DNA of 64,000 nt, taken from positions 124,001 to 188,000 of the forward strand of contig JAIXWF010000019.1 of the NCBI GenBank assembly GCA_027482185.1, in the 5' to 3' direction. Position 1 is the first letter of the stretch. Every line of letters begins with the position of its first letter. The notes beneath the pieces were generated by a model. That model was not told where the DNA came from and searched no databases. It worked only from the letters and a program-made list of their open reading frames with translations. Made by a program: the position numbers and the translations under genes. This DNA comes from Opitutaceae bacterium. GTDB taxonomy: Bacteria > Verrucomicrobiota > Verrucomicrobiia > Opitutales > Opitutaceae. Of the stretch, positions 1 through 64,000 are shown piece after piece.

Positions 1-233
1 AATTCGGCCGCGCCGTCGAGCAGGCGGCCGATGCCTTCCGGCCACTCCGGCACCCGCGCGAGCGTCTCGCCCGCCGCCGCCTGCGCCAAATCGTAGCCGC
101 CGCGGCCCGCGTGCGTGTCGAGGTAGAGAAACCCTTTTTCCTTCCGCTGCAGGGCAACGAGCAATTGCCGCAGCAGGACGTGCTTCATCACGTCCGCGAA
201 ATTGCCCGCGTGGTACTGGTGGCGGTAATTCAT
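1..233 (-). CDS. rlmJ: 23S rRNA (adenine2030-N6)-methyltransferase RlmJ, partial
   Basis: Partial gene running off the left edge; only the first 77 codons, from the ATG at 233, are present. RlmJ is the SAM-dependent enzyme that methylates A2030 of 23S rRNA. The visible N-terminus carries two family signatures: YRHQYHAGNFADVMKH (residues 3-18) and FLYLDTHAGRGGY (residues 35-47), the latter forming the SAM-binding edge of the Rossmann fold. The catalytic motif would lie outside the window. It lies on the same strand as the YhcH-family gene, 28 bp downstream of it, so the two may be co-transcribed. Confidence 0.9.
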   Translation of the reverse strand, partial: MNYRHQYHAGNFADVMKHVLLRQLLVALQRKEKGFLYLDTHAGRGGYDLAQAAAGETLARVPEWPEGIGRLLDGAAE

Positions 234-261
234 CGCGGCCGGGGACCGACGGCGCGCGCGT

Positions 262-762
262 TCACGCGTCGACCGGAATCTTCACCACCGTCTTGCGCAC
301 GAGGCCGCGCCCCGCCGCGGGCTGCAGGCCGGGCATGTGGCCGTCGACCGGGAAATACACCGCCGTCTCCCCCGCGCGGAACGGCAGCACCGCCGCGCCC
401 GCGAAATCCGCGTAGACCACGAGGTCGCGTTCCGGGTTGTACGCGTCGCGTACGGCCAGGCGGGCAATGTCGGCAAACTCCATCAACTCCTCGCCGGCCA
501 CGATCACCTGCACGTCGATCAGCCGGCGGTGCGATTCGAAGAAACCCTCGGGCCGCGGCTTCGACAAATAGACTTGGTCGATCGCGAACACGCCGCCGCC
601 GAGTTCGCGTTTCGCCGTTTCCCCGGCCGCCATCGCCGCCAGCCGCTGTGCGGCGTCGGAGCCGGGCTGCAGCAACGACTCGACGTATGCGAAGGCGGCG
701 GCGAAGCCCGGCGTGCGGGGCGCCTGGGCGCGCACGGTGGCGAAAGTTCCGATGATGGCCAT
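262..762 (-). CDS. YhcH/YjgK/YiaL family protein
   Basis: A 166-residue protein of the YhcH/YjgK/YiaL (DUF386) beta-barrel family, close to the usual ~150-155 residues. Some members are linked to sialic-acid or other sugar catabolism, but the reaction is not established for the family as a whole. Typical features are the N-terminal MAIIGTFATV, the FFESHRRLIDVQVIVAGEE segment (residues 74-92) containing the conserved His and the ID-Q-V-G-E pattern, and FPVDGHMPG (137-145) with a second putative metal ligand His. The frame extends far upstream, but the ATG at 762 matches the family N-terminus and has a promoter-like element 8 bp before it. Divergent from the DUF4412 gene. Confidence 0.85.
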   Translation of the reverse strand: MAIIGTFATVRAQAPRTPGFAAAFAYVESLLQPGSDAAQRLAAMAAGETAKRELGGGVFAIDQVYLSKPRPEGFFESHRRLIDVQVIVAGEELMEFADIARLAVRDAYNPERDLVVYADFAGAAVLPFRAGETAVYFPVDGHMPGLQPAAGRGLVRKTVVKIPVDA

Positions 763-770
763 GGCCGCGC

Positions 771-799
771 AATCCACCGGCCGCCGGTCCCGCTGGCAA
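771..799 (-). promoter_or_regulatory. Candidate promoter of the YhcH-family gene
   Basis: On the minus strand TTGCCA (794-799) and TGGATT (771-776) are separated by 17 bp, and only 8 bp separate the -10-like hexamer from the ATG. The -10 is weak, so this rests on geometry shared with other genes in the window. Confidence 0.3.
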
Positions 800-855
800 G
801 CCGTGAAACGGACGTTGCCGCCGCCGGCCCGCGGCGTTTCCTTCGGCGCCTCACC

Positions 856-1533
856 ATGAACTCGTTTCTCCGCCGTCTGCTCCTCGTTGCTTTGTTCGCC
901 CCCGCCGCGGCCCTCGCCGCCGGTTTCGAGGGGCTCGTCGTCTTCAAACTCACCGAAGCCAAGGGCAAGTCCCAGGAAATGCGCTACCAGGTCAAGGGCT
1001 CGAAACTTCGCATCGAGCTGCCCGGCCAAAAGGAACTCGGCGGCATCATCATCGATCCCGCCAAGCGCGAATCCCTCATGCTCATGTCCGAACAGAAGAT
1101 GTACATGGTCATGAAACTGCCGGACGACAAAGGCCCGCAGGCCGGCAAGGCCGAGGACGTGAAACTCGACAAGACCGGCCGCACCGAGACGATTCTCGGC
1201 CGCAAGGCGGAGGAATTCGTCGCCACGTCCAAGGGCGAGAAAACCGAACTCTGGCTCGCCGAGGGCCTCGGCGCGTTTCTCTCGATGCCCGCGAATCCGA
1301 TGGAAGGCAAAGGCGCGGCCGCGCCCGGCTGGGAGCGCGCCCTCGCCGGCAAGGACCTCTTTCCCCTGCGTGTCGTGAGCCGCGGCAGCAACGGCAAGGA
1401 AACCTTCCGGCTCGAGGCCACCGCCATCACGCCCCAACCCCTGCCCGATTCCCTCTTCGCCCCGCCCGCCGGCTACCAGAAGTTCGACATGGGCGGCATG
1501 ATGCAGGGCATGGTCCCCGGCCTGGGCCGCTGA
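856..1533 (+). CDS. Secreted DUF4412-type protein
   Basis: A 225-residue exported protein. Residues 1-21 form a clear Sec signal peptide (two Arg, a hydrophobic core, and an Ala-rich cleavage region before GFEG). The mature part starts FEGLVVFKLTEAKGKS and continues as alternating beta strands with a Met-rich segment (SLMLMSEQKMYMVMK), the pattern of DUF4412 outer-envelope or periplasmic proteins of unknown function. The C-terminus is also Met/Gly-rich (DMGGMMQGMVPGLGR), which might bind metal, but this is speculation. The ATG at 856 is chosen because it opens the signal peptide. It is convergent with the c-di-AMP synthase gene, with a repeat array between them. Confidence 0.75.
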   Translation: MNSFLRRLLLVALFAPAAALAAGFEGLVVFKLTEAKGKSQEMRYQVKGSKLRIELPGQKELGGIIIDPAKRESLMLMSEQKMYMVMKLPDDKGPQAGKAEDVKLDKTGRTETILGRKAEEFVATSKGEKTELWLAEGLGAFLSMPANPMEGKGAAAPGWERALAGKDLFPLRVVSRGSNGKETFRLEATAITPQPLPDSLFAPPAGYQKFDMGGMMQGMVPGLGR

Positions 1534-1545
1534 GTGTGCCGGAAC

Positions 1546-1620
1546 AGTTGAGGGTTGAGTGCTGAGAGTTGAGAGATCGGATGCTCCGCCTCTCGACTCT
1601 CAACTCAGTACTCTCAACTC
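1546..1620. repeat. Heptamer-array inverted repeat, junction 1
   Basis: Left arm (about 1546-1576) is built from GTTGAG/GTTGAGA words; right arm (about 1591-1620) is the complementary CTCAACT/TCTCAACTC series. They flank a short core containing ATCGGATGCTCCGCC. The arms can pair imperfectly into a long hairpin. The array fills the spacer between two convergent genes and belongs to the family seen at several other junctions here. Confidence 0.75.
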
Positions 1621-1650
1621 GGAAAAGCGGGCGCTCAGCGCCGCTTTTCC
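1621..1650 (-). terminator. Hairpin overlapping the stop of the c-di-AMP synthase gene
   Basis: GGAAAAGCGG (1621-1630) pairs perfectly with CCGCTTTTCC (1641-1650). Read on the minus strand the hairpin includes the last codons and stop of the upstream gene and ends with a short T-run, so it may act as its terminator. Confidence 0.5.
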
Positions 1651-2978
1651 GTCAGCGGCAGCATCACGCCGCGGCGGAAGAGCGTCACCTGGCCCGTGCT
1701 CGACGAGACCACGATCGAGATGCAGTTGGCCGCGACGCTGATCGCCGCCGCCGCCGCGTGCCGGCTGCCGAGCCCGCTGGGCAACTCGTGCGTGCTGTCC
1801 GTCGCCTGGATCAGGCTGCCGGCGGATTCCACGACGCCGTCGCCGCGGATGATGAAGGCGCCGTCGATCGACGAAAACTCCTTCACCGTCTCGTCCATGA
1901 ACGGATTGAGGATGTTGCGGTCCTCTTCCTTGTAACCGAAAAACGGATTCAGCACGAGCGGCTTGGAGAGGGTGCCGACTTTCTCGTTGTCGCCGACGAC
2001 GAAGAGGCAGCCGACCGGCCGGCCCTCGCGGCCCTCGACGCCGAGTTCCGTCGCCACCGCGATCACGCGCTCCAGCACCTCGGGCTTCACGTCCGCGGGC
2101 AGCAGGTCCGCCGTCGAGCCGGTGAGCAGGGTCTGGAACTCGCGCTCGATGTCCACGACCACGAGCGTGTCGAACTGGTTCGAACCCGTGATGCCGCCGA
2201 CGCAGCAGATGCGGTCGCTGAACGTCACGATCCCGCGCGTGAGCGCCACCAGCATCGCGCTGCGCAGCTGCGCGAGCCGTTGGTTCGAGAACGAACGCAC
2301 CTGGATCGTCTCGGAAAACTCCGTCTGGTCGTCGCTCGTTTCCATCGCCGCGCGCGTCACGAGGATCGTCTTCAGCTTGGAACGCAGCACCCCCGGCTGG
2401 ATGCCGCCGATGAAAGTATCGCCGAAGACCACGATCGCGTTGCAGTCCGCGCCCTGCGCCACGCGTTCGGCCTCGCGAAACATCAGGCGGTTCACGCGGT
2501 TCTGCTGCGCCTCGACGACGCGCATGCCGCCGAAGCCGCCGATCATCCGGTCGTAGAGCGTGTCGAGGTCCGGCGCGTTGACCAGGGTGTCGACGAGGTC
2601 CTTGTCCTTCACCTGCCGCGCGATCGAGGCCAGCACCTGCAGGTAGTCGCGGGCCTGCTCGCCCGCGATCAACATCACGATGAGATGGACGCGCTCGTCG
2701 GCGATCGCGCCGTCGTGCCGGATACCCACGCGGCTGCGGCCGATCGCGAGCACATAGCGGCGCGACATGCGGATGCGCACGTGCGGCAACGCCACGCCGA
2801 AGCCGAGGTACGTCGTCATCGTGCTCTCGCGGGCCAGCAGGCCCTTGAGCAGCGACTCCGGTTTAAGATCGGGGAATTTCTCGACGCAGACGCCGAGCAA
2901 TTCCTGCAGCGCGCCCTCGAGATCGAGACTTTTCAGGTCGACGATGCGGCTCCGGGCGATGATCTTGTCGAGCCGCAT
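1635..2978 (-). CDS. PTS EIIA-type / PK-C-like / DisA_N diadenylate cyclase fusion
   Basis: A 447-residue protein with three domains. Residues ~5-145 resemble a PTS EIIA type-2 (PtsN-like) domain, with the phosphorylatable His in GVALPHVR (His66). Residues ~155-290 resemble the pyruvate-kinase C-terminal-like domain found in archaeal DacZ. Residues ~300-440 are a DisA_N (DAC) domain, which condenses two ATP into cyclic di-AMP, with the DGA motif (DGAFIIRGDG, 372-381) and GLGSRHAAAAAIS (402-414) in place of the canonical G-T-R-H-R motif: the last Arg is Ala. Cytoplasmic, no membrane segment. The combination suggests c-di-AMP synthesis under PTS phosphorylation control. The middle domain is the least certain assignment. 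Follows nuoA after 97 bp. Confidence 0.8.
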   Translation of the reverse strand: MRLDKIIARSRIVDLKSLDLEGALQELLGVCVEKFPDLKPESLLKGLLARESTMTTYLGFGVALPHVRIRMSRRYVLAIGRSRVGIRHDGAIADERVHLIVMLIAGEQARDYLQVLASIARQVKDKDLVDTLVNAPDLDTLYDRMIGGFGGMRVVEAQQNRVNRLMFREAERVAQGADCNAIVVFGDTFIGGIQPGVLRSKLKTILVTRAAMETSDDQTEFSETIQVRSFSNQRLAQLRSAMLVALTRGIVTFSDRICCVGGITGSNQFDTLVVVDIEREFQTLLTGSTADLLPADVKPEVLERVIAVATELGVEGREGRPVGCLFVVGDNEKVGTLSKPLVLNPFFGYKEEDRNILNPFMDETVKEFSSIDGAFIIRGDGVVESAGSLIQATDSTHELPSGLGSRHAAAAAISVAANCISIVVSSSTGQVTLFRRGVMLPLTEKRR

Positions 2979-2990
2979 GTGCTAGCGCGC

Positions 2991-3080
2991 GTGAAGGTGA
3001 AACGGAAAGGGAGAGTGGAGCAGCGGCCGGGAGGCCAAAGTGGCGGTCACTTTCACGCTCACCTTTCCTTGCACTCTACT
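2991..3080. repeat. Degenerate purine/pyrimidine inverted repeat upstream of the cyclase gene
   Basis: Left arm GTGAAGGTGAAACGGAAAGGG (from 2991) and right arm ending near 3080 (TTTCACGCTCACCTTTCCTT) are mutually complementary with mismatches. The word content (GTGAAAG/CTTTCAC) is that of the heptamer arrays elsewhere in the window. It sits in a tandem, not convergent, spacer between nuoA and the cyclase gene, and its right arm reaches the nuoA stop. Confidence 0.5.
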
Positions 3081-3450
3081 TTTCCCACTGCAGCGCGCCC
3101 TTCTTGATTTCGTAAACCAAGCCGAGGATCAGCACGCCGAGGAAGAACGCGATCGGCCCGATGATCGAGATGTTGTTCGCGAGGAATTCCCGGTAGATGA
3201 ACGTCCACGGGATCAAGATCACGACTTCGAGATCGAAAAGCATGAAGAGCAGCGCCGTGAGGTAGAACTTCACCGAGAACCGCGTGTGCACCAGGCCTTC
3301 GGCCGGCACGCCGCACTCGTAGGCGGAATCCTTGATCTTGTTCTTCTTGAAGCGCTGGCCGAAGAGATGGCTCGCGCCGATGACGCCGCCCGTGATGAGG
3401 GCGGCAAGCACCACTTGGATCAAAAAGGGAAGATACGCGGAGGTGGCCAT
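3076..3450 (-). CDS. nuoA: NADH-quinone oxidoreductase subunit A
   Basis: A 124-residue inner-membrane subunit of respiratory complex I, the usual length for NuoA/NdhC. Three hydrophobic helices (about residues 5-28, 62-84 and 93-115) are evident. Family hallmarks are the loop DSAYECGVPAEG (41-52), with the conserved Y-E-C-G around the quinone-site Cys, and FYLTALLFMLFDLEVV (62-77), with the acidic residues in the second helix. The gene is odd in context: nuoB and the rest of the operon do not follow; the next gene downstream is the diadenylate cyclase and the one upstream is a DUF362-like protein. Confidence 0.93.
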   Translation of the reverse strand: MATSAYLPFLIQVVLAALITGGVIGASHLFGQRFKKNKIKDSAYECGVPAEGLVHTRFSVKFYLTALLFMLFDLEVVILIPWTFIYREFLANNISIIGPIAFFLGVLILGLVYEIKKGALQWEK

Positions 3451-3541
3451 GACGGACGTTCCCGATCACTTGGGCGCAGCCCCGCCGCCGCGGCAAGAGG
3501 GAATTTGGGGCGGCGGACCGTCCGGCGCCCAACCTGCCGCT

Positions 3542-4591
3542 TCAATCCACCGGAATGATCCGCGCCGTCTTCGTCTTCGTCGAACCGACGCCGAGCGTCT
3601 CGGCGAATTCCAGCGTCCGGATCTCCTCGTCGAGCACCTCGAAGCCGGACTTCTTGCGGTGGCCGTTGATCCGGTCGCGCGCCAAGGCGTCGAGCATGAC
3701 CGGGTCCGTGCTCAGCCACATGATGGGCTCGGAAACCGTGTAGAGCGAATTGAAGAACGGGCCGCCGATGAACTGGTAGTGCTGCAGGCTCGCCAGCGTG
3801 AACATCCAGGTCTGGCGCAATTCGGGAATCGCGCTCATTTCCGCGACGGCCGCGGGCGCGTTGGCCGGCGAGCGGAAGAAACGCGCGGTGTTCGACGCGT
3901 TCCACAGGGTCGCGTTCACGAGGGCGCCGTTGATGCCCAGCGTCGGATGGTCCGTGTAGACCGGCAAATTGATCCAGAAATCGGAATCGAGGAACAGCGG
4001 CGTCGCCAGGAAGCTCTTGCGGTCCTCGTCCTTCGTCGACGTCGGCGACACGCCCTTCGTTTGCTGCTCCGCGAAGATCGGGTCGAAGCGCTGCGGGAGC
4101 GGCGAATCGTAGAACCACAGCGGGTCGTAGAACCGGCCCGATTCGAGCACGTAGACCGGATTGCCCGCAAACGGCGTCTCGCCCGACACCAGCGACGGCA
4201 GGTAACCCGTCATGCGCAGGCGCAGGGCATTCAACCCGACGAGAAAGATTTCCCGGTTCTCGAAACCGCGTTTGCGCAGCGCCGCGATCACCCCCTTGAC
4301 CAACGGCAGCGGCGTCGCGAGGCCCGGACCGGAGTCCGCGTAAATCTTCAGACCGACGCGGCGCTTGGGCCCGGGGACCAGTTTCTTCCCGGTCTCGCGC
4401 TCGAAGGTCGCGATCATCGCCTCGACCGCCTGCTGGTACGCGAGCTCGTCGAAGCCGGCGAGTTTCGTCTGCCACACCGGCTCGGGGCGCGCGACCGCCG
4501 GCGTCGTCGGGGCGGTCGTGGCGGCGGGGGCGGAAGCCGCACGGGCGGCGGAAAGCCCCAGCAACAGGAGCGAGAGGGTGAACAGGCGCAT
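3542..4591 (-). CDS. Secreted DUF362-like protein
   Basis: A 349-residue exported protein with a signal peptide (MRLFTLSLLLLGLSAARA, cleavage near residue 18-20) followed by an Ala/Pro/Thr linker. The body has the layout of DUF362 proteins: VGLKIYADSGPG in the first strand, a PLVKGVIAALRKRGF helix, GINGALVNATLWNASN in the middle, and WLSTDPVMLDALARDRI near the C-terminus, corresponding to the family's S-T-D-P-V-x-x-D element. No Cys-rich ferredoxin motif is visible. Function unknown; DUF362 proteins often act in cofactor or redox-linked reactions. The longer open frame overlaps dnaG, so the ATG at 4591 opening the signal peptide was chosen. Divergent from dnaG. Confidence 0.6.
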   Translation of the reverse strand: MRLFTLSLLLLGLSAARAASAPAATTAPTTPAVARPEPVWQTKLAGFDELAYQQAVEAMIATFERETGKKLVPGPKRRVGLKIYADSGPGLATPLPLVKGVIAALRKRGFENREIFLVGLNALRLRMTGYLPSLVSGETPFAGNPVYVLESGRFYDPLWFYDSPLPQRFDPIFAEQQTKGVSPTSTKDEDRKSFLATPLFLDSDFWINLPVYTDHPTLGINGALVNATLWNASNTARFFRSPANAPAAVAEMSAIPELRQTWMFTLASLQHYQFIGGPFFNSLYTVSEPIMWLSTDPVMLDALARDRINGHRKKSGFEVLDEEIRTLEFAETLGVGSTKTKTARIIPVD

Positions 4592-4784
4592 GCGGGATTG
4601 GTCGTCTTCCGGGGAACGAAGTTTCCTCGGGGCCGCGAAACTTTGGGCGGCAACCCCCGCCCGGCAATGCCTTTTGTCGGATTGGCCGCGCTTCCTCGCG
4701 GACGTTGACAGCCCCCGCGCCGCACCGAATGTCCCCGTTCCGGTGCCGCGCGGTCCCCGCTCCGCGGCGTCGGCCGGCCGCTCC

Positions 4785-6698
4785 ATGCCCGTCATCAAGC
4801 CCACCTGCATTCGTGACCTGAAACTCCGCGTGAACCTCGCGGACGTCGTCGGCCGCGTGGTCACGTTGCGCAAGGCCGGCGGCGCGCGGCTCAAGGGGCT
4901 CTGCCCGTTTCACAACGAAAAGACGCCGTCGTTCCACGTCGATGCCGATAAAGGTTTCTACAAGTGCTTCGGCTGCGGCAAAGCCGGCGACCTCATCACC
5001 TTCGTCCGCGACACCGAGCAGCTGAACTTTTCCGAAGCCGTCGAGGCCCTCGGCAAACGCTTCGGCATCGTCATCGAGTACGAGGAAGGCTCCGGCGGCC
5101 CCTCGCACGAGGAGCGCTCGCTGCGCCAGGAAATCTTCGATCTCCACGACGTCGCCGCGGAGCATTTCCACCAGGCCTTCCGCGCGACCGACGCCGCCGG
5201 GACGTTTTTCCGCACGTATTGGACCGAGAAACGCCGTTTCCCGATGGAAATTGCCGACGAGTTCAAGATCGGCGGCGTCGACGCCCAAGGCGGCGGCCTC
5301 GGGGCAGCGTTGCTCCGGCGCAAATTCTCCGAGGAAGCGCTGCGGCGCTGCGGACTGTTCTTCATCTACGACGACGCCGCGATCACGCTCCACGCGCTGC
5401 GCCCGCGTTTCCGCGGCCGGCTCATGATCCCGATCCGCGACCACCAGAGTCGCGTCGTCGCGTTCACCGCCCGCCAGACCGACCTCACGCCCGCCGACGA
5501 TCCCGCGCGCGAAGCCAAGTACGTCAACTCGCCCGAGACGCCGATCTTCACCAAGGGCAATCTGCTCTTCAATTTGGACCGCGCGCGCACCGCCGTCGGC
5601 GAAGGGAAACCGTTCGTGATGGTCGAGGGCCAACTAGACGCCCTCCGCTGCTGGAGCGTCGGCCTGAAAACCGCCATCGCCCCGCAGGGCACCTCGATCA
5701 CCGAAAGCCAACTCGTTTTGCTCCGCCGCTACCACTCGCAGGTCGAGTGCTTCTTCGACAGCGACAGCGCCGGCCAGAAGGCCGCCCTGCGCTTTTTGCC
5801 GATGGCTTTGAAAGCCGGGCTAGAGATCCGTTTTCTCACGCTCGCCGGCGCCGAGAAACTCGATCCCGACCTGCTGTTTCTCGAACGCGGCCTCGCCGGC
5901 TACGAGGACGTGCGCCGCGGCGCCCAGACCGCCATGGCCTTCGCCTGCAAGGCCGCGCTGCCCGATCCGTTCAACAGCACCGCGGAAACCAAATCCCGCG
6001 CCGCTCAGATTCTCTTCGAGGTCATCTCCGCCAGCGAAAGCGAAGTCACCCGCGCGGAATTCATCAAGGAAGCCGCCAACCACCTGCGGCTCTCCCCGCT
6101 CGCGGCCCAGAAGGATTTCCAGACCTTCCTCGCCCGCCAAAGCCGCCAAGCCGCCGCCCGCCCCGCGCCCACTGCCGACGATCCCGATTCCTCAACCCAG
6201 AACTCCAAACTCCAAACCTCCGGCAGCGCCGGCACCGGCGCCGCCGCCGGCGGCGCCCAGACTCCCGAGCACCACTTGCTCTTGCTTCTGTTGCATTTCG
6301 AAAAGCTCGGCCCGCCCCTCAGCCACGGCCTGCCCCACGATTGGATCGACACCTCCCACCCCGCCGGCGTCCTTCTCAATCGCTTCCTTGGCGAATTCGA
6401 ACAGAACGCCTGGCCGGGCCGCGACCACCTCGACGGTTTGCTCGAGTCCGACGCCGAACGCGCCCTCGTCGCCAACCTCCTGTTCGAAGCCCCCGCCGTC
6501 GAGGATCCGGTCAAGGTCGCGCAGGAGGGAATGAAGCAGCTCCGCGCCCGGGCTTTGGAGCCCCGCCTGCGGCAAATAGAACTTGCTTTGGCCAACCCCG
6601 ATGCGGACAGTGAATCTGACCCAATTTCTCTCTTGAAAGAACGTTCAGAACTGCAACGCCAGCTCCGCGCGCCGCTCGTCCTCGCGGCCGTGGCCTGA
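4785..6698 (+). CDS. dnaG: DNA primase
   Basis: DnaG makes RNA primers for replication; 637 residues, usual length. The N-terminal CHC2 zinc finger is complete: Cys40, His43, Cys61 and Cys64 ([11 protein letters not shown] ... [11 protein letters not shown]). The catalytic core and TOPRIM domain follow, with [12 protein letters not shown] and [13 protein letters not shown] giving the E...DxD metal-binding acids. The C-terminal helicase-interacting region starts after ~480. The linker before it ([16 protein letters not shown], about codons 466-481) is low-complexity, and its DNA resembles one arm of the intergenic heptamer arrays. A perfect TTGACA at 4705-4710 with a C-rich spacer is a possible -35, but no convincing -10 follows. 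rpoD follows after 46 bp. Confidence 0.96.
6186..6222 (+). repeat. Heptamer-array arm inside dnaG
   Basis: The stretch ATTCCTCAACCC, AGAACTCCAAACTCC, AAACCTCC consists of the CAACC/ACTCCAA-type words seen in the intergenic arrays but lies in frame within dnaG, encoding a Ser/Thr/Gln-rich linker. No complementary second arm is evident nearby. Confidence 0.4.
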
Positions 6699-6709
6699 TC
6701 CCGTCCGCG

Positions 6710-6738
6710 TTTGCCGTTCCCTTCGGTCGCCCTTAACT
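6710..6738 (+). promoter_or_regulatory. Candidate rpoD promoter
   Basis: TTTGCC (6710-6715), a 17-bp spacer, then TTAACT (6733-6738), only 6 bp before the rpoD ATG at 6745. A transcript from here would start at or next to the initiation codon. Lies in the dnaG-rpoD spacer. Confidence 0.4.
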
Positions 6739-6744
6739 TCTTCC

Positions 6745-8646
<1,902 letters not shown>

Positions 8647-8686
8647 GCGGCGCAACGCGTCGGACGGCGGACGCCGGATCCTGTCG

Positions 8687-8712
8687 ACCCTCAAAGCTCA
8701 GCTCTCAGCCCC
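8687..8712 (+). repeat. Single heptamer-array arm between rpoD and the lipoprotein gene
   Basis: ACCCTCAAAGCTCAGCTCTCAG is a short run of CTCA/CTCAG words like one arm of the larger arrays. No partner arm is visible. Confidence 0.35.
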
Positions 8713-8722
8713 GTCCGATCCC

Positions 8723-9109
8723 ATGAAGCTCGCCGCCACCGTGCCCGTCTCGCTGGCGGCGATTTTGTTTTTCTCCGGTTGCCGCACGCGCCCGGCACCC
8801 ATCCCGCCCGCCGCCGTCGCCCCGGCCGCCGTCCCCGATCTCAGCGGCCGCCTCGCGCCCAGCCCGCGCCTGATCGTCGGCCGCATCTTCGCCCTCGATC
8901 CCGCGCAGGGCTTCGCGTTTGTCGATCTCGGCGCCGACGCCCCCGCCGCCGCCTTGGTCAACGGCACCGAACTCATCGTCCGCACCCTCGACCTCCGCGA
9001 AACCGGCCGGCTCGTCGCGTCGAGCCATCTCCGCGGCCGCACGCTCGGCACCCGCATCGCGGCCGGCGCGCCGCAGGTCGGCGACGAAGTCGTGTGGCTC
9101 GCGCCGTGA
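8723..9109 (+). CDS. Small hypothetical lipoprotein
   Basis: A 128-residue predicted lipoprotein. The N-terminus MKLAATVPVSLAAILFFSGC has a Lys, a hydrophobic stretch and a lipobox ending at Cys20 (F-S-G-C), followed by an Ala/Pro-rich tether (residues 22-37). The mature domain (about 48-128) contains RLIVGRIFALDPAQGFAFV and ends in QVGDEVVWLAP, suggesting a small beta-barrel or OB-like fold, with 'GDEVVW' recalling curved-strand modules that report on protein or cell-envelope state. No family is recognised. It sits between rpoD and tatA on the same strand. Confidence 0.65.
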   Translation: MKLAATVPVSLAAILFFSGCRTRPAPIPPAAVAPAAVPDLSGRLAPSPRLIVGRIFALDPAQGFAFVDLGADAPAAALVNGTELIVRTLDLRETGRLVASSHLRGRTLGTRIAAGAPQVGDEVVWLAP

Positions 9110-9124
9110 ACGGCGCTTTCCCGC

Positions 9125-9152
9125 TTTACAGACCGGATGCCCGGCCTAGCTT
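9125..9152 (+). promoter_or_regulatory. Candidate tatA promoter
   Basis: TTTACA (9125-9130), 16-bp spacer, TAGCTT (9147-9152), then 9 bp to the ATG at 9162. One of the best-matching members of the close-to-start promoter set in this window. Confidence 0.5.
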
Positions 9153-9161
9153 CCGTCCGTT

Positions 9162-9419
9162 ATGACCTCGACCCTGATCCTCGCCGCCTTCGGCCTCGGT
9201 ATGCCGGAGCTGATCATCATTCTGGTGATCCTCCTCGTCCTCTTCGGCGGCTCGAAGCTTCCGGGTCTCGCCAAGGGCATCGGCCAGTCGATCAAGGAAT
9301 TCAAGAAGGCCTCGAAAGAAGAAGCCGAAGCCGAGAAACCCGCGGCCGCTCCCGCCCCGGCCCCCGAGGTCAAGAAGACCGAGCCGACCACGACTCCGCA
9401 GGCGACCGGCACCAAGTAA
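9162..9419 (+). CDS. tatA: Sec-independent protein translocase TatA/TatE
   Basis: An 85-residue TatA-type subunit, which multimerises to form the protein-conducting element of the twin-arginine translocase for folded proteins. One N-terminal membrane helix ([20 protein letters not shown], residues ~14-33), with the conserved F-G hinge and Leu-Pro, leads into an amphipathic helix ([19 protein letters not shown]) and an acidic Ala/Pro/Lys tail. It stands alone without tatB or tatC nearby. Its likely clients in this window include the IorB-like molybdoenzyme and the RR-containing Gfo/Idh/MocA and TIM-barrel proteins. Monocistronic: own promoter-like element and a strong terminator. Confidence 0.92.
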
Positions 9420-9444
9420 GCCGACCCGCCGTTTCCGTTTTCCC

Positions 9445-9474
9445 GCGCGCCGCATTCCGGCGCGCTTTTTTTTT
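9445..9474 (+). terminator. Intrinsic terminator of tatA
   Basis: GCGCGCCG (9445-9452) pairs with CGGCGCGC (9458-9465) around a CATTC loop and is followed by nine T residues (9466-9474). Textbook rho-independent terminator, 25 bp after the tatA stop. Confidence 0.92.
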
Positions 9475-9579
9475 GCCCGCTGCCCGCGCCACACTGCCGC
9501 GCGCCAAACGCGAAACCGCTCCCGACCACGCAACTGCCGGGGTGTTATCGGCGGCTTCGCAACGCTGGGCTCCCGGTTC

Positions 9580-11892
9580 TCAGGTCCCCGCCTCGACCTC
9601 CGGCTCCGGTTGCTCCCGCAGCCAGACTTTGAACTCGCCGATCTGCACGGGCGTGCCGAGCACGAGGATCTCGTCGCCGGACCGCAGCTGTTCGTTCGCC
9701 GAAGGATTCAGGATCCGCATCCCGCCGCGGTGCACGCCGGCCACCTGCACGCCGTGATTCTGCGCCGGCGACAATTCGCCGAGCGTCCGGCCCGCCGCGC
9801 GGCTCCACGCCGGCACCGACACCGCCTCCATCCGCACTTCGGCAAAAACCGAATCCGCCCCCGGCGCGCCCGACACCGCGGCGAGGAATTCCTTGCCCGC
9901 CTTCACCTGCTCCGTCGTGCCGAGCAGCAGCACCTTGTCCCGCGGAAAAAGCACGGCGTCCGGCGGCGGCAGCGGGATCATGTACCCCTGGCGCTCGATG
10001 CCCACGACGGAACAGCCGAACTTTGCCCGCAGCCCGAGTTCGGCGATCTGCTTGCCCTGGCAGTCGGCCAAATCGGGCAGGGTGCAATCGATCATGTGCA
10101 GGTTCCACTCCCGGTGCGGCTGCAGCCAGGGCGCCGTCGTCGCGGTCATCTTTGTGTCGCCCGTCTCGATCACGCTCATGATCTCCACCTCCAGCTCGCT
10201 GTGCCAGTAGATCAGTTTGCGCCGCAGCACGATCAGCGCGGCCAACGCCACGAGCGCGCTCGCCAGCACCAGCCACTTAGCCGTTCCCTCGAGCGGCAGC
10301 ACCGCCGCCAGCCAAACATAGAGCAGCCCGGCGAACGCGATCTTCAGCGCCGTCTCGACCAGCGGCCGCAGCCGTTTCGCGTGCGCCGCGCCGCGCGTGG
10401 AAATCTCCGCGTAAACCAGCGCCATCGCGGACAGGTTCCGCCAGATCGCCACCAGCGGCGCGAGGATCACCAGCGTCAGCGTCGTCCAAAACGCGAGGTA
10501 CAGCGTCTGCTGCGAAAGCCCGGCGGGCGCCGCGAGTCCCTCGACGAAAGCCAGCAGCTGGCCGGAGAACACGACCAGCCCCGTGACGAAGAACATGCCG
10601 ACGCCGACCTGGATGATGCGCTTGCGGCTCAGCTGCCAGAGCAGGTTCCGCGCGCGCCGCGCCTGCATCCGGTCCAGCCAACGGTGATACAGCACGACCC
10701 AGTCGTTGAGCCAGCGCGGCTGCCGCGCGACCACCGCCTCCGCGATCGGCTCCGCCCGCCGCATCAGCAGCGGCGCCGCCAGCGTCGTCACCAGCGAGAT
10801 GCCGACCGCCAGCGGATAGAAGCGCGTCGGCACCACCGCCGCCGTCACGCCCAGCTGCGCGATGATGAACGAAAATTCGCCGATCGGCGTCACCGTCAGC
10901 CCCGTGCGCAGGCTCTCCTTCAGCGGCGTGCCGATCAACGTCAGGCCGGTCGCGACCGCCGCCGGCCGCGCCGCGAGCGTGAACGCCGCCACCCCGAGGA
11001 TCAGCGGCCCTTCGCGCCACAGTTCCCGCGCGTCGATCTGCATGCCGATCGCCACGAAAAATACCCCGCTGAACACGTCGCGCATGCCTTCGAAGGTCCG
11101 CTCCACCTGGTGCCGGTGCGGCGTCTCCGCCACGATCGTGCCCAGCAAAAACGCCCCGAGCGCGAGCGAGTAGCCCGCCAGTTGCGCCACCACCGCCAGC
11201 CCGAACAACAGGCCCGCGATGCCCAGGGTCTGCAGTTCCTCGTTGGCCGACACGCTCATCCGTTTCAACAGCCAAGGCACCAGCAGCAGGCCGGCGATGC
11301 CCGCCAGCACCACAAAGGCCCCGAGCTGCAGCAGCGTTGCCCCCACGCTCGCCTGCGGCCCCGACCCGAGCTGCACCGCCGAATTCAGAATCGTCAACAT
11401 CACCACCGCCACCACGTCCTCCAGCACCGACACGCCCATCGCCAGCTGCCCGGAGCGCTCGTGGTTCTTGCCCGTCTCCTGCAGGATCTTGCTGATGATC
11501 GCGGAGGACGACACCATCAGCATGCCCGCGAGGAACAGGCCCTCCGTCGCGCTCCAGCCCACCGAGACGGCGAAAAACCGCGAGAGGTGGTACATGACGA
11601 TCGCCCCCGCGAAGGTCGCGAACACCAACCCGAGCCCGAGCCGCCGCAGTTTCCGCAGGCTCAGCTGCAACCCGATCGAGAACATCAGGAACACGAGGCC
11701 GATCTGCGCCAACGTATCGATGCGCTCCACGTCCGCCACCAGCGTGAGCGGCGGCGTGCGCGGACCGACGACCATGCCGGCCACGAGGAAACCGACGATC
11801 ACCGACAGCCCGATGCGCTGGCAGATCCAGCCCACCACCCCCGCCACGACGAGGATGACCGCGAGGTCCTGGATGAAATGGAATCCGTGCAT
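9580..11892 (-). CDS. Kef-type CPA2 cation/proton antiporter with two RCK_C domains
   Basis: A 770-residue inner-membrane antiporter of the monovalent cation:proton antiporter-2 family. Residues ~1-390 form the 12-13 helix Na/H-exchanger fold, with GLSVIVGFLVAGMVVGPRTPP early and SSSAIISKILQETGKN and GVSVLEDVVAVVML in the ion-binding helices (the E-D pair). A second hydrophobic block (~440-560) follows. The C-terminus has two TrkA_C (RCK_C) modules at about 597-670 and 685-760, both ending in 'LLGT/VLGTP' strands; no NAD-binding RCK_N domain is visible. RCK_C domains in other bacteria bind c-di-AMP, and a c-di-AMP synthase lies 7 kb away. The ATG at 11892 fits the first membrane helix better than one 13 codons upstream. 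Confidence 0.88.
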   Translation of the reverse strand: MHGFHFIQDLAVILVVAGVVGWICQRIGLSVIVGFLVAGMVVGPRTPPLTLVADVERIDTLAQIGLVFLMFSIGLQLSLRKLRRLGLGLVFATFAGAIVMYHLSRFFAVSVGWSATEGLFLAGMLMVSSSAIISKILQETGKNHERSGQLAMGVSVLEDVVAVVMLTILNSAVQLGSGPQASVGATLLQLGAFVVLAGIAGLLLVPWLLKRMSVSANEELQTLGIAGLLFGLAVVAQLAGYSLALGAFLLGTIVAETPHRHQVERTFEGMRDVFSGVFFVAIGMQIDARELWREGPLILGVAAFTLAARPAAVATGLTLIGTPLKESLRTGLTVTPIGEFSFIIAQLGVTAAVVPTRFYPLAVGISLVTTLAAPLLMRRAEPIAEAVVARQPRWLNDWVVLYHRWLDRMQARRARNLLWQLSRKRIIQVGVGMFFVTGLVVFSGQLLAFVEGLAAPAGLSQQTLYLAFWTTLTLVILAPLVAIWRNLSAMALVYAEISTRGAAHAKRLRPLVETALKIAFAGLLYVWLAAVLPLEGTAKWLVLASALVALAALIVLRRKLIYWHSELEVEIMSVIETGDTKMTATTAPWLQPHREWNLHMIDCTLPDLADCQGKQIAELGLRAKFGCSVVGIERQGYMIPLPPPDAVLFPRDKVLLLGTTEQVKAGKEFLAAVSGAPGADSVFAEVRMEAVSVPAWSRAAGRTLGELSPAQNHGVQVAGVHRGGMRILNPSANEQLRSGDEILVLGTPVQIGEFKVWLREQPEPEVEAGT

Positions 11893-12014
11893 GGCCGAGC
11901 GCGCCGTCGCGCGGCTTGAAAACGCGAGCAACCGCCGGCCGCGTCAAGCGCGGCGACTCCGCGCCGCCTGCAAATCGCCCTCGCCGCGGCCGCCCCGCAT
12001 CCGTCCGGCAGCCG

Positions 12015-12332
12015 TCAGTTCCCGACCTTGATCTCGCTGATCTGGACGACCGGCTGGATCGAGGTGAACTTCGGCAAATCGCCCATGATCTCCGCGGCAT
12101 GCGGCCCGAAGGCCGCCTGGAACGCCGGCACCGAATCGAAGGTGAAGTGGGCCAGCGCGACAAACTCCGCCGGGCTGCCCGGCGCGCCGCCGCCGAGTCC
12201 CTGCTCGATCGCGGTCGCCCGCGCGGCCGCGCCGAAGCGGGCGCCGACCAGCGGCACGTGGATATTCAGATAGTAGTCCCAATCGAATCGGGCACCTTCT
12301 TGGCGGGGATACAGCACGCTGACACGGATCAT
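12015..12332 (-). CDS. EthD-like ferredoxin-fold protein
   Basis: A 105-residue protein with the dimeric alpha/beta-barrel pattern of the EthD family: MIRVSVLYPRQEGARFDWDYYLNIHVPLV (the H-x-P after the first helix is typical), FVALAHFTFDSVPAFQAAF in the middle and FTSIQPVVQISEIKVG at the end. EthD itself supports ethyl tert-butyl ether degradation, but most homologues are uncharacterised. It follows the IorB-like gene on the same strand after 45 bp, so it is probably co-transcribed with the molybdenum hydroxylase. Confidence 0.8.
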   Translation of the reverse strand: MIRVSVLYPRQEGARFDWDYYLNIHVPLVGARFGAAARATAIEQGLGGGAPGSPAEFVALAHFTFDSVPAFQAAFGPHAAEIMGDLPKFTSIQPVVQISEIKVGN

Positions 12333-12377
12333 GGTCGGGGAGGCAGGTTGGGGATCGGGGTGGGAAAGGAAGGCGAA

Positions 12378-14558
12378 TCAGACGAGCTGTTCCGGCGTGA
12401 TCGGCAGCGACCGCACGCGCTTGCCCGTGGCCGCGAGCAACGCGTTCGCCAGCGCCGGCGCCACCGGCGGCGTGCCCGGCTCGCCGATGCCGCCCATCTT
12501 CGCGCCGCTGTCGATGATGTGCGTCTCGACCACCGGGGCCTCGTTCATCCGCAGCACCGGATAGTCGTGGAAATTCGACTGCTCCGGCCGCCCTTCCTTG
12601 AACGTGATCTTGCCGTAAAGCGCCGCCGACAGGCCGTAGATCACGCCCGACATGATCTGCGCCCGCACGCCGTCCGGATTCACCGCCGTGCCGCAATCGA
12701 CCACGGCCGTCACCTTGTGCACGGTAAAGGCTCCGGCGGCCCCGAGCGAAAGCTCGACGACTTCGCCGACGATCGAGCCGAACGATTCCTGGATCGCCAC
12801 ACCTTGGAAACGCCCCGGGGCGGCTTTGCCCCAGTTGGATTTCTCGCGGAGCAATTTCAAAATCGCGACGTAGCGCGGATGCGCCCCGAGCAGCCCGATG
12901 CGATAGTCGATCGGATCTTTGCCCGCCGCCCGCGCGGCATCGTCGACCAACGTTTCCTTCACGTAGGCCGTGAAGGTGTGCCCGACGGAACGCCACCACA
13001 GCACCGGCACGCCGGCCGGCGCCAGATGGTAATCGACGCGCAGATTCGGCACCGCGTACGGCAAATCCGCGAGCCCCTCGACCTGCGTCGCGTCGACGCC
13101 GTCCTTGAGCATCATCGGTTCGAACGCCGTCCCCTGGATGATCGACTGGCTCACGATCTGGTTTTCCCAGCTGACCAATCCGCCCGCCGCATCGAGTCCG
13201 ACTTTCGCGGTCACGACCGTCCGCGGCCGATAGTAACCCCCGCGCATGTCGTCCTCGCGCAGCCAGACGACCTGCACCGGCATCGTGCCCGCCGCTTTCG
13301 CGACTTGCACGGCCTCGACGATGAAGTCCGACGAGGGACTCGCCTTCCGGCCGAAACCGCCGCCGAGCAAAGTGGTGTGCAACGTCACCTTCTCCGGCGC
13401 CACGCCCGCGGCCTTGGCTGCGTTCATCACGTCGACGCCCTGGAATTGCGTCGGCGCCCAAATCTCGACGCTGCCGTCGGCCTTGAACTGCGCCGTCGCG
13501 TTCAGCGGCTCCATCGCCGCATGCGCGAGGTACGGGAAATCGAAGGTCGCCTCGATCTTCCGCGTCGCTTTGGCAAACGCCCCCGGCGCATCGCGGTCGC
13601 GGCGCGCGGGCGCCCCGGGCGCCGCCGCCCGCTGCAGATAATCGGCCCGCTGCGCCCCGCTTTCGAGCTGCGCCAACGGTCCCAGGTCCCAATCGACCGC
13701 GAGCGCCTCGCGGCCCTGCTTCGCGGCCCACACGCCGTCGGCGATCACCGCCACGCCCGTCGGCACGCGCAGGACCTGCTTCACGCCGGCGACCTTCCGG
13801 GCCGCCGTCGCGTCGAAGGACTTCACCTTGGCGCCGAACACCGGCGGCCGCGCCACCGTCGCCGTCAACATGCCCGGCAGGCGTACGTCGATTCCGAATA
13901 CGCCCTGGCCCGTGACTTTCTCGCGCGCGTCGATCCGGCGAGTGCCCCTGCCGAGCAGTTTGAACGCCGCCGGCGCTTTCAACGTCACGCCCTGCGGAGC
14001 CGGCAGCGCCGCCGCCGCCGCGGCCAATTCGCCGAAGCCGGCCTTGCGCCCGTCGGGCGCGATGACCGTGCCGTTTTCCGCGCGCAGACCGGCCGCCGGC
14101 ACTTGCCATCGCCGCGCCGCCGCCTCGACCAGGAGCGCGCGCGCCGTGGCCCCGGCCTGCCGGAGCTGTTCGTAGGATTCCCAGGTGCTCGTGCTGCCGC
14201 CCGTCATCTGGATTCCGAACGCCGTATGCGCGTACACCTGGGCCGCCGGAGCCGCCTCGACCTTGATCTTGGTCCAATCGGCCTCGAGTTCCTCGGCGAC
14301 GCACATGGCCATCGAAGTATAGATGCCCTGCCCCATCTCCGCGTGCTTCGCGAGCAGCGTCACCGTGCCGTCGGAGGCGATCCGGAGAAACGCGTTCGGC
14401 GCAAAGGGCGCCGCCGCCGCCGGCACCGCCGCCGGGGCCTGCGGCACAAAACGGAAACCGACGACCAGGCCCGCACTCGCCGCCGCCGTGGTCCTGAGGA
14501 AATTCCGCCGCGACAACGCGGCCGTTTCGGTTTGGGCAGTGGTTCCGTCCATGGTCAC
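12378..14558 (-). CDS. Tat-exported molybdopterin-binding hydroxylase subunit (IorB-like)
   Basis: A 726-residue large subunit of the xanthine dehydrogenase/aldehyde oxidase family, closest in layout to isoquinoline 1-oxidoreductase beta chain. A twin-arginine signal ([15 protein letters not shown], ~16-30) directs export, unlike cytoplasmic xanthine dehydrogenases. The body has the two molybdopterin-binding domains: [21 protein letters not shown] (cofactor-binding GQG), [17 protein letters not shown], and the C-terminal [22 protein letters not shown] containing the active-site Glu (GEPGTPP). It binds molybdenum-cytosine dinucleotide in known relatives; the substrate here cannot be read from sequence. 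It overlaps the preceding 2Fe-2S subunit gene by 4 bp (ATGA), implying translational coupling. Confidence 0.92.
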
Positions 14559-15028
14559 TTGCCTCCCTTCGCCGCCGCCAATTCCGCCGCGCGGTGCACG
14601 CCGGCGCGCACGCGCTCATAGGTGCCGCAGCGGCAGATGTTGCCCGCCAGCGCCTCGTCGATCTGCGCGTCCGTCGGCCGGGCCTGTTTTCCGAGCAACG
14701 CCGCCGCGCTCATGATCTGGCCCGACTGGCAGTAGCCGCATTGGACCACGTCCTTTTCGATCCAGGCTTGCTGGACCGGATGCAGGTGGGCCGCGTTCGC
14801 CGCGAGGCCCTCGATCGTCACGATCGGCAGGCCGGCCGCCGCGCTGACCGGCGTCTGGCAGGAGCGCACCGCTTCGCCGCCGAGGTGGACCGTGCACGCG
14901 CCGCAGAGCCCGAGCCCGCAGCCGAATTTGGTGCCGGTCAGACCGAGCTCGTCGCGCAGGACCCACAGCAAAGGGGTGTCGCCCGCGGCGCGCACGTCGA
15001 CGGATTTGCCGTTGAGCGTAAGTTTCAT
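14555..15028 (-). CDS. 2Fe-2S subunit of molybdenum hydroxylase (IorA-like)
   Basis: A 157-residue electron-transfer subunit. The N-terminal plant-type ferredoxin domain holds one 2Fe-2S cluster through Cys37, Cys42, Cys45 and Cys57 ([10 protein letters not shown] and SCQTP). The C-terminal four-helix domain holds the second, through CGYCQSG and ICRCGTY. It passes electrons from the molybdenum site of the IorB-like partner to an external acceptor; no FAD subunit is encoded, as in isoquinoline oxidoreductase. It has no signal peptide, so it is presumably carried out by the Tat signal of the partner. An upstream extension of the frame lacks family similarity; the ATG at 15028 gives the standard [12 protein letters not shown] start. 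Divergent from mreB. Confidence 0.92.
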
Positions 15029-15210
15029 GGGGGAAAGGGAACGCCCGCACGCTGTGCCGCCGCCCCCACTTGGCAAACCCGGACCGGTCAAAGCGGCGCA
15101 ATTGTCGCCGTGGGCGCCGCCGGGCATTTCCCTCGTTGACACCCCCCGGGGCCGCCGATTCGTTCCCGTCGGCGGCAACGCCGCCCACCCTCGCTTCTCG
15201 CTCCCGCATC

Positions 15211-16224
15211 ATGGCGAACATTTTCGGCTACTTTTCGAACGACATCGGCATCGACCTAGGCACCGCCAACACGCTCGTCTACGTGAAGGACAAGGGCATC
15301 GTTCTCCGCGAGCCCTCCGTCGTCGCCCTCGACACGTCGTCGCGCAAGGTCCGCGCCGTCGGCGACGAGGCGAAACGCATGCTCGGCCGCACCCCGGGCA
15401 ACATCACCGCCATCCGGCCCATGAAGGACGGCGTCATCGCCGACTTCGATGTCACCGAGGCGATGCTCCGCTACTTCATCCGCAAGGTCTCCAGCTCCGC
15501 CTTCCGCGCCCCGCCCCGCGTCGTCATCGCCATCCCCTCCGGCATCACCGAGGTCGAGAAGCGCGCGGTGAAGGAATCGGCCATGCACGCCGGCGCCCGC
15601 GACGTCATCACGATTCCCGAACCCATGGCCGCGGCCATCGGCGTCGGCCTCCCGATCGACGAACCCGCCGCCAACATGATCGTCGACATCGGCGGCGGCA
15701 CCACGGAGATCGCGATCATTTCGCTCAACGGCATCGTCTTCTCGAAATCGATCCGCGTCGCCGGCGACGAACTCGACAGCGCCATCATCAATTACATGAA
15801 GCGCGCCTACAATCTCCTCATCGGTGAACGCACCGCGGAAGAGATCAAGATGCGCGTCGGGTCCGCCTACCCGCTCGACGAGGAACTCACGATGGAGGTC
15901 AAGGGCCGCGACTCCGTCGCCGGCCTGCCCAAGACCATCCACATCACCTCGCAGGAAATCCGCGAGGCCCTCGCCGACACGATCGCCGCCATCGTCGACG
16001 CCGTCCGCGTCACCCTCGAGCGTTGCCCGCCGGAACTTTCGGCCGACCTCGTCGACCGCGGCTTCGTGATGGCCGGCGGCGGCGCCCTCATCCGCGGCAT
16101 CGACAAGCTGCTCAGCGAAAAGACCGGCCTGCCCGTGACCGTCAGCGACGACCCCCTCTCCGCCGTGGCCAACGGCACCGGCGCCGTCCTGAACGATCTC
16201 TCGTGGCTGATGCAGAACGTCTGA
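15211..16224 (+). CDS. mreB: Rod shape-determining protein MreB
   Basis: Actin-like cytoskeletal ATPase, 337 residues, that organises lateral cell-wall synthesis. The phosphate-binding loop [15 protein letters not shown] (residues ~11-25), [15 protein letters not shown] and the adenosine-binding [10 protein letters not shown] are intact. First gene of mreB-mreC-mreD-mrdA. The ATG at 15211 is chosen because [17 protein letters not shown] matches the family start; the frame extends further upstream without similarity. A perfect TTGACA at 15136-15141 may be a -35 element, but the -10 is poor. Confidence 0.97.
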
Positions 16225-16279
16225 CGCGCGCCGCGCGGCCCGCGCCCGCCCGCCCGCGCCGGCCGTCCGTCCCCCGCCC

Positions 16280-17110
16280 GTGCCCTTCAAGCGTTTCGAC
16301 CAGAACCGGCCGTTCCTGACCCTCGCGCTCGTCGCGCTCGCGTGGTTGCTGATCCCCACGGCGGTCAAGTCCTGGGGCCGGGCCAGTTTCTTCGAGCTCA
16401 CCGCCCCGGTCACGCTCGCCGTCTCCCGCGTCCGCGATCTCCAGGATTTCTGGGCCCTCCGCCTGCGCTCCAAAACCGAGCTCATCGAGGCCGGCCGCGA
16501 CCTCGCCCGCCTCAATTCGTCCTACGAACTCGCCGTCCAGCAAAACCTCGAGCTCCAGGCGGAGATCGCACGCCTCGAGGGCGTCCTCCGCCTGCCGTCG
16601 TACACCGAGTACCGCTACGAGCACGCCCGCGTCGCCCGCCGCGATTTCTCCGGTTGGTGGCAACGCATTGTCATCCGCAAGGGCCGCAACTTCGGCATCC
16701 CCGTCGGCGCCCCGGTCGTCTTCACCGGCGGCGTCGTCGGCCGCGTCACCGAAGTCCACGCCACGACCTCGATTGTCGAGCTCATCACCAGCCAGACCGT
16801 CAAAGTCGCCGGCGTTGTCGAGGGCGACACCCGCCCGCTCAGTTTCCAAGGCGGCGTCAATCCCACCTTCGCCCCGCCCACGGGCATCGTCGAGTTCGTG
16901 CCCCTCGACATCATCGTCGGCCCCAACTCACCGAAACGCCTCGTCACCTCCGGCTTCGGCGGCGTTTTCCCGCCCGGTCTCACGCTCGGCACCATCGTCC
17001 GCGTCGAGCCCGGCAGCGACGGGCTCTTCAAGTCCGGCACCGTGCGCCTCGACGAACGCCTCGGTTCCCTGACCGAGGTCACCGTGCTCGTGCCCGTCGG
17101 CCAGCCCTGA
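16280..17110 (+). CDS. mreC: Rod shape-determining protein MreC
   Basis: Bitopic membrane scaffold of the elongasome, 276 residues. A single N-terminal membrane helix (LTLALVALAWLLIPTAV, ~13-29) is followed by a periplasmic coiled coil (~60-100) and the MreC beta domains (~110-276), including GIPVGAPVVFTGGVVGRV. It starts with GTG at 16280; no ATG gives the membrane helix. It lies 55 bp after mreB and 16 bp before mreD. The mreB-mreC spacer is extremely GC-rich (CCCGCCC runs) and may form secondary structure. Confidence 0.93.
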   Translation: MPFKRFDQNRPFLTLALVALAWLLIPTAVKSWGRASFFELTAPVTLAVSRVRDLQDFWALRLRSKTELIEAGRDLARLNSSYELAVQQNLELQAEIARLEGVLRLPSYTEYRYEHARVARRDFSGWWQRIVIRKGRNFGIPVGAPVVFTGGVVGRVTEVHATTSIVELITSQTVKVAGVVEGDTRPLSFQGGVNPTFAPPTGIVEFVPLDIIVGPNSPKRLVTSGFGGVFPPGLTLGTIVRVEPGSDGLFKSGTVRLDERLGSLTEVTVLVPVGQP

Positions 17111-17126
17111 CCGGCACCGCCCCGCC

Positions 17127-17636
17127 ATGCGCCGCGTCCTGACGCTCTTCGCCGCCCAGCTCGTGCTGTGGACCTTGGTCACGACACTGAACCACGCCCT
17201 CACGGAGTGGCGCGTGTACCTGTTTCCCGGCGCCCTCTATGTCGCCTTTGCCGCCTTGCTCCAGCCCCGGCGGGCCGGCCTCGCCGTCGCCCTCCTCGGC
17301 GGCCTGGTCTGCGACGCCACCACGCCCGTGGCTTTCGGCACCCACGCCTTGCTGTTCGCGGCGGCCCACCTGATTCTGTTCCATCTGCGCGACCGCCTCC
17401 CGAAGGAGGACAATCTCGGCCTCGTGATCGTCGTCCTCTTCGCCAACCTCGCCCTCTTCCTCGTGTTTTCGCTCGGCCAGATCCGTTCCTCCCCGTCCCC
17501 CGCGGCCGTCTGGCCGCGGCTGATCGCCGATCTCGCCTGCACCCAGGTCTTCCTCGCCCTCGTCACGCCCTGGTTCTTCGCCCTGCAGGCGCAGGCCCTC
17601 GGCCTCGCCCGCGTCCCCCGCGAGCAGGGCGCGTAA
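17127..17636 (+). CDS. mreD: Rod shape-determining protein MreD
   Basis: A 169-residue polytopic membrane protein with about five hydrophobic helices, in the position and size expected for MreD. MreD sequences are poorly conserved, so the call leans on context (directly after mreC and before the PBP2 gene) and on the pattern of helices with GGLVCDATTPVAFGTHALLF, which matches the family's conserved mid-protein Asp/Gly region. It acts with MreC and RodA/PBP2 in the elongasome. Confidence 0.85.
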   Translation: MRRVLTLFAAQLVLWTLVTTLNHALTEWRVYLFPGALYVAFAALLQPRRAGLAVALLGGLVCDATTPVAFGTHALLFAAAHLILFHLRDRLPKEDNLGLVIVVLFANLALFLVFSLGQIRSSPSPAAVWPRLIADLACTQVFLALVTPWFFALQAQALGLARVPREQGA

Positions 17637-17655
17637 CAGACCGCCGGATACCGCC

Positions 17656-19620
17656 ATGGGCCCCCGCGCATCATCCGCCGGCGAGCGCAGCGACTCCCTC
17701 GTCGAGTCGCACAAGGGCTACGACCCGCGCATCATCCTGTTCTATTTCCTGCTCGCCGCCCTGCTCGCCGTTCTCGCCGGCGGCCTCGCGTACCGGCAGC
17801 TGGCCAACGTCGGCAAGTACGCCGACGCCGAGCGCCAGCAGAACCAGCGCCGCGTCCTGTTCCCTGGCCCCCGCGGCAACATCTACGACCGCAACGGCCA
17901 ACTCCTCGTCGGCAACAACCACCGCTTCGCCGTCCTGCTCCACCTCGACGAACTCAAGACCGAGCTCATCGCCGAGCAGTCCCGCATCCGCCGCAACTTC
18001 GTCGCCGCCGTCGACAAGAAGGACGTCCCCGGCTCCTCGCAGCTGCGCCAGATCGCCCGCGTCACCCTCGTCCAGCGCTACCTCGACCAGGTCAACCAGA
18101 TCCTCGGCCGCGACGAAAAGGTGAACGCCGCCGAGCTCGGCCGCCACTTCGACCGCCAGCTGCTGCTGCCGTACACCCTGGTGGACGATCTCTCCGGCGG
18201 CGACTTCGCCCGTCTCATCGAGAGCCTGCCGGTCCGCTCCCCGCTCGAGGTCTACGCCTCGAACATCCGCCAGTACCCGTTCAACGGCGCCGCCGCCCAC
18301 ACGCTCGGCTATGTCCGCCCCGACAGCGAGGTCGAGGCCGACGGCTTCCCCGGCGAGGACCTCACCACCTTCAAGATGAAAGGCACGAGCGGCCGCGACG
18401 GCCTCGAGAAAATGTTCGACGCCCAACTCCAGGGCGAGGCCGGCGGCCGCATCTACCGCGTCGATCCCACGGGTTTCAAAATCAACCCGCCCCTCGAATC
18501 CCGTTCCCCCAAGCAGGGCAAACACCTGGTCACCTCCCTCGACATCGATCTCCAGCTCGTCGCCGAGCAGGCCATCGGCGACCAGATCGGCGCCGCCATC
18601 GCGATCGACGTTCCCACCGGCGAGGTCCTCGTCCTCGCCAGCATGCCGAACTACAATCTCAACGATTGGTACCCGCGCATGCTCCCGGAAACCTACCGGA
18701 AAATCCAGGAGCGCGGCGCCGAGTTCAACTACGCCGTCAACGGCCGCTTCCCGCCCGGCTCCACCTACAAGATCCTCACTTCGATCGCCGGCCTCCGCGC
18801 CGGGGTGCTCAAGCCCGACGAGTCGATCATCTACTGCGACAGCGTCCTCCGCCGTTTCAACGGCCGCTTCGTCTGCTACAACGGCCGCGAGCACCACCAG
18901 GAAATCCTGCTGCCCGAAGCTATCGCCCAGAGCTGCGACATCTACTACTACGAGGCCGGCTGGCGTACGACGCCCGAGCGCCTCGCCGCCGAATCCCGGC
19001 GTTTCCACCTCGACGTCCCCACCGGCATCGAAGTGCCCGAGCGCGGCAAATCGATCATCCCCGATCCCGAATGGAAACTCCGCGAGCGCGGCGAAAAATG
19101 GTTTCCCGGCGACACCGCCAACATGTCCATCGGCCAGGGCTTCGTCTGGGTTTCCCCCCTGCAGATGGCCTGCTTCACCGCCTCCGTCGCCCGCAACGAA
19201 GTGTACACCCAGCCCACGCTGTTGCACGACCCCGACCGCCCCCGCCAGCGCCACGAAGCCATCGGCCTGACCCCGGACCAGCGCAAAGCGCTCCTCGACG
19301 GCATGGAGGGCTGCGTCACCCACGGCACCGCCAAGACGATCAACGCCATCGCGGAACTCCGCATCCCCGGCGTCAACATCCTCGGCAAGACCGGCACCGC
19401 GCAGATCCCCGGCAAACGCAACGTCGCCTGGTTCATCGCCTTCGCCCCCCGCGAGAATCCGCAGATCGCGATGGCCGTCGCCCTCGAGGGCGATACCCCC
19501 GGCGAGGAATACGGCGGCGGCCGCAACGCCGCCCCCATCGCCGCCGCGGTGATGAAGCGTTTCTTCGAGAAACGCGCGAACCCCGGCCGCACGATCATCG
19601 CGCCCGTGCGTTCGGAGTGA
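17656..19620 (+). CDS. mrdA: Penicillin-binding protein 2 (elongation transpeptidase)
   Basis: Class B PBP, 654 residues, cross-linking peptidoglycan during rod elongation. One N-terminal membrane helix (~27-50), a PBP dimerisation domain (~55-260) and the transpeptidase domain follow. The active-site triad of motifs is complete: S369-T-Y-K372, S426-C-D and K578-T-G. It closes the mreBCD-mrdA cluster; rodA is not in the window and may lie elsewhere. There is no visible terminator before the convergent transglutaminase gene, whose stop is only 34 bp away. Confidence 0.95.
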   Translation: MGPRASSAGERSDSLVESHKGYDPRIILFYFLLAALLAVLAGGLAYRQLANVGKYADAERQQNQRRVLFPGPRGNIYDRNGQLLVGNNHRFAVLLHLDELKTELIAEQSRIRRNFVAAVDKKDVPGSSQLRQIARVTLVQRYLDQVNQILGRDEKVNAAELGRHFDRQLLLPYTLVDDLSGGDFARLIESLPVRSPLEVYASNIRQYPFNGAAAHTLGYVRPDSEVEADGFPGEDLTTFKMKGTSGRDGLEKMFDAQLQGEAGGRIYRVDPTGFKINPPLESRSPKQGKHLVTSLDIDLQLVAEQAIGDQIGAAIAIDVPTGEVLVLASMPNYNLNDWYPRMLPETYRKIQERGAEFNYAVNGRFPPGSTYKILTSIAGLRAGVLKPDESIIYCDSVLRRFNGRFVCYNGREHHQEILLPEAIAQSCDIYYYEAGWRTTPERLAAESRRFHLDVPTGIEVPERGKSIIPDPEWKLRERGEKWFPGDTANMSIGQGFVWVSPLQMACFTASVARNEVYTQPTLLHDPDRPRQRHEAIGLTPDQRKALLDGMEGCVTHGTAKTINAIAELRIPGVNILGKTGTAQIPGKRNVAWFIAFAPRENPQIAMAVALEGDTPGEEYGGGRNAAPIAAAVMKRFFEKRANPGRTIIAPVRSE

Positions 19621-19654
19621 ACCTCGCGCGCGACTGCGGCGGGCGGCCTTTCTG

Positions 19655-21886
19655 TCAGCCGACCGGCGCGGGCGCTTCGCGGCGTCCGACCTTCGCCGCC
19701 ACCTTCGCCCGCCGGAAAACCCCGGACGGCTCCGGCCACGTCGCCGGGGCGCCGTAACGCAGGCGCTGCAACTCGGCCACGGCCTCCCGCACCCGCGGAT
19801 CGGCCGGGTCCGCCGTCTCCGCCAGCCGCCGCAGCCAAACTCCGGCCTCGCGCCGCACCGGATGCCCCTGGGCCCCGCGGTTCCGCGACCAACCCGCCAG
19901 CCAGCCGCGGCCGAACTCGCGCCACGCCCAGACCAACGCGGCCGCCATCGCCGCCGCCGCCGCCAGGCGGAAGAACCGCCGGCCGTCCCACGGCTGCGCC
20001 AGCCACGCCTTCAGCTTCGCCACCGCCGCCTCGAATTCCTCGCGCAGGCGTTTGCCCGTGTTCTGCGTGGCTTCCTTCACGGCCTTCAGCGTCTCCGCCT
20101 GGCTCGCCGTATCGAAACTGACGATGCGCCGGTACCAGAACACCCGCAGGCTGTCCAAGCGCGCCTTCCAGCTGCGGTCCATCCGCGACACGAGCGCCTG
20201 TTCGCCCCTCGGCTCCGCCGCCTGCGCCGCGGCCGAAGTCCCCAGCGGATCCGCCCGCAGCCACGCGCCCGCCGCCTCGTCGAAAATCTCGGCCCACGCG
20301 TGCGCGTCGGAATTCCGGATCGTGAAGTTGTTCGAGTAACCGTTCCACGAGCCGCCGCGGAAACCCGTCACCACCCGCGCCGGATAGCCCGCCGCCCGCG
20401 CCAGCAGCACGAACGATCCGGCGAACAGCTCGCAATGGCCCGCCTCGCGCGAAGTCAGCCAGCGCACCAACGGATCGCCCGGGCCTGCCGGGATCGACGG
20501 CGACAGCGTGTACGCGTGGTTCCGCCGCAGCCACTCCTCGATCCGTTGCGCGAATTCCGCCGCCGGCAGCCGCGCCGGCCCCGCGATTTCCCGCGCCACC
20601 TGCGCCAACCGCGCCTGCTCCGCCGCCTCCAGCGGCAGCCGGATCTGCAGCGTGCCCCGCCGCGGATTCGCCTCCGTGCGCTCGCGCCAGCGCTGTGCGA
20701 AACCCGGATCCGGCAGCACCCCCGACACCTCGAAACCCTCGACGCGGTACGCCGTCATCGCCGCCGGTTCCTCGCGCAGCGCCAGCAGCCCGAGATTCGG
20801 CGCCAGGCGGAAATTCTGCACTTCGCGGAAGCGCAGCAATTCGAAGCGCCCGAGCAGCGGGAGGTAGCGGCTCACGCCCGACTCGAGGAAAAACGTCCAC
20901 ACCGTCGCCGCGCCGAGCTGCGGTTTCACGTCGCCGTGCACCAGCGCATGCGTCCGCACCGGCCCGAATTCCTGCCCGACCAGCCCGAGCGACAACCGGA
21001 AGGTGCCGTTCTCGTAGTGGTCGAGCACCAGCATGCGCCAGTACGGCGACGCCGGGATCTGCGACTGGTCCGACACGTCCACGCTCAGCGCCACGGACGT
21101 GTCCTGTTGGATCTCCGTCACGTCGCCGAACTTGATCGTGTCCGAAAAACCGCTGCGCGCCTTCTTCGTGATCAGGCGGTCGAGGAACATGCTGTTCTCC
21201 AGCTGGAACCGGGGGATCGCGAGGAAGAGCAGCGCCGACACGCCGACGACGCCGGCGAACAGCACCGCGCCGAAGCCGAGCACCCGCCAATCGGTCACCG
21301 CCCGCACGCGCTCCGCCAGCCGGCGCCAATCCGCGTCCTGCGCCCAGTCCGGCAATTCGCCCGGCGGCACCGGCGGCAGTTTCTTTCCGCCCGTGGCCGC
21401 ATCCGTCAAAGTGATCACGAGCAACAGCGCCAGCGCGCAGCCCGTGTACACCAACAGGTGCGCGGCAAACGTGAGCGACACCGTCAGCACGCCCGCCACG
21501 ACCACCAGAAAGAGCCCGAGCACCACCACCTGCAGGTCGTCGCGCCGCTGGCGGTAGGTGATATTCCGATACAGCAGCAGCATCACCGCCAGCCGCACCA
21601 TCGCCGGCAAAATCTCCGTCTTCAGCCACAGGTCGCCGGCGAAGAATGCCACCATTGCGGGAAACGCGAGCCAGTGCACCAGCCGCGGCACCCGAGACGG
21701 CAGGTCCGGCCGCACCGCCGTCGCCAGCGTGGCCGCCGCCGTCAGGCCCATCAGGACCCACGCGTCGACCTCCATGTACAGCACCGTCCCCACCGCCAGC
21801 AGCGTCAGCGCGGCCCCGAGCAGCCACTTGAGCTGGTGCAGTTCGGCGAGCGCGAGCTGGGGGCGGCGGACGGCGGGACGGCTCAT
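19655..21886 (-). CDS. TgpA-like transmembrane transglutaminase (DUF3488)
   Basis: A 743-residue membrane protein. About five to six hydrophobic helices occupy residues ~20-200, corresponding to the DUF3488 region. A large extracytoplasmic part contains a transglutaminase-like core with the complete triad: Cys485 (GHCELFAGSF), His529 (SDAHAWAEIF) and Asp546 (LRADP). A C-terminal membrane helix and a short tail follow. The order MoxR ATPase, DUF58, transglutaminase is a widely conserved operon; its biochemical role is not settled, with envelope-protein processing or maturation suggested. The ATG at 21886 leaves a 7-bp gap after the DUF58 stop. Confidence 0.88.
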   Translation of the reverse strand: MSRPAVRRPQLALAELHQLKWLLGAALTLLAVGTVLYMEVDAWVLMGLTAAATLATAVRPDLPSRVPRLVHWLAFPAMVAFFAGDLWLKTEILPAMVRLAVMLLLYRNITYRQRRDDLQVVVLGLFLVVVAGVLTVSLTFAAHLLVYTGCALALLLVITLTDAATGGKKLPPVPPGELPDWAQDADWRRLAERVRAVTDWRVLGFGAVLFAGVVGVSALLFLAIPRFQLENSMFLDRLITKKARSGFSDTIKFGDVTEIQQDTSVALSVDVSDQSQIPASPYWRMLVLDHYENGTFRLSLGLVGQEFGPVRTHALVHGDVKPQLGAATVWTFFLESGVSRYLPLLGRFELLRFREVQNFRLAPNLGLLALREEPAAMTAYRVEGFEVSGVLPDPGFAQRWRERTEANPRRGTLQIRLPLEAAEQARLAQVAREIAGPARLPAAEFAQRIEEWLRRNHAYTLSPSIPAGPGDPLVRWLTSREAGHCELFAGSFVLLARAAGYPARVVTGFRGGSWNGYSNNFTIRNSDAHAWAEIFDEAAGAWLRADPLGTSAAAQAAEPRGEQALVSRMDRSWKARLDSLRVFWYRRIVSFDTASQAETLKAVKEATQNTGKRLREEFEAAVAKLKAWLAQPWDGRRFFRLAAAAAMAAALVWAWREFGRGWLAGWSRNRGAQGHPVRREAGVWLRRLAETADPADPRVREAVAELQRLRYGAPATWPEPSGVFRRAKVAAKVGRREAPAPVG

Positions 21887-21893
21887 GTTCGGA

Positions 21894-23147
21894 TCAGGCC
21901 GAAGCGGCCAGTTGCCCGTCGACATACGCCGCGACGCCCCGCACGCCGTCCGGTACAAAGGTGATCACCTGCTGGCGTCCGCTCCGCGGCGCGCCGGGGC
22001 CGGGTTCGGCGCCGGCCGGTCCCGCGTCCGGCGCCGGCGCGAACGGCTGCTCCGACACGCGCAGCACCGCGAGCGCGTCGAGGAACAGCTCGAGGTCGTG
22101 CACCCGGCGCATCGGCTGCGGCGCGCCGCCGTCGATCGCCACCGCCACCAGCCGCCCGGCCCGGAAAAGATCCTCCGCCAGCGTCGCCGCAAAGCTGACC
22201 AGCACCTCGAACTGCTCCGGCCGGCGCCACATGCCGCCCTCGGTCCGCACCCACAGCGAATAGCCCTCGGCGCTCTCCGCCGCCAGTTGCCGCACGAGCA
22301 GGGTCTGCGTCCGCGCGCTCGCTTTCCAGTGGATCAGCCGGTGCGAGTCGCCCGGCGTGTAGCGGCGCACCGCCAGCAGGTCGCCGCCCGTGCCCGGCCG
22401 CGACACGCGTTCCCCGCCGGCCACACGGCGCGCCGCGCCGAGCGCATGCCGCCGGTATTCCGTCGGCGCCGGCCAGACGATCGCGTCGCAACCCACCTCC
22501 GTGCCGACGTCCTTGCGCAGAAAGCCGAACGGAAACAGCGAGCCCACGCTCGCCAGCTCGACCCGCAGCCGCCCCCGCTCCGCCGGCCGCACGATCCATT
22601 CGATCCGCCCCTCGCCCCGCGGATCCAACCGCCCGATCTGCGGCACGCGCCCGCGGCGCTCGGCCGCTTCCGCGCGCGCCAACGCCGCCTTCACTTCGGC
22701 CCCGCTCGCCGTCACGGTCGATTCCGCGCGGCCCGGGCCGTGGCGGTCGACCGGCTTGGCCAGAAACTCGAACCACAGGCCGTAGGTCGGCAGAAAGCGT
22801 TTCCCGTTCCGCAGATCGAGGCCGACGACCGTGTCGTGCCCCGCGCGCAGCGGCGGCGCCAGCTGCAGGCGCCACTCGACGGCGCGCAGGTTCAGCCACG
22901 AAAGCACGCCGCTCAGAATCAGGCAGGCGAGCAGCAGCGAGAGCGTGATGAACAGAATGTTGCTCGACGAATTGTACGCGGCGGTGCCGATGCCGAGCGC
23001 CAGCGCGATCAGGATCACGCCGGGGATCGTCGGCAGAATGCGGTGCCCGCGCTGCGGATACACGAGCGACCACAGCAGGACCGCCCACGAGAAGCGCGCC
23101 CGCGGCGCCCGCGCGCCCGGTCCGGACCATTCGGCGGCAAGGGCCAT
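21894..23147 (-). CDS. DUF58 domain protein
   Basis: A 417-residue protein with two closely spaced membrane helices (~41-87: PTIPGVILIALALGIG and LFITLSLLLACLIL) and a vWA-like DUF58 domain. The DUF58 signature RRYTPGDSHRLIHWKASART is present in the C-terminal half (motif form R-x-Y-x-x-G-D). Such proteins partner a MoxR ATPase as substrate or adaptor. Both neighbours, MoxR (10-bp gap) and the transglutaminase (7-bp gap), are on the same strand, so this is the middle gene of a three-gene operon. Confidence 0.88.
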   Translation of the reverse strand: MALAAEWSGPGARAPRARFSWAVLLWSLVYPQRGHRILPTIPGVILIALALGIGTAAYNSSSNILFITLSLLLACLILSGVLSWLNLRAVEWRLQLAPPLRAGHDTVVGLDLRNGKRFLPTYGLWFEFLAKPVDRHGPGRAESTVTASGAEVKAALARAEAAERRGRVPQIGRLDPRGEGRIEWIVRPAERGRLRVELASVGSLFPFGFLRKDVGTEVGCDAIVWPAPTEYRRHALGAARRVAGGERVSRPGTGGDLLAVRRYTPGDSHRLIHWKASARTQTLLVRQLAAESAEGYSLWVRTEGGMWRRPEQFEVLVSFAATLAEDLFRAGRLVAVAIDGGAPQPMRRVHDLELFLDALAVLRVSEQPFAPAPDAGPAGAEPGPGAPRSGRQQVITFVPDGVRGVAAYVDGQLAASA

Positions 23148-23157
23148 CGCCGGCCGC

Positions 23158-24129
23158 TTACTTCGGCGCCGGCAGCGAGCCGACGATCCGTTTCAACGCC
23201 GCCGTCACCGCGCGCCGTTCCTCCAGCGCGTCGCTCGTCTGCCGCGCCAGCGCGAGGCGGTGCGCCAAGACCGGCGCCACCAGCTCGGTCACGTCGTCCG
23301 GCAGCACGAAGTCGCGCCCGAGCACCAGCGCCCGGGCCTGCGCCGCCGTGCGCAGCGCGAGGCCGCCGCGCACGCTCACGCCGGCGCGGAACTCCGCCTC
23401 CGTCCGCGTCGCCCCGACGATCCGCAGCACGAAATCCAGCACGCTGTCCTCCACGAACACCTGCGGCACCAGCGCCTGCAGGCCGAGCACTTCGCTGCGC
23501 GTCAGCACCGGATTCAGCGCGATCGCATCGTAGCCGCCCCGCGTGCTCCGCAAAATCTCCATCTCGTCCGCGGGCTCCGGATAACCCATGCGCAACCGCA
23601 TCAGGAAACGGTCCATTTGGCTCTCCGGCAGCGGGAAGGTACCCTCGTAGTCCACCGGGTTCTGCGTCGCGAACACCATGAACGGCGTGCCCACCGCGTG
23701 CGCCTCGCCGTCGATCGTCACCCGCGCGCGGTCCATCACCTCGAGCAGCGCCGACTGCGTCTTCGGCGTCGCGCGGTTGATCTCGTCCGCCAGCACCACG
23801 TTCGCGAACACCGGCCCCTTCTTGAAAACGAATTCCTTGATCGTCTCGTCGTAGATCGCCACGCCCGTCACGTCGCTCGGCAGCAAATCGCTCGTGAACT
23901 GGATGCGCGAGAACGCGCAGTCCATCGAACGCGCCAGCGAATACGCCAGCGTCGTCTTGCCCACGCCCGGCAAATCCTCGATCAGCAGGTGGCCGCCGGC
24001 CACGAGGCAGATCAGCACTTCGTCGACGACGTTGTCTTTGCCGCGGATCGTCCGCCGCATGTTGTTCCGCAGGCGGTCGAGGGCCTGCTTGGACTCGTTC
24101 ATTTGCGCCGGCTGGACGAAGTCGCTCAT
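23158..24129 (-). CDS. MoxR-family AAA+ ATPase
   Basis: A 323-residue AAA+ ATPase of the MoxR subfamily, thought to act as a chaperone for vWA/DUF58 proteins. Walker A is [11 protein letters not shown] (51-61), Walker [12 protein letters not shown], sensor 1 [13 protein letters not shown], and the lid domain follows with [15 protein letters not shown]. First gene of the moxR-DUF58-transglutaminase operon, so it sets expression of the set. The ATG at 24129 is preceded at 8 bp by a promoter-like element. Confidence 0.92.
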
Positions 24130-24137
24130 GGCCGCGC

Positions 24138-24166
24138 ACGCTAGGCGGCGCGGAGATTCGTGCAAA
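24138..24166 (-). promoter_or_regulatory. Candidate moxR operon promoter
   Basis: On the minus strand TTTGCA (24161-24166), a 17-bp spacer, TAGCGT (24138-24143), then 8 bp to the ATG at 24129. Same geometry as the candidate promoters of tatA, rpoD and several other genes here. Confidence 0.5.
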
Positions 24167-24237
24167 TTGTTTTCCGGATTCCGTCGGCGCCAAGCTCGTC
24201 AAACCGCGCCCTCCCGCCCAGCCTCCGCCCCATTCCC

Positions 24238-24708
24238 ATGCGCCTCCCCGCCCTGCTCTGCCTCGTGCTCCTGCTTCCGGCCGCCCGTCTCGCCGCGGCC
24301 CCGGCCGACGACGTCGCCGCCACCCTCGACCGTTTCCACACCGCCGCCGCCAAGGCCGACGGCCCGACCTACTTCGGTCTCTTCGCCCCGGAGGCCGTGT
24401 TCATCGGCACCGATGCCACCGAGCGTTGGACCCTCGCCGAATTCAAAGCCTTCGCGGAACCGTATTTCTCCAAAGGCAAGGGCTGGACCTACACGCCGCG
24501 CGACCGCCACGTGAGTTTCGTTCCGGGCACCGATGTCGCTTGGTTCGACGAACTGCTCGACAACGCCAGCTACGGCGTCTGCCGCGGCACCGGCGTTCTG
24601 CGCAAAATCGACGGCACCTGGAAGATCGCGCAGTACCACCTCACGATCCCCGTGCCCAATTCGCTCGCGAAGCAGGTCGTCGCGTTGATCCGCGCCGAGA
24701 AGAAGTAA
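24238..24708 (+). CDS. Secreted NTF2/SnoaL-like protein
   Basis: A 156-residue exported protein: signal peptide MRLPALLCLVLLLPAARLAAA, then an NTF2-superfamily (SnoaL/DUF4440-like) domain. Typical elements are DDVAATLDRFHTAAAKADGPTYFGLF (first long helix), AVFIGTDATERWTLAEFKAF (pocket-forming segment), and the final sheet VAWFDELLDN ... GTGVLRKIDGTWKIAQYHL. Such domains range from ketosteroid-isomerase-like enzymes to ligand-binding folds; no catalytic assignment is possible. The ATG at 24238 opens the signal peptide. Convergent with the nucleoside phosphorylase gene. Confidence 0.75.
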   Translation: MRLPALLCLVLLLPAARLAAAPADDVAATLDRFHTAAAKADGPTYFGLFAPEAVFIGTDATERWTLAEFKAFAEPYFSKGKGWTYTPRDRHVSFVPGTDVAWFDELLDNASYGVCRGTGVLRKIDGTWKIAQYHLTIPVPNSLAKQVVALIRAEKK

Positions 24709-24727
24709 CGGCGGCCAAGGGCCGCCG
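24709..24727 (+). terminator. GC hairpin immediately after the NTF2-like gene
   Basis: CGGCGGCC (24709-24716), loop AAG, GGCCGCCG (24720-24727): a perfect 8-bp stem starting at the base after the TAA stop. No T-tract; read as a possible terminator or 3'-end-stabilising hairpin. Confidence 0.5.
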
Positions 24728-24730
24728 CGG

Positions 24731-24829
24731 AGCTGTCAGCTGTCAGCCGTCAGCGCCGAATTCGGAACTCCGCTCGGTGTCCGGCTGATCGCTAATGACT
24801 GATCGCTGAACGCCGACAGCCTTCAGCTC
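24731..24829. repeat. Heptamer-array inverted repeat, junction 2
   Basis: Left arm 24731-24755 is three tandem copies of a CTGTCAG/CCGTCAG word; right arm 24784-24829 is a series of CTGATCG/CTGACTG/CTGAACG words ending CTTCAGCTC. The arms are only partly complementary. It fills the convergent junction between the NTF2-like gene and the phosphorylase gene, and its right end is 2 bp from the phosphorylase stop. Confidence 0.65.
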
Positions 24830-24830
24830 C

Positions 24831-25529
24831 TCACCTCAAAATCTCGAGCAACCGCACAAACAACCGGTTCACCTTCGCTTGGTTGTCCTTCACGAGGTCT
24901 TTGAACTTCGCGAAATCGATTTCCGTGCCCTCGAGGCCGTTGGCGTAATTGTCGATCAGCGCGAGGCTGTTGTAACGCAGCCCCGCTTCCGTGCAAAGAT
25001 CCGCCTCGTGCGCGGCCGTCATGCCGATGACGTCGCCCCAGGATTGCACAATCCGGATCTCCGCCTTCGTCTCGAAACGCGGCCCGCGCATCTGCACGTA
25101 AACTTTGCCGGGGTGGATGGTGAACTCCGGCGCGAGTTCCTTCAGCAGCAACGGAATCAGATTGTTCGCGATGCCCGGCGCGCCGCCCTTCAGCTCGGTG
25201 TCGAAAAACGTCGCCGGACCCTGCTGCAGCCCGACGTAGTCGCTGCACGAAACGAAAGTCCCCGGCGGCAATTCCTTCTTCAGCGAGCCCACCGAGTTCA
25301 GGGAAACGACGTCCTGGAACCCCAATTGCGCCAGCGCCGCGATGTTCGCGCGGTAGTTGATCGAGTGCGGCGGCAGCGGAAACGCATACCCGTGCCGGTT
25401 GATCAACGCGTGCTCGCCGCGCGACTTGTAGGTCACGGGACCGTATTTGGTCTCGACGGTCTTCACCTCCCACGACGAGAACAGCGTGGAGTTGACGATA
25501 CTCGTGCCACTGATGAATGCGACTTTCAT
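24831..25529 (-). CDS. MTA/purine nucleoside phosphorylase family protein
   Basis: A 232-residue PNP_UDP family enzyme, close to S-methyl-5'-thioadenosine phosphorylase, which cleaves MTA or purine nucleosides with phosphate. Conserved elements: ISGTSIVNS at the N-terminus, NRHGYAFPLPPHSINYRAN (His/Pro/Asn phosphate-site loop), VSLNSVGSLKKE, VYVQMRGPRFETKAEIR and GMTAAHEADLCTEAGLRYNSLALIDNYANGL (base-binding region). It is slightly shorter than usual (MTAPs ~260-290), and the N-terminus begins directly at the phosphate-binding strand. An upstream extension was rejected because MKVAFISGTS is the natural start. Purine versus MTA specificity cannot be decided. Confidence 0.83.
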   Translation of the reverse strand: MKVAFISGTSIVNSTLFSSWEVKTVETKYGPVTYKSRGEHALINRHGYAFPLPPHSINYRANIAALAQLGFQDVVSLNSVGSLKKELPPGTFVSCSDYVGLQQGPATFFDTELKGGAPGIANNLIPLLLKELAPEFTIHPGKVYVQMRGPRFETKAEIRIVQSWGDVIGMTAAHEADLCTEAGLRYNSLALIDNYANGLEGTEIDFAKFKDLVKDNQAKVNRLFVRLLEILR

Positions 25530-25557
25530 GCCGGGACTCACGCCGTGCCCCGGCACC

Positions 25558-26301
25558 GTGACAACGCGAAAACGGCTCCGCGCCGCCGCTCTCGCCGCCC
25601 TCGCGGGCGCCGCCCTCGCGCTTTCCGGCTGCGCCACCAAGGGCCCCCTCCACGTCTACGCGCTGCCCGCCGGCGGCGATCGCGCTATCGTCGACCGCGG
25701 CGAATCCGCGACCGGCACGCAGGACAGTTTCCTCGCCCCCGCCGACCGCGTCTCCGGCTTCGCCTACGATCCGTTCACCGACCACTTCTTCCTCCGGCTT
25801 GATCCGGGCAACGCGATCCGCGTCGTCGACCGCCCCGCCCGCAAGATCAAGCGCGAGTTCGAGATCGCCGGGGCCGACTCCGGCGGCGACCTCGCCGTCC
25901 GCCCGCGTGACGGCCACCTCTTCCTGATCCAACCCGGCCGCGCCGAATTGCTCCAGACTTCGCGCCTCGGCAAAGTCATCCGCACGGTGCCGGTCGCCGA
26001 CGCGGGCTCGCGTTTCGACGGCATTGCCTACGACGCCGTCGAAAACCAGCTCTTGCTGCTCGGCGAGGATCGCCGCCGGGTCACCGTGCATACGCCGGAG
26101 GGCGCCTTCGTCCGCGAGCTGCGCCTCGCCGAACCCGTCGGTCCCTGCCTTGGCTTCGACAGCGAGCGACGCGAGCTCTACGCCCCGCTGCCGGCCGGCG
26201 GCATCGGCGTTTTCGGATCCGACGGCCGCCGCCTGCGCACGCTCGACCTCCCCGGCACCTTCGTCGACGTCGGCCCGCGTTCCTTCGTCCGCGTTTTCTG
26301 A
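25558..26301 (+). CDS. Propeller-like lipoprotein
   Basis: A 247-residue predicted lipoprotein with a GTG start at 25558: the N-terminus (Arg/Lys, then AAALAALAGAALALSGC) gives a lipobox ending LSGC at about residue 22. The rest consists of repeated four-strand-like blocks with recurrent Asp/Gly turns (FAYDPFTDHFFLRL, LAVRPRDGHLFLI, IAYDAVENQLLLLG, LGFDSERRELYAPL), as expected for a beta-propeller of the SdiA-regulated or NHL type. Function unknown; it probably sits on the periplasmic face of the outer membrane. The acetylxylan esterase gene follows after 12 bp, so the two are likely co-transcribed. Confidence 0.65.
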   Translation: MTTRKRLRAAALAALAGAALALSGCATKGPLHVYALPAGGDRAIVDRGESATGTQDSFLAPADRVSGFAYDPFTDHFFLRLDPGNAIRVVDRPARKIKREFEIAGADSGGDLAVRPRDGHLFLIQPGRAELLQTSRLGKVIRTVPVADAGSRFDGIAYDAVENQLLLLGEDRRRVTVHTPEGAFVRELRLAEPVGPCLGFDSERRELYAPLPAGGIGVFGSDGRRLRTLDLPGTFVDVGPRSFVRVF

Positions 26302-26313
26302 ACCCCGCCGCCC

Positions 26314-27279
26314 ATGCCCCTCATCGACCTGCCCCTCGCCGAGCTCCATCGCTACGCCGGCCGCAACCCCAAGCCCGCCGACCACGACGCCTACTGGGCC
26401 GAGGCCCTGCGCGAGCTCGACGCCACCCCGCCCCAGCCCGAGCTCCGGCCGAATCCGATCTTGAGCACGCGCCAGGTCGAGTGCTTCGACCTTTGGTTCA
26501 CCGGTGTCGGCGGCGCACGCATCTACGCGAAATACCTCCGGCCCAAGGGCACCGCCGGCAAATTGCCCGCCGTCCTCCAGTTCCACGGCTACTCGGGCCA
26601 CACCGGCGACTGGCTCGACAAGTTCGGCTGGCCCGCCGAGGGCTTCTGCTACGCGGCGATGGACTGCCGCGGCCAGGGCGGCAAATCCGAGGACAGCGGC
26701 CGCGTCCTGGGCAACACGCTCCGCGGCCATATCATCCGCGGGCTCGACGACCCGGATCCGCGCCGCCTCGCCTTCCGCCAGATCTTCCTCGATTCCGCGC
26801 AACTCGCCCGCGTCGTCATGGCCTTCCCCGAGGTCGACGCCGGCCGCGTCGGTTGCTTCGGCGCCTCGCAGGGCGGCGCCCTGTCCCTCGCCTGCGCCGC
26901 CCTCGAGCCGCGCATCCGCCGCGCCGCCCCGGTGTATCCGTTTCTCTGCGACTACCGGCGCGTCTGGGAAATGGACCTGGCCAAAGAGGCGTACGAGGAA
27001 CTGCGGCTCTACTTCCGCGCCTTCGATCCGCGGCACGAGCGCGAGGACGCCGTCTTCACCAAGCTCGGCTACATCGACGTCCAGCACCTCGCGCCGCGCG
27101 TGCGGGCCGACGTGCTCATGTTCGTCGGTCTCGCCGATCCGATCTGCCCGCCGAGCTCGCAATTCGCCGCCTACAACAAATTGGCCGGCGCCAAGGACCT
27201 CGTGATCTACCCCGACTTCGGCCACGAGGCACTGCCCGGCCAGATCGACCGCACCTTCAACTTCATGCGCGGACTCTGA
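26314..27279 (+). CDS. Acetylxylan esterase / cephalosporin-C deacetylase (CE7)
   Basis: A 321-residue alpha/beta hydrolase of carbohydrate esterase family 7, the usual size. These enzymes remove acetyl groups from xylo-oligosaccharides. The catalytic triad is visible: Ser185 in GCFGASQGG, Asp275 in GLADPICPP and His304 in GHEALPG. The family lid and RGQ motif (DCRGQGGKSED) are also present. No signal peptide, so it is intracellular, acting on imported oligosaccharides. It lies downstream of the propeller lipoprotein and is convergent with the LamG gene. Confidence 0.92.
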   Translation: MPLIDLPLAELHRYAGRNPKPADHDAYWAEALRELDATPPQPELRPNPILSTRQVECFDLWFTGVGGARIYAKYLRPKGTAGKLPAVLQFHGYSGHTGDWLDKFGWPAEGFCYAAMDCRGQGGKSEDSGRVLGNTLRGHIIRGLDDPDPRRLAFRQIFLDSAQLARVVMAFPEVDAGRVGCFGASQGGALSLACAALEPRIRRAAPVYPFLCDYRRVWEMDLAKEAYEELRLYFRAFDPRHEREDAVFTKLGYIDVQHLAPRVRADVLMFVGLADPICPPSSQFAAYNKLAGAKDLVIYPDFGHEALPGQIDRTFNFMRGL

Positions 27280-27280
27280 A

Positions 27281-27297
27281 TTTGCCCTGCGGGCAAA
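27281..27297 (+). terminator. Short hairpin after the acetylxylan esterase gene
   Basis: TTTGCCC (27281-27287), loop TGC, GGGCAAA (27291-27297): perfect 7-bp stem one base after the stop codon, without a T-tract. Confidence 0.45.
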
Positions 27298-27301
27298 AGT
27301 C

Positions 27302-27403
27302 GGAAGTTGAAGGTTGAAAGTTGAAGATCGGAAAAGCAGCAGCAGCCCCGACCGACTTCGGCACGGGCTCCTGTCTCTCAACTCTCATTTCTCAACTCTC
27401 ATC
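27302..27403. repeat. Heptamer-array inverted repeat, junction 3
   Basis: Left arm 27302-27330 is GTTGAAG/GTTGAAA words; right arm 27372-27403 is TCTCAACTCTCATTTCTCAA words. They surround a core of about 42 bp (GATCGG ... CGACTTCGGCACGGG) resembling the core of the 35.8-kb copy. The two arms use different dialects (GAAA versus GAGA), so pairing is imperfect. Confidence 0.7.
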
Positions 27404-27404
27404 T

Positions 27405-27428
27405 GCGCGGCTCGCGCGCGCGCCGCGC
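27405..27428 (-). terminator. GC hairpin at the 3' end of the LamG gene
   Basis: GCGCGGC (27405-27411) pairs with GCCGCGC (27422-27428) around a CG-rich loop, directly after the minus-strand stop at 27430. No T-tract. Confidence 0.35.
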
Positions 27429-27429
27429 T

Positions 27430-28284
27430 TCACCGCAGCGCCTTCACGCCGCCGGGCAGCGCGTACAGCGCCGCGACTTCCGCGTCCGTCAGTGCGCGGT
27501 TGAACGCCGCGAGATCGTCGATGTGGCCGACATACGCGACGGCCAGCACCAGCTGCACCTTGTCCGCCTGCCAGCCGAAGGTGAGGTCCCAGTCCTTGAT
27601 CGTGCCCTGGAGTTTCCCGTCGAGGTAGAGCTTGCCCGTGCCCGCCTTGCCCGCGTTGAGCCGGTCGTAGGTGAAGACGACGTGCGTCCAGCGCGTGCGG
27701 GAAAACGGCGCGTTTTGCAGCTGCACCATGGGCCGTTCGGCATCGGTCATCTTCGCCCAATCCAGGTTCTTCGGGTTCCAGATCTCGAAGAGCGGCCGGA
27801 TCGCGTAGCGGAAATACCGCGGGTTCTCGTCCTTCGACCACTCGAGAAACATGAAACCCTTCTTCGTATCCCCGCCGACAATCTGCACCGGATCGCAGTA
27901 GCCCGGCTCGAGGTCTTCGTCCGGCGTCAGCCGCAGCCACACCGACACGGATCCGCTCCAATCCTTGTCGCGGTAGTCGACCACACCCGGGCCTTTGAAG
28001 AAGGGCCGCACCGCGTTTTTCTTCGTCACGTGCAACGCGCCGCCGAACTTGCCCGCGCCCGCCGCGAGCTTGATCGCCTCCGTCTCCTTCGCCGCGCCGC
28101 TCAAACCGCCGCCCGCGAGATAAAGCACCGGATCGCCGCGCGAATAGTCGGCGTCGAACTTGCCGTCGAAGCCGGCGTGCAGGGTCAGCGCCTCCCGCAG
28201 GGACGACACCGGATCCGCGGCGCGCAGGGCGGCGCCCGGGACAAGAATGAAGAACGCGAGGGCCAGGCAGTTGGGGTAACGCAT
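27430..28284 (-). CDS. Secreted LamG/concanavalin-like protein
   Basis: A 284-residue exported protein: signal peptide MRYPNCLALAFFILVPGAALRA, then one LamG-like jelly roll. Diagnostic segments are LTLHAGFDGKFDADYSRG, WSGSVSVWLRLTP (core strand with conserved Trp), WTHVVFTYDRLNAGKAGTGKLYLDGKLQGT (the LamG 'W-x-H-V-x-x-T-Y-D' and 'LYLDG' motifs) and HIDDLAAFNRALTDAEVAAL at the end. Such proteins bind carbohydrates at the surface in polysaccharide degraders. It stands alone, convergent with the acetylxylan esterase gene, and may be expressed with neighbouring glycan genes, but no shared operator was found. Confidence 0.83.
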   Translation of the reverse strand: MRYPNCLALAFFILVPGAALRAADPVSSLREALTLHAGFDGKFDADYSRGDPVLYLAGGGLSGAAKETEAIKLAAGAGKFGGALHVTKKNAVRPFFKGPGVVDYRDKDWSGSVSVWLRLTPDEDLEPGYCDPVQIVGGDTKKGFMFLEWSKDENPRYFRYAIRPLFEIWNPKNLDWAKMTDAERPMVQLQNAPFSRTRWTHVVFTYDRLNAGKAGTGKLYLDGKLQGTIKDWDLTFGWQADKVQLVLAVAYVGHIDDLAAFNRALTDAEVAALYALPGGVKALR

Positions 28285-28636
28285 GCGCCGAGTTCATGCG
28301 GCGATGCGGGCCGGGCAAGTCCGCGCTCCAAGCGTTGGAATTTTTCGGGCGAATTCCGCAATTCGACTTGTCACGGACCGCGTTTGCTTCCTCTTTGCGC
28401 CGTCCGATCAGGTCAGAGTCCAAGCTTAGGATTCGTGATTTCAGTCCGATGGTAAAGACAGCGCAGTCGCAGTGGTCCGTACGGCGGCGCAGGCGTGGTT
28501 CTCCGGGCAGTTGATCGCAGGTCAGGAGCGGAGAGTCCGCCCGTGTCAGGCTGGGTGCGGCCGGTTTCCGGCCCGCTTCACGCCGCCGCCCGCACAGTCG
28601 TCCTGTGTCACCCTCAACTCGCCAACCGGTGTGCCG
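28285..28636. other. 352-bp intergenic region without a recognised gene
   Basis: The longest spacer in the window, between the divergent LamG gene and the small hypothetical gene. A direct repeat CAGGTCAG occurs at 28409-28416 and 28518-28525, each followed within 20 bp by AGAGTCC and preceded by GATC. A hairpin GGCCGG-TTT-CCGGCC lies at 28559-28573. TTGTCA at 28368 may be a -35 element. The reading frame of the downstream gene is open back to 28472 but without recognisable protein character. I could not match it to any riboswitch class. Confidence 0.4.
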
Positions 28637-29056
28637 ATGAACCCGATCAAACTCTCTCTGCTGCTCGCCCAACAGGCCGAACTGCTCCGGCAGGTCCGCC
28701 TCGCCAACCTCGCCGGAGCCTACCGCACGCTCCGCGACCTCGCCGGGCGCATCGCCCGCTCCCCGCTCCGCGGCCGCGTCCATCTCCGGCCCGTCGATCC
28801 CGCGGCCGAAAGGTTCTGCGTCACCCTCACCGCCCTCGAACAGGCGCAGTCCCTCGTCGAGGAACACCTCGGCGACGACGATCTCATCCGCCTCGCCGAC
28901 GCCATCAGCTGCGCCACCGGCATGCCGACGCAGGAATGCAGTTTCGACATCGGCCAACTTGCCGAATTCGCCGGCATGCTGCGCACCGAACTCGAATCGT
29001 CCGGCGTCGAGATCGACGAAGCGGCCGCCCGCCCGAGCCACCACCGGAACGGCTGA
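28637..29056 (+). CDS. Small hypothetical alpha-helical protein
   Basis: A 139-residue protein not assigned to a family. It is predominantly alpha-helical with many Leu, Ala and Arg (LSLLLAQQAELLRQVRLANL, LRDLAGRIARSP, LTALEQAQSLVEEHLGD), no signal peptide and no membrane helix. The central RGRVHLRPVDPAAERFCVTL may form a short sheet. The ATG at 28637 and a GTG two codons upstream are both possible; the frame stays open to 28472. It could be a small regulator or a partner protein, but nothing specific supports a function. Next downstream is the TIM-barrel gene, after 64 bp. Confidence 0.5.
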   Translation: MNPIKLSLLLAQQAELLRQVRLANLAGAYRTLRDLAGRIARSPLRGRVHLRPVDPAAERFCVTLTALEQAQSLVEEHLGDDDLIRLADAISCATGMPTQECSFDIGQLAEFAGMLRTELESSGVEIDEAAARPSHHRNG

Positions 29057-29120
29057 GCGCGCGCGGGGCGCAAAATCGGAGTGGATTCGGCCGCCGGATC
29101 CCCTTGGATCTCCGCGCCCC

Positions 29121-30194
29121 ATGAACCGCCGCTCTTTTCTCTCCGGCGCCGCCGCCGCCGGTACCGCCGCTTTCCTCGCCCGCCCCCTCGCCGCCGCCCC
29201 CGCGCCGGCCAAGGTCAAGCTCGGCTACGACAACTTCGCCGTCCGCGCCATGGGCTGGAAAGCCCCGGCGCTGATCGACTACGCCGCCTCGCTCCGCCTC
29301 GACGCCCTGCTCATCTCCGATCTCGACGCCTTCGAATCCCTCGACGACGCCGCGTTGCGCGAGATCCGGCAGCGCGCCGACGCCGCCGGGATCGCCCTCT
29401 ATCTCGGCAGCTGGTCGATTTGCCCGACTTCGAAGACATTCCGCCCCAACCGCGGCACCGCCGAGGAACACCTCCGGCTCGGTATCCGTGTTGCCAAGAC
29501 GCTCGGCTCCCCGGTCTTCCGCGTCGTCCTCGGCAGCATGGACGACCGCAAAACCGAGGGCGGCATCCGGGCGCGGATCCGCGACACCGTCGCCGTCCTC
29601 AAAGCCTGCCGCCGCGAAGCCCTCGACGCCGGCGTGAAGATCGCCATGGAGAACCACGCGGGCGACCTGCATTCGTGGGAACTCCTCGACCTCATCCGGG
29701 AAGCCGGCACCGATTTCGTCGGCGCCAACATCGATTCCGGCAACGCCGCCTGGACCCTCGAGGATCCGCTCGACGTGCTCGAGCGCCTCGGCCCGGTCAC
29801 GCTCTGCTCCAGTCTCCGCGACAACATGGTCTGGACCACGGAAGACGGCGCCGCCGTGCAATGGACCGCCGCCGGCGAGGGCTTGATCGACTGGAAAACC
29901 TACGCCGCCCGCTGGCGCGCGCTCTGCCCTCAGGTCCCCGTGATCATCGAGACGATCTCCGGTGCCCAACGTACCTTCCCCTACAAGAAAGCGGAATTCT
30001 GGCAGCACTACGACAAGCGCCCGGAAGCCTTGGCCAAGTTCGAGGCGCTGGCAAAACGCGGCCGTCCGATCACGCCGTTCAAGGCCCCCGCCGGGCCCGA
30101 GGGCAAGATTGCCACCCAGGAATTCCAAAAGGCGGAACTCGAGCGCTCGCTCGCGTACCTGCGGCGCGAAATCGGCCTCGGCGTCCGCGCCTGA
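29121..30194 (+). CDS. Tat-exported TIM-barrel sugar isomerase/epimerase-like protein
   Basis: A 357-residue protein of the xylose isomerase-like TIM-barrel (AP_endonuc_2) superfamily with a twin-arginine-type signal ([26 protein letters not shown]). After the signal come KLGYDNFAVRAMGWKAPALIDYA, GIALYLGSWSICPTSK, KIAMENHAGDLHSWELLDLI (metal-binding strand with E-N-H) and FVGANIDSGNAAWTLEDP (D-S-G-N, second metal-binding strand). Such exported homologues are common in Verrucomicrobia and Planctomycetes and usually have no defined substrate. It probably processes sugars in the periplasm. The ATG at 29121 is preceded by a C-rich stretch and no Shine-Dalgarno. Confidence 0.85.
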   Translation: MNRRSFLSGAAAAGTAAFLARPLAAAPAPAKVKLGYDNFAVRAMGWKAPALIDYAASLRLDALLISDLDAFESLDDAALREIRQRADAAGIALYLGSWSICPTSKTFRPNRGTAEEHLRLGIRVAKTLGSPVFRVVLGSMDDRKTEGGIRARIRDTVAVLKACRREALDAGVKIAMENHAGDLHSWELLDLIREAGTDFVGANIDSGNAAWTLEDPLDVLERLGPVTLCSSLRDNMVWTTEDGAAVQWTAAGEGLIDWKTYAARWRALCPQVPVIIETISGAQRTFPYKKAEFWQHYDKRPEALAKFEALAKRGRPITPFKAPAGPEGKIATQEFQKAELERSLAYLRREIGLGVRA

Positions 30195-30202
30195 CGCCGC
30201 AC

Positions 30203-30224
30203 CCGGCCGCGCGTCGCGGGCCGG
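30203..30224. terminator. GC hairpin between convergent genes
   Basis: CCGGCCGCG (30203-30211) pairs with CGCGGGCCGG (30215-30224) with one bulged G, filling the 30-bp space between the two stops. No T-tract on either strand. Confidence 0.35.
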
Positions 30225-30887
30225 TTATTCGGCCGCCACGCGCGCCGCCGCCGGAAACGGCGCGCGCGACTGCACGCGCCGCCGCCAGGCCTGCCGCAGG
30301 GCCACGGCTCCCTGCGTGCCGAGCACGCCGAGGCTGACCAGCCAATAGAACGGATCCACGAGATAGTCCCAACCGTTCGGCGACTCGAGGGCTCGCAGTT
30401 CGTACGCGATCAACGCCGCGAGGAAAAATCCGCCCGCCCGATTGCCGAAGGCGAACGCCACCAGGGCCAAGCCCGCCATCGACCACACCGCCACGGAGTG
30501 CTGCCATCCCCAGTAATAGAGATCGGCGGAGCCGGGCAGCAGCGGATGAAGATAGAGCAACGTGCCCGCCACCGCACCGAATCCCCAGCCCAGGCGCCAA
30601 TCGGCGGGCTGCAGAACCCGGACGCCGCAGAGGTGCTGCCACAGGCCCGCGCAGACGAGCCCCAGCATCGGCAGGCTCGGGTTCGGGCAGAAACTGAAGA
30701 CCCAGTTCCACAGCGGCATCCCGCCGAACGGCACAAAGAGCACCAGCACCGTCGCGATCGCAAAGACCACCTTCACCGCGCGGTGTTGCCGCCCGATGCG
30801 GTACCGCGCGCCCGCCCAAAGCATGCCCAGCCAAAGCAGCGCGCCGCTCGCCAGGCCGCAGAACACGGGATCGATGCTGCGGGTCAT
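30225..30887 (-). CDS. Hypothetical polytopic membrane protein
   Basis: A 220-residue protein with about six predicted membrane helices (for example PVFCGLASGALLWLGMLWAG, VKVVFAIATVLVLFVPF, WGFGAVAGTLLYLHPLLPG, VAVWSMAGLALVAFAFG, GGFFLAALIAYELRAL) and a basic C-terminus. No family recognised. It overlaps the sialidase-like gene by 4 bp (ATGA at 30884-30887), so it is translated from the same mRNA; the upstream gene order is LtaS/OpgB-like enzyme, sialidase-like protein, this protein. The context suggests a part in surface-glycan handling or envelope assembly, but nothing in the sequence shows this directly. An ATG in a longer frame was rejected for lack of membrane-protein character upstream. 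Confidence 0.65.
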   Translation of the reverse strand: MTRSIDPVFCGLASGALLWLGMLWAGARYRIGRQHRAVKVVFAIATVLVLFVPFGGMPLWNWVFSFCPNPSLPMLGLVCAGLWQHLCGVRVLQPADWRLGWGFGAVAGTLLYLHPLLPGSADLYYWGWQHSVAVWSMAGLALVAFAFGNRAGGFFLAALIAYELRALESPNGWDYLVDPFYWLVSLGVLGTQGAVALRQAWRRRVQSRAPFPAAARVAAE

Positions 30888-32143
30888 TGCGCGACCGCCT
30901 CCCGCCCCGCCGTCCCGCGGTCCAGCCAGGCCAGATTGAACTCCACGTGCTTGATGCGCGTGCGCTCCCACGTGTAGGTCAGGTGGATCCGCCCGTCCGC
31001 CGCCTCCACGAGAAACGGATACGAGTACTCCTTGCTCACCGCCGCCTCGATCAGCGGCCCCGGCCGCCAGGTGCGCCCGCCGTCCGCCGAGAGCGCCAGC
31101 CGCAGGTTCTCGCGGCCGCTCGCGGCGTGGTTATAGACGATCAGGATCCGGCCGTCGCGCAGCCGCAGCCCGTCGACCGCGGAATCCGGGTTCGGGACCG
31201 TCGACGGCGCCGGCTCCGACCAGGTCCAGCCGTTGTCCTCGGAATAGGCCGTGCGCATGCGGCGCTCCGGGCTCCGGTCGCGCAGCACCATCAGCACGCG
31301 GTCGCCGTCCAGCGGCACAAGCGACGGCTGGATCAGGCCGTTTTTCCCGGGCAAATTGCGTATCCGGTATTCCTTGACGCCGCCGTCGGGTCCCGGCGTC
31401 AGCCAAAGCATCTGCGGAAACTTGAACGCCAGCTCGTGGTAAACCGGCAGCCCGATGCGGCCGTCGGCGGCCAGGATCGGCTTGTTGCGCACGAGCGTGC
31501 TGAGGTTGAGAAAAGGATTGAGCGTCAGGCGCCGGCTCTCCGACCACGTGCGGCCCTCGTCGCGCGAGGTCTTCACGTTGAGCGCGCTGCCCGACCAGCC
31601 GCCCATCGAGACGCTGACATAGACCATCCAGACGAGGCCGTTGCGGTCGGGAAACACCACGGCGTTGCCGACCTTCTTCACCGCGCGGTCGAGCTCGGTC
31701 GCGGCGATTGCACGGTCCACCACCATCACCGGTTCCGTCCACGTCCGGCTGCCCGCGGGCAGGCGCGACGTGTAGAGCGCGACGTCCGCGGCGCCTTCCC
31801 GGGTGCCGCCGTACCACACCGCCAGCAGGTCACCGCTCGGCAAATTGCAGATCGCGCTGCCGTGGACCGACGCCGCATGGACGGGCGGCGTCACCCAGGC
31901 CTCGCGGCGCAACGGCGCCGACTCGGCCGCGGGGCCTGCCGCAACGACGGCGGCCGGCGGGCTCAGCCGCTCGGGGGCGGTGCCGCCCTCCGTCGATTCG
32001 TCGCTGCCCGCGATGCCCGCCGCCACGAGCGTCAGCGCCCCGAGGGCGACCCGATGGCTCCAGGGCAGGCTGCGCCGGCGCACGGCCGCCGCGGCGGGCG
32101 TACCGGCGACGGCGGGGGCGGAGGAGGAAAAAGCGAAATCCAA
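30884..32143 (-). CDS. Sialidase-like (BNR repeat) protein
   Basis: A ~419-residue predicted exported protein with a six-bladed sialidase-like fold. Three Asp-box motifs are visible: SRDEGRTW, SEDNGWTW and SADGGRTW (S/T-x-D-x-G-x-T-W). Conserved strands include GDLLAVWYGGTREGAADVALY and WMVYVSVSMGGWSG. No F/Y-R-I-P motif is seen, so sialic-acid cleavage is not assured; many such homologues are sialidase-like glycosidases. The start is unclear: TTG at 32143 (14 bp after the previous stop) is used here, but GTG at 32083 would give a neater signal-anchor (RRR then ALGALTLVAAGIAG). Overlaps the downstream membrane protein gene by 4 bp. Confidence 0.8.
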   Translation of the reverse strand: MDFAFSSSAPAVAGTPAAAAVRRRSLPWSHRVALGALTLVAAGIAGSDESTEGGTAPERLSPPAAVVAAGPAAESAPLRREAWVTPPVHAASVHGSAICNLPSGDLLAVWYGGTREGAADVALYTSRLPAGSRTWTEPVMVVDRAIAATELDRAVKKVGNAVVFPDRNGLVWMVYVSVSMGGWSGSALNVKTSRDEGRTWSESRRLTLNPFLNLSTLVRNKPILAADGRIGLPVYHELAFKFPQMLWLTPGPDGGVKEYRIRNLPGKNGLIQPSLVPLDGDRVLMVLRDRSPERRMRTAYSEDNGWTWSEPAPSTVPNPDSAVDGLRLRDGRILIVYNHAASGRENLRLALSADGGRTWRPGPLIEAAVSKEYSYPFLVEAADGRIHLTYTWERTRIKHVEFNLAWLDRGTAGREAVAQ

Positions 32144-32157
32144 GACGCGAACAGGGG

Positions 32158-34326
32158 TCAGTCGGCGGTGCCGCGGGGCGGCGGCAAAGCCGGTTTGGGG
32201 TTGTGCCGGAGCAGGTACCGGGCCGTTTCGTGAAAGGCGAGCGCGAGCGCGCGGTGACCGTCAAATTCCGGCGCCGGTCCCGCCGGCTCCGGCCGCGTGA
32301 AGTCGGCCCAAACGAACTCGTCGCGCCCGCCGCTCCGGCGGTGGTTGAGAAAACGCCCGCCGTGCACGACGCCCACCGAGCGCGTATTGTGGTCGATCAC
32401 GAAGGCCACGTTCGAACGGCCGCCGTCGATTTCCTGCTGCCGCAGCAGGTCGCGCCCAAGGCCGCGGTTGAGGTAGGGGATGCCCGCGATCCCGGCCAGC
32501 GTGGGCAACAGGTCCACCTGCGAAGCCACCGCGCCGATGCGCTGCGGGGCGAGCAGTTTCGGCGCGTAATAAAGCAGCGGCACATGGTAGCAGGTCAGGT
32601 TCTGCTCTGTCCACGCCGCGGGAAACATCGCGCCCGCGTCGCCGCCGATCCCGTGGTCGCCGACGAAGACGAACACCGTGCGGTCGAAGTACGGCGCCGT
32701 CCGCGCCGCCTCGATGAATTTGCGGAACGAAAAATCGGTGTAGCGGAACGCGTTCAGCTCGTCGTTCGATTCGTAGCCGTACTTGCGCAGTTCCGCCGCC
32801 GGCAGCGTCACTTTCCGGAACTCGCCGAGGTCCTCCTTGGGAATCGTGTACGGCCGGTGGTTGTCCGCCGTCTGGATGACCGCGAAAAACGGTTTGGTCT
32901 GCCGCTTCAGCACCTCGTGCGCCTCGAGAAACAGGTTCTTGTCGCTGATCCCCCACACGTCGATCCGCGGCGATTTGTAGCTGCCTTCCTCGTACAGATT
33001 GAGTCCGCGGATATTGTTCACCAGCAGGCCGCGGATGTTCGCCCAACTCGTGCTGCCGCCGAGGAAGTAGAATTTCTCGTGGGCGGCGAAGTCGTTCACG
33101 ATGGTGTGCTGGTCGACGATCGCCGGATTGCGGCTCGCCGTTTCCTGCGGCTCCGTGTCCGGCAGCCCCGTCAGCGTCGCCCACACGCCGCGCGCCGTCC
33201 CGACATGCGGCGTGAAGCAATTGTCGAAAAACACACCCTGCCGGCTGAGCTCGGCGAAAAACGGCGTCGGGTCCAGCGGGTTGCCCCACATCGAGCTCTT
33301 GTAGCCGCTGAACGATTCGCAGATCACGACCACCACGTTCGGCGGCCCGTCCGCCGGACCCGTCAGCCGCGGCGACCGCGCCGGTTCCGACCGCGCGAAC
33401 TCCAGCCGCGCCGCATCCGGCGCCGCCACCCCGAGGTACGCGCTCATCCGCGGGTAATGCGTCCGCACGGCCGCGGCGTCGTACGCGACACCCTCGAAGC
33501 CGAACGTGCTCGCGAACGATTGGATCGGGTTCAGCGCCAGGTGCGCGAGCGCGTCGGACCGGAGGTTGAACGCATCGCTCCAGCGCAGCGGGTACTGCCC
33601 GGGCCGGCCCCAGATCGCCAGCACCGCCGCCACCGTCGCCGCCGCATACCAACCCGCGCGCCGCGCGCGCGTCGCCGCCGGCGCCCGGCCCGCCCAGGCA
33701 TGGAGACGCCGCGCGCCCGCCCACAACAGGACCCCGCCCGCCGCCACCGCCGCCAGCAGCCGCAGCACCGGATACGACTGCCACACCATCCCCGCCGAGA
33801 TGCCCGCGTCGGCCGCGAACCCGAGCACCGTCGCGCTCAGGCGCTGGTTGAGGTAGCGGTAGTGCAGGAAGTCGGCGACGTAGACCAGCATCAGCGCCGC
33901 CGCCGCCAACGCCAGGAGCGCGAGCCACCCGCGCCGCGCGCCGGGCCGCCGGAACGGATCGAGGAAGGGCACGCTCCCGAGCACCAGCACGGCCAGCGCG
34001 ACCGACGCCGCCACCCGCAGGTCGAACCGCAGGCCCAGCAGGAATGCCGACTGCACCGCCGCCCCGTCGGCCCCGTCGTAATTGAAGAACAGATACGTGC
34101 CGGCCCGCAGCAGCGTCATCGCCGCCGCCAGCCCCAGCCCCAGCCCCAGCGCCCAGCGGACCAGCGCGGACGCGCCCCGCCCCGGCGGGACGGCGGATGG
34201 GGAGCTGGTCGAAGAGTGAGGCAAGCGGGGCGGAGAAAGGAAGCGGGCGCACCGCCGGCGCAAGCGCCGCCGGGCGGTTTGGAAAACCGGCCGGAAAATC
34301 GAAGGGGGCGGGGTTCCGGCCGGCAC
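32158..34326 (-). CDS. LtaS/OpgB-like membrane phosphoglycerol transferase/sulfatase-fold enzyme
   Basis: A ~722-residue enzyme: five or so N-terminal membrane helices (residues ~55-250) and a periplasmic alkaline-phosphatase/sulfatase-fold domain (~320-690). Catalytic elements are VVVVICESFSGYKSSMWG (metal-binding Glu), HVGTARGVWATLTGLPD (nucleophile Thr), TADNHRPYT and FVFVGDHGIGGDAG (metal-binding Asp-His). Homologues make lipoteichoic acid or transfer phosphoglycerol to periplasmic glucans (OpgB/MdoB); in a Gram-negative cell the latter or another envelope decoration is more likely. The start is uncertain: GTG at 34326, or TTG at 34224. Apparently first gene of a three-gene operon with the sialidase-like gene and the membrane protein. 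Confidence 0.82.
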   Translation of the reverse strand: MPAGTPPPSIFRPVFQTARRRLRRRCARFLSPPRLPHSSTSSPSAVPPGRGASALVRWALGLGLGLAAAMTLLRAGTYLFFNYDGADGAAVQSAFLLGLRFDLRVAASVALAVLVLGSVPFLDPFRRPGARRGWLALLALAAAALMLVYVADFLHYRYLNQRLSATVLGFAADAGISAGMVWQSYPVLRLLAAVAAGGVLLWAGARRLHAWAGRAPAATRARRAGWYAAATVAAVLAIWGRPGQYPLRWSDAFNLRSDALAHLALNPIQSFASTFGFEGVAYDAAAVRTHYPRMSAYLGVAAPDAARLEFARSEPARSPRLTGPADGPPNVVVVICESFSGYKSSMWGNPLDPTPFFAELSRQGVFFDNCFTPHVGTARGVWATLTGLPDTEPQETASRNPAIVDQHTIVNDFAAHEKFYFLGGSTSWANIRGLLVNNIRGLNLYEEGSYKSPRIDVWGISDKNLFLEAHEVLKRQTKPFFAVIQTADNHRPYTIPKEDLGEFRKVTLPAAELRKYGYESNDELNAFRYTDFSFRKFIEAARTAPYFDRTVFVFVGDHGIGGDAGAMFPAAWTEQNLTCYHVPLLYYAPKLLAPQRIGAVASQVDLLPTLAGIAGIPYLNRGLGRDLLRQQEIDGGRSNVAFVIDHNTRSVGVVHGGRFLNHRRSGGRDEFVWADFTRPEPAGPAPEFDGHRALALAFHETARYLLRHNPKPALPPPRGTAD

Positions 34327-34391
34327 CGCGCGCGATCATTCCGGCACCCCGGGGCAGGTCAACGGCGGAAAGGCGCGCGCGAAATCCGTTC

Positions 34392-34420
34392 TTTGCGTCG
34401 CGCCGAAGTCCCGCTAGCCC
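34392..34420 (+). promoter_or_regulatory. Candidate promoter of the 34.4-kb Gfo/Idh/MocA gene
   Basis: TTTGCG (34392-34397), 17-bp spacer, TAGCCC (34415-34420), 11 bp to the ATG at 34432. Follows the spacing rule shared by the tatA, rpoD and moxR candidates. Confidence 0.45.
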
Positions 34421-34431
34421 TTCGCCACCCC

Positions 34432-35796
34432 ATGAATCGCCGACACTTCCTCCATGCGTCCGCGGCCGCCTCGACCCTCGCCGCCCTGCCCTTCCACGCC
34501 CGCGCCGCCGAAAAGAGCGGCGGCCCCAAGTTCCGCACCGTGCTCATCGGCTGCGGCTGGTGGGGCAACAACATCCTCCGCGAGGCCATGGCCAGCGGCT
34601 CCTGCCAGATCGTCGGCCTCTGCGACGTCGATTCCCGCCAATTCGCCGCCACCCTCGCGAATGTCGCGCAGGGCACGGGTGACACGCCGAAGACTTTCAA
34701 GGACTACCGCGAATGCCTGGCGGCCACCAAGCCCGAGATCGCCATCATCGGCACGCCCGACCACTGGCACGCGCTGCCCGCCATCGCCGCGATGAAGGCC
34801 GGCGCCCACATCTACGTCGAGAAACCCATCGGCCATACCGTCGCCGAGGGCCGCGCCATGGTGAACACCGCGCGCGCCACCGGCCGCGTCGCCCAGGTCG
34901 GCACGCACCGCCGCATCGCCCCGCACAACGTCAGCGGCCGCGAATTCATCCGCAGCGGCAAGCTCGGCGAAATCGGCATGGTGCGCTGCTTCGTCAACTA
35001 CGGCGGCAGCGGCCCCGAGAAACCGCGCCCCACCGTCGCCGTGCCGGCGGAACTGGATTGGGATTTCTGGTGCGGGCCCGCCCCGCTCCGGCCCTTCAAC
35101 GGCGGCGATCCGCGCGAAAATTCCGGCGCCGCCCGCGGCGGCATCCATCCCCGCGGTTTCCGCAACTATCTCGATTACGCCAACGGCACCCTCGGCGACT
35201 GGGGTATCCACTGGCTCGACCAGGTCCTCTGGGTCACGGGCGAAAAGTATCCGAAAAAGATCTACTCCACCGGCGGCCGCCCCATCGCGGGAGCCCCGGT
35301 TTTCACCCCCGACGCTCAGACCACCGACGCCCCCGACCACCAGCTCGCCACCTACGCGTTCGACAAGTTCTCCGTCCAATGGGAGCACCGCCGCTTCGGC
35401 GCCAACAACACCGACAAGGGCGAGAATGTCGGCTGCTACTTCTACGGCACCAAGGGCATTTTCCACATGGGCTGGCAGAAGGGTTGGACCTTCTATCCGT
35501 CGAACGACAAGGAACCCGTCGTCAGCGAAGCCGCCAAGCTCAACAGCCCCGACGCCCAAAACATCAAGGAACTCTGGGCCGATTTCCTCCACGCCATCCG
35601 CACCGGCACGAAGCCCGTCTCCGACATCGGCGACGTGCACCTCAGCACCAACATGGCGCTCCTCGGCATGATCTCCCTCAAGGTCGGCCGCAGCCTCGAG
35701 TGGGACGGCGAAAAGGAACGCATCGTCGGCGACGACGCCGCGCACAAATTGCTCCGCCGCGAGTACCGCAAGGGCTGGGAGTATCCGTCGGCCTGA
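34432..35796 (+). CDS. Tat-exported Gfo/Idh/MocA oxidoreductase A
   Basis: A 454-residue NAD(P)-dependent sugar oxidoreductase. The Tat signal MNRRHFLHASAAASTLAALPF is followed by a Rossmann fold (RTVLIGCGWWGNN) and the family signature IYVEKPIGHTVAEGR; the C-terminal domain has DWGIHWLDQVLWVTGE, whose H-x-x-D (His/Asp pair) is typical of the catalytic region. A long loop with VPAELDWDFWCGPAP is common to Verrucomicrobia/Planctomycete paralogues. The substrate is unknown. The huge open frame upstream is antisense shadow; the ATG at 34432 opens the Tat signal. Convergent with the MBL gene. Confidence 0.87.
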   Translation: MNRRHFLHASAAASTLAALPFHARAAEKSGGPKFRTVLIGCGWWGNNILREAMASGSCQIVGLCDVDSRQFAATLANVAQGTGDTPKTFKDYRECLAATKPEIAIIGTPDHWHALPAIAAMKAGAHIYVEKPIGHTVAEGRAMVNTARATGRVAQVGTHRRIAPHNVSGREFIRSGKLGEIGMVRCFVNYGGSGPEKPRPTVAVPAELDWDFWCGPAPLRPFNGGDPRENSGAARGGIHPRGFRNYLDYANGTLGDWGIHWLDQVLWVTGEKYPKKIYSTGGRPIAGAPVFTPDAQTTDAPDHQLATYAFDKFSVQWEHRRFGANNTDKGENVGCYFYGTKGIFHMGWQKGWTFYPSNDKEPVVSEAAKLNSPDAQNIKELWADFLHAIRTGTKPVSDIGDVHLSTNMALLGMISLKVGRSLEWDGEKERIVGDDAAHKLLRREYRKGWEYPSA

Positions 35797-35797
35797 C

Positions 35798-35815
35798 GCC
35801 GCCGCCGGCGGCGGC
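35798..35815 (+). terminator. GC palindrome immediately after the oxidoreductase A gene
   Basis: GCCGCCGCC directly followed by GGCGGCGGC, one base after the TGA stop. No T-tract; it runs into the repeat array that fills the junction. Confidence 0.35.
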
Positions 35816-35940
35816 GGCCGGTTGAAAGGTGAAAGTTGAAGGTTGAAAGTCTGAGATTCGCGCAGCGGAAACGGCCCGGGGCGGCGTGATCGTCCGACTT
35901 CGATCCTTTCAACTTTCACCCTTCAACTTTCAACCGGCCG
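35815..35940. repeat. Heptamer-array inverted repeat, junction 4 (best-formed copy)
   Basis: The most regular copy. The outer 14 bp CGGCCGGTTGAAAG (35815-35828) and CTTTCAACCGGCCG (35927-35940) are perfect complements; inside lie tandem GTTGAAA/GGTGAAA/GTTGAAG words opposed by TTTCAAC/TTTCACC/CTTCAAC words. The core of ~50-60 bp includes GATTCGCGCAGCGG and GTCCGACTTCGAT. It fills the convergent spacer between oxidoreductase A and the MBL gene. Confidence 0.85.
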
Positions 35941-35950
35941 TCTGCGGCCG
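35935..35950 (-). terminator. Short GC hairpin beside the MBL gene
   Basis: CGGCCG (35935-35940), loop TCTG, CGGCCG (35945-35950). Its left arm is also the end of the repeat array. It lies 22 bp beyond the MBL stop on the minus strand. Confidence 0.3.
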
Positions 35951-35972
35951 CCATGGCCACCCGCGGCCTCCG

Positions 35973-36941
35973 CTATTTCGCGATCGCCAGCGGCTCGATG
36001 CCGCGGCCGAGCGTGAAGGTCGCGCCCACCGCGCCGACCACGCATTGCGTCCGCGGCAACGCCAGGTCCGCGCGGAACCGGTAAACGGTCTCGATGCCCG
36101 TGCAGTGCGCGCCGATCACATGGTCGACGCCGAAACCGCGCAACTGCGCCGTCGTCCACGCCAGCGACGTCTCGCTCGCGTTGAACAAGTGGATCCCGCC
36201 GATCAACGCGTGCACGCGCGCCGGCCGCACGACCGCGCGCGCCTGCTCGACGATGTTCACGACGCCGGCATGGCCGCAGCCCGTGACGATCACGAGCCCT
36301 TCCTCCGTATCGATCACGAGCGCCAAATCGTCCGGCACCGTGTCTTCGACGAGACCCGACGCCGTCTTCAACTGGGTGCGCCCGCTCCAATTCCGCTCCG
36401 GATGTTTCCGCGGCACCGGCCCGGTCAGCCAGACGCCCGGCGCCAGCTGCGCCGGTTTGGCGTGCACGACGAATACGCCGCCCGTCGCTTCGTACTCGGG
36501 CTTGATCCGGATCATCTGGTTCAACTCCACGCCGGGCGGCACTCCCGTCCTTGAATCGAAAAAGCCGGCGCCCACGTGCGTGCGCCCCAGCGCCGCCGGC
36601 CGCTTCGCCGCATACTCGCGCCGCAGCGGCATGAAGCCGCCGATGTGATCCCAATGCCAGTGGCTGAGCACGACGTCCGTGACGTCGGCCAAATCCAGCC
36701 GCAGCGTGCCGAGATTGCGCTGCACGACGTCGGTCTTGGCCCCCGTGTCGAACAGGAGGCGCTTCCCGTCCACTTCAACGAGCGCCGCGAAACCCCACTC
36801 TCCCAGCTCGCTGCCATCCGCCAACATCGTCGACAGCACCGTGATCTTCACGGCCTTCGCCCGGCCCGTCGTCGCTTCCGCCGCCGGCAACGCGGCGACA
36901 ACCAGCAGCATCATTCCAGCCCATCCGCAGATCCGTTTCAT
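35973..36941 (-). CDS. Secreted metallo-beta-lactamase-fold hydrolase
   Basis: A 322-residue exported MBL-fold protein with a signal peptide (MKRICGWAGMMLLVVAALPAAEA). The zinc motif H94-x-H96-x-D98-H99 is in LSHWHWDHIGG; LLFDTGAKTDVVQRN precedes it and VTGCGHAGVVNI supplies the third His region. The layout fits the subgroup related to the 7,8-dihydropterin-6-yl-methyl-aminobenzene phosphate synthase of methanopterin biosynthesis, but such annotations rarely reflect the true substrate. Periplasmic, function undefined. It is divergent from the sulfatase gene, sharing a 104-bp spacer. Confidence 0.85.
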   Translation of the reverse strand: MKRICGWAGMMLLVVAALPAAEATTGRAKAVKITVLSTMLADGSELGEWGFAALVEVDGKRLLFDTGAKTDVVQRNLGTLRLDLADVTDVVLSHWHWDHIGGFMPLRREYAAKRPAALGRTHVGAGFFDSRTGVPPGVELNQMIRIKPEYEATGGVFVVHAKPAQLAPGVWLTGPVPRKHPERNWSGRTQLKTASGLVEDTVPDDLALVIDTEEGLVIVTGCGHAGVVNIVEQARAVVRPARVHALIGGIHLFNASETSLAWTTAQLRGFGVDHVIGAHCTGIETVYRFRADLALPRTQCVVGAVGATFTLGRGIEPLAIAK

Positions 36942-37003
36942 GCCCCGAGCGAATGCACGCGCGGGCCGGACGCGAGCGCCGATGCAACGGCCGCAACCCC
37001 GCG

Positions 37004-37032
37004 CTTGTGCCCGGTCGCCGCGCCGCTTACTC
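37004..37032 (+). promoter_or_regulatory. Candidate promoter of the sulfatase gene
   Basis: CTTGTG (37004-37009), 17-bp spacer, TTACTC (37027-37032), 13 bp to the ATG at 37046. A weaker match than tatA or moxR. Confidence 0.3.
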
Positions 37033-37045
37033 CCCTTGCACCCCC

Positions 37046-38710
37046 ATGTTCCCCGCCCCTTCTTCGGCCCTCTTGCGTCGCGGTCTCGGTCTGCTCCTGC
37101 TCGCCGGTCTCGCCGGTCTTGCCCGCGCCGCGGATCCCGCGCCGCGCTGGAACATCCTCTTCGTTTTCGCCGACGACTGGGGCCGCTACGCCGGGGTTTA
37201 CGCCGGCCTCGACGGCCGCGCGACCCCCAACGACGTCGTCAAGACCCCGCACATCGACCGCATCGCGCGCGAGGGCGTCCTCTTCCGCAACGCCTTCGTC
37301 AACTCGCCGTCCTGCACACCCTGCCGCAGTTCGCTCTTCTCCGGCCGCTACTTCTTCAACACCGGCCGCGGCGCCATTCTCCGCGGTGCCGTCTGGGACG
37401 AAACCATCCCCGTCTACCCGCTGATGCTGCGCGACTCCGGCTACCACATCGGCAAAAGCTACAAGGTCTGGGGTCCCGGCACGCCGGCCGACGCCACCTT
37501 CGGCGGCCAGAAGTACGCTTACCAGCAGGCCGGCGGCGAACCGAACAACTTCTCCGAAAACGTCACCTCCCGGATCGAGAAGGGCGAAACACTCGCCGCC
37601 GCCCGCGACGCCGTCCTCGCCCAGGTCCGCGGCAACTTCGACGCCTTCCTCGCCGCCCGCAAATCCGGCGAACCGTGGCACTACTACTTCGGCCCCACCA
37701 CCACGCACCGCACCTGGATCAAGGGGTCGGGCAAGGCGCTCTGGGGCATCGAGCCCGACCAGCTGAAAGGCAAGATGCCCGCCTTCCTGCCCGACGTGCC
37801 CGAGATTCGCGAGGACGTCGCCGACTACCTCGGCGAAGTGCAGGCCCTCGACGCCTACGTCGGCGTCCTGCGCGCCCGGCTCGAGGCCGCCGGCGAACTC
37901 GACCGCACGCTCATTGTGCTGAGCGGCGACCACGGCATGCCCGGCGTGCCTTCCGGCAAATGCAATCTCTACGACCACGGCACCGCGGTCTCCCTCGCGG
38001 TCCGCGTGCCCGGCGGCAAGGGCGGCCGCATCGTCGACGACTTCGTCTGCCTGCCCGACCTCGCGCCCACGTTCATGACCGTCGCCGGCCTGACGCCGCC
38101 GGCCGGACTCTACGGCCGTTCGCTGCTCCCGTTGCTGCGCTCCGACCGCAGCGGCCAGGTCGAGGCCGACCGCACCTGGGTCATCACCGGCCGCGAGCGC
38201 CACGTGGAGGACGCGCGCGAAGGCTATTTGCCCTATCCGATGCGCGCCCTGCGGACCAAGGACTTCGTCTACATCCGCAACTTCGCCGCCGACCGTATGC
38301 CCATGGGTGATACGAAGACCGCTTGGACCGCCACGCCGCAGGTGCTGGAAAGCAACACGCGCATCGGTTTGGCCGACATGGATGCGAGCCCGACCAAGGC
38401 CTGGGTCATCGCCCACCGCGCTGACCCGAAGTGGGCTTGGGTCTACAATCTCAGTTTCGGCCTGCGCCCCGGCGAGGAACTCTACGACGTGCGCAAAGAT
38501 CCCGACATGATCAAGAACCTCGCGGCCGATCCCGCCTATGCGGCGAAGAAGTCCGAATTGGCCGACCGCCTGATGCGTGAACTCAAAGGCGCGGGCGACC
38601 CCCGCGTGACCGGCGACGGCCAGACCTTCGAACGCCCGCCCTTCACCGGCCCCATCGAGGAAGGCCCCGCCGGCGGCAAGAAAGCGAAACAGCAGAAAAA
38701 AGCCGAATAG
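37046..38710 (+). CDS. Secreted sulfatase (heparan N-sulfatase-like)
   Basis: A 554-residue exported type-I sulfatase. Signal peptide MFPAPSSALLRRGLGLLLLAGLAGLARA; then NILFVFADDWGRY (calcium-binding Asp pair) and SPSCTPCRSSLFSGRYFF, in which Cys90 of C-T-P-C-R would be converted to formylglycine (motif C-x-P-x-R). LSGDHGMPG carries further metal ligands. C-terminal part: IVDDFVCLPDLAPTFMTVAG. Target is probably a sulfated polysaccharide; the family is similar to SGSH/heparan N-sulfatase but specificity cannot be fixed. The maturase gene is not in the window. A Lys-rich tail (KKAKQQKKAE) closes the protein. Confidence 0.9.
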   Translation: MFPAPSSALLRRGLGLLLLAGLAGLARAADPAPRWNILFVFADDWGRYAGVYAGLDGRATPNDVVKTPHIDRIAREGVLFRNAFVNSPSCTPCRSSLFSGRYFFNTGRGAILRGAVWDETIPVYPLMLRDSGYHIGKSYKVWGPGTPADATFGGQKYAYQQAGGEPNNFSENVTSRIEKGETLAAARDAVLAQVRGNFDAFLAARKSGEPWHYYFGPTTTHRTWIKGSGKALWGIEPDQLKGKMPAFLPDVPEIREDVADYLGEVQALDAYVGVLRARLEAAGELDRTLIVLSGDHGMPGVPSGKCNLYDHGTAVSLAVRVPGGKGGRIVDDFVCLPDLAPTFMTVAGLTPPAGLYGRSLLPLLRSDRSGQVEADRTWVITGRERHVEDAREGYLPYPMRALRTKDFVYIRNFAADRMPMGDTKTAWTATPQVLESNTRIGLADMDASPTKAWVIAHRADPKWAWVYNLSFGLRPGEELYDVRKDPDMIKNLAADPAYAAKKSELADRLMRELKGAGDPRVTGDGQTFERPPFTGPIEEGPAGGKKAKQQKKAE

Positions 38711-38716
38711 CGCGGC

Positions 38717-38755
38717 GCGGGGCCGCGGCCCCGCACGGTTTGGGGTTTTGTGTTT
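38717..38755 (+). terminator. GC palindrome and T-rich stretch after the sulfatase gene
   Basis: GCGGGGCCG/CGGCCCCGC is an 18-bp perfect palindrome (38717-38734) followed by ACGGTTTGGGGTTTTGTGTTTT, 6 bp after the TAG stop. A plausible but non-canonical terminator. Confidence 0.5.
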
Positions 38756-38774
38756 TGGGTTCCGGGTGGAACGG

Positions 38775-38910
38775 GAAGCTCTAAGCTCTCGGCTCTCAGC
38801 GTTCAGCAGTCAGCGTTCAGTTCTCCGGTTTCCGGTCTCCGCATTCCGGTCTCGGCACCTCCGGTCTCCGCATTCCGGTTTCGGAAAAATCCGCACTCCG
38901 CAATCCGCAA
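38775..38910. repeat. Heptamer-type array, junction 5
   Basis: Runs of CTCTAAGCTCTCGGCTCTCAG, CGTTCAGCAGTCAGCGTTCAG and CATTCCGGTCTCGG/CTCCGGTCTCCG, then CACTCCGCAATCCGCAA. This copy is built from other word dialects (TCAGC, TCCGGT, TCCGCA) with no clear complementary second arm. It fills the convergent junction between the sulfatase and oxidoreductase B genes; the CAATCCGCAAT end resembles the GAATTGC words at 59.9 kb. Confidence 0.55.
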
Positions 38911-38911
38911 T

Positions 38912-38939
38912 AAAAAAAGCCCCGCGTTGCCGCGGGGCT
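38912..38939 (-). terminator. Intrinsic terminator of oxidoreductase B
   Basis: On the minus strand AGCCCCGCG pairs with CGCGGGGCT (arms 38931-38939 and 38918-38926, 4-base loop), followed by a run of seven T (38912-38918 read as A on plus). Canonical rho-independent terminator, ~28 bp after the minus-strand stop. Confidence 0.9.
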
Positions 38940-38967
38940 CGAAAGGAAGGAATCGCGGCAACCGCGC

Positions 38968-40512
38968 TCAGGAGCGGGCGACGGCGCCGGACTGCATCAC
39001 CGGAATCTTGAATGCACCGCGACCTTCGCGCTTGAGCAGCGCGCTCTTGTTGGCGGCTGCGACGATCGTCTTGTCGCTGCCGACAAACGTCTCGGTCTTG
39101 GCGTCGATCGTGAGCAGCGGCCCGACCACGGTCTTGGTCGTGTCGGTGTTCACGTCGTTGGCCTTCAGGTGCTCGAGCACGCGGCCGAAGGTTTCCTTGG
39201 TGACTTCGTCCGCCTTGATCGCTTCCGCGAGGGCGGCGTTCGTCTTCTCGGCGCCGACGAGGTAGGACACGTTGCCCAGGTGGCAGAGCGCCGAGGAATA
39301 GTGGCATTCCGTCACGTCGCCGATCGTCACCTTGCGGGCGTTCATGGCCTTCACGAAGTTCGGGCGATGGGCGCCGAGCGTGTTCTTGTTCAGCTGAGCC
39401 AGGCGCTTGTTGTCGTTGTCGAAGATATTGCAGGTGCCGGCCTCGGAGACGGTGATGTAGCCGTTCTCGCACTGGACGATGACGCCGACGCGGGTGCCGC
39501 GGAGGGCATCCATGGCGCGCATGCCGGTCTTCTGCGGCAGGCCGCGGACTTCGAAGATCAGGGGCGCGGCGGCGTAGTTGAAGACCGAGACGAGGGTGTT
39601 CGGGGTCTCGGCATCGTCGAGGTAGCCGAAGCGGCCGCCGAAGCTCATCACGCTCGGGGGCAGGCCCTTTTCACCGAGGAACCAGCGGGCAACGTCCATC
39701 TGGTGGATGCCTTGGTTGGTGATGTCGCCGCCGCCGTAGTTCCAGAACCAGTGCCAGTCGTAGTGCACGGGACCGTACTTCGGCGAATTGCGGTGCGGCT
39801 GCACCATGTCGGCCGGGCCGGTCCAGAGATCGTAATTGATCGAAGCCGGCACCTTCTGGTCGCCGGTGGTCTTGCCGATCGAGTCGCGCTGCTTGTAGCA
39901 CAGGCCGCGGGCGTACTTGATCTTGCCCAGCTTGCCGGAGCGGACGTAGGCGATGGCCTCGGCGATGTCCTCGGAGGAACGGTTCTGCGTGCCCGCGAAG
40001 ATGATGTTCTTCGTGTACTTCTTGGAGGCTTCGACGACTTGGCGGCCTTCCCAGACGTTGTGGGAGAGGGGCTTTTCGACGTACACATCCTTGCCGGCCT
40101 GCAGCGCCCAAATGGCCATCAGCGAGTGCTGGTGGTTCGGCGTGGCGATGACGACGGCGTCGACATTCTTGTCCTCAAGCATCTTCCGGTAGTCGGTGTA
40201 GCCGGCGACCTTGATGTTGCCGGTCTTCTCGGCTTCACCCTTGCGCTTCTCGAGGACGGCGCTGTCGCAATCGCACACCGCCGTGAGAATCGCGCCGTCG
40301 ACCTTGCCGCGGCCGCCGGGGACATAATTCATCATGTGGCCGTTGCCCTGCTGGTTCAGGCCGACGACACCGACACGGATGTCGCCGTTGGCGCTGCCGC
40401 TGCGCGCGGCGGCCGGGGCTTGGGCGTGAAGCCGGCCGGAGCCGGCGACGAGAGCGGCGCCTCCGCCGACGAGCGAAGCTTTGAGGAAGTCCTTGCGGGT
40501 CCAGTTATTCAT
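38968..40512 (-). CDS. Tat-type Gfo/Idh/MocA oxidoreductase B
   Basis: A 514-residue NAD(P)-dependent oxidoreductase, longer than the typical ~350-400 residues. N-terminal WTRKDFLKASLVGGGAALVAGSG resembles a twin-arginine-like (R-K) signal. Rossmann fold IRVGVVGLNQQGNGH, VIATPNHQHSLMA and signature YVEKPLSHNVWEG; DWHWFWNYGGGDITNQGIHQMDVARW contains the conserved H-x-x-D. The C-terminal ~110 residues (from around NKNTLGAHRPNFVKAM on) extend the fold with Lys/Thr-rich sequence. The A/T-richer codon use near its end differs from its neighbours. The sulfatase and this gene are convergent. Confidence 0.87.
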   Translation of the reverse strand: MNNWTRKDFLKASLVGGGAALVAGSGRLHAQAPAAARSGSANGDIRVGVVGLNQQGNGHMMNYVPGGRGKVDGAILTAVCDCDSAVLEKRKGEAEKTGNIKVAGYTDYRKMLEDKNVDAVVIATPNHQHSLMAIWALQAGKDVYVEKPLSHNVWEGRQVVEASKKYTKNIIFAGTQNRSSEDIAEAIAYVRSGKLGKIKYARGLCYKQRDSIGKTTGDQKVPASINYDLWTGPADMVQPHRNSPKYGPVHYDWHWFWNYGGGDITNQGIHQMDVARWFLGEKGLPPSVMSFGGRFGYLDDAETPNTLVSVFNYAAAPLIFEVRGLPQKTGMRAMDALRGTRVGVIVQCENGYITVSEAGTCNIFDNDNKRLAQLNKNTLGAHRPNFVKAMNARKVTIGDVTECHYSSALCHLGNVSYLVGAEKTNAALAEAIKADEVTKETFGRVLEHLKANDVNTDTTKTVVGPLLTIDAKTETFVGSDKTIVAAANKSALLKREGRGAFKIPVMQSGAVARS

Positions 40513-40655
40513 AGGGGGTGATGATTCGAGGAGATGTTGGCAGGTCCGGCCAGACGCGGGAGGGGCAGAAAGGGAACGACGTATTTGTTCGAGGTCACCT
40601 GTCCGAGTCAACCCTCCGCACCCCGTTTCCGGTGCTGATTCCGTTAACCGCCACC

Positions 40656-41540
40656 TCAGTCCGGGCGGCCGGCGACCTCCAGCCAACGCGCCACCGGCGG
40701 CGCGGGTTCGCGGCCGCGCCAGATCGCGTTCACCTGCAGCTTCGGCGGCACCGGCCGCAGCGGCTTCACCGTCAGGCCCGGCGGCAGCATGTCCGCCAGC
40801 CGCAAGCTGCACGGCGCCACGCCGAACCCCGCCGCCACCAACCAGTAGAGTCCGGGAAAATCGTCCGCCGCCGGCAACGGCTGCAGCGGTGCCCCGTGCC
40901 GGGCCGCAAAGCCCAGCAGCAACTGCCCGAAATGCGGATTGCCTCGCAACAGCAGCAACGTCGCCCCCGCCAACGCCTTCACCCGCACCGCCGCCCCGCC
41001 CGCCCGCGGATCGTCCCGCCGCAACAGCACCCCCTGCTCCTCCGTGAACCAGCGGCGCTCGCGCAAACCGGACCCGGCCGGCGGTTGCTCGGGCCGGCCG
41101 AGCACCAGATCGAGGTCCCCCGCGGCCAAAGCCGCCACCAGCGCATCCTGCGCGCCGAGCCGCACGGTCACCTCGACTCCCGGGTACGCCTGCCCGAAGC
41201 GCCGGAACCCCTCTGCGACCGCCGTCGTCGCCGCCGGCGGAATCAACCCCGCCCGCAGGTGCCCGGAGGCCCCGCGTTCCGCCCGGCCCGCCAGCCCCGC
41301 CAGCGCCCCCGCCCGCTCGACCAGTCGCCGCGCCTCGGGCAACAGCGCCGCCCCCGCCGCCGTCAGGCCGGCGATCCGGTTCGAACGCACGAACAGCGGC
41401 GCCCCCACCGCGGCCTCCAGCTGCCGGATCTGCGTCGTCAGCGCCGGTTGCGCGAGATTCAGGCGCCGCGCCGCCCGCGAGAAGTGCATTTCCTCCGCCA
41501 CCAGCACGAACGCGTGCAGCCACCTGAGCTCGGGCATCAT
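40656..41540 (-). CDS. LysR-family transcriptional regulator
   Basis: A 294-residue LysR-type regulator. N-terminal winged HTH: LRWLHAFVLVAEEMHFSRAARRLNLAQPALTTQIRQLE, with the helix-turn-helix over residues ~19-38. The effector domain (~90-290) follows with LRAGLIPPAATTAVAEGF and EQGVLLRRDDP. LysR regulators usually control a divergent gene; here that is the DJ-1/PfpI-like gene, and the 84-bp shared spacer holds both promoters. The inducer is unknown. Two adjacent Met codons are possible starts; 41540 is used. Confidence 0.93.
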   Translation of the reverse strand: MMPELRWLHAFVLVAEEMHFSRAARRLNLAQPALTTQIRQLEAAVGAPLFVRSNRIAGLTAAGAALLPEARRLVERAGALAGLAGRAERGASGHLRAGLIPPAATTAVAEGFRRFGQAYPGVEVTVRLGAQDALVAALAAGDLDLVLGRPEQPPAGSGLRERRWFTEEQGVLLRRDDPRAGGAAVRVKALAGATLLLLRGNPHFGQLLLGFAARHGAPLQPLPAADDFPGLYWLVAAGFGVAPCSLRLADMLPPGLTVKPLRPVPPKLQVNAIWRGREPAPPVARWLEVAGRPD

Positions 41541-41624
41541 GCCGGTGCTATCATCGCAAATTTCAATGGTGGCAATCGCTTCATTCGATTTTTCCGCAGG
41601 CCAGGTCCATGGCACACTGCGCCC
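41541..41624. promoter_or_regulatory. Divergent promoter region LysR / DJ-1-like gene
   Basis: An AT-richer 84-bp spacer. A segment ATCGCAAATTTCAAT with partly symmetric GGCAATCG nearby may be the LysR operator, but no clean T-N11-A dyad is certain. A TGATAG hexamer lies 7 bp before the LysR start. Confidence 0.35.
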
Positions 41625-42335
41625 ATGTCTTCCCGCTCCCTCCTCGTCGTCGCCGCCAACCCGGCCGTTTCCACCACCCTCGGCTGGCCCGTCGGTTTCT
41701 GGGCCTCCGAGCTCATCCACCCTTTCCACGTCTTCACCGCCGCCGGCCACCGCGTCACGATCGCCAGCCCCGCCGGCGGCCGCGTCGTGCCCGACGCCCT
41801 GAGCGATCCGCGCGACCCCTCCGGCTACTCCGCGGACGACACGCTGTCCCGCGACTACCTCGGCCGGCCCGAATTCCAGGCCCGGCTCGAAACCACACCC
41901 GCCCTCGCATCGCTTCGCGCCGCGGACTTCGACGCCATCCTCGTCGCCGGCGGCCAATCCCCGATGTTCACCTTCCGCGGCCACGCCGGCCTGCTCGGGC
42001 TCTTCCGCGCCTTCCTCGACGCCGGCAAACCCGCCGCGGCCCTCTGCCACGGCACCTGCCTGTTGCTCGACCTGAAGCAACCCGACGGCTCCCCCTTCAT
42101 CCGCGGTCGCCGGATGACCGGCTTCGCCAACAGCGAAGAGGATCTCGCCGACCAGGCGGTCGGCCAAAAGGTGATGCCGTTCCGCATCGAGGACGAAGCC
42201 CGCGCGCTCGGCGCCCACTTCGTCGCCGGTCCCGCTTTCCAGCCCCACGCCCTGCGCGACGGCAACCTTGTCACTGGCCAGCAGCAGCACAGCGGCGAGG
42301 CCACCGCGCGGTTGGTCCTCGAACTGCTCGGCTGA
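41625..42335 (+). CDS. DJ-1/PfpI-family class-I glutamine amidotransferase-like protein
   Basis: A 236-residue protein of the DJ-1/ThiJ/PfpI superfamily. Nucleophile elbow PAAALCHGTCLLL with Cys141-His142; upstream AILVAGGQSPMFTF provides the acidic/Gly loop. Homologues include glyoxalase III-type and chaperone enzymes; longer versions of this size (with PFHVFTAAGHRVTIASPAGG) are close to Hsp31/'type 1 glutamine amidotransferase domain' proteins. Cytoplasmic. Regulated probably by the divergent LysR. The NADP-oxidoreductase gene follows after 17 bp, so the two are likely an operon for reactive carbonyl or redox handling. Confidence 0.85.
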   Translation: MSSRSLLVVAANPAVSTTLGWPVGFWASELIHPFHVFTAAGHRVTIASPAGGRVVPDALSDPRDPSGYSADDTLSRDYLGRPEFQARLETTPALASLRAADFDAILVAGGQSPMFTFRGHAGLLGLFRAFLDAGKPAAALCHGTCLLLDLKQPDGSPFIRGRRMTGFANSEEDLADQAVGQKVMPFRIEDEARALGAHFVAGPAFQPHALRDGNLVTGQQQHSGEATARLVLELLG

Positions 42336-42352
42336 ACCTCGACCCTCTCCCC

Positions 42353-42991
42353 ATGCACCTCGCCTTTCTCGGCAGCGGCCAAGTCGGCGGCGCCCTCGCC
42401 GTCGGCTGCGTCCGCGCCGGCCACCACGTCACCCTCGCCGCCCGCGACCCGCAGTCGCCCGCGGTGCTCGCCGCCGTTGCCCGCGAACCCAAGCTCGCGG
42501 TCGCCGCCCCCGCCGAAGCGATCGCGGGGGCCGACGTCGTTTTCCTCGCCACGCCCTTCGCCGCCGCCACCGCCGCCCTCGCCCCGCTGGCGCCCGCGCT
42601 CGCGGGCAAGGTACTCGTCGACTGCACCAACCCCGTCGGCCCCGGGCTGACGCACGGTCTGCGCAGCGAACGCAGCGGCGCCGAGGTCGTCCAGGCCGCT
42701 GTGCCCGCCGCCCGCGTCGTGAAAGCCTTCACGATTTACGGTTTCGAGAACTTCGAGAATCCCGCGTATCCGGGCTACGGCCCGCTCCGTCCCGCGATGC
42801 TGCTCGCCGGCGACGACGACCGGGCCAAGTCCGCCGTCGCCGGCCTCGCGACTGAACTCGGCTGGGAGCCCGTCGATGCCGGTGCCCTGTCGGCCAGCCT
42901 GCAACTCGAGCACATGACGCTGCTCTGGATCAAACTCGCGCGGGCGCAGGGCCAGGGCAGCGACTTCGTCTGGGCCCGCCTGCGCCGCTGA
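42353..42991 (+). CDS. NADP oxidoreductase, F420-dependent type
   Basis: A 212-residue protein with one N-terminal Rossmann fold (MHLAFLGSGQVGGALAVGCVRAGHHVTLAARDP, G-x-G-x-x-G) and the pattern of the NADP oxidoreductase coenzyme F420-dependent family (YP_001-type): ADVVFLATPFAA, KVLVDCTNPVGPGLTHG, VVQAAVPAARVVKAFTIYGFENF. Usually it transfers hydride between NADPH and a flavin or F420-like partner; many bacterial members have unknown substrates. It follows the DJ-1-like gene by 17 bp, suggesting co-expression. Confidence 0.85.
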   Translation: MHLAFLGSGQVGGALAVGCVRAGHHVTLAARDPQSPAVLAAVAREPKLAVAAPAEAIAGADVVFLATPFAAATAALAPLAPALAGKVLVDCTNPVGPGLTHGLRSERSGAEVVQAAVPAARVVKAFTIYGFENFENPAYPGYGPLRPAMLLAGDDDRAKSAVAGLATELGWEPVDAGALSASLQLEHMTLLWIKLARAQGQGSDFVWARLRR

Positions 42992-43041
42992 ACGCTCGGG
43001 ACTCGCCTCGCGGAACGGCTTCGGTTCACGTGGCCGCGCCG

Positions 43042-44733
43042 ATGAAACCCGCCCGCCTGCTCCGCGTTTGCGTTTTCGCGCTCGCCCTCGCCGGACCCGC
43101 CTTCGCCCAAACCGCCGCGCCGGGCACCCCGGCCGCTCCGCCGCCGCTCGCCGCCGCCGCCAACGCCGCCGCGAAAGCGTTGCCCGCCGGCGGCATCGTC
43201 TGGGCGGAGATCTCCGGTCCGGCCCTGACCATCGGCACCGCCGGAAAATTCGAGCCCGCGGACGTCCCGCCCGGACAACGCCTCTTCGAGATCGGTTCGA
43301 TCACCAAAGTCTTCACCGGCCTGCTCCTCGCCCAGGCCGTGCTCGAAAACAAAGCCGCGCTCGACGACCCGATCGCGAAACACTTGCCCGCGGACCTGAA
43401 ACTCGATCCCGCCGTCGCGGCCATCACGCTCGTCCAGCTGGCAACCCACACCGCGGGTCTGCCCTCGCTGCCGGCCAACTTCGCCCCGGCGGACAACGCC
43501 GATCCCTATGCCGGCTACACCGCGGCGCGCCTCCACGCCGCCCTTGCCGCCTACCGCCCCGCCGCCCCCGCGCCCCAGCCCGCGTCGTATTCGAATCTCG
43601 GATTCGGCCTGCTCGGCCATCTGCTCGAACGCATTCTCGGCCGGCCCTACGCCGAACTCGTCGCCGTGCGCATCGCGGGTCCCCTCGGTCTGAAGGACAC
43701 CGTCGCGGTGCCCGATGCCGACCAACTCCGCCGGCTCGCGCCGCCGCACTCCGGCTCCACGACGGTGAAGCCCTGGACCTTCGACGCCCTTGCCGGCGCC
43801 GGCGTGCTGCGCTCCACGGCCGCCGACCTTGCGCGCTTCGCCCAAGCCTTGCTCAAGGGAGACAACCCCGAAATCGCCGCGGCCTGGGAACTCGCCCGGC
43901 GCCCGCACGCGTCGTTCGCCAGCCGGCAGGCGGACATCGGGCTCGCGATTTTCATCGGCCGCCGCGACGGCCGCACGATCTACAACCACGGCGGCGGCAC
44001 CGGCGGCTACCGCACCTTGCTCGAACTCGATCCCGCCGCCGGCCGCGCCACCGTCGTTCTGCTCAACAACGACGAGCCGGACCCTTCCACCGTACTCGCC
44101 GCCGCCCGCCGGCCTGCCGGCGCCCCGACCGCCGCGAAGCCCGCCGACGCCCGGCCCGAAGCGGCCCTGCCCCGCGAACAGGCCGCCGCGTTCACCGGCA
44201 TTTTCGCCGTCGATGCCCGCGCGCGTTTCACGTTCGTGCAGGACGAAACCGGGCGCCTCCGCGGCCGCCTCACCGGCCAGGGTTTCCTGCCCCTCTTCTT
44301 CGCGGGCAACGACCGTTTCTTCGCGCGCGCCGTCGCCGCGGAATTCCAATTCTCCCGCGACGCCGCCGGCGCCGTGACCGGCGTGACGCTCCACCAGAAC
44401 GGCAAAACCGTCCCCGCCACCCGCGGCACCGAACCCGCGCCGACGCTGCTGTTCCCCGCCCCGGCCGCGCTGCGCGACTATGTCGGCCGTTTCGCGCTCG
44501 CGCCGAGCGCCGCATTCGACGTGTCCGTCCGCGGCGACACGCTGGTCGTCAAACTCACCGGCCAGTCTGCCTTTCCCGTTTTCTGCACGGCGCCCGATCG
44601 TTTCGTCTACGACGTCGTGCCCGCCGCGCTCACCTTCGAACGCGACGCCGCGGGCCGCGTCGCCGCCGTCGTCCTCCACCAGAACGGCCGCGACCAGCGC
44701 GCGCCGCGCACCGAGGCCGCCGCCCAACCATGA
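43042..44733 (+). CDS. Secreted serine beta-lactamase-like hydrolase
   Basis: A 563-residue exported enzyme of the class C beta-lactamase/penicillin-binding family. Signal peptide MKPARLLRVCVFALALAGPAFA; catalytic Ser86-x-x-Lys89 in EIGSITKVFTG, Tyr183-Ser-Asn185 in SYSNLGFG, and H316-GGG in YNHGGGTGGYR. The C-terminal ~220 residues form two DUF3471-like repeats (EQAAAFTGIFAVDARARFTF and RDYVGRFALAPSAAFDV), as in esterases and D-aminopeptidase-type enzymes. A GTG four codons upstream (43030) is possible. It overlaps the tspO-like gene by 4 bp, implying coupling; the connection between the two functions is not obvious. Confidence 0.9.
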   Translation: MKPARLLRVCVFALALAGPAFAQTAAPGTPAAPPPLAAAANAAAKALPAGGIVWAEISGPALTIGTAGKFEPADVPPGQRLFEIGSITKVFTGLLLAQAVLENKAALDDPIAKHLPADLKLDPAVAAITLVQLATHTAGLPSLPANFAPADNADPYAGYTAARLHAALAAYRPAAPAPQPASYSNLGFGLLGHLLERILGRPYAELVAVRIAGPLGLKDTVAVPDADQLRRLAPPHSGSTTVKPWTFDALAGAGVLRSTAADLARFAQALLKGDNPEIAAAWELARRPHASFASRQADIGLAIFIGRRDGRTIYNHGGGTGGYRTLLELDPAAGRATVVLLNNDEPDPSTVLAAARRPAGAPTAAKPADARPEAALPREQAAAFTGIFAVDARARFTFVQDETGRLRGRLTGQGFLPLFFAGNDRFFARAVAAEFQFSRDAAGAVTGVTLHQNGKTVPATRGTEPAPTLLFPAPAALRDYVGRFALAPSAAFDVSVRGDTLVVKLTGQSAFPVFCTAPDRFVYDVVPAALTFERDAAGRVAAVVLHQNGRDQRAPRTEAAAQP

Positions 44734-45221
44734 GTCCCATGCCTGCGCCCGCCCCGCGTTATCTCGCCCTCGTCGGGTTCCTCGCCGTCACCTTTGCCGC
44801 CGGCGCCATCGGTTCGGCCGCGACGTTTCCCGCGGTCAAGGAATGGTACCCGACATTGGTCAAACCCTCGTGGACGCCACCCAACTGGCTTTTCGGGCCC
44901 GCCTGGACCACGCTCTACGTGCTCATGTCCGTCGCCGCCTGGCGTGTGTGGCGCCGGGCCGACGCCGCCGGAGCACGGTTTGTCCTCCAACTCTACGCCG
45001 CGCAAATCGTGCTCAACGCCCTCTGGTCGGTGCTGTTTTTCAAGCTGCGCCAGCCCCTGCTCGGCCTGATCGAGATTCTGCTGCTCTGGGCTTTGCTCGC
45101 GGTGATGCTGGTTCGCTTCTGGCGCGCCGAACGGCTCGCCGGCCTCCTCTGGGCGCCGTACCTCGGCTGGGTCACCTTCGCGACCTGCCTCAACGCCGCG
45201 ATCGTCTGGCTCAACCGCTGA
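44730..45221 (+). CDS. TspO/MBR family protein
   Basis: A 163-residue five-helix membrane protein of the TspO/peripheral benzodiazepine receptor family, which binds porphyrins and related ligands. The characteristic PAVKEWYPTLVKPSWTPPNWLFGPAWTTLYVLMSVAAW segment (loop 1 W-Y-x-x-L-x-K-P-x-W-x-P-P) is intact, as are the WSVLFF and LLWAPYLGWVTFATCLNAAIVWLN helices. In bacteria it is linked to tetrapyrrole or stress signalling. The start ATG at 44730 overlaps the TGA of the hydrolase gene. Confidence 0.93.
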   Translation: MSPMPAPAPRYLALVGFLAVTFAAGAIGSAATFPAVKEWYPTLVKPSWTPPNWLFGPAWTTLYVLMSVAAWRVWRRADAAGARFVLQLYAAQIVLNALWSVLFFKLRQPLLGLIEILLLWALLAVMLVRFWRAERLAGLLWAPYLGWVTFATCLNAAIVWLNR

Positions 45222-45282
45222 CGCCGCGGCGTCCACGCAGCGCCCGCTTGCCGCGGAGCGTGCCGGCACCTTGGCTGAACCG

Positions 45283-46374
45283 ATGACTTCCGCGTTCCCT
45301 TCCGTCACCGGCAACGTCGTCCGCTGGGGCATCATCGGCTGCGGCGATGTCACCGAGGTGAAGAGCGGTCCCGGTTTCCAAAAAGCCGACGGCTCGCGGC
45401 TTGTCGCGGTCATGCGCCGCGACGCCGGCAAAGCCGCCGACTACGCCCGCCGCCACGGCGTGCCGCGCTGGTACAGCGACGCCCGCGCCCTCGTGGCCGA
45501 TCCGGAAGTCGACGCGGTCTACGTCGCCACACCGCCCGGCGCGCACCTCGACGGCGCACTCCTTGCCGCCGCGGCGGGCAAACCCTGCTACGTGGAGAAA
45601 CCGATGGCGCGCAGCACCGCCGAATGCGACGCGATGCTCGCCGCCTTCGCCGCCGCGCAGCGGCCGCTCTTCGTCGCCTACTACCGGCGCGCGCTGCCGC
45701 GCTTCGTCCACGCTCGCGCGCTGCTCGACTCCGGCCGCATCGGCGCCCTGACCGGACTGCAATGCCGCTTCGCGTCGCCCGGCCACGGCGGCGTCGGCAC
45801 GCTGCCCGGGCAAGCCGCCCCGGATCTTTCGTGGCGCTTCCGCGCGGCCGACTCCGGCGGCGGCCTGCTGCTCGACGTCGGCGCCCACGCCATCGACCTG
45901 CTCGATTTCTTCGGCGGACCGTTGCAGGACGTCGCCGGCCACGCCGCCCGGCTCGTCACTCCCGGCGACACCGAGGATGCGGTCGCGTTTTCGTTCCGCA
46001 CCGCCGGCGGCGCACCCGGGACGGCGAGTTTCAATTTCGCCTCCGCCCAGAAGGCCGACCTGCTCGAACTCGAAGGCACGCTCGGCCGGATCTCGCTTTC
46101 CGTCTTCGGCCACGAGCCCGTCCGCCTCGAAACCGCCGCCGGCACCGAGACGTTTCCCTTCGCGCCGCCGGCGCATATCGCGCAGCCGTTGATCCAGGCG
46201 GTGGTCGACGCCCTGCTCGGCCGCGCCCCCTGCCCCAGCACCGGCGCCAGCGCCCGCCGCACGAGTGCCGTGATCGACCGCGTGCTCGCCGCCTACTACG
46301 GCGGCCGCGATGACGCGTTCTGGGATCGGCCCGCGACTTGGCCGGGCCGGCAGCGCACGGTTGACGGCGTTTAA
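45283..46374 (+). CDS. Gfo/Idh/MocA oxidoreductase C
   Basis: A 363-residue cytoplasmic oxidoreductase without a signal. VRWGIIGCGDVTEVKSGPGF at the N-terminus is the NAD(P)-binding loop, with signature PCYVEKPMARSTAECD and a C-terminal domain DSGGGLLLDVGAHAIDLLDF (with the catalytic-site G-x-H-x-x-D). An in-frame TTG at 45271 could start four codons earlier. It is on the same strand as the SDR gene that follows 24 bp later; the -35 of that gene's candidate promoter lies inside this gene's last codons. Confidence 0.85.
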   Translation: MTSAFPSVTGNVVRWGIIGCGDVTEVKSGPGFQKADGSRLVAVMRRDAGKAADYARRHGVPRWYSDARALVADPEVDAVYVATPPGAHLDGALLAAAAGKPCYVEKPMARSTAECDAMLAAFAAAQRPLFVAYYRRALPRFVHARALLDSGRIGALTGLQCRFASPGHGGVGTLPGQAAPDLSWRFRAADSGGGLLLDVGAHAIDLLDFFGGPLQDVAGHAARLVTPGDTEDAVAFSFRTAGGAPGTASFNFASAQKADLLELEGTLGRISLSVFGHEPVRLETAAGTETFPFAPPAHIAQPLIQAVVDALLGRAPCPSTGASARRTSAVIDRVLAAYYGGRDDAFWDRPATWPGRQRTVDGV

Positions 46375-46389
46375 TATTCATAAATAACC
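46361..46389 (+). promoter_or_regulatory. Candidate promoter of the first SDR gene
   Basis: TTGACG (46361-46366), 17 bp, ATAACC (46384-46389), then 9 bp to the ATG at 46399. The spacer is unusually AT-rich (TTTAATATTCATAAATAA) against a very GC-rich background. Confidence 0.5.
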
Positions 46390-46398
46390 CGCAGTGCC

Positions 46399-47172
46399 AT
46401 GAGCAAACTCCGCGGTTCCCGCGCCCTCGTCACCGCCGGCGCCCAAGGCATCGGCCTCGCCATCAGCCGCCGCCTGCTGCACGCCGGCTGCGATCTCGTC
46501 GTCCACTACCGCAGCAGCCGCGACGGCGCCCGCGAACTCGAGGCCGTCGCCGCCGCCGCGGGCCGCCGTTTCCTCGCGATTTCCGCCGATCTCACGTCGA
46601 CAGAGGAGTGCGAACGCCTCGTGCGCGAGGCCGTGGCGTTCCTCGGCGGCCTGGACGTTTTGATCAACAACGCCGGTTCGCTCATCGCGCGCCGCTCGCT
46701 CGCCGAGGCCGACGACGACTTCTGGGCCGAGACGATGTCGCTCAATCTCGGAAGCCTCCGCCGCGTCACGCGCGCCGCGGTGCCGCACCTCGCCGCCTCC
46801 GTGCCGGCGCGCGGCGGCGCCAGCATCGTGAACCTCGCCTCCCTCGCCGGCCGCAAGGGCGGCCACGCCGGCTCGCTCGCCTACTCCACCGCCAAGGGCG
46901 CCGTCCTCACCTTCACCCGCGCCCTCGCCAACGAGCTTGGCCCGCAGGGCATCCGCGTCAACGCCCTCGCCCCCGGCCTCATCCTCGGCACCAGTTTCCA
47001 CAACACCCACACCACGCCCGAATCGGCCCGCGCCACGGTCGCCGGTATCCCGCTCGGACGCGCGGGCAACGCCGACGATGTCGCCCGCGCCGTGGAGTTT
47101 CTCGCCGGCGAGTACGACGGCTTCATCACCGGCGCGACGCTGGACATCAACGGCGGCGTGTACGCCGCCTGA
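46399..47172 (+). CDS. Short-chain dehydrogenase/reductase 1
   Basis: A 257-residue classical SDR. TAGAQGIGLAIS is the cofactor loop (G-x-x-x-G-x-G), NNAG follows in DVLINNAGSLI, and the catalytic Tyr162-x-x-x-Lys166 is in AYSTAK. GGVYAA ends the protein. It resembles 3-oxoacyl-ACP reductases and 3-hydroxy sugar dehydrogenases; specificity unknown. Its own AT-rich candidate promoter lies just upstream; the next genes follow in the same direction. Confidence 0.9.
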   Translation: MSKLRGSRALVTAGAQGIGLAISRRLLHAGCDLVVHYRSSRDGARELEAVAAAAGRRFLAISADLTSTEECERLVREAVAFLGGLDVLINNAGSLIARRSLAEADDDFWAETMSLNLGSLRRVTRAAVPHLAASVPARGGASIVNLASLAGRKGGHAGSLAYSTAKGAVLTFTRALANELGPQGIRVNALAPGLILGTSFHNTHTTPESARATVAGIPLGRAGNADDVARAVEFLAGEYDGFITGATLDINGGVYAA

Positions 47173-47197
47173 GCCTGTCCGCGCCCGCGCCGCGATA

Positions 47198-47227
47198 TTG
47201 TCAGCCGGCCCGACTTCGGTTTTGCAT
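47198..47227 (+). promoter_or_regulatory. Candidate promoter of the Lys-rich secreted protein gene
   Basis: TTGTCA (47198-47203), 18-bp spacer, TTGCAT (47222-47227), then 8 bp to the ATG at 47236. Confidence 0.4.
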
Positions 47228-47235
47228 CCGGGGCG

Positions 47236-47574
47236 ATGAACCCCCGCTTGCTTGCCCTCCTCCTCGGCCTCGGCGCCCTCGTGGCGCGGGCCGAGCAACC
47301 GAAAGAATACCAGGTCACCGGTCCCGTGCTGGCGTTGACCGATGGCGTCATCACCGTCGACAAGGGCGGTGAGAAATGGGAAATCGGCCGCTCGGCCGCC
47401 ACCAAGGTCGACGGCAAACTCGCCGTCGGCAGCCGCGTCACGGTTTACTACCGCATGGGCGCGACGGCCGTCGACGTAAAGGACGCCGGCGCGGCCAAGA
47501 CCGACAAGGCGGACAAGGCGACCGAGAAGGCCCAGAAGGCCGCCGACAAGGCCGACAAGAAGGCCAAGTCTTGA
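47236..47574 (+). CDS. Small secreted hypothetical protein with Lys-rich tail
   Basis: A 112-residue exported protein: signal peptide MNPRLLALLLGLGALVARA, a short beta-rich domain (QVTGPVLALTDGVITVDKGGEKWEIGRSAATKVDGK ... GSRVTVYYRMGATAVDV) recalling DUF5666-type OB-like folds, then ~35 residues of Lys/Ala/Asp repeats (KTDKADKATEKAQKAADKAD). The tail is probably an extended coiled or disordered segment. No family can be claimed. Its TGA overlaps the TTG start of the next SDR gene (TTGA, 47571-47574). Confidence 0.65.
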   Translation: MNPRLLALLLGLGALVARAEQPKEYQVTGPVLALTDGVITVDKGGEKWEIGRSAATKVDGKLAVGSRVTVYYRMGATAVDVKDAGAAKTDKADKATEKAQKAADKADKKAKS

Positions 47575-48386
47575 GCCGCGCGCGCTTCGCCGGCCGGACG
47601 GTCTGGATCACCGGAGCATCGTCCGGCATCGGCGAAGCCCTCGCCCTCGCGTTCGCCGCCGAGGGCGCGCGGCTCGTGCTCTCCAGCCGCCGCCGCGAGG
47701 AACTCGAGCGCGTGCGCGCCGCCTGCGCCCGGCCCGATGAACACCTCGTCGTGCCGCTGGATGTCACCCGGATCGACGCGTTTCCCGCCGTCGTCGCGGA
47801 CGTGCTCGCCCGCAGCGGCGCGATCGACGTGCTCGTGAACAACGCCGGCACCAGCCAGCGCGGGCTCGCGCTCGAAACCTCGGCCGAGGTCGAGCGCGCC
47901 CTGATGGAAGTGAACTATTTCGCCCCGGTTGCGCTGGCCAAGGCCGTGCTGCCTTCGATGCGCGCGCGCCGGAGCGGCACCGTCGTCGTCGTCAGCAGCG
48001 TCATGGGCTATCTCGGCACGCCCGGCCGCTCGACCTACGCCGCCGCCAAACACGCGCTGCACGGCTACTTCGATTCGCTCCGCGCCGAGCTCTGGCGGGA
48101 CGACGTGCGCATCTTGCTCGCCTGCCCCGGCTACGTCCGCACCGCCGTCGCGCAGAACGCCCTCGGTCCACGCGGCGAAAAGAACGCCCGCGCCGACTCC
48201 GCCTCCCGCCGCGGCATCGCCCCCGAACGCTGCGCCGCGGCCATCCTCGACGGCGTCGCCGCCGGCCGGGAGGAAATCCACGTCGGCGGCCGCGAGGTCT
48301 ACGGCATCTATTTGAAGCGTCTCCTGCCGGGTCTGCTCTCCCGGATCGTCCGGAAGATGAAATTTTCCGTGACGCCTTCGTCCTGA
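47571..48386 (+). CDS. Short-chain dehydrogenase/reductase 2 (DHRS7-like)
   Basis: A 271-residue SDR with cofactor loop ITGASSGIGEALALAFAAEG, NNAG (DVLVNNAGTSQRG), and catalytic Tyr156-x-x-x-Lys160 (YAAAK). The C-terminus, with a basic, hydrophobic end (GIYLKRLLPGLLSRIVRKMK), is as in DHRS7/membrane-associated SDRs, and a membrane-surface location is likely. The only plausible start is TTG at 47571, overlapping the preceding stop by 4 bp; the next ATG lies more than 100 codons inside. Substrate unknown. Confidence 0.88.
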   Translation: MSRARFAGRTVWITGASSGIGEALALAFAAEGARLVLSSRRREELERVRAACARPDEHLVVPLDVTRIDAFPAVVADVLARSGAIDVLVNNAGTSQRGLALETSAEVERALMEVNYFAPVALAKAVLPSMRARRSGTVVVVSSVMGYLGTPGRSTYAAAKHALHGYFDSLRAELWRDDVRILLACPGYVRTAVAQNALGPRGEKNARADSASRRGIAPERCAAAILDGVAAGREEIHVGGREVYGIYLKRLLPGLLSRIVRKMKFSVTPSS

Positions 48387-48423
48387 ACGACCAACCGCGG
48401 CCCCTGCGCCGCGCCCCGCCGGT

Positions 48424-48439
48424 TACCTCCTAGGTGGTA
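48424..48439. promoter_or_regulatory. 16-bp near-perfect palindrome upstream of the TonB receptor gene
   Basis: TACCTCCT/AGGTGGTA has one mismatched pair in 8 and lies 66 bp before the ATG at 48505. It could be an operator for a dimeric regulator; no regulator is identified. Confidence 0.4.
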
Positions 48440-48504
48440 TGGCCGCGGCATGCGCCGTGCGTTATGCTGCGCGCGGCATTGTCCGCCACCGCTTCCCGAC
48501 CACC

Positions 48505-51465
48505 ATGACCGTCTCCGCCGTTTCCCGTTTTTCGTCCGCGCTTCGCCGCGCCGCTTTCGTCGCGATCGTCGCCTTCGCCGGCCCCTCGCTCGCCCTCGCC
48601 CAGTCCGGCACCGTCGCAGGTCGCGTGCTCGACGCCGGCACCAAGTCCGCCCTCCGCGGCGCCGCCGTCACGGTGGCGGGTTCCGATGTCCACGCGGCCA
48701 CCGGTCCCGACGGCGAGTACTCGCTTACGCTGCCCGCCGGCGCCCACCAAGTCACGGTCGACTACCTCGGCCTCGCGCCGAAAACCGCCGCCGTCACCGT
48801 CGCCGCCGGCGCAGCCGCCCGGCTCGATTTCCTCCTCGGCGACACCACCGTCACGCTCGCCGCCGTCACCGTCGAAGCCTCCCGCACCGGCCAGGCCCGC
48901 GCCCTCAACCAGCAGCGCACGGCCCAGAATCTCACCAACGTCATCTCGGCCGATTTCTCCGGCCAATTCCCCGACAAAACCATCGCCGACGCCGTCAAAC
49001 GCATGCCCGGCGTCACCGTCGAGACCGACCGCGACACCGGCGGCGTCGAGGGCCGCTACGTCACCGTCCGCGGCATGAGCGCCGACTTCAACGCCGTCAC
49101 CATCGACGGCGTCCGCGTCAACGTCACCGACTTCGACGGCATCACCCGCCGCGTGCCCCTCGACGTCGTCTCCTCCGATGTCGCCGACCAGATCGAGGTC
49201 ACCAAGGCCCTGCGCCCCGACCAGGACGCCGACTCCATCGGCGGCGCGGTCAACATCCGCACCCGCAGCGCCTTCTCGCGCAACGAGCGCACCGCCTCCT
49301 TCAAAGCCGCCGTCACCTACGCCGCGATGCTCGACGACTACACCGCCGGCTACCCGTACGACAATCCCGGGTACGAGGCCGCCGCCACCTACTCGGATCT
49401 GTTCGGGCCCGACCGCACGTTCGGCTTCTCCCTCGCCGCCAACTGGCGCGACCGCGCCTTCGTGAAGCAGCGCAACAGCACCACCGGCTGGAACAACACC
49501 GCCGGCTACCGCGCCGGCACGGCAACCACCCCGTCGCCCCTGAGCGGCTACGTGATGGACTCGTTTGTCCTGCAGCACTTCCACGACGACCTCAAGAGCC
49601 ACGGCTTCAACGGCTCGCTCGAATGGCGGCCGATGGATGCCCACAAGCTCCGCCTCTCCGCCGGCACCAACGTCCGCCAGACCAACCGCGGCCGCCAGCG
49701 CCAAGTCCTCTTCTTCCCCCTCGGCCGCGCCAGCGACAATTCCATCCCGGTCACCGTCGCGCCCACGCTCGTCGGCGACACCTACGCAACCGTTTCCTCC
49801 TCCGGCAACACCGTCCGCCGCGAGGTCCGCGACTTCGAGGAACTGCAGCAGACCTCCACCGTCGCCCTCGACGGCGAGTCCCGCCTCGGCGCGTTCACGG
49901 TGAACTACCTCGTCGGCTACAATTTCGCGAAGTGGGACGGCGGCGCCGACAGCGCCCTCACCGCTTCCTTCCAGAACGCCGGCTTCGTCACCAGCTACGC
50001 CCTCACCCCCGGCAACGCGCAATTCCCTGTCGTCGGCGCCGTCCAGACCACGACCGGCCGCGACCGCAACGACCCCGGCATCGCCGGCGTCCACACGCTG
50101 CGCACCCTCAACCTCGGCACCCGTTTCTACGACGACGACGAACTCAACGCCGCCCTCGATGTGCGTCGCGATGCCGAGCTCGCCGGTTGGACCGGCTTCG
50201 TGAAGGCCGGCGCCAAGGTCCGCTCCCGCACCCGCGATCTCGACCAGACCACCGTCGACTACAACCAGAACGCCAACTGGTCCCTCGCCGGCTACAACGG
50301 CCAACCCGACATCCCCAACCTCATCGCCGGTTACCGAGCCGAGCGCACCGTCGGCGGCCGCTACGACTACGGCTACTTCCTCGACCCGTCCGTCGTGCGC
50401 AACGCCGCCCGCACCCTCATCTCCCGCGGCCTCGTGACCCCGCTGGCGACCAACGCCTTCAACAGTCTCTACAACGACTACTCCGCCCGCGAGGACGTCA
50501 CCGCCGGCTACGCCATGGCCCAGCTCTCCCGCCGCCGGCTCACCCTGCTCGCCGGTATCCGGGTTGAAAATACCGAGACCAAGTTCGAGACCTACCGCGT
50601 CACCGACGGCGTCCCCGCCGCCATCGCCCCGCGCCGCTCCCGCACCGACTGGCTGCCCGGCCTCCACGCGCGCTACGACGTCGCGGCCAAGACCGTGCTC
50701 CGCGCCGCCTACACCGAGACGCTGGCCCGCCCGACTTTCAACCAGCTCAATCCCCGCGAGACCCGCTCGACCACGTCGGACACGATCAGCCGCGGCAACA
50801 TCGACCTGAAGCCCGTATTCTCCCGCAACTACGACCTCGCGGTCGAACGCTACCTCGGCGGCGACGGCTACGTCTCGGCCGGCTTCTTCCACAAGGATTA
50901 CAAGCGGAACATCTACCGCTCGACGCAGAACGCGATCTTCGAGGGCGAACTCAACCGCATCACCCAGCCGCGCAACGCCGTCGGCGGCAACGTCACGGGC
51001 ATCGAGCTCGCGTTCGACCAACGCCTGACCTTCCTCCCCGCGCCGTTCGACGGCTTCGGCCTCACGCTCAACTACACGCACACGGATTCCGAGCTCGACG
51101 CCGGCCTGCCCGCGCTCGCCGGGAAGAAACTGCCGCTGTTCGACCAGGTCGGCGACTCCTTCAACGCCAGCCTCCGCTACGAGCGCGGCCGTTTTCGCAG
51201 CCGGCTCTCCCTCCATCACCGCAGCGACACGCTCTTCGATCTGGCGACCGACGCCGCCCTCGCCGTCGGCCGTTTCGAGGCCCCGAGCACGACGCTCGAC
51301 TTCACCGCCAGCTACAAACTCGGCCGCGGCTGGAGCGTCTACGTCGAGTTCGCCAACCTCACCGACGAACCGAGCTGGGGTTACAACGGCGACAAGAACA
51401 TCCGCCTCGACTACAACGAATACTCCGATTGGACCGGCGTCATCGGCGTCCGCTGGAACCTCTGA
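48505..51465 (+). CDS. TonB-dependent receptor with N-terminal carboxypeptidase-regulatory-like domain
   Basis: A 986-residue outer-membrane transporter. Signal peptide (MTVSAVSRFSSALRRAAFVAIVAFAG...ALAQ), then a beta-sandwich CarboxypepD_reg-like domain (SGTVAGRVLDAGTKSALRGAAVTVAGS), a TonB-interacting segment, a plug (FPDKTIADAVKRMPGVTVET, IGGAVNIRTRS) and a beta barrel ending GVIGVRWNL. The plug and barrel resemble the large-substrate receptors of glycan-degrading bacteria (TIGR01782-type). Probably energised uptake of oligosaccharide or siderophore; ligand unknown. The ATG at 48505 is chosen because it opens the signal peptide. A strong hairpin follows the stop. Confidence 0.93.
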   Translation: MTVSAVSRFSSALRRAAFVAIVAFAGPSLALAQSGTVAGRVLDAGTKSALRGAAVTVAGSDVHAATGPDGEYSLTLPAGAHQVTVDYLGLAPKTAAVTVAAGAAARLDFLLGDTTVTLAAVTVEASRTGQARALNQQRTAQNLTNVISADFSGQFPDKTIADAVKRMPGVTVETDRDTGGVEGRYVTVRGMSADFNAVTIDGVRVNVTDFDGITRRVPLDVVSSDVADQIEVTKALRPDQDADSIGGAVNIRTRSAFSRNERTASFKAAVTYAAMLDDYTAGYPYDNPGYEAAATYSDLFGPDRTFGFSLAANWRDRAFVKQRNSTTGWNNTAGYRAGTATTPSPLSGYVMDSFVLQHFHDDLKSHGFNGSLEWRPMDAHKLRLSAGTNVRQTNRGRQRQVLFFPLGRASDNSIPVTVAPTLVGDTYATVSSSGNTVRREVRDFEELQQTSTVALDGESRLGAFTVNYLVGYNFAKWDGGADSALTASFQNAGFVTSYALTPGNAQFPVVGAVQTTTGRDRNDPGIAGVHTLRTLNLGTRFYDDDELNAALDVRRDAELAGWTGFVKAGAKVRSRTRDLDQTTVDYNQNANWSLAGYNGQPDIPNLIAGYRAERTVGGRYDYGYFLDPSVVRNAARTLISRGLVTPLATNAFNSLYNDYSAREDVTAGYAMAQLSRRRLTLLAGIRVENTETKFETYRVTDGVPAAIAPRRSRTDWLPGLHARYDVAAKTVLRAAYTETLARPTFNQLNPRETRSTTSDTISRGNIDLKPVFSRNYDLAVERYLGGDGYVSAGFFHKDYKRNIYRSTQNAIFEGELNRITQPRNAVGGNVTGIELAFDQRLTFLPAPFDGFGLTLNYTHTDSELDAGLPALAGKKLPLFDQVGDSFNASLRYERGRFRSRLSLHHRSDTLFDLATDAALAVGRFEAPSTTLDFTASYKLGRGWSVYVEFANLTDEPSWGYNGDKNIRLDYNEYSDWTGVIGVRWNL

Positions 51466-51490
51466 GCGCGCGGCGCAAGGCGCCGCGCGC
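51466..51490 (+). terminator. Strong GC hairpin directly after the TonB receptor gene
   Basis: GCGCGCGGCGC (51466-51476), loop AAG, GCGCCGCGCGC (51480-51490): 11 perfect pairs immediately after TGA. Same AAG loop as the hairpin after the NTF2-like gene. No T-tract. Confidence 0.6.
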
Positions 51491-51575
51491 GGTTGAAAGG
51501 TGAAAGTTCCAAGTTGAAAGACGGGAGTCGCCGCCGGACTCCGAGGAGCGGTTTCGTTCTTTCAACTTTCAACCG
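51491..51575. repeat. Heptamer-array inverted repeat, junction 6
   Basis: Left arm GGTTGAAAGGTGAAAGTTCC plus AAGTTGAAAG (51491-51520); right arm TCTTTCAACTTTCAACC (51558-51574). The outer 9-10 bp pair well, then the left arm is interrupted by TTCC. Core ~37 bp, with a perfect internal dyad AGTCGCC/GGACT-like element. Lies between the convergent TonB receptor and LuxR genes. Confidence 0.75.
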
Positions 51576-51580
51576 CCGGC

Positions 51581-51599
51581 CGGACCGCTGCGCGGTCCG
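51581..51599 (-). terminator. Hairpin at the 3' end of the LuxR gene
   Basis: CGGACCG (51581-51587), loop CTGCG, CGGTCCG (51593-51599): perfect 7-bp stem 5 bp beyond the minus-strand stop of the LuxR gene, with no T-tract. Confidence 0.4.
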
Positions 51600-51604
51600 T
51601 CCGG

Positions 51605-52744
51605 CTACCGCAGCAGCGCCATCAGCCGCGCGCGGCTCGGCACGTTGAGTTTCGCGAAGACCGACGTCGCCTGTTTCTTGATCGTGAGCAGGCTCTTCTT
51701 GAGCCGGCGCGCGATCTCGAGGTTGGAATTGCCCTCGCAGATCAGCAGCGCGATCTCGCGTTCGCTCGGGCTGAGCGCCCAGAGCAGGCGTTGGCGTTCG
51801 GGATTCGCCCGCGGGTCGCCGGCCCGCGCCGGCGGTCGTTCCTCCAGGACCACGAGAAATCCCGGCCGCGCCAGCAGACCGGGCGCCGCATTGACGGCCG
51901 ACACGCTCGCGAGCCGCTCCGCCGCGGTCGGATGCGCCAGCCGTTCGAGCCGTTGCGGAAACTTGGGCCGCTCCTTCGCGTTGGCCCGGAGAATCTCGAC
52001 CCGCAGCCGCTCGCACGCCGCGCGCACCGCCGCCGGCACTTCCATGCGGTCGCGGGAAACCAACCCGCGCGCCACCGCCGGTCCGTGGTTCCAGACGGCG
52101 CACTCCTGCACGGCCTGGTGATTCGCAAAGACGGGCTGCAAATCCCAATCGAGCAACAGCAGCCCGATCGGGATGTGCCGGTTGAACTCCTCGAGCACCT
52201 TCCGCCGCAACCGCTCGTGCTGGAGCTTCTGCACGCGGTCGATCGCCGTCTCGATGTGCGGCCGCAGCGCCTGGATGCGCGCCGTTTCCTCGTCCGTGAA
52301 CTCCGGATGCGACGGCGCGCGGTATAGGCTGAACATCGCCTTCACCTCGCTGCCCCGCCAGAAAAGTCCCGACAGGCCCTTGTCCCAGCCCTCCGCCCGG
52401 GCGAAGCGGCGGTAGAATTCCGTCCGGGCAAATTTCGCCTTCGGCCCGACGACGTCGCTGAAACGGTAATACGGCGTCCGCCGGTGCGCCGCGATGTAGG
52501 CCGAGAACGGATTGATCCGGCCGCGTTCCTTGTACCACTCGGCCGCGCGCTCGATCGGCGGATCGGTGAACACGAGCCGCGCCTCGCGCATCTCGAAATG
52601 CCCGAGAAACAACGTCACCCGCACGCAGGGCGAAGCCGCCGCGCGCAGCAAGGGCAGCACCGCCGCCCACAGCTCGTCGACCTCCGTCGCCGCGTGCAGC
52701 GGCAGCAGGAGTTCCTCCGGGCTCGGGGGATGCGATCGGCTCAC
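51605..52744 (-). CDS. LuxR-type transcriptional regulator
   Basis: A ~379-residue regulator. The C-terminal LuxR/FixJ HTH is clear: LSPSEREIALLICEGNSNLEIARRLKKSLLTIKKQATSVFAKLNV, with the recognition helix around TIKKQATSVFAKL. The N-terminal ~300 residues are a mixed alpha/beta sensory domain resembling PAS/GAF-like folds (VFANHQAVQECAVW) with no known ligand motifs. Start uncertain: GTG at 52744 is used; a TTG at 52780 would add 12 residues. It lies 61 bp downstream of the peptide-binding lipoprotein on the same strand, and may regulate that gene or the TonB receptor. Confidence 0.78.
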   Translation of the reverse strand: MSRSHPPSPEELLLPLHAATEVDELWAAVLPLLRAAASPCVRVTLFLGHFEMREARLVFTDPPIERAAEWYKERGRINPFSAYIAAHRRTPYYRFSDVVGPKAKFARTEFYRRFARAEGWDKGLSGLFWRGSEVKAMFSLYRAPSHPEFTDEETARIQALRPHIETAIDRVQKLQHERLRRKVLEEFNRHIPIGLLLLDWDLQPVFANHQAVQECAVWNHGPAVARGLVSRDRMEVPAAVRAACERLRVEILRANAKERPKFPQRLERLAHPTAAERLASVSAVNAAPGLLARPGFLVVLEERPPARAGDPRANPERQRLLWALSPSEREIALLICEGNSNLEIARRLKKSLLTIKKQATSVFAKLNVPSRARLMALLR

Positions 52745-52805
52745 GGCCGCGCAGCATGCGCCGCCGCCCGCCGCCGTCAAACGGCCGCCGCGCCCCGCCC
52801 CGCGT

Positions 52806-54413
52806 TCACTCCAGCCAGATGTACTTCAGCCGCCGGTCCGCGAACGGCTTCGGCACCCAGCCCTTGACCGACGGATGCACCAGCATGACGCGCGTGCTGA
52901 AGAACAACGGGATCGCCGGCAATTGCTCGAGAAACACCGTCTCGGCCGCGCGGAACGCCGCGTTGCGCGCCGTCGCGTCCGCCGTCCACGTCGCGTCGAT
53001 GTGCCGGTCGAAGGCCGCGTCCGACCACTTCGCCTCGTTGTAAAGTCCGCCGGTCTGCCACGCGCCGAGGAAGTAGATCGGATCCTGGTACGTCGTCGCG
53101 TTCCACTCCCCGCGGACCAGCTGGAAATCCATCGTGCGTTTCGCGGCGTTGAGCACCTGCGTTTCCTGGTTCCGCAGCGTCACCTTGATCCCGAGGTGCC
53201 GCAGCCACATTTGCTGCACGGCCTCGGCCACGACGACGTGGTGCTCCCGCGCATCGATCATCAATTCGATCTCCGGAAAACCGCGCCCGCCGGGAAATCC
53301 CGCCGCCGCCAGCCGCCGCTGCGCCTCCGCCGGATCGAACCGCAGCAGGGCCGGCGCGTCGTAGCCGCCCATTGCCGGCGGCGTGAAATGCCGCGCCGGC
53401 TGCTTGCCGCCCTTGATCACCGTGCGCACCAGCGCCTCGCGATCGATCGCCAGCGCCAGCGCCTGCCGCACGCGCACGTCGTCGAGGGGCGGCTTCGCGA
53501 CGTTGAGGGAATAGAAGTACACGCCGCGATCGTCCACGGTGTGCAGCACGCCCGGCTGCTCCCGCGCATAGGTGTCGATCTTGCTCAGCGGCACGAAGCT
53601 CGTGAGGTGCAGCAGACCGTTGCGAAACGCGTTCTCTTCCACGCTCGGACTTTCGATGGGCGAGAAATGCGCCTCGCGCAGCCGCACCTTCGCCGCGTCC
53701 CAATAGTGCGGGTTCTTCTCGAGCACGACGCCTTGGTTCGCCACCCACGATTTCAGCCGGAACGGCCCGTTGCCGACCAGATTGCCCGGGCGAATCCAGT
53801 CGTTCCGCCGTTCGTCCATCGGCGCAAATTTCTCCACGGTCGCCTGCGGCACGGCGAAGAAGAGGTACAAGGCCGACGGGAAAAACGGCGCCGGCCGCTC
53901 CAACGTGAATTCCACCGTGCGCGCGTCGGGCGCCTTCACGCCCACCGCCGCGAAGTCCGCGAGCTTGCCCGCCTGGTACGCGCGCGCGTTCTTCACGAAG
54001 AACAGATTGTTCTCCGCATGCGCCGCGCCGAGCTTCGGCGCCAGCAAACGCCGCGCGCCGTAGAGGAAATCCGCGGCCGTCACCGGCGTGCCGTCGCTCC
54101 ATTTCGCATTCCCGCGGAGGAAGAATCGGTAAACCAATCCGTCCGGCGAAACTTCCCAACGCTCGGCCACGCCCGGCCTCGGGACCAAGGTCTCGTGGTC
54201 CGGCACGACCAACCCCTCGAACAGCGAGCCCACCAGCGTCCATTCCACCGCCCCGCGCACCAGGTGCGGATCAAGCGACTCGGGTTCGGTCGCGTTGCCC
54301 CGATAAAGAATTTGGTCGCGGGTGCCGGCCGCAACCCGTGTTTCCCGCCGGCCGCAGCCGGCGAGGACCACGGCTCCCAGGAGCATCAGCAACGCGCGCG
54401 CAAAGATCGTCAC
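52806..54413 (-). CDS. Peptide ABC transporter substrate-binding lipoprotein (OppA/DppA-like)
   Basis: A 535-residue family-5 solute-binding lipoprotein. GTG start at 54413 gives a signal with lipobox LLGAVVLAGC; an ATG nine codons in would also work. Family motifs: ILYRGNATEPESLDPHLVRG near the N-terminus, LVPRPGVAERWEVSPDGLVYRFFLR, YYSLNVAKPPLDDVRVRQALALAIDREALV and ATPGGxP-like peptide-pocket residues. It collects oligopeptides in the periplasm; the permease and ATPase genes are not adjacent. Divergent from the cyanophycinase-like gene, which fits import of peptides released outside. Confidence 0.9.
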   Translation of the reverse strand: MTIFARALLMLLGAVVLAGCGRRETRVAAGTRDQILYRGNATEPESLDPHLVRGAVEWTLVGSLFEGLVVPDHETLVPRPGVAERWEVSPDGLVYRFFLRGNAKWSDGTPVTAADFLYGARRLLAPKLGAAHAENNLFFVKNARAYQAGKLADFAAVGVKAPDARTVEFTLERPAPFFPSALYLFFAVPQATVEKFAPMDERRNDWIRPGNLVGNGPFRLKSWVANQGVVLEKNPHYWDAAKVRLREAHFSPIESPSVEENAFRNGLLHLTSFVPLSKIDTYAREQPGVLHTVDDRGVYFYSLNVAKPPLDDVRVRQALALAIDREALVRTVIKGGKQPARHFTPPAMGGYDAPALLRFDPAEAQRRLAAAGFPGGRGFPEIELMIDAREHHVVVAEAVQQMWLRHLGIKVTLRNQETQVLNAAKRTMDFQLVRGEWNATTYQDPIYFLGAWQTGGLYNEAKWSDAAFDRHIDATWTADATARNAAFRAAETVFLEQLPAIPLFFSTRVMLVHPSVKGWVPKPFADRRLKYIWLE

Positions 54414-54536
54414 CTCCGCGAGCGTGCAAGCCGAGCCCCGGCCCGCAGCAAAAAACCATGGCACCAAGGTGGTAATCCCGCCCCTGGGGAAGTTTTCGCT
54501 TTGGCCCGGCGTCCGCCCGTGGCTGACTGGCCGCCG

Positions 54537-55520
54537 ATGCCGCTCCGTCTTGCCCTGCTCGCCGCCCTGCTCGCTGCCGCGACCGGCCCGGCCCTGCGCG
54601 CCGCGGACTACACCTACTACCTCACGGGCAATGCGGCCGACGTTCGGCCGGCCCGGACCTCCGGCGGTCTGCTGCTCATGGGCGGCGGCGGCGATGTCGA
54701 CGACGCCTTCCGCTGGTTCGTGCGCCAGGCCGGCGGCGGCGACATCGTCGTGCTCCGCGCCTCCGGCGCCGACGGCTACAACGACTACATTTTTTCCAAG
54801 ATCGGCGGCGTCGATTCCGTGGAAACAATCCTGTTCCACAACCGCGCCGCGGCCGACGACCCGAAGGTGCTCGCCGTCATCCGCGCCGCCGACGGCATCT
54901 GGTTGGCCGGCGGGGACCAATCCCGCTACGTCGATTACTGGAAAGGCAACGCCGTCGGCGCCGCCCTCGACGCCCACGTCCGCGCCGGCAAGCCGCTCGG
55001 CGGCACCAGCGCCGGCCTCGCCGTGCTGGGCGAGTTTGTGTTTTCGGCTTCGGAAACCGGCAGCCTCACCTCCGAGATCGCGTTGCGCGATCCCTTCGAC
55101 CGGCGCCTCACGCTCGAGCGCGATTTCCTGCACCTCGATCTGCTCCGCGGCGTGATCACGGATTCGCACTTCATGCCGCGCCGCCGGCTCGGCCGCTCGC
55201 TCGCGTTCCTCGCCCGGCTCATGGCGGGCCGCACCGGCGACCGCCTCGTCGGCATCGGCGTCGACGAAAAAACCGCCCTCGCGGTCGAGGCCGACGGCCG
55301 CGCCCGGGTCTTTTCCTCCGACCCCGCCGCGCGCGTGTGGCTGATGCTGCCCACGCGCCCCGCGGAGGTGCTCGCGTCCGGCCAACCGCTCACGCTCCGC
55401 GACGTCCGGCTCATCGCGCTCGGCCGCGAGAGCACCGTCGATTTGCCGAAACTTGCCGTCGACAAACCGGCCGCCGTCTCCGTCGTATCCGTGATCGCCG
55501 GACAACTTTCCCCGCCATGA
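54537..55520 (+). CDS. Secreted cyanophycinase-like peptidase (S51)
   Basis: A 327-residue exported peptidase of family S51. Signal peptide MPLRLALLAALLAAATGPALRA, then GLLLMGGGGDVDDAFRWFV, DIVVLRASGADGYNDYIF, DGIWLAGGDQSRYVDYW and PLGGTSAGLAVLGEFVF, which holds the nucleophile Ser in the G-G-T-S-A-G elbow, followed by FDRRLTLERDFLHLD (Asp/His region). Cyanophycinases cut the arginyl-polyaspartate storage polymer into beta-Asp-Arg dipeptides; being secreted, this one would act on polymer from outside. It overlaps the M20 peptidase gene by 4 bp (ATGA). Confidence 0.87.
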   Translation: MPLRLALLAALLAAATGPALRAADYTYYLTGNAADVRPARTSGGLLLMGGGGDVDDAFRWFVRQAGGGDIVVLRASGADGYNDYIFSKIGGVDSVETILFHNRAAADDPKVLAVIRAADGIWLAGGDQSRYVDYWKGNAVGAALDAHVRAGKPLGGTSAGLAVLGEFVFSASETGSLTSEIALRDPFDRRLTLERDFLHLDLLRGVITDSHFMPRRRLGRSLAFLARLMAGRTGDRLVGIGVDEKTALAVEADGRARVFSSDPAARVWLMLPTRPAEVLASGQPLTLRDVRLIALGRESTVDLPKLAVDKPAAVSVVSVIAGQLSPP

Positions 55521-56698
55521 CCCTGCCTCCTGCCATCGCCCGCCTGTCCGAACGGACGGCGGAATTCGGCGCCCTGCTCGTGAAGTGGGCCGAGATCAAT
55601 TCCGGCTCCGGCCACCGCGCCGGCCTCGACCGGATGCGCGCCGCGTTGCGCGAGGAATTCGGCCGCCTGCCCGGCGTCACGGTGGAAGAACTCCCCTGCC
55701 CCGGCACGGCCGACGCCCTCCGCATCAGCGTCCGGCCCGAGGCCAAGACGCGCATCTTGCTCAACGGCCATTTCGACACCGTCTACGAGGCCGACGACCC
55801 GTTCCAGCGCTGCACCTGGCTCACGCCCGAGCGCCTCAACGGCCCGGGCACCGCCGACATGAAGGGCGGCCTGCTCACGATGCTCGCGGCGCTCCAGGCC
55901 TTCGAGCAGACGCCGCACGCGGCCAATCTCGGCTGGGACGCCCTGCTCACACCCGACGAAGAAACGGGTTCCCACGGCAGCCGGCAGCTCTTTGTCGACG
56001 CGCCGAAGCGCGTGCACTTCGCGCTGATCTTCGAACCCGCGCGGCCCAACGGCGACATCGTGCATTCGCGCAAGGGCACCGGCGGCCTGGTCGCCACGTG
56101 CCGCGGCCGAGCCTCCCACGCCGCCAAGATCCCGAACGACGGCCGCAACGCCATCTTGGCCCTGGCGGAATTCCTCCTCGCCGCAAGCAAGGTCCCGCAG
56201 GATCTCCCCGGCACCCTCGTCAACGTCGGCAACATCCGCGGCGGCGGCCCCGCCACCAACGTCGTGCCCGACTTCGCGGAAGCGGAACTCGATTTGCGCA
56301 TCACCAAGGTCTCCGACCGCGAACCGCTGCTCGCCCGACTCCAGGCCCTCGCCGACACGGTCAACGCCCGCGAAGGCTTCAAGTTGGAGCTGAAGGGCGG
56401 CTTCAACCGGCCGCCGAAGGAATGCTTCCCGATCGAGGAAAAGCTTTTCCCGCTTTGGCAACAGGCCGCCCGCGACGTCGGCATCGCCCCGCCGAATTGG
56501 GTCCACACCGGCGGCGCCTCCGACGGCAATCTGCTCGCCGTGGCGGGACTGCCGAGCTTCGACGGCGTCGGCCCCATCGGCGACGGCCTGCACAGCAACC
56601 GCGAATTCCTGATCGTCCCGACGATCGCGCAGCGCGCCCAAGTCGTCGCCCTGTTTCTCCACCGCGTCGCCGCGGGCGAGATCAGCGTGAAACCGTAA
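55517..56698 (+). CDS. M20 family metallopeptidase (CPG2-like)
   Basis: A 393-residue peptidase of the M20 family, close to carboxypeptidase G2/ArgE type. Zinc-binding and catalytic elements are present: ILLNGHFDTVYEADDP (metal-binding His, then Asp), GPGTADMKGGL (bridging Asp), TPDEETGSHGS (catalytic Glu), EPARPNGDIVHSRKGTGG and GASDGNLLAVAGLPSFDG (C-terminal His ligand region). No signal peptide; cytoplasmic. The 4-bp overlap with the cyanophycinase-like gene suggests that it hydrolyses small peptides, possibly those released by it. Convergent with the Ldh-type gene, only 21 bp apart. Confidence 0.9.
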   Translation: MTLPPAIARLSERTAEFGALLVKWAEINSGSGHRAGLDRMRAALREEFGRLPGVTVEELPCPGTADALRISVRPEAKTRILLNGHFDTVYEADDPFQRCTWLTPERLNGPGTADMKGGLLTMLAALQAFEQTPHAANLGWDALLTPDEETGSHGSRQLFVDAPKRVHFALIFEPARPNGDIVHSRKGTGGLVATCRGRASHAAKIPNDGRNAILALAEFLLAASKVPQDLPGTLVNVGNIRGGGPATNVVPDFAEAELDLRITKVSDREPLLARLQALADTVNAREGFKLELKGGFNRPPKECFPIEEKLFPLWQQAARDVGIAPPNWVHTGGASDGNLLAVAGLPSFDGVGPIGDGLHSNREFLIVPTIAQRAQVVALFLHRVAAGEISVKP

Positions 56699-56719
56699 AA
56701 CGGATACGCCGCCGGGAAC

Positions 56720-57766
56720 TCAGCCCGGCAGCGCGACGCCGAGCTTCGCCGCCCACGGTTGCAACGCCGGCATGATGCCGGGGTGCAACGCCACGCCCTC
56801 GGCCAATTGCCGGCGGCGCAATTGCAGGCCCGCTTCGCCGGGCAAACGCACGCGTTCGACGCCGGGCCGCGGCGGCGTCGTGCGACACGTTTCGGCCAAC
56901 TGCTCGGTCTGCCGGCGAAACGCTTCCATGCCGCCGAACAACGCCGGATCGTAAACCTGTACCCACACCGACGCGCCCCAGCCCTCTCCGGGATCCGCGC
57001 GGCCGTGGCCCGCCAACGCGCCGGTCAAAGTCTCCACCATCAACGCCAGCGCGAAGCCCTTGTGCCCGTGGTCGAGCCCGCCGATCGGCAACAAGGTGCC
57101 CGGCGGATTCGTGCTTAGGATTCCGGGATCGTCGGTCGGTTCGCCGGACGCGGTCAGCGCCCACGTCCCGGGGAATCGCCGACCTTCGCCGTGCAGCCGT
57201 TTGGTCAGGGCGTTGGTCGTGACCGACATCGAGATATCGAAAATCACCGGCTCGCCCGCCGTCGGCCACGCCGCCGCCAACGGATTGGGCGTGAACACGC
57301 CGCGCCGCCCGCCGAACGGCGCCACGCTGCTCACGAACGGATCCGAGCAACTCAGCAAAACGCAAAAGCCCGCCTCGGCCACCGGCCGCAGGTACGCGGC
57401 GAGACAGGCAATGTGGTGGCTGCGCCGGATTGCCACCGTGCAACTGCCCTGGGTGCGCGCCCGCGCCATCGCCGTCTCCAACGCCTTCACCGTCAACCAA
57501 GGCCCCGGCAAACGGCGTCCGTCCCACGTCAACGCCGCCGGAAAATCCGCCACGACCAACGGCTCCCCGCTCTTGGTCATGCCGCCGTTTTCAATCTCGC
57601 CGAGATAAGGCGCGAGCAACGCGAGCCCGTGCGTGGTGTGCCCGAGCAAATCCGCTTCCACCAAGATGTCGGCCACGGCCGCCGCCTTGTCGTCTTCGAG
57701 TCCCGCGCGTTGCAGGAGCTCGCGGGCAAACGTGGACAACGCGGCGGCGGTGGGGCGATCGGCCAT
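56720..57766 (-). CDS. Ldh-family NAD(P)-dependent oxidoreductase
   Basis: A 348-residue malate/L-lactate/sulfolactate dehydrogenase-type enzyme (the YlbC/Ldh2 fold, unrelated to classical MDH). Family motifs: VEADLLGHTTHGLALLAPYL (H-T-T-H-G), GSCTVAIRRSHHIACLAAYL, and PNPLAAAWPTAGEPVIFDISMSVT. The end of the protein contains the conserved LPIGGLDHGHKGFALALMVE. It reduces a keto acid such as oxaloacetate or ureidoglycolate-type substrates with NAD(P)H; the precise one is unknown. A cytoplasmic enzyme, convergent with the M20 peptidase and 47 bp downstream of the TPR/GT-C gene. Confidence 0.9.
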   Translation of the reverse strand: MADRPTAAALSTFARELLQRAGLEDDKAAAVADILVEADLLGHTTHGLALLAPYLGEIENGGMTKSGEPLVVADFPAALTWDGRRLPGPWLTVKALETAMARARTQGSCTVAIRRSHHIACLAAYLRPVAEAGFCVLLSCSDPFVSSVAPFGGRRGVFTPNPLAAAWPTAGEPVIFDISMSVTTNALTKRLHGEGRRFPGTWALTASGEPTDDPGILSTNPPGTLLPIGGLDHGHKGFALALMVETLTGALAGHGRADPGEGWGASVWVQVYDPALFGGMEAFRRQTEQLAETCRTTPPRPGVERVRLPGEAGLQLRRRQLAEGVALHPGIMPALQPWAAKLGVALPG

Positions 57767-57813
57767 GCGCCGGAGCCTGCGGGTCCGCGGCCCGGCGGCA
57801 AGTCGCCGCGGCG

Positions 57814-59844
57814 TCAACGCGCCGCCTCGCGGGCGACCGCCAGATTCTCGAGCAGGCGCGGATCGCCCGGACGCAACCGCAACGCCGCTTCGTAGCTCGC
57901 GAGCGCAGCCCGCGCGTTGCCTTGGGCGAGGAGCACGTTGCCGAGGTTGGCGTGCGCCTCGACGGAATCCGGCCGCCGCCGCGTCGCTTCGCGAAACGCA
58001 TCCGCCGCCGCCGGCCAACGTTCTGCCCGCGCCGCGATCAGCCCGAGCCGCAGGCACGCGGCGAGGTCGGATTGGTCCGCCGCAATTGCCGCGCGGTAAT
58101 GCGTTTCCGCCAAAGCTGGATTTCCTCCGGCCTCGGCGAGCCGGCCCCGTTGAAAATGCGCCGGCGCCAAGTCCGGCTCGAGCCGCAACGCCGCCTGCCA
58201 CGCCTGTTCGGCCTCGGCCGCGCGGCCCAGGCCCGCAAGCGCGATGCCGCGGTTGTAATGCGCGTCCGCGCCCGGCCGCAGCCGCAATGCCGCTTCGAAG
58301 TGCGGCAGGGCCTCCGCCTCGCGCCGCAGCCGGACGAGCGCGGTGCCCAAATTCAAATGCGCGTCGGCGTGCGCCGGCGCGAGCCGCACCGCGTCGGCCA
58401 GGTGCGTCGCCGCCGTTTCCAGCTTCCCCTGCTGCAACGCCGCCACGCCGCGGTTGTAGTGCGCCGACACGTAGTCGGGCGCGAGCGCGAGCGCCCGGGC
58501 GAAGGCCGGATCGGCAAGTTCGTGACGCCCCTGCTGCTGGAACGACCAGCCGAGGTTGTTGTGCGCGCGGGCGTTGTTCGGCCGCTTCGCCGTCGTGTCC
58601 TGCCAGATGCGCACGGGATCGAGGTAGAGTTCGTTGCGGGCATGGCTCGCCAGCCCGAGGGCCGACGCCGCCGCAAACCCGGCCGCGACCGCGACAGCCG
58701 GTGCGCAGCGTCCGATTCCCCAAGCCGCGAGCACCGCCAGCGGCAGCAACGGCAAATACATCCGGTGCTCCGCCATCGTCTGCGTGACAAGCGGCACGAA
58801 GCTCGAACTCGGCGCCAGCAACCCAAAGAACCAGGCCCCGAGGAAACCGAGCCGCGGCCGCCGCACCAACGCCCAGACCGTGCCGCCCAACAGCATCAGC
58901 ACCACCGGTCCCTGCCACCACACCGCGGCCGGCCCGCTCACGATTTCGCGGCCGTAATCGAGCACGAGCGGATGCGGCCAGACCGCGAGTTGCAGGTACA
59001 TCACCAACGCCTGCGCCTGCGTGAGCAGGTAGTCCCAACTCGAAATCCCAAGTCCGAAGCCCGCCGCCACGCCGCGCGAACCGCCGCCGGCCGCCAATAG
59101 CGCCAAAGCAATTCCCGTGGTGGCAATCAACCCGAGGTACAGGCCGCGGCGCGCGCGCCACGCCGCCGCAAATGATCCGGCCAGAAACGCGCGGTCGTAG
59201 AGCAACGCGAGCAACGGTGCCGTCACGGCAATTTCCTTGCTGCCCATGCCAAGGGCGCACGCGGCCACGGCGGCGATCGGCCAACGCCGTTTTCCCGCCG
59301 GCGTCGGTGTCGTCGCCGCCCGAACGAAGGCATACAGCGTCGCCAACACGAAGAATCCGCCGAGCCCCTCCGTGCGTTGCGCGATGCCCGTGACGGTTTC
59401 GGTCTGCAACGGATGCAGCGCCCAGAGCAACGCGGCCAGCCACGCGATCGTCGCAGCCGGGATTGGTTCCACGGCATTGCTCGCAGAATTCCGCAGGACC
59501 AAGGTCCGCCGCACCAAGCCGGCCACGAGCAACGCGGAGGCGGCGTGCAGGAGAATATTGAAGACATGGTACCCGCGCGGCGCTTCGCCGCCCGCGGCGA
59601 AGTTCAACGCGTAGGTCAGGTTGACGATCGGGCGGCCCGTCGTCGTGCCGCCGTCCGCGGGCGGCTGCAGCACGGACCAGGAGCCAAGTTCGCGAATCGT
59701 CGGGTTCGTGAGGACCGCCGCGACGTCATCGAACAAGAACGGCGCCCCGAGCCCGTTGCCGAAAGCCAACGCCACCGCCGCCACAAGCGTGACGGGTTGC
59801 CACCAACGGAATCCGGCGGGGATCGGTGATTGGAGTCGTGGCAT
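57814..59844 (-). CDS. TMTC-like GT-C glycosyltransferase with TPR repeats
   Basis: A 676-residue protein. Residues ~1-400 form about ten membrane helices with the GT-C motif near the start (APFLFDDVAAVLTNPTI, D-D pair) and HPLQTETVTGIAQRTEGLGG (~150-170), as in the TMTC/DUF1736-type O-mannosyltransferase group. Residues ~420-670 are about seven tetratricopeptide repeats with the W-x-x-G/Y-x-x-A pattern (NNARAHNNLGWSFQQQGRHELADPAFARALAL). Such bacterial proteins are widespread but uncharacterised; a role in O-glycosylation of envelope proteins is plausible by homology only. It starts with ATG at 59844, after the repeat array and terminator that lie downstream of the TonB receptor. Confidence 0.8.
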   Translation of the reverse strand: MPRLQSPIPAGFRWWQPVTLVAAVALAFGNGLGAPFLFDDVAAVLTNPTIRELGSWSVLQPPADGGTTTGRPIVNLTYALNFAAGGEAPRGYHVFNILLHAASALLVAGLVRRTLVLRNSASNAVEPIPAATIAWLAALLWALHPLQTETVTGIAQRTEGLGGFFVLATLYAFVRAATTPTPAGKRRWPIAAVAACALGMGSKEIAVTAPLLALLYDRAFLAGSFAAAWRARRGLYLGLIATTGIALALLAAGGGSRGVAAGFGLGISSWDYLLTQAQALVMYLQLAVWPHPLVLDYGREIVSGPAAVWWQGPVVLMLLGGTVWALVRRPRLGFLGAWFFGLLAPSSSFVPLVTQTMAEHRMYLPLLPLAVLAAWGIGRCAPAVAVAAGFAAASALGLASHARNELYLDPVRIWQDTTAKRPNNARAHNNLGWSFQQQGRHELADPAFARALALAPDYVSAHYNRGVAALQQGKLETAATHLADAVRLAPAHADAHLNLGTALVRLRREAEALPHFEAALRLRPGADAHYNRGIALAGLGRAAEAEQAWQAALRLEPDLAPAHFQRGRLAEAGGNPALAETHYRAAIAADQSDLAACLRLGLIAARAERWPAAADAFREATRRRPDSVEAHANLGNVLLAQGNARAALASYEAALRLRPGDPRLLENLAVAREAAR

Positions 59845-59861
59845 GGCAGCGACGGGCGGGG

Positions 59862-59935
59862 AATTGCGAATTGCGGATTGCGAATTGCCGAACGTCGACT
59901 CCGGAACGCTGATCGCTGATCGCTTAAAGCTTTCA
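59862..59935. repeat. Heptamer-array, tandem-junction copy
   Basis: GAATTGCGAATTGCGGATTGC and AATTGCCGAACG tandem words (59862-59893), a core TCGACTCCGGAACG, then CTGATCGCTGATCGCTTAA words. Two different dialects face each other, so no perfect arm pairing. It sits between the terminator of the TonB gene and the TMTC-like gene on the same strand. Confidence 0.6.
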
Positions 59936-59942
59936 AAACGAC

Positions 59943-59971
59943 AACACCGCCGGCCCGGAGGCGGCGGTGTT
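59943..59971 (-). terminator. Terminator hairpin of the EF-hand TonB receptor gene
   Basis: AACACCGCCG (59943-59952) and CGGCGGTGTT (59962-59971) are perfect complements around a 9-base loop, 35 bp after the minus-strand stop. The T-run after it on the minus strand is short (TTGTCGTTTTG). Confidence 0.7.
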
Positions 59972-60005
59972 GGAAGAACGGCAATGCGGCCGGCCGCGGC
60001 GGAAC

Positions 60006-63000
60006 TCAGAATTCCAAGGTCGTGGTCAGCACGAATTGCCGCGGGTCGATGATGCGGAAGGCCCAGGGCGAACCGTCGAAGTTGACGGCCGTCGGGAGCA
60101 GGCGGCCGCTCTCGAAGGCGTTGTTCACGTTGAGCTGCACCTTCAGCGTGTAGCGATCCTTCATGACCTTGCGGCTGTAGCCGACCCAGAGGTCGGTGTA
60201 GAAGTTGCCGTCGTCGTAGACCGGGCGGGTCGGATCGGCCACGTTGATCACGGTCGGGGCCGTGATCGGATCGCCGACTTTGCCGAAGAAGCCGATGGCG
60301 GCCTTCGATTCCCAGCGCTGCGAACCGCCGACCGAGAAGCCCTTGAGGCGGCCCTGCGAGAAACGGTAGTTCGTGATGATCGAGGCGCGGTATTCGCGCT
60401 GCGAGGGCGCGGACACGCCCTCGAGCGCTTTGGCGAGGCCGACCTGGGACTGGACGACGTTGTTGAAGTAGGCCTGCGCGCTCGTGTTACCGTCGGTGTT
60501 CTCGATCTGCGCGACGCCGGCGTAGCCGTAGCCGGTCCAGAAGTTGCGCAGCGAGAAACGGCGGCCGTTGGCGTCCGTGAAGTCGGGGATATCGGGCGCC
60601 GACAGCGTCTGCCACACCGGGAGGCGCTCGGCGAGCCACGCATCGTACTGCGGCGCGATGTTCTTGTAGAACGTCTGCTGCTTGTCGGCGGTGAACTTGA
60701 TGGTCCAGTTGTTGGACGGGTTGTAGGTCAGCTGGACCTCCATGCCCTTGGCCTTGCTGTCCTGGGTGCCGCCGACGCTCGTGCCGGCGTAGTAGTTGAA
60801 CGGCAGCTTGATCAGGTCGTAGATGCGCTGCTGGTTCGCCTGGTCGTTCACCGGGTTGACGGTGTCGGTGTTCCAGTTGGTGACGGAAACGATCTGCTGG
60901 AGGGTGCGGCCGCCGGCGATGCCGTTGCGGATGCGCTGCACGGCGCTGGCCCACGGGATGCCGGTGGTCGTATCCGAATAAGCCAGGCGCGTGAGCAGCG
61001 TGCCGGCGGCGGCGGTGCGTTCGTTGAGGCTCTCGGTCTCGTACCAGTTCACGCGGGCGACGAGCTTGTTCTTCACGAGGTTGAAACCGAAGCCGCCGTC
61101 CTTGCCCTTGCCGGTGGGCTTGGGGAGCGGGCGGAGGAAGTAGTCGGTCTGGAACGTGGCCGGCGGATTGAAGTTGTCGGATTGGTTGTAGTACAGCGTG
61201 AGGCCCTGGAGGAATTCGTTGAGCGCGGAGTCGGAGCCGGCGAACTTGGAAACGAAGGCGTGGCCGCGCAGCGGGCGGACGGCGAAGCCCATCGTCTTCG
61301 TGTCGCCGTCGAGTTCGTCCCAGCGGTTCCAGCGGTTCATGACGAGGTCGCGGTTGACGTGGCCGGAGACGCCGTTGCTGAAGAGCGTGGCGTTGGGGAG
61401 CGCGGGTTCGACGACGCGGCCGGTGGTGTCGGTGAGGGCGCCGGCGGTCGTGACGCGGGCGCGGTAGGCGTCGTGGCGGAGGCCGAGCGTGGAGACGATG
61501 CGGTCGCCCCAGAGGTAGCTCTGGGCGGCGAGGTTCCAGCTGTCGACTTCGCGGCGGGTCTTGAAGCTGCCGGCCTGCGAGAACAGCGCCTGCTCGGTGA
61601 CCTGCACGTTTTCGAAACGGCCGGTGGTGTAGTTGTACACCTGCATCGAGGAGCTGACCGGGCCGTTCCAGCCCTGGTTGCCGTAGTAGCCGGCGGACTG
61701 CGTGACGACGCCCTGCGCGCCGCCGGGCTTGGCGAGGTAGTAATTGCGCTTGAGCGAAGTGCCGGACCAGAGGGCGGTGCCGGGGATCGAAAGATTGGGC
61801 ACGTAGCGGAGGCGGCCCTGGGCGTCGCCGTCGACGAAGCCGTTGCGCCAGCGTTCGACGGCGCGGTTGACCTCCTGCTTGGTCCAGAGGGCGAGCAGGC
61901 GGTGGCGACCCATCCAGCTCAGCCATTTGTTCTGCTTCGAGAGGTCGAGATCGTACGCCAGCATGGCGCGGTAGTTGTCGTCCGTCTGCGGCGAGTAGAA
62001 CGTGTCGATGCCGCCGCCGGTGCCCTCGGTGACGAAGGGCAGGCCGAAATACGGGTTGGGGCTGCCGTCGATGAGCTTGGTGTTGGCGTCGATCTGCAGC
62101 GTCGCGCCGGTGAGCTGGGACATCGTGTAGTTTTCGATGCCGTCGATGTCCTGGCGCAGCCAGCCGGCGTTGAAGAAGAGGTTGGGCAACAGCTGCTGTT
62201 CGAGTTCGAGGTTGTAGTTGCCGGCGCGGAGATCGGCGAAGTTGGTCTGCGCGTGGTTGTACTCGGTCCAGTCGTAGATGCGCTTGTCGGTGACGCCCGC
62301 CCACTGCCAGCTGCCGTAGGTGAAGGTGCGGCCGTTGACGGTGGCGGTGGGATTCGGGAAGTTCGTGGACGTGGCGTAGTAGCGCTCGAAGATCGCGAAC
62401 CGCGGATCGTTGGCGGTCCAGCCGAGCGTCGCCGGCGTCGGTGTGGCCGTGGCGGGATTCGTCTGCGCCGGGGCGAAGAGCACGGGATTGCGTTGGAAAA
62501 ACGCGACCGAGGTGCCGCCGTCGATGTAGCGCACGGGGCGGCTGACGTCGTCGAACTGAATGCCGCGCAGGAAGAGCGGCGATGCGGTGTTGGTCAGCGC
62601 GCCGGTGCCGAGGATGGTGTTGAGCGCGGCGTTGTAACCCGGGGAGAGGACATTGGAGACGTAGGGCCCGACGGTGCGGCCGGTGTCGAGGAGCGTGATC
62701 GTGCGCGTGGTCGGGTCGTAGGCGGGACGGCCGGCTTGGAACCACGGCGTGACTTGGTCGCGCGGCGTGAGGAAGTTCGGGCGGTTGGCCTTGTTCTCGA
62801 AGCCTTCGGCGAAACCGCGGATGACGGTTTTGGAAAACGGCTTGTAGGTCACGGCGCCGAATTCGCGGCGCGTGAGATCGCGGGAGGGCTTACGCTCGAA
62901 CTGCTGGTCGTTGTAGAGGAAGGCGCCGTAGACGGCCAACTTGCCCTTGATCAGCGAGCGGTTGAGCGCGAGCGAGCTGCGGAAGGACCCGTTGTGGTCG

Positions 63001-63776
63001 GTGCGGAGCTGGACGCTGCCGGTGTTCTTGTTGAGCGCCGCCTGGGCCGCGGTCTGGTTGACGATGCCGGAAGGGCTGCCGAGACCGAAGAGGAGCGAGT
63101 TGGGCCCGCGCGTGATCTCGACCGACTGCGTGTTGTACGAGTCGAACGGGATGCGGTTGTTGGTCGGGAAATAGTTGAGCGAGGCGTCCGGCGCGGCGAG
63201 GCCGCGGATGCGGTTGGACTGGGCGTTCGTCGTGGTGCCGCCGTCGTTGCCCAGGGTGTAGCCAGCGACGGTGTCTTTCGCCGTGCCGCGGTCCGTAATG
63301 GAAGGCGAATACGAGCCGGAGCCCTCGGTGCCGGCCTCGTACTTGAACACGTCGTTGATATCGAGGGAGGCGGTGTCCTCCATCTGCTGCTTCGTGACGA
63401 CGGTGATCGAGGCGGCGAGGTCGCTCAGGTTCGTGTTGAGGCGGCTGCCGGCGAGGGTGTTTTCGGCGAAGTAGCCGGAGTCGCGCGTCGATGTGACGCT
63501 GAAGGGGGAAAGAACGAGCGCGGTTTCACCGGCAGCGCCGGCCGCCGGGGCGGCGGCGGCGGCGGCTTTGGCGGCATCGGCCTGCATCGCGGTGCGTTCG
63601 TCGGGATCGAGGCGGCCGTTGCGGTTGAGATCGTAGCGCGCGAGGTTGCGCGCCTCCTCCGTGGCGGAGGCGCCGGCGGGAGCCTGCTGCGCCCAGGCGG
63701 GCAGCGCGGCCAGCAGCGAGCAGAGCGGAATCAGGGGCAGGCGGCGGACAGGGGACGTTCGGCCGGAGGCATTCAT
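60006..63776 (-). CDS. Large TonB-dependent receptor with N-terminal EF-hand loop
   Basis: A 1256-residue outer-membrane receptor. Signal peptide (MNASGRTSPVRRLPLIPLCSLLAALPAWAQ), then a canonical 12-residue EF-hand loop, D49-L-N-R-N-G-R-L-D-P-D-E60, and an Ala-rich linker before ALVLSPFSVTSTRDSGY (TonB-box region), a plug (LAASITVVTKQQMEDTAS, FGLGSPSGIVNQT) and a long beta barrel ending in FVLTTTLEF (terminal Phe). The barrel is much larger than the usual ~700-800 residues. EF-hands suggest calcium-dependent interaction or sensing. The ATG at 63776 opens the signal peptide; a longer frame upstream lacks such character. Confidence 0.93.
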   Translation of the reverse strand: MNASGRTSPVRRLPLIPLCSLLAALPAWAQQAPAGASATEEARNLARYDLNRNGRLDPDERTAMQADAAKAAAAAAPAAGAAGETALVLSPFSVTSTRDSGYFAENTLAGSRLNTNLSDLAASITVVTKQQMEDTASLDINDVFKYEAGTEGSGSYSPSITDRGTAKDTVAGYTLGNDGGTTTNAQSNRIRGLAAPDASLNYFPTNNRIPFDSYNTQSVEITRGPNSLLFGLGSPSGIVNQTAAQAALNKNTGSVQLRTDHNGSFRSSLALNRSLIKGKLAVYGAFLYNDQQFERKPSRDLTRREFGAVTYKPFSKTVIRGFAEGFENKANRPNFLTPRDQVTPWFQAGRPAYDPTTRTITLLDTGRTVGPYVSNVLSPGYNAALNTILGTGALTNTASPLFLRGIQFDDVSRPVRYIDGGTSVAFFQRNPVLFAPAQTNPATATPTPATLGWTANDPRFAIFERYYATSTNFPNPTATVNGRTFTYGSWQWAGVTDKRIYDWTEYNHAQTNFADLRAGNYNLELEQQLLPNLFFNAGWLRQDIDGIENYTMSQLTGATLQIDANTKLIDGSPNPYFGLPFVTEGTGGGIDTFYSPQTDDNYRAMLAYDLDLSKQNKWLSWMGRHRLLALWTKQEVNRAVERWRNGFVDGDAQGRLRYVPNLSIPGTALWSGTSLKRNYYLAKPGGAQGVVTQSAGYYGNQGWNGPVSSSMQVYNYTTGRFENVQVTEQALFSQAGSFKTRREVDSWNLAAQSYLWGDRIVSTLGLRHDAYRARVTTAGALTDTTGRVVEPALPNATLFSNGVSGHVNRDLVMNRWNRWDELDGDTKTMGFAVRPLRGHAFVSKFAGSDSALNEFLQGLTLYYNQSDNFNPPATFQTDYFLRPLPKPTGKGKDGGFGFNLVKNKLVARVNWYETESLNERTAAAGTLLTRLAYSDTTTGIPWASAVQRIRNGIAGGRTLQQIVSVTNWNTDTVNPVNDQANQQRIYDLIKLPFNYYAGTSVGGTQDSKAKGMEVQLTYNPSNNWTIKFTADKQQTFYKNIAPQYDAWLAERLPVWQTLSAPDIPDFTDANGRRFSLRNFWTGYGYAGVAQIENTDGNTSAQAYFNNVVQSQVGLAKALEGVSAPSQREYRASIITNYRFSQGRLKGFSVGGSQRWESKAAIGFFGKVGDPITAPTVINVADPTRPVYDDGNFYTDLWVGYSRKVMKDRYTLKVQLNVNNAFESGRLLPTAVNFDGSPWAFRIIDPRQFVLTTTLEF

Positions 63777-64000
63777 GGAGGCGTGAGGTTGGAGGGACGG
63801 AAACGGGCACGCGCCTTCGGGGTGGTGACGACTCGCGGCAACGGGGGTGACCGGGAGACGGGGAGAAAGCGCAACGCGAGCGGTACGCGGTGCCCATGGC
63901 GTAGCAACGGCGCCGGGCATCTGACAGTCTGGTGTCCGCGGCGCGGAGCCGCGAAAACGCGGCGAAAATCAACCCTGCGCCGGCGCGTCGGGGGGCTCGG
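63777..64000. other. Upstream region of the TonB receptor gene at the window edge
   Basis: A 224-bp stretch at the right edge, upstream of the minus-strand TonB receptor. No gene, tRNA or repeat is recognised. A TTGATTTTCGCC element near 63960-63975 on the minus strand could be part of a promoter, but no paired -10 is convincing. Confidence 0.3.

What the first reader, a model, noticed from the sequence alone, without database searches (positions are those of the whole stretch)
1546..59935. Arrays of 7-8 bp words occupy most convergent gene junctions
Counting convergent gene pairs in the window gives ten. Six of them (junctions at 1.5, 24.7, 27.3, 35.8, 38.8 and 51.5 kb) contain arrays of GTTGAAA, GTTGAGA, CTGTCAG, TCCGGT or TCAGC words, usually as two complementary arms around a 35-60 bp core. 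Three of the other four have spacers under 40 bp, and the fourth (tatA/kef) has a canonical terminator. Further copies lie in tandem spacers at 3.0, 8.7 and 59.9 kb. This resembles the heptameric short tandem repeats (STRR) of cyanobacteria in flavour but here it tracks gene ends. I know of no description of it for this group, though I cannot check the literature. It could be a bidirectional terminator or mRNA 3'-end element, or a mobile repeat tolerated only there.
Basis: partly seen in the sequence, partly recalled or inferred. Interest (0 to 1): 0.75.

Follow-up and report, generated by a model that had tools for sequence, protein, structure and literature searches.

The report
Heptad hairpin repeats at gene ends
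In a bacterium that is probably of the family Opitutaceae, many genes end next to hairpin-forming DNA built from seven-letter words, and one family of these hairpins looks like a small jumping element that lands, to the letter, on the stop codon of genes, mostly without changing their protein.

Summary
In detail: ten convergent pairs, six with word arrays. In 1.264 Mb (about 20% of the genome) exact 7-bp periodicity marks 32 of 99 convergent, 40 of 397 co-directional and 1 of 126 divergent spacers of 35 bp or more. The G-rich arm starts about 20 nt after the stop codon; the C-rich arm follows. The genome is probably Opitutaceae. New here: a dispersed palindrome of about 155 bp with heptad arms (85 places at 75 bits or more). 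It has a CTNAG target duplication (middle base equal in 26 of 30, shuffled mean 11.6), and in 21 of 24 high-scoring copies not used for the model one end lies exactly on a stop codon. Filled and empty sites in relatives show that it moves, mostly leaving C-termini unchanged. The window's arrays lack its core; they are core-deleted or arm-only relatives at most. A terminator role is only indirect: T-tract terminators at 7 of 56 array junctions against 16 of 43, no covariation in the stems. Closest known: Xanthomonas/Nostoc GGGNATC heptads, MITEs, REPs.

The parts
1533..1628 (.). 1.5 kb junction: inverted heptad arms (1546-1575 and 1590-1619) with short core; best window match to the mobile-element model, core shortened
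   Evidence: 55.6 bits, E 2.8e-14; z -6.0
2994..3075 (.). 3.0 kb tandem spacer: weak GTGAAAG-type arms
   Evidence: sequence, (z -2.0); not flagged by the period-7 detector
8658..8713 (.). 8.7 kb tandem spacer: marginal heptads (GGACGCC-type, then CTCAGCT-type)
   Evidence: z 0.1
24729..24830 (.). 24.7 kb junction: AGCTGTC-type left arm (24729-24755) and GCTGAAG/GCTGTCG-type right arm (24804-24830)
   Evidence: z -5.1; another word at the orthologous junction of G006
24710..24727 (.). short GC hairpin directly after the + gene's stop, no T-tract on the + strand
   Evidence: sequence, fold
27304..27402 (.). 27.3 kb junction: GTTGAAA left arm (27304-27326) and TCTCAAC right arm (27376-27402)
   Evidence: z -2.6
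27281..27297 (.). short GC hairpin TTTGCCC...GGGCAAA between stop and array
   Evidence: sequence, fold; a like hairpin in G006
35804..35951 (.). 35.8 kb junction: outer GC stem plus four heptads per arm around a 56-nt core
   Evidence: 80% complementary arms; 55.2 bits, arms; z -6.0
38737..38912 (.). 38.8 kb junction: several heptad words (GGTTTTG, CTCTAAG, TCCGGTC, AATCCGC) without one palindrome
   Evidence: z -0.7
38917..38940 (-). T-tract terminator-like site of the minus-strand gene at the same junction
51489..51576 (.). 51.5 kb junction: GTTGAAAGGTGAAAG left arm and CTTTCAACTTTCAAC right arm
   Evidence: 94% complementary; z -5.8
51466..51490 (.). short GC hairpin after the + gene's stop
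   Evidence: sequence, fold
51576..51604 (.). short GC hairpin after the minus-strand gene's stop
   Evidence: sequence, fold
59859..59927 (.). 59.9 kb tandem spacer: ATTGCGA and GCTGATC heptads
   Evidence: z -0.6

Best explanation
The arrays are the stems of palindromic interspersed repeats of this genus. One family (here R1) is a non-autonomous, MITE-like element: about 155 bp, inverted ends near CCGGAATCATGCAGTTGAGAG, GTTGARA heptads in both arms, a conserved core of about 70 nt, and a 5-bp target duplication CTNAG (shown). In this genome more than half of the CTNAG sites outside genes are stop-codon contexts, so copies accumulate exactly at stop codons, mostly leave the protein intact, and are purged from genes and promoters (positions and C-termini shown; the selection is inferred). 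The window's arrays are core-deleted or arm-only relatives, or independently expanded words, whose heptads turn over by slippage (inferred). Once in place the long hairpin becomes the 3' end of one or both flanking transcripts and probably helps to end or protect them (inferred; no RNA data).
For: Period-7 and gene-end enrichment, seen in two samples. G-arm before C-arm in 14 of the 16 first-sample spacers that hold both types. R1: 137 matches in G000, 131 distinct places after removing six found on both strands, with only 150 of 8552 first-look candidates scored, so a lower bound; in the genus search, which scored 109 candidates per genome, 108 in G000, 104 in G006, 57-90 in G010, G012, G013 and G025 (weaker, best E 1e-13 to 1e-19) and at most 12 in the other 21 of 27 genomes. 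Stop codon at exactly the predicted base in 21 of 24 copies not used for the model (27 of 30 with the six training copies; the 30 are the best-scoring ones); the 24 lie in 15 convergent, 9 co-directional and 0 divergent places. CTNAG direct repeat: middle base equal in 26 of 30 (shuffled mean 11.6, maximum 20 in 5000), whole pentamer equal in 13 of 30 (shuffled mean 6.7, P 0.0006). CTNAG sites: 132 at stops, 108 elsewhere between genes, 451 coding; 21 of 24 exceeds 132/240, P = 8e-4. Filled/empty pairs: L008 10.7 kb (G000 filled; G006 and G013 empty), L008 11.8 kb (G000 filled, G006 empty), window 47.2 kb and C109 22.4 kb (G006 filled, G000 empty). End pattern: 82 hits, 0 for the reversed control. 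Window 1.5 kb matches R1 with the core shortened.
Against: No core-bearing R1 copy lies in the window. Stops beside arrays without the core show no CTGAG preference (15 of 84 against 70 of 311 without arrays; GTTGARA subset 16 of 60; core-bearing 11 of 22), so their descent from R1 is not shown. Many words (GTTCGGA, CGGAAAC, GCGGATT, GGTTTTG) are not R1 words. No mobilising transposase was found, and transposases were not searched for. At C109 22.4 kb the last residues of the protein differ. Only the L008 10.7 kb site is polarised by a third genome. None of the 15 new convergent copies has a stop at both ends. Arrays in divergent spacers exist: L267 and, by the looser rule, L034.
Confidence: 0.6

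Rival explanations
1. Selected bidirectional 3'-end elements: the hairpins are kept at convergent junctions because they stop or protect transcripts from both sides, with interchangeable sequence; perhaps Rho-assisted through the C-rich, G-poor second arm.
For: T-tract terminators at 7 of 56 junctions with word arrays, 16 of 43 without (P 0.007), 25 of 38 in other Opitutales. Median fold z of array spacers -4.9 (convergent, n 25) and -2.3 (co-directional, n 29) against -0.2 and -0.3 for co-directional and divergent spacers without arrays. At 35.8 kb G000 and G006 have heptad arms and G013 another hairpin between the same two genes. Rho is encoded (514 bits, plus a homologue below the cut-off).
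Against: Convergent spacers without arrays also fold (median z -2.5, n 40; other Opitutales -2.9, n 27), so folding is not special to heptads. G000 junctions without arrays also have fewer T-tract terminators than other Opitutales (16 of 43 against 25 of 38, P 0.014). Stem pairs of the mobile family do not covary (82.3% paired, shuffled 81.9%). Arm match within a locus is above the between-locus mean in only 20 of 44 (P 0.14) and not above cross-species (9 loci, P 0.36). At 38.8 kb a terminator-like site is also present. No RNA data.
Confidence: 0.3
2. Neutral simple-sequence repeats: 7-bp slippage arrays of any word arise everywhere and survive only at gene ends, as suggested for heptamers in other bacteria; no element is involved.
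For: 36 consensus words among 91 arrays; unit-number changes between G000 and G006 (L028 8880, 12811); strict period 7.
Against: Inverted pairs with fixed polarity and a dispersed conserved core with target duplication need more than slippage; array positions are old (13 orthologous junctions with arrays in G000, 11 of them also in G006).
Confidence: 0.25
3. REP/BIME-type elements moved by a RAYT (HUH) transposase.
For: Same habitat between convergent and unidirectional genes, and termini that can supply a stop codon, are described for GTAG REPs, with Opitutus terrae named as rich in them (PMC3733652, passages).
Against: R1 has no GTAG or CGTC end and has a 5-bp duplication on both sides.
Confidence: 0.05
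4. Integron attC sites (7-bp GTTRRRY cores after stop codons).
For: 7-bp boxes, palindrome, position after a stop (definition recalled).
Against: The order of boxes is the reverse: GTTGAGA comes first and TCTCAAC last, and the seventh base is a purine (sequence); several words per arm.
Confidence: 0.01

Closest known systems
GGGNATC heptameric repeats of Xanthomonas and Nostoc (Rehm et al. 2015, PMC4692102)
   Same: 7-bp units, many copies, 70 and 75 close inverted pairs in two Xanthomonas genomes, mostly between genes, few between divergent genes, G-rich strand just after the stop codon (mean 28 nt to the 5' neighbouring gene, 160 nt to the next), conserved junctions with varying length.
   Different: Here many different words in one genome; the commonest (GTTGARA) are not G-quadruplex words; convergent junctions are the favoured place; a core-bearing mobile family with CTNAG duplication is present; other phylum.
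MITEs of bacteria
   Same: Short, non-autonomous, inverted ends, target duplication, dispersed, palindromic.
   Different: One end falls exactly on stop codons; arms made of heptads; no parent transposon found.
GTAG/CGTC REPs (Di Nocera et al. 2013, PMC3733652)
   Same: Gene-end palindromes at convergent and unidirectional junctions; termini may supply a stop codon; reported in Opitutus terrae.
   Different: No GTAG or CGTC tag; direct duplication of the target; about 155 bp.
TAACTGA repeats of Beggiatoaceae (MacGregor 2015, PMC4679880)
   Same: Heptamer direct repeats in many intergenic regions.
   Different: Those lie particularly upstream of start codons, with one indirect repeat among 169 direct sets.

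Membership tests
GGGNATC heptad repeats (Xanthomonas/Nostoc) | 7-bp tandem units | tested here: met
   period 7 in 52 of 435 spacers, 1 after shuffling
GGGNATC heptad repeats (Xanthomonas/Nostoc) | unit GGGNATC able to form G-quadruplexes | tested here: not met
   commonest words GTTGAGA, GTTGAAA, CGGAGTT, CGGAAAC, GCGGATT
GGGNATC heptad repeats (Xanthomonas/Nostoc) | G-rich strand close behind the stop codon, rare in divergent spacers | tested here: met
MITE (R1 sub-family) | dispersed copies with conserved inverted ends | tested here: met
MITE (R1 sub-family) | target-site duplication | tested here: met
   L008 site 1 has CTGAA on both sides
MITE (R1 sub-family) | filled and empty sites | tested here: met
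MITE (R1 sub-family) | mobilised by a parent transposase | tested here: inconclusive
   no pair of single ends at transposon distance seen in the list; transposases were not searched
MITE, for arrays without the core (window's included) | conserved ends and target duplication | tested here: inconclusive
   no CTGAG preference at their stops; only 1.5 kb keeps part of the end; duplication itself not tested on them
REP (GTAG/CGTC) | GTAG or CGTC at one end | tested here: not met
   R1 ends CT[G/C]AGCCGG
Rho-independent terminator | hairpin followed by a T-tract | tested here: not met
   simple rule met at 7 of 56 word-array junctions
Known RNA family | match in Rfam | tested here: not met
   0 matches at gathering scores in window, L195, L200
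Integron attC | RYYYAAC first, GTTRRRY last | tested here: not met
   order reversed (definition recalled)
Functional terminator / 3'-end element | RNA 3' ends in or just after the hairpin | not testable with these tools
   no RNA data held

The most novel reading that the evidence does not exclude
In this genus the ending of convergent transcripts has largely been taken over by mobile and expandable palindromes: small elements that seek the stop-codon context CTNAG land behind genes, replace ordinary T-tract terminators, and are swapped among unrelated hairpin families at the same junction while position and strand polarity stay fixed.
Probability: 0.22. Interest if true: 0.8.

Novelty: new variant of a known kind. 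Interest (0 to 1): 0.56.

Why it matters
Heptameric repeats were described in Xanthomonas and Nostoc in 2015 and their role was left open (PMC4692102). A bacterium of a third phylum shows the same geometry with other words and, in one sub-family, a plain reason for it: an element whose target is a common stop-codon context, so insertion is nearly harmless. That makes the old question testable: do such repeats end transcripts, or do they only survive where they do no damage? It also gives a clean bacterial case of a mobile element with base-exact placement on stop codons.

Tried and rejected
Word-level co-evolution of arms: 24.7 kb looks striking (within 13.8 and 20.2, cross 8.6 and 9.2) but does not generalise (44 spacers of 80-300 bp with core copies left out: mean 12.8 within, 9.7 between, higher within in 20 of 44, P 0.14; 9 orthologous loci, P 0.36). 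Covariation in R1 stems: none above shuffles. Three-frame stop cassette (GTTGAAA holds TGA in a period coprime to 3): dropped, since GTTCGGA, CGGAAAC, GCGGATT and GGTTTTG hold no stop (inspection of the words). Core-less arrays as the same insertion class by CTGAG stops: not supported. Integron attC: rejected by box order. Rfam: nothing. First terminator rule: trend only (convergent 4 of 27 against 15 of 46, P 0.11; co-directional 7 of 35 against 36 of 236, P 0.46); the second rule, on both samples and all word families, gave P 0.007 and was written after seeing spacers of the first sample. Convergent-junction folding is not special to heptads, and in the second G000 sample the convergent-divergent difference was weak (P 0.057, n 22 and 31). 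The reversed-pattern control for GTTGAAA is useless because the reversed word is a rotation of the word. Passages of PMC4666352 (triplex repeats) and PMC4853749 (Thiomargarita MITEs) were read and not used.

Limits. Gene calls come from a home-made caller, not from an annotation; starts are less certain than stops. Arrays with equal G and C were left out of the polarity counts (3 co-directional and 1 convergent in the first sample; at least two in the second). The 30 R1 loci are the best-scoring ones, not a random draw. R1 counts are lower bounds because the search scores a limited number of candidates. Matches of R1 at low scores are arms only. 'R1-like' is a pattern rule, not the model. In 80 rpoD-neighbourhood loci of other bacteria period-7 hits occur in 8 loci, one of which (L072) is hit at every period, against 51 hits in 864 kb here. 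The 38 terminator-comparison junctions come from those of 23 chosen rpoD loci with G+C above 57%, include a few very long spacers and two near-identical loci, L054 and L084. The literature listings are weak negatives: one search held 751 papers with noisy terms and showed 12; one tardigrade-transposon paper holds the word CTNAG (listing only).


Full report
What was checked. The window lies in a 6.43-Mb assembly of 24 contigs. The best rpoD relatives by name are Opitutae, among them Opitutus and Opitutaceae of the Verrucomicrobiota, so the genome is probably Opitutaceae; the window carries a sulfatase, GFO/IDH/MocA oxidoreductases and TonB-dependent receptors.

Is it more than chance? I took 40 stretches of 20 kb at regular steps plus the window (864 kb) and scored spacers of at least 35 bp for tandem periodicity. 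Period 7 was found in 52 of 435 spacers; one shuffle of each gave 1; periods 4-6, 8-13 and 15-17 gave 0 to 7; period 14 (two heptads) 31. By type: 24 of 73 convergent, 28 of 271 co-directional, 0 of 91 divergent. A second sample of 400 kb, fetched later and scored with the same rule, gave 8 of 26, 12 of 126 and 1 of 35. Together: convergent 32 of 99, co-directional 40 of 397, divergent 1 of 126; convergent against divergent P = 3e-12. By a looser rule the first sample has one divergent array too (L034).

Anatomy. The 91 arrays of the first sample (looser rule) have 36 consensus words; the commonest are GTTGAGA (16), GTTGAAA (8), CGGAGTT (7), CGGAAAC (6) and GCGGATT (5). Strand polarity is fixed. 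Arrays richer in G lie in the stop-side half of co-directional spacers in 20 of 21 cases, arrays richer in C in 9 of 28; for convergent spacers, read from the left gene, 17 of 19 and 5 of 18. Spacers with both types show G before C in 14 and C before G in 2. The second sample agrees: 10 of 10 against 2 of 10, and 7 of 8 against 1 of 6. G-type arrays start a median of 19 nt (co-directional) and 24 nt (convergent) after the stop codon in the first sample, 11.5 and 26.5 nt in the second. At 24.7, 27.3, 35.8 and 51.5 kb a short GC-rich hairpin lies between a stop codon and the array, and at the last three a second one on the other side. Array spacers fold far better than shuffles (median z -4.9 convergent, n 25; -2.3 co-directional, n 29), while co-directional and divergent spacers without arrays do not (-0.2, -0.3); convergent spacers without arrays also do (-2.5, n 40).

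A mobile family with heptad arms. Reading the convergent spacers that the detector had missed showed a repeated core. A profile seeded with it found 15 places in the 864 kb; I dropped one weak, poorly aligned hit (L020), leaving 14. Fifteen aligned copies (13 of these 14, and two from G006) give an element of about 155 bp: inverted ends CCGGAATCATGCAGTTGAGAG and its partner, heptads GTTGAGAGTTGAAAGTTGAGGG, a core beginning GATCGATCCGCCGAG and holding GAACCGAACGGTT, and a C-rich second arm. A covariance model (R1) finds 137 matches in the genome, six of them the second strand of the same place, 85 places at 75 bits or more (counted by eye; 150 of 8552 candidates were scored). In the genus search (27 genomes with G000, 109 candidates scored each) 20 have a match, but only G000, G006, G013, G012, G010 and G025 have more than 12; outside G000 and G006 the matches are weaker.

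It sits on stop codons. From the alignment the stop codon should occupy model positions 3-5 (or 156-158). Of the 30 best copies, fetched with flanks, six had been used for the model. In 21 of the other 24 a neighbouring gene's stop lies at exactly that base (27 of 30 in all); the three misses are L196, L210 and L224. Of the 24, 15 are convergent, 9 co-directional, none divergent, and none of the 15 has stops at both ends. The pentamer at the stop is repeated in direct orientation at the other end: CTGAG with CTGAG, CTCAG with CTCAG, CTTAG with CTTAG. The middle base agrees in 26 of 30; pairing ends at random gives a mean of 11.6 and never more than 20 in 5000 trials; the whole pentamer agrees in 13 of 30 against 6.7. 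A palindrome kept for folding would show complements, not equal bases, so I read this as a target-site duplication. CTNAG occurs 691 times in the 864 kb: 451 in genes, 132 at stop codons, 108 elsewhere between genes. If genes are closed to insertion, stops are already the main open target; 21 of 24 is somewhat more than 132 of 240 (P = 8e-4), which may mean selection against other intergenic sites or a longer target.

Filled and empty sites. G006 matches at about 83-93% in syntenic blocks. In L008 the copy at 10.7 kb is absent from G006 and from G013, where the two convergent genes are 5 bp apart; the protein end reads VLVTKR, VLVTKR and GLVTTR, and the G000 copy is flanked by CTGAA on both sides. 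The copy at 11.8 kb is absent from G006 and the protein end is unchanged. G006 has a copy at C109 22.4 kb where G000 has none; there the last residues differ. At window 47.2 kb G006 has a copy and G000 none, with protein ends INGGVYSA and INGGVYAA; at window 30.2 kb G006 has a related but poorer copy and G000 a 30-bp spacer. The family has therefore moved since these species parted; only the 10.7 kb site is polarised by a third genome. A search for its ends gave 82 places against 0 for the reversed pattern; reading the list, three ends (C18:119234, C19:701097, C19:749918) lie outside R1 matches and no pair of single ends at transposon distance was seen. Transposases were not searched for.

How the window's arrays relate. 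None carries the R1 core. The 1.5 kb junction matches R1 from end to end with most of the core missing (55.6 bits, E 2.8e-14); 35.8 kb matches on arms (55.2 bits), 51.5 and 27.3 kb weakly. Against a simple descent, stops next to core-less arrays are not enriched for CTGAG (15 of 84 against 70 of 311; core-bearing 11 of 22), and several words are not R1 words. Between G000 and G006, 48 of 67 spacers could be paired; of these 13 have arrays in G000, 13 in G006 and 11 in both. At 24.7 kb the word is AGCTGTC in G000 and GCGGTAA in G006 between the same genes; behind the same right-hand gene G013 has ATGGGTC heptads and G010 an unrelated long inverted repeat, but there the other neighbour was not shown to be the same gene. 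At 35.8 kb, between the same two genes, G013 has a GCGGACG-type hairpin instead of heptads. Such swaps are suggestive, but the general test of arm-to-arm co-evolution failed.

Does it end transcription? Indirect signs only. In 132 convergent junctions: heptad array 37, R1-like by pattern 10, other word arrays 9, T-tract terminator only 16, none of these 27, spacer under 35 bp 33. T-tract terminators occur at 7 of 56 junctions with word arrays and 16 of 43 without (P = 0.007). In other Opitutales, near rpoD, 25 of 38 convergent junctions have one, against 23 of 99 in G000 (P = 6e-6) and 16 of 43 in G000 junctions without arrays (P = 0.014), so part of the shortage is not due to arrays. These rules were written after seeing part of the data. 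Rho is encoded, with a second homologue below the curated cut-off. Against selection for an RNA structure: the R1 stems show no compensatory change beyond shuffles.

Comparison with what is known. Rehm et al. 2015 (PMC4692102; abstract and sections 10, 13, 15 and 16 read) describe GGGNATC heptads in Xanthomonas and Nostoc with 70 and 75 close inverted pairs in two Xanthomonas genomes, few copies between divergent genes, and the G-rich strand close behind stop codons (28 nt on average to the 5' neighbour, 160 nt to the next gene); they looked at transcript ends and left the role open. That is the closest match in kind and geometry. Di Nocera et al. 2013 (PMC3733652; passages) describe REPs between convergent and unidirectional genes, say that GTAG ends often supply a stop codon, and name Opitutus terrae as rich in them; R1 lacks their tag and has a target duplication. 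MacGregor 2015 (PMC4679880; passages) describes TAACTGA heptads, particularly before start codons. Searches for heptamer or palindromic repeats in Verrucomicrobia or Opitutaceae and for CTNAG duplications gave no description of this family in the listings; the library lacks most subscription journals.

Verdict. The thing is best read as a set of gene-end palindromes with heptad stems, one family of which is a mobile element that lands on stop codons; a terminator role is plausible and untested. New variant of a known kind.

Noticed in passing
L004, L011, L014, L027, L028, L030 gene ends; L011:15466-15629, L011:8619-8821: Other word families at gene ends with longer periods: CACAGAGGACACGGAGG, CACTGATGGGCACTGATGG, ATGGGACGGATGGGAC, GGACAGGA. 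A simple pattern for the CACAGAGG type hits 12 spacers in the two samples, forward copy first in 6 of the 6 that hold both arms.
   Followed up: partly
G000:C3:1161578-1162810 and G000:C3:1053167-1054276: Two Rho-like genes, one in a 764-residue frame (514 bits) and one in a 434-residue frame (419 bits, below the curated cut-off).
   Followed up: no
window 1635-2978, minus strand: Protein with an N-terminal PTS IIA (PtsN-like) match and a C-terminal diadenylate cyclase (DacZ-like) match, both below curated cut-offs.
   Followed up: no
G006 contigs C69, C105 (starts) and C65, C121 (ends): CGGAGTT heptad arrays lie at contig ends, so assemblies of this genus probably break at long arrays.
   Followed up: no
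L267:431-708: The only array in a divergent spacer of the second sample: many GCTGAGA heptads mixed with other words near a contig start.
   Followed up: no
L181, L191, L188 (G013, G001): Convergent junctions of relatives carry other gene-end palindromes such as GTAGGCGGGGTGCCCCCACCCCGC, which look like the GTAG REPs described for Opitutus terrae.
   Followed up: no
L011:10366-10579: A one-armed array of about 8-bp words (GGAAAATC, GGGAAAGC), also present in G006.
   Followed up: no
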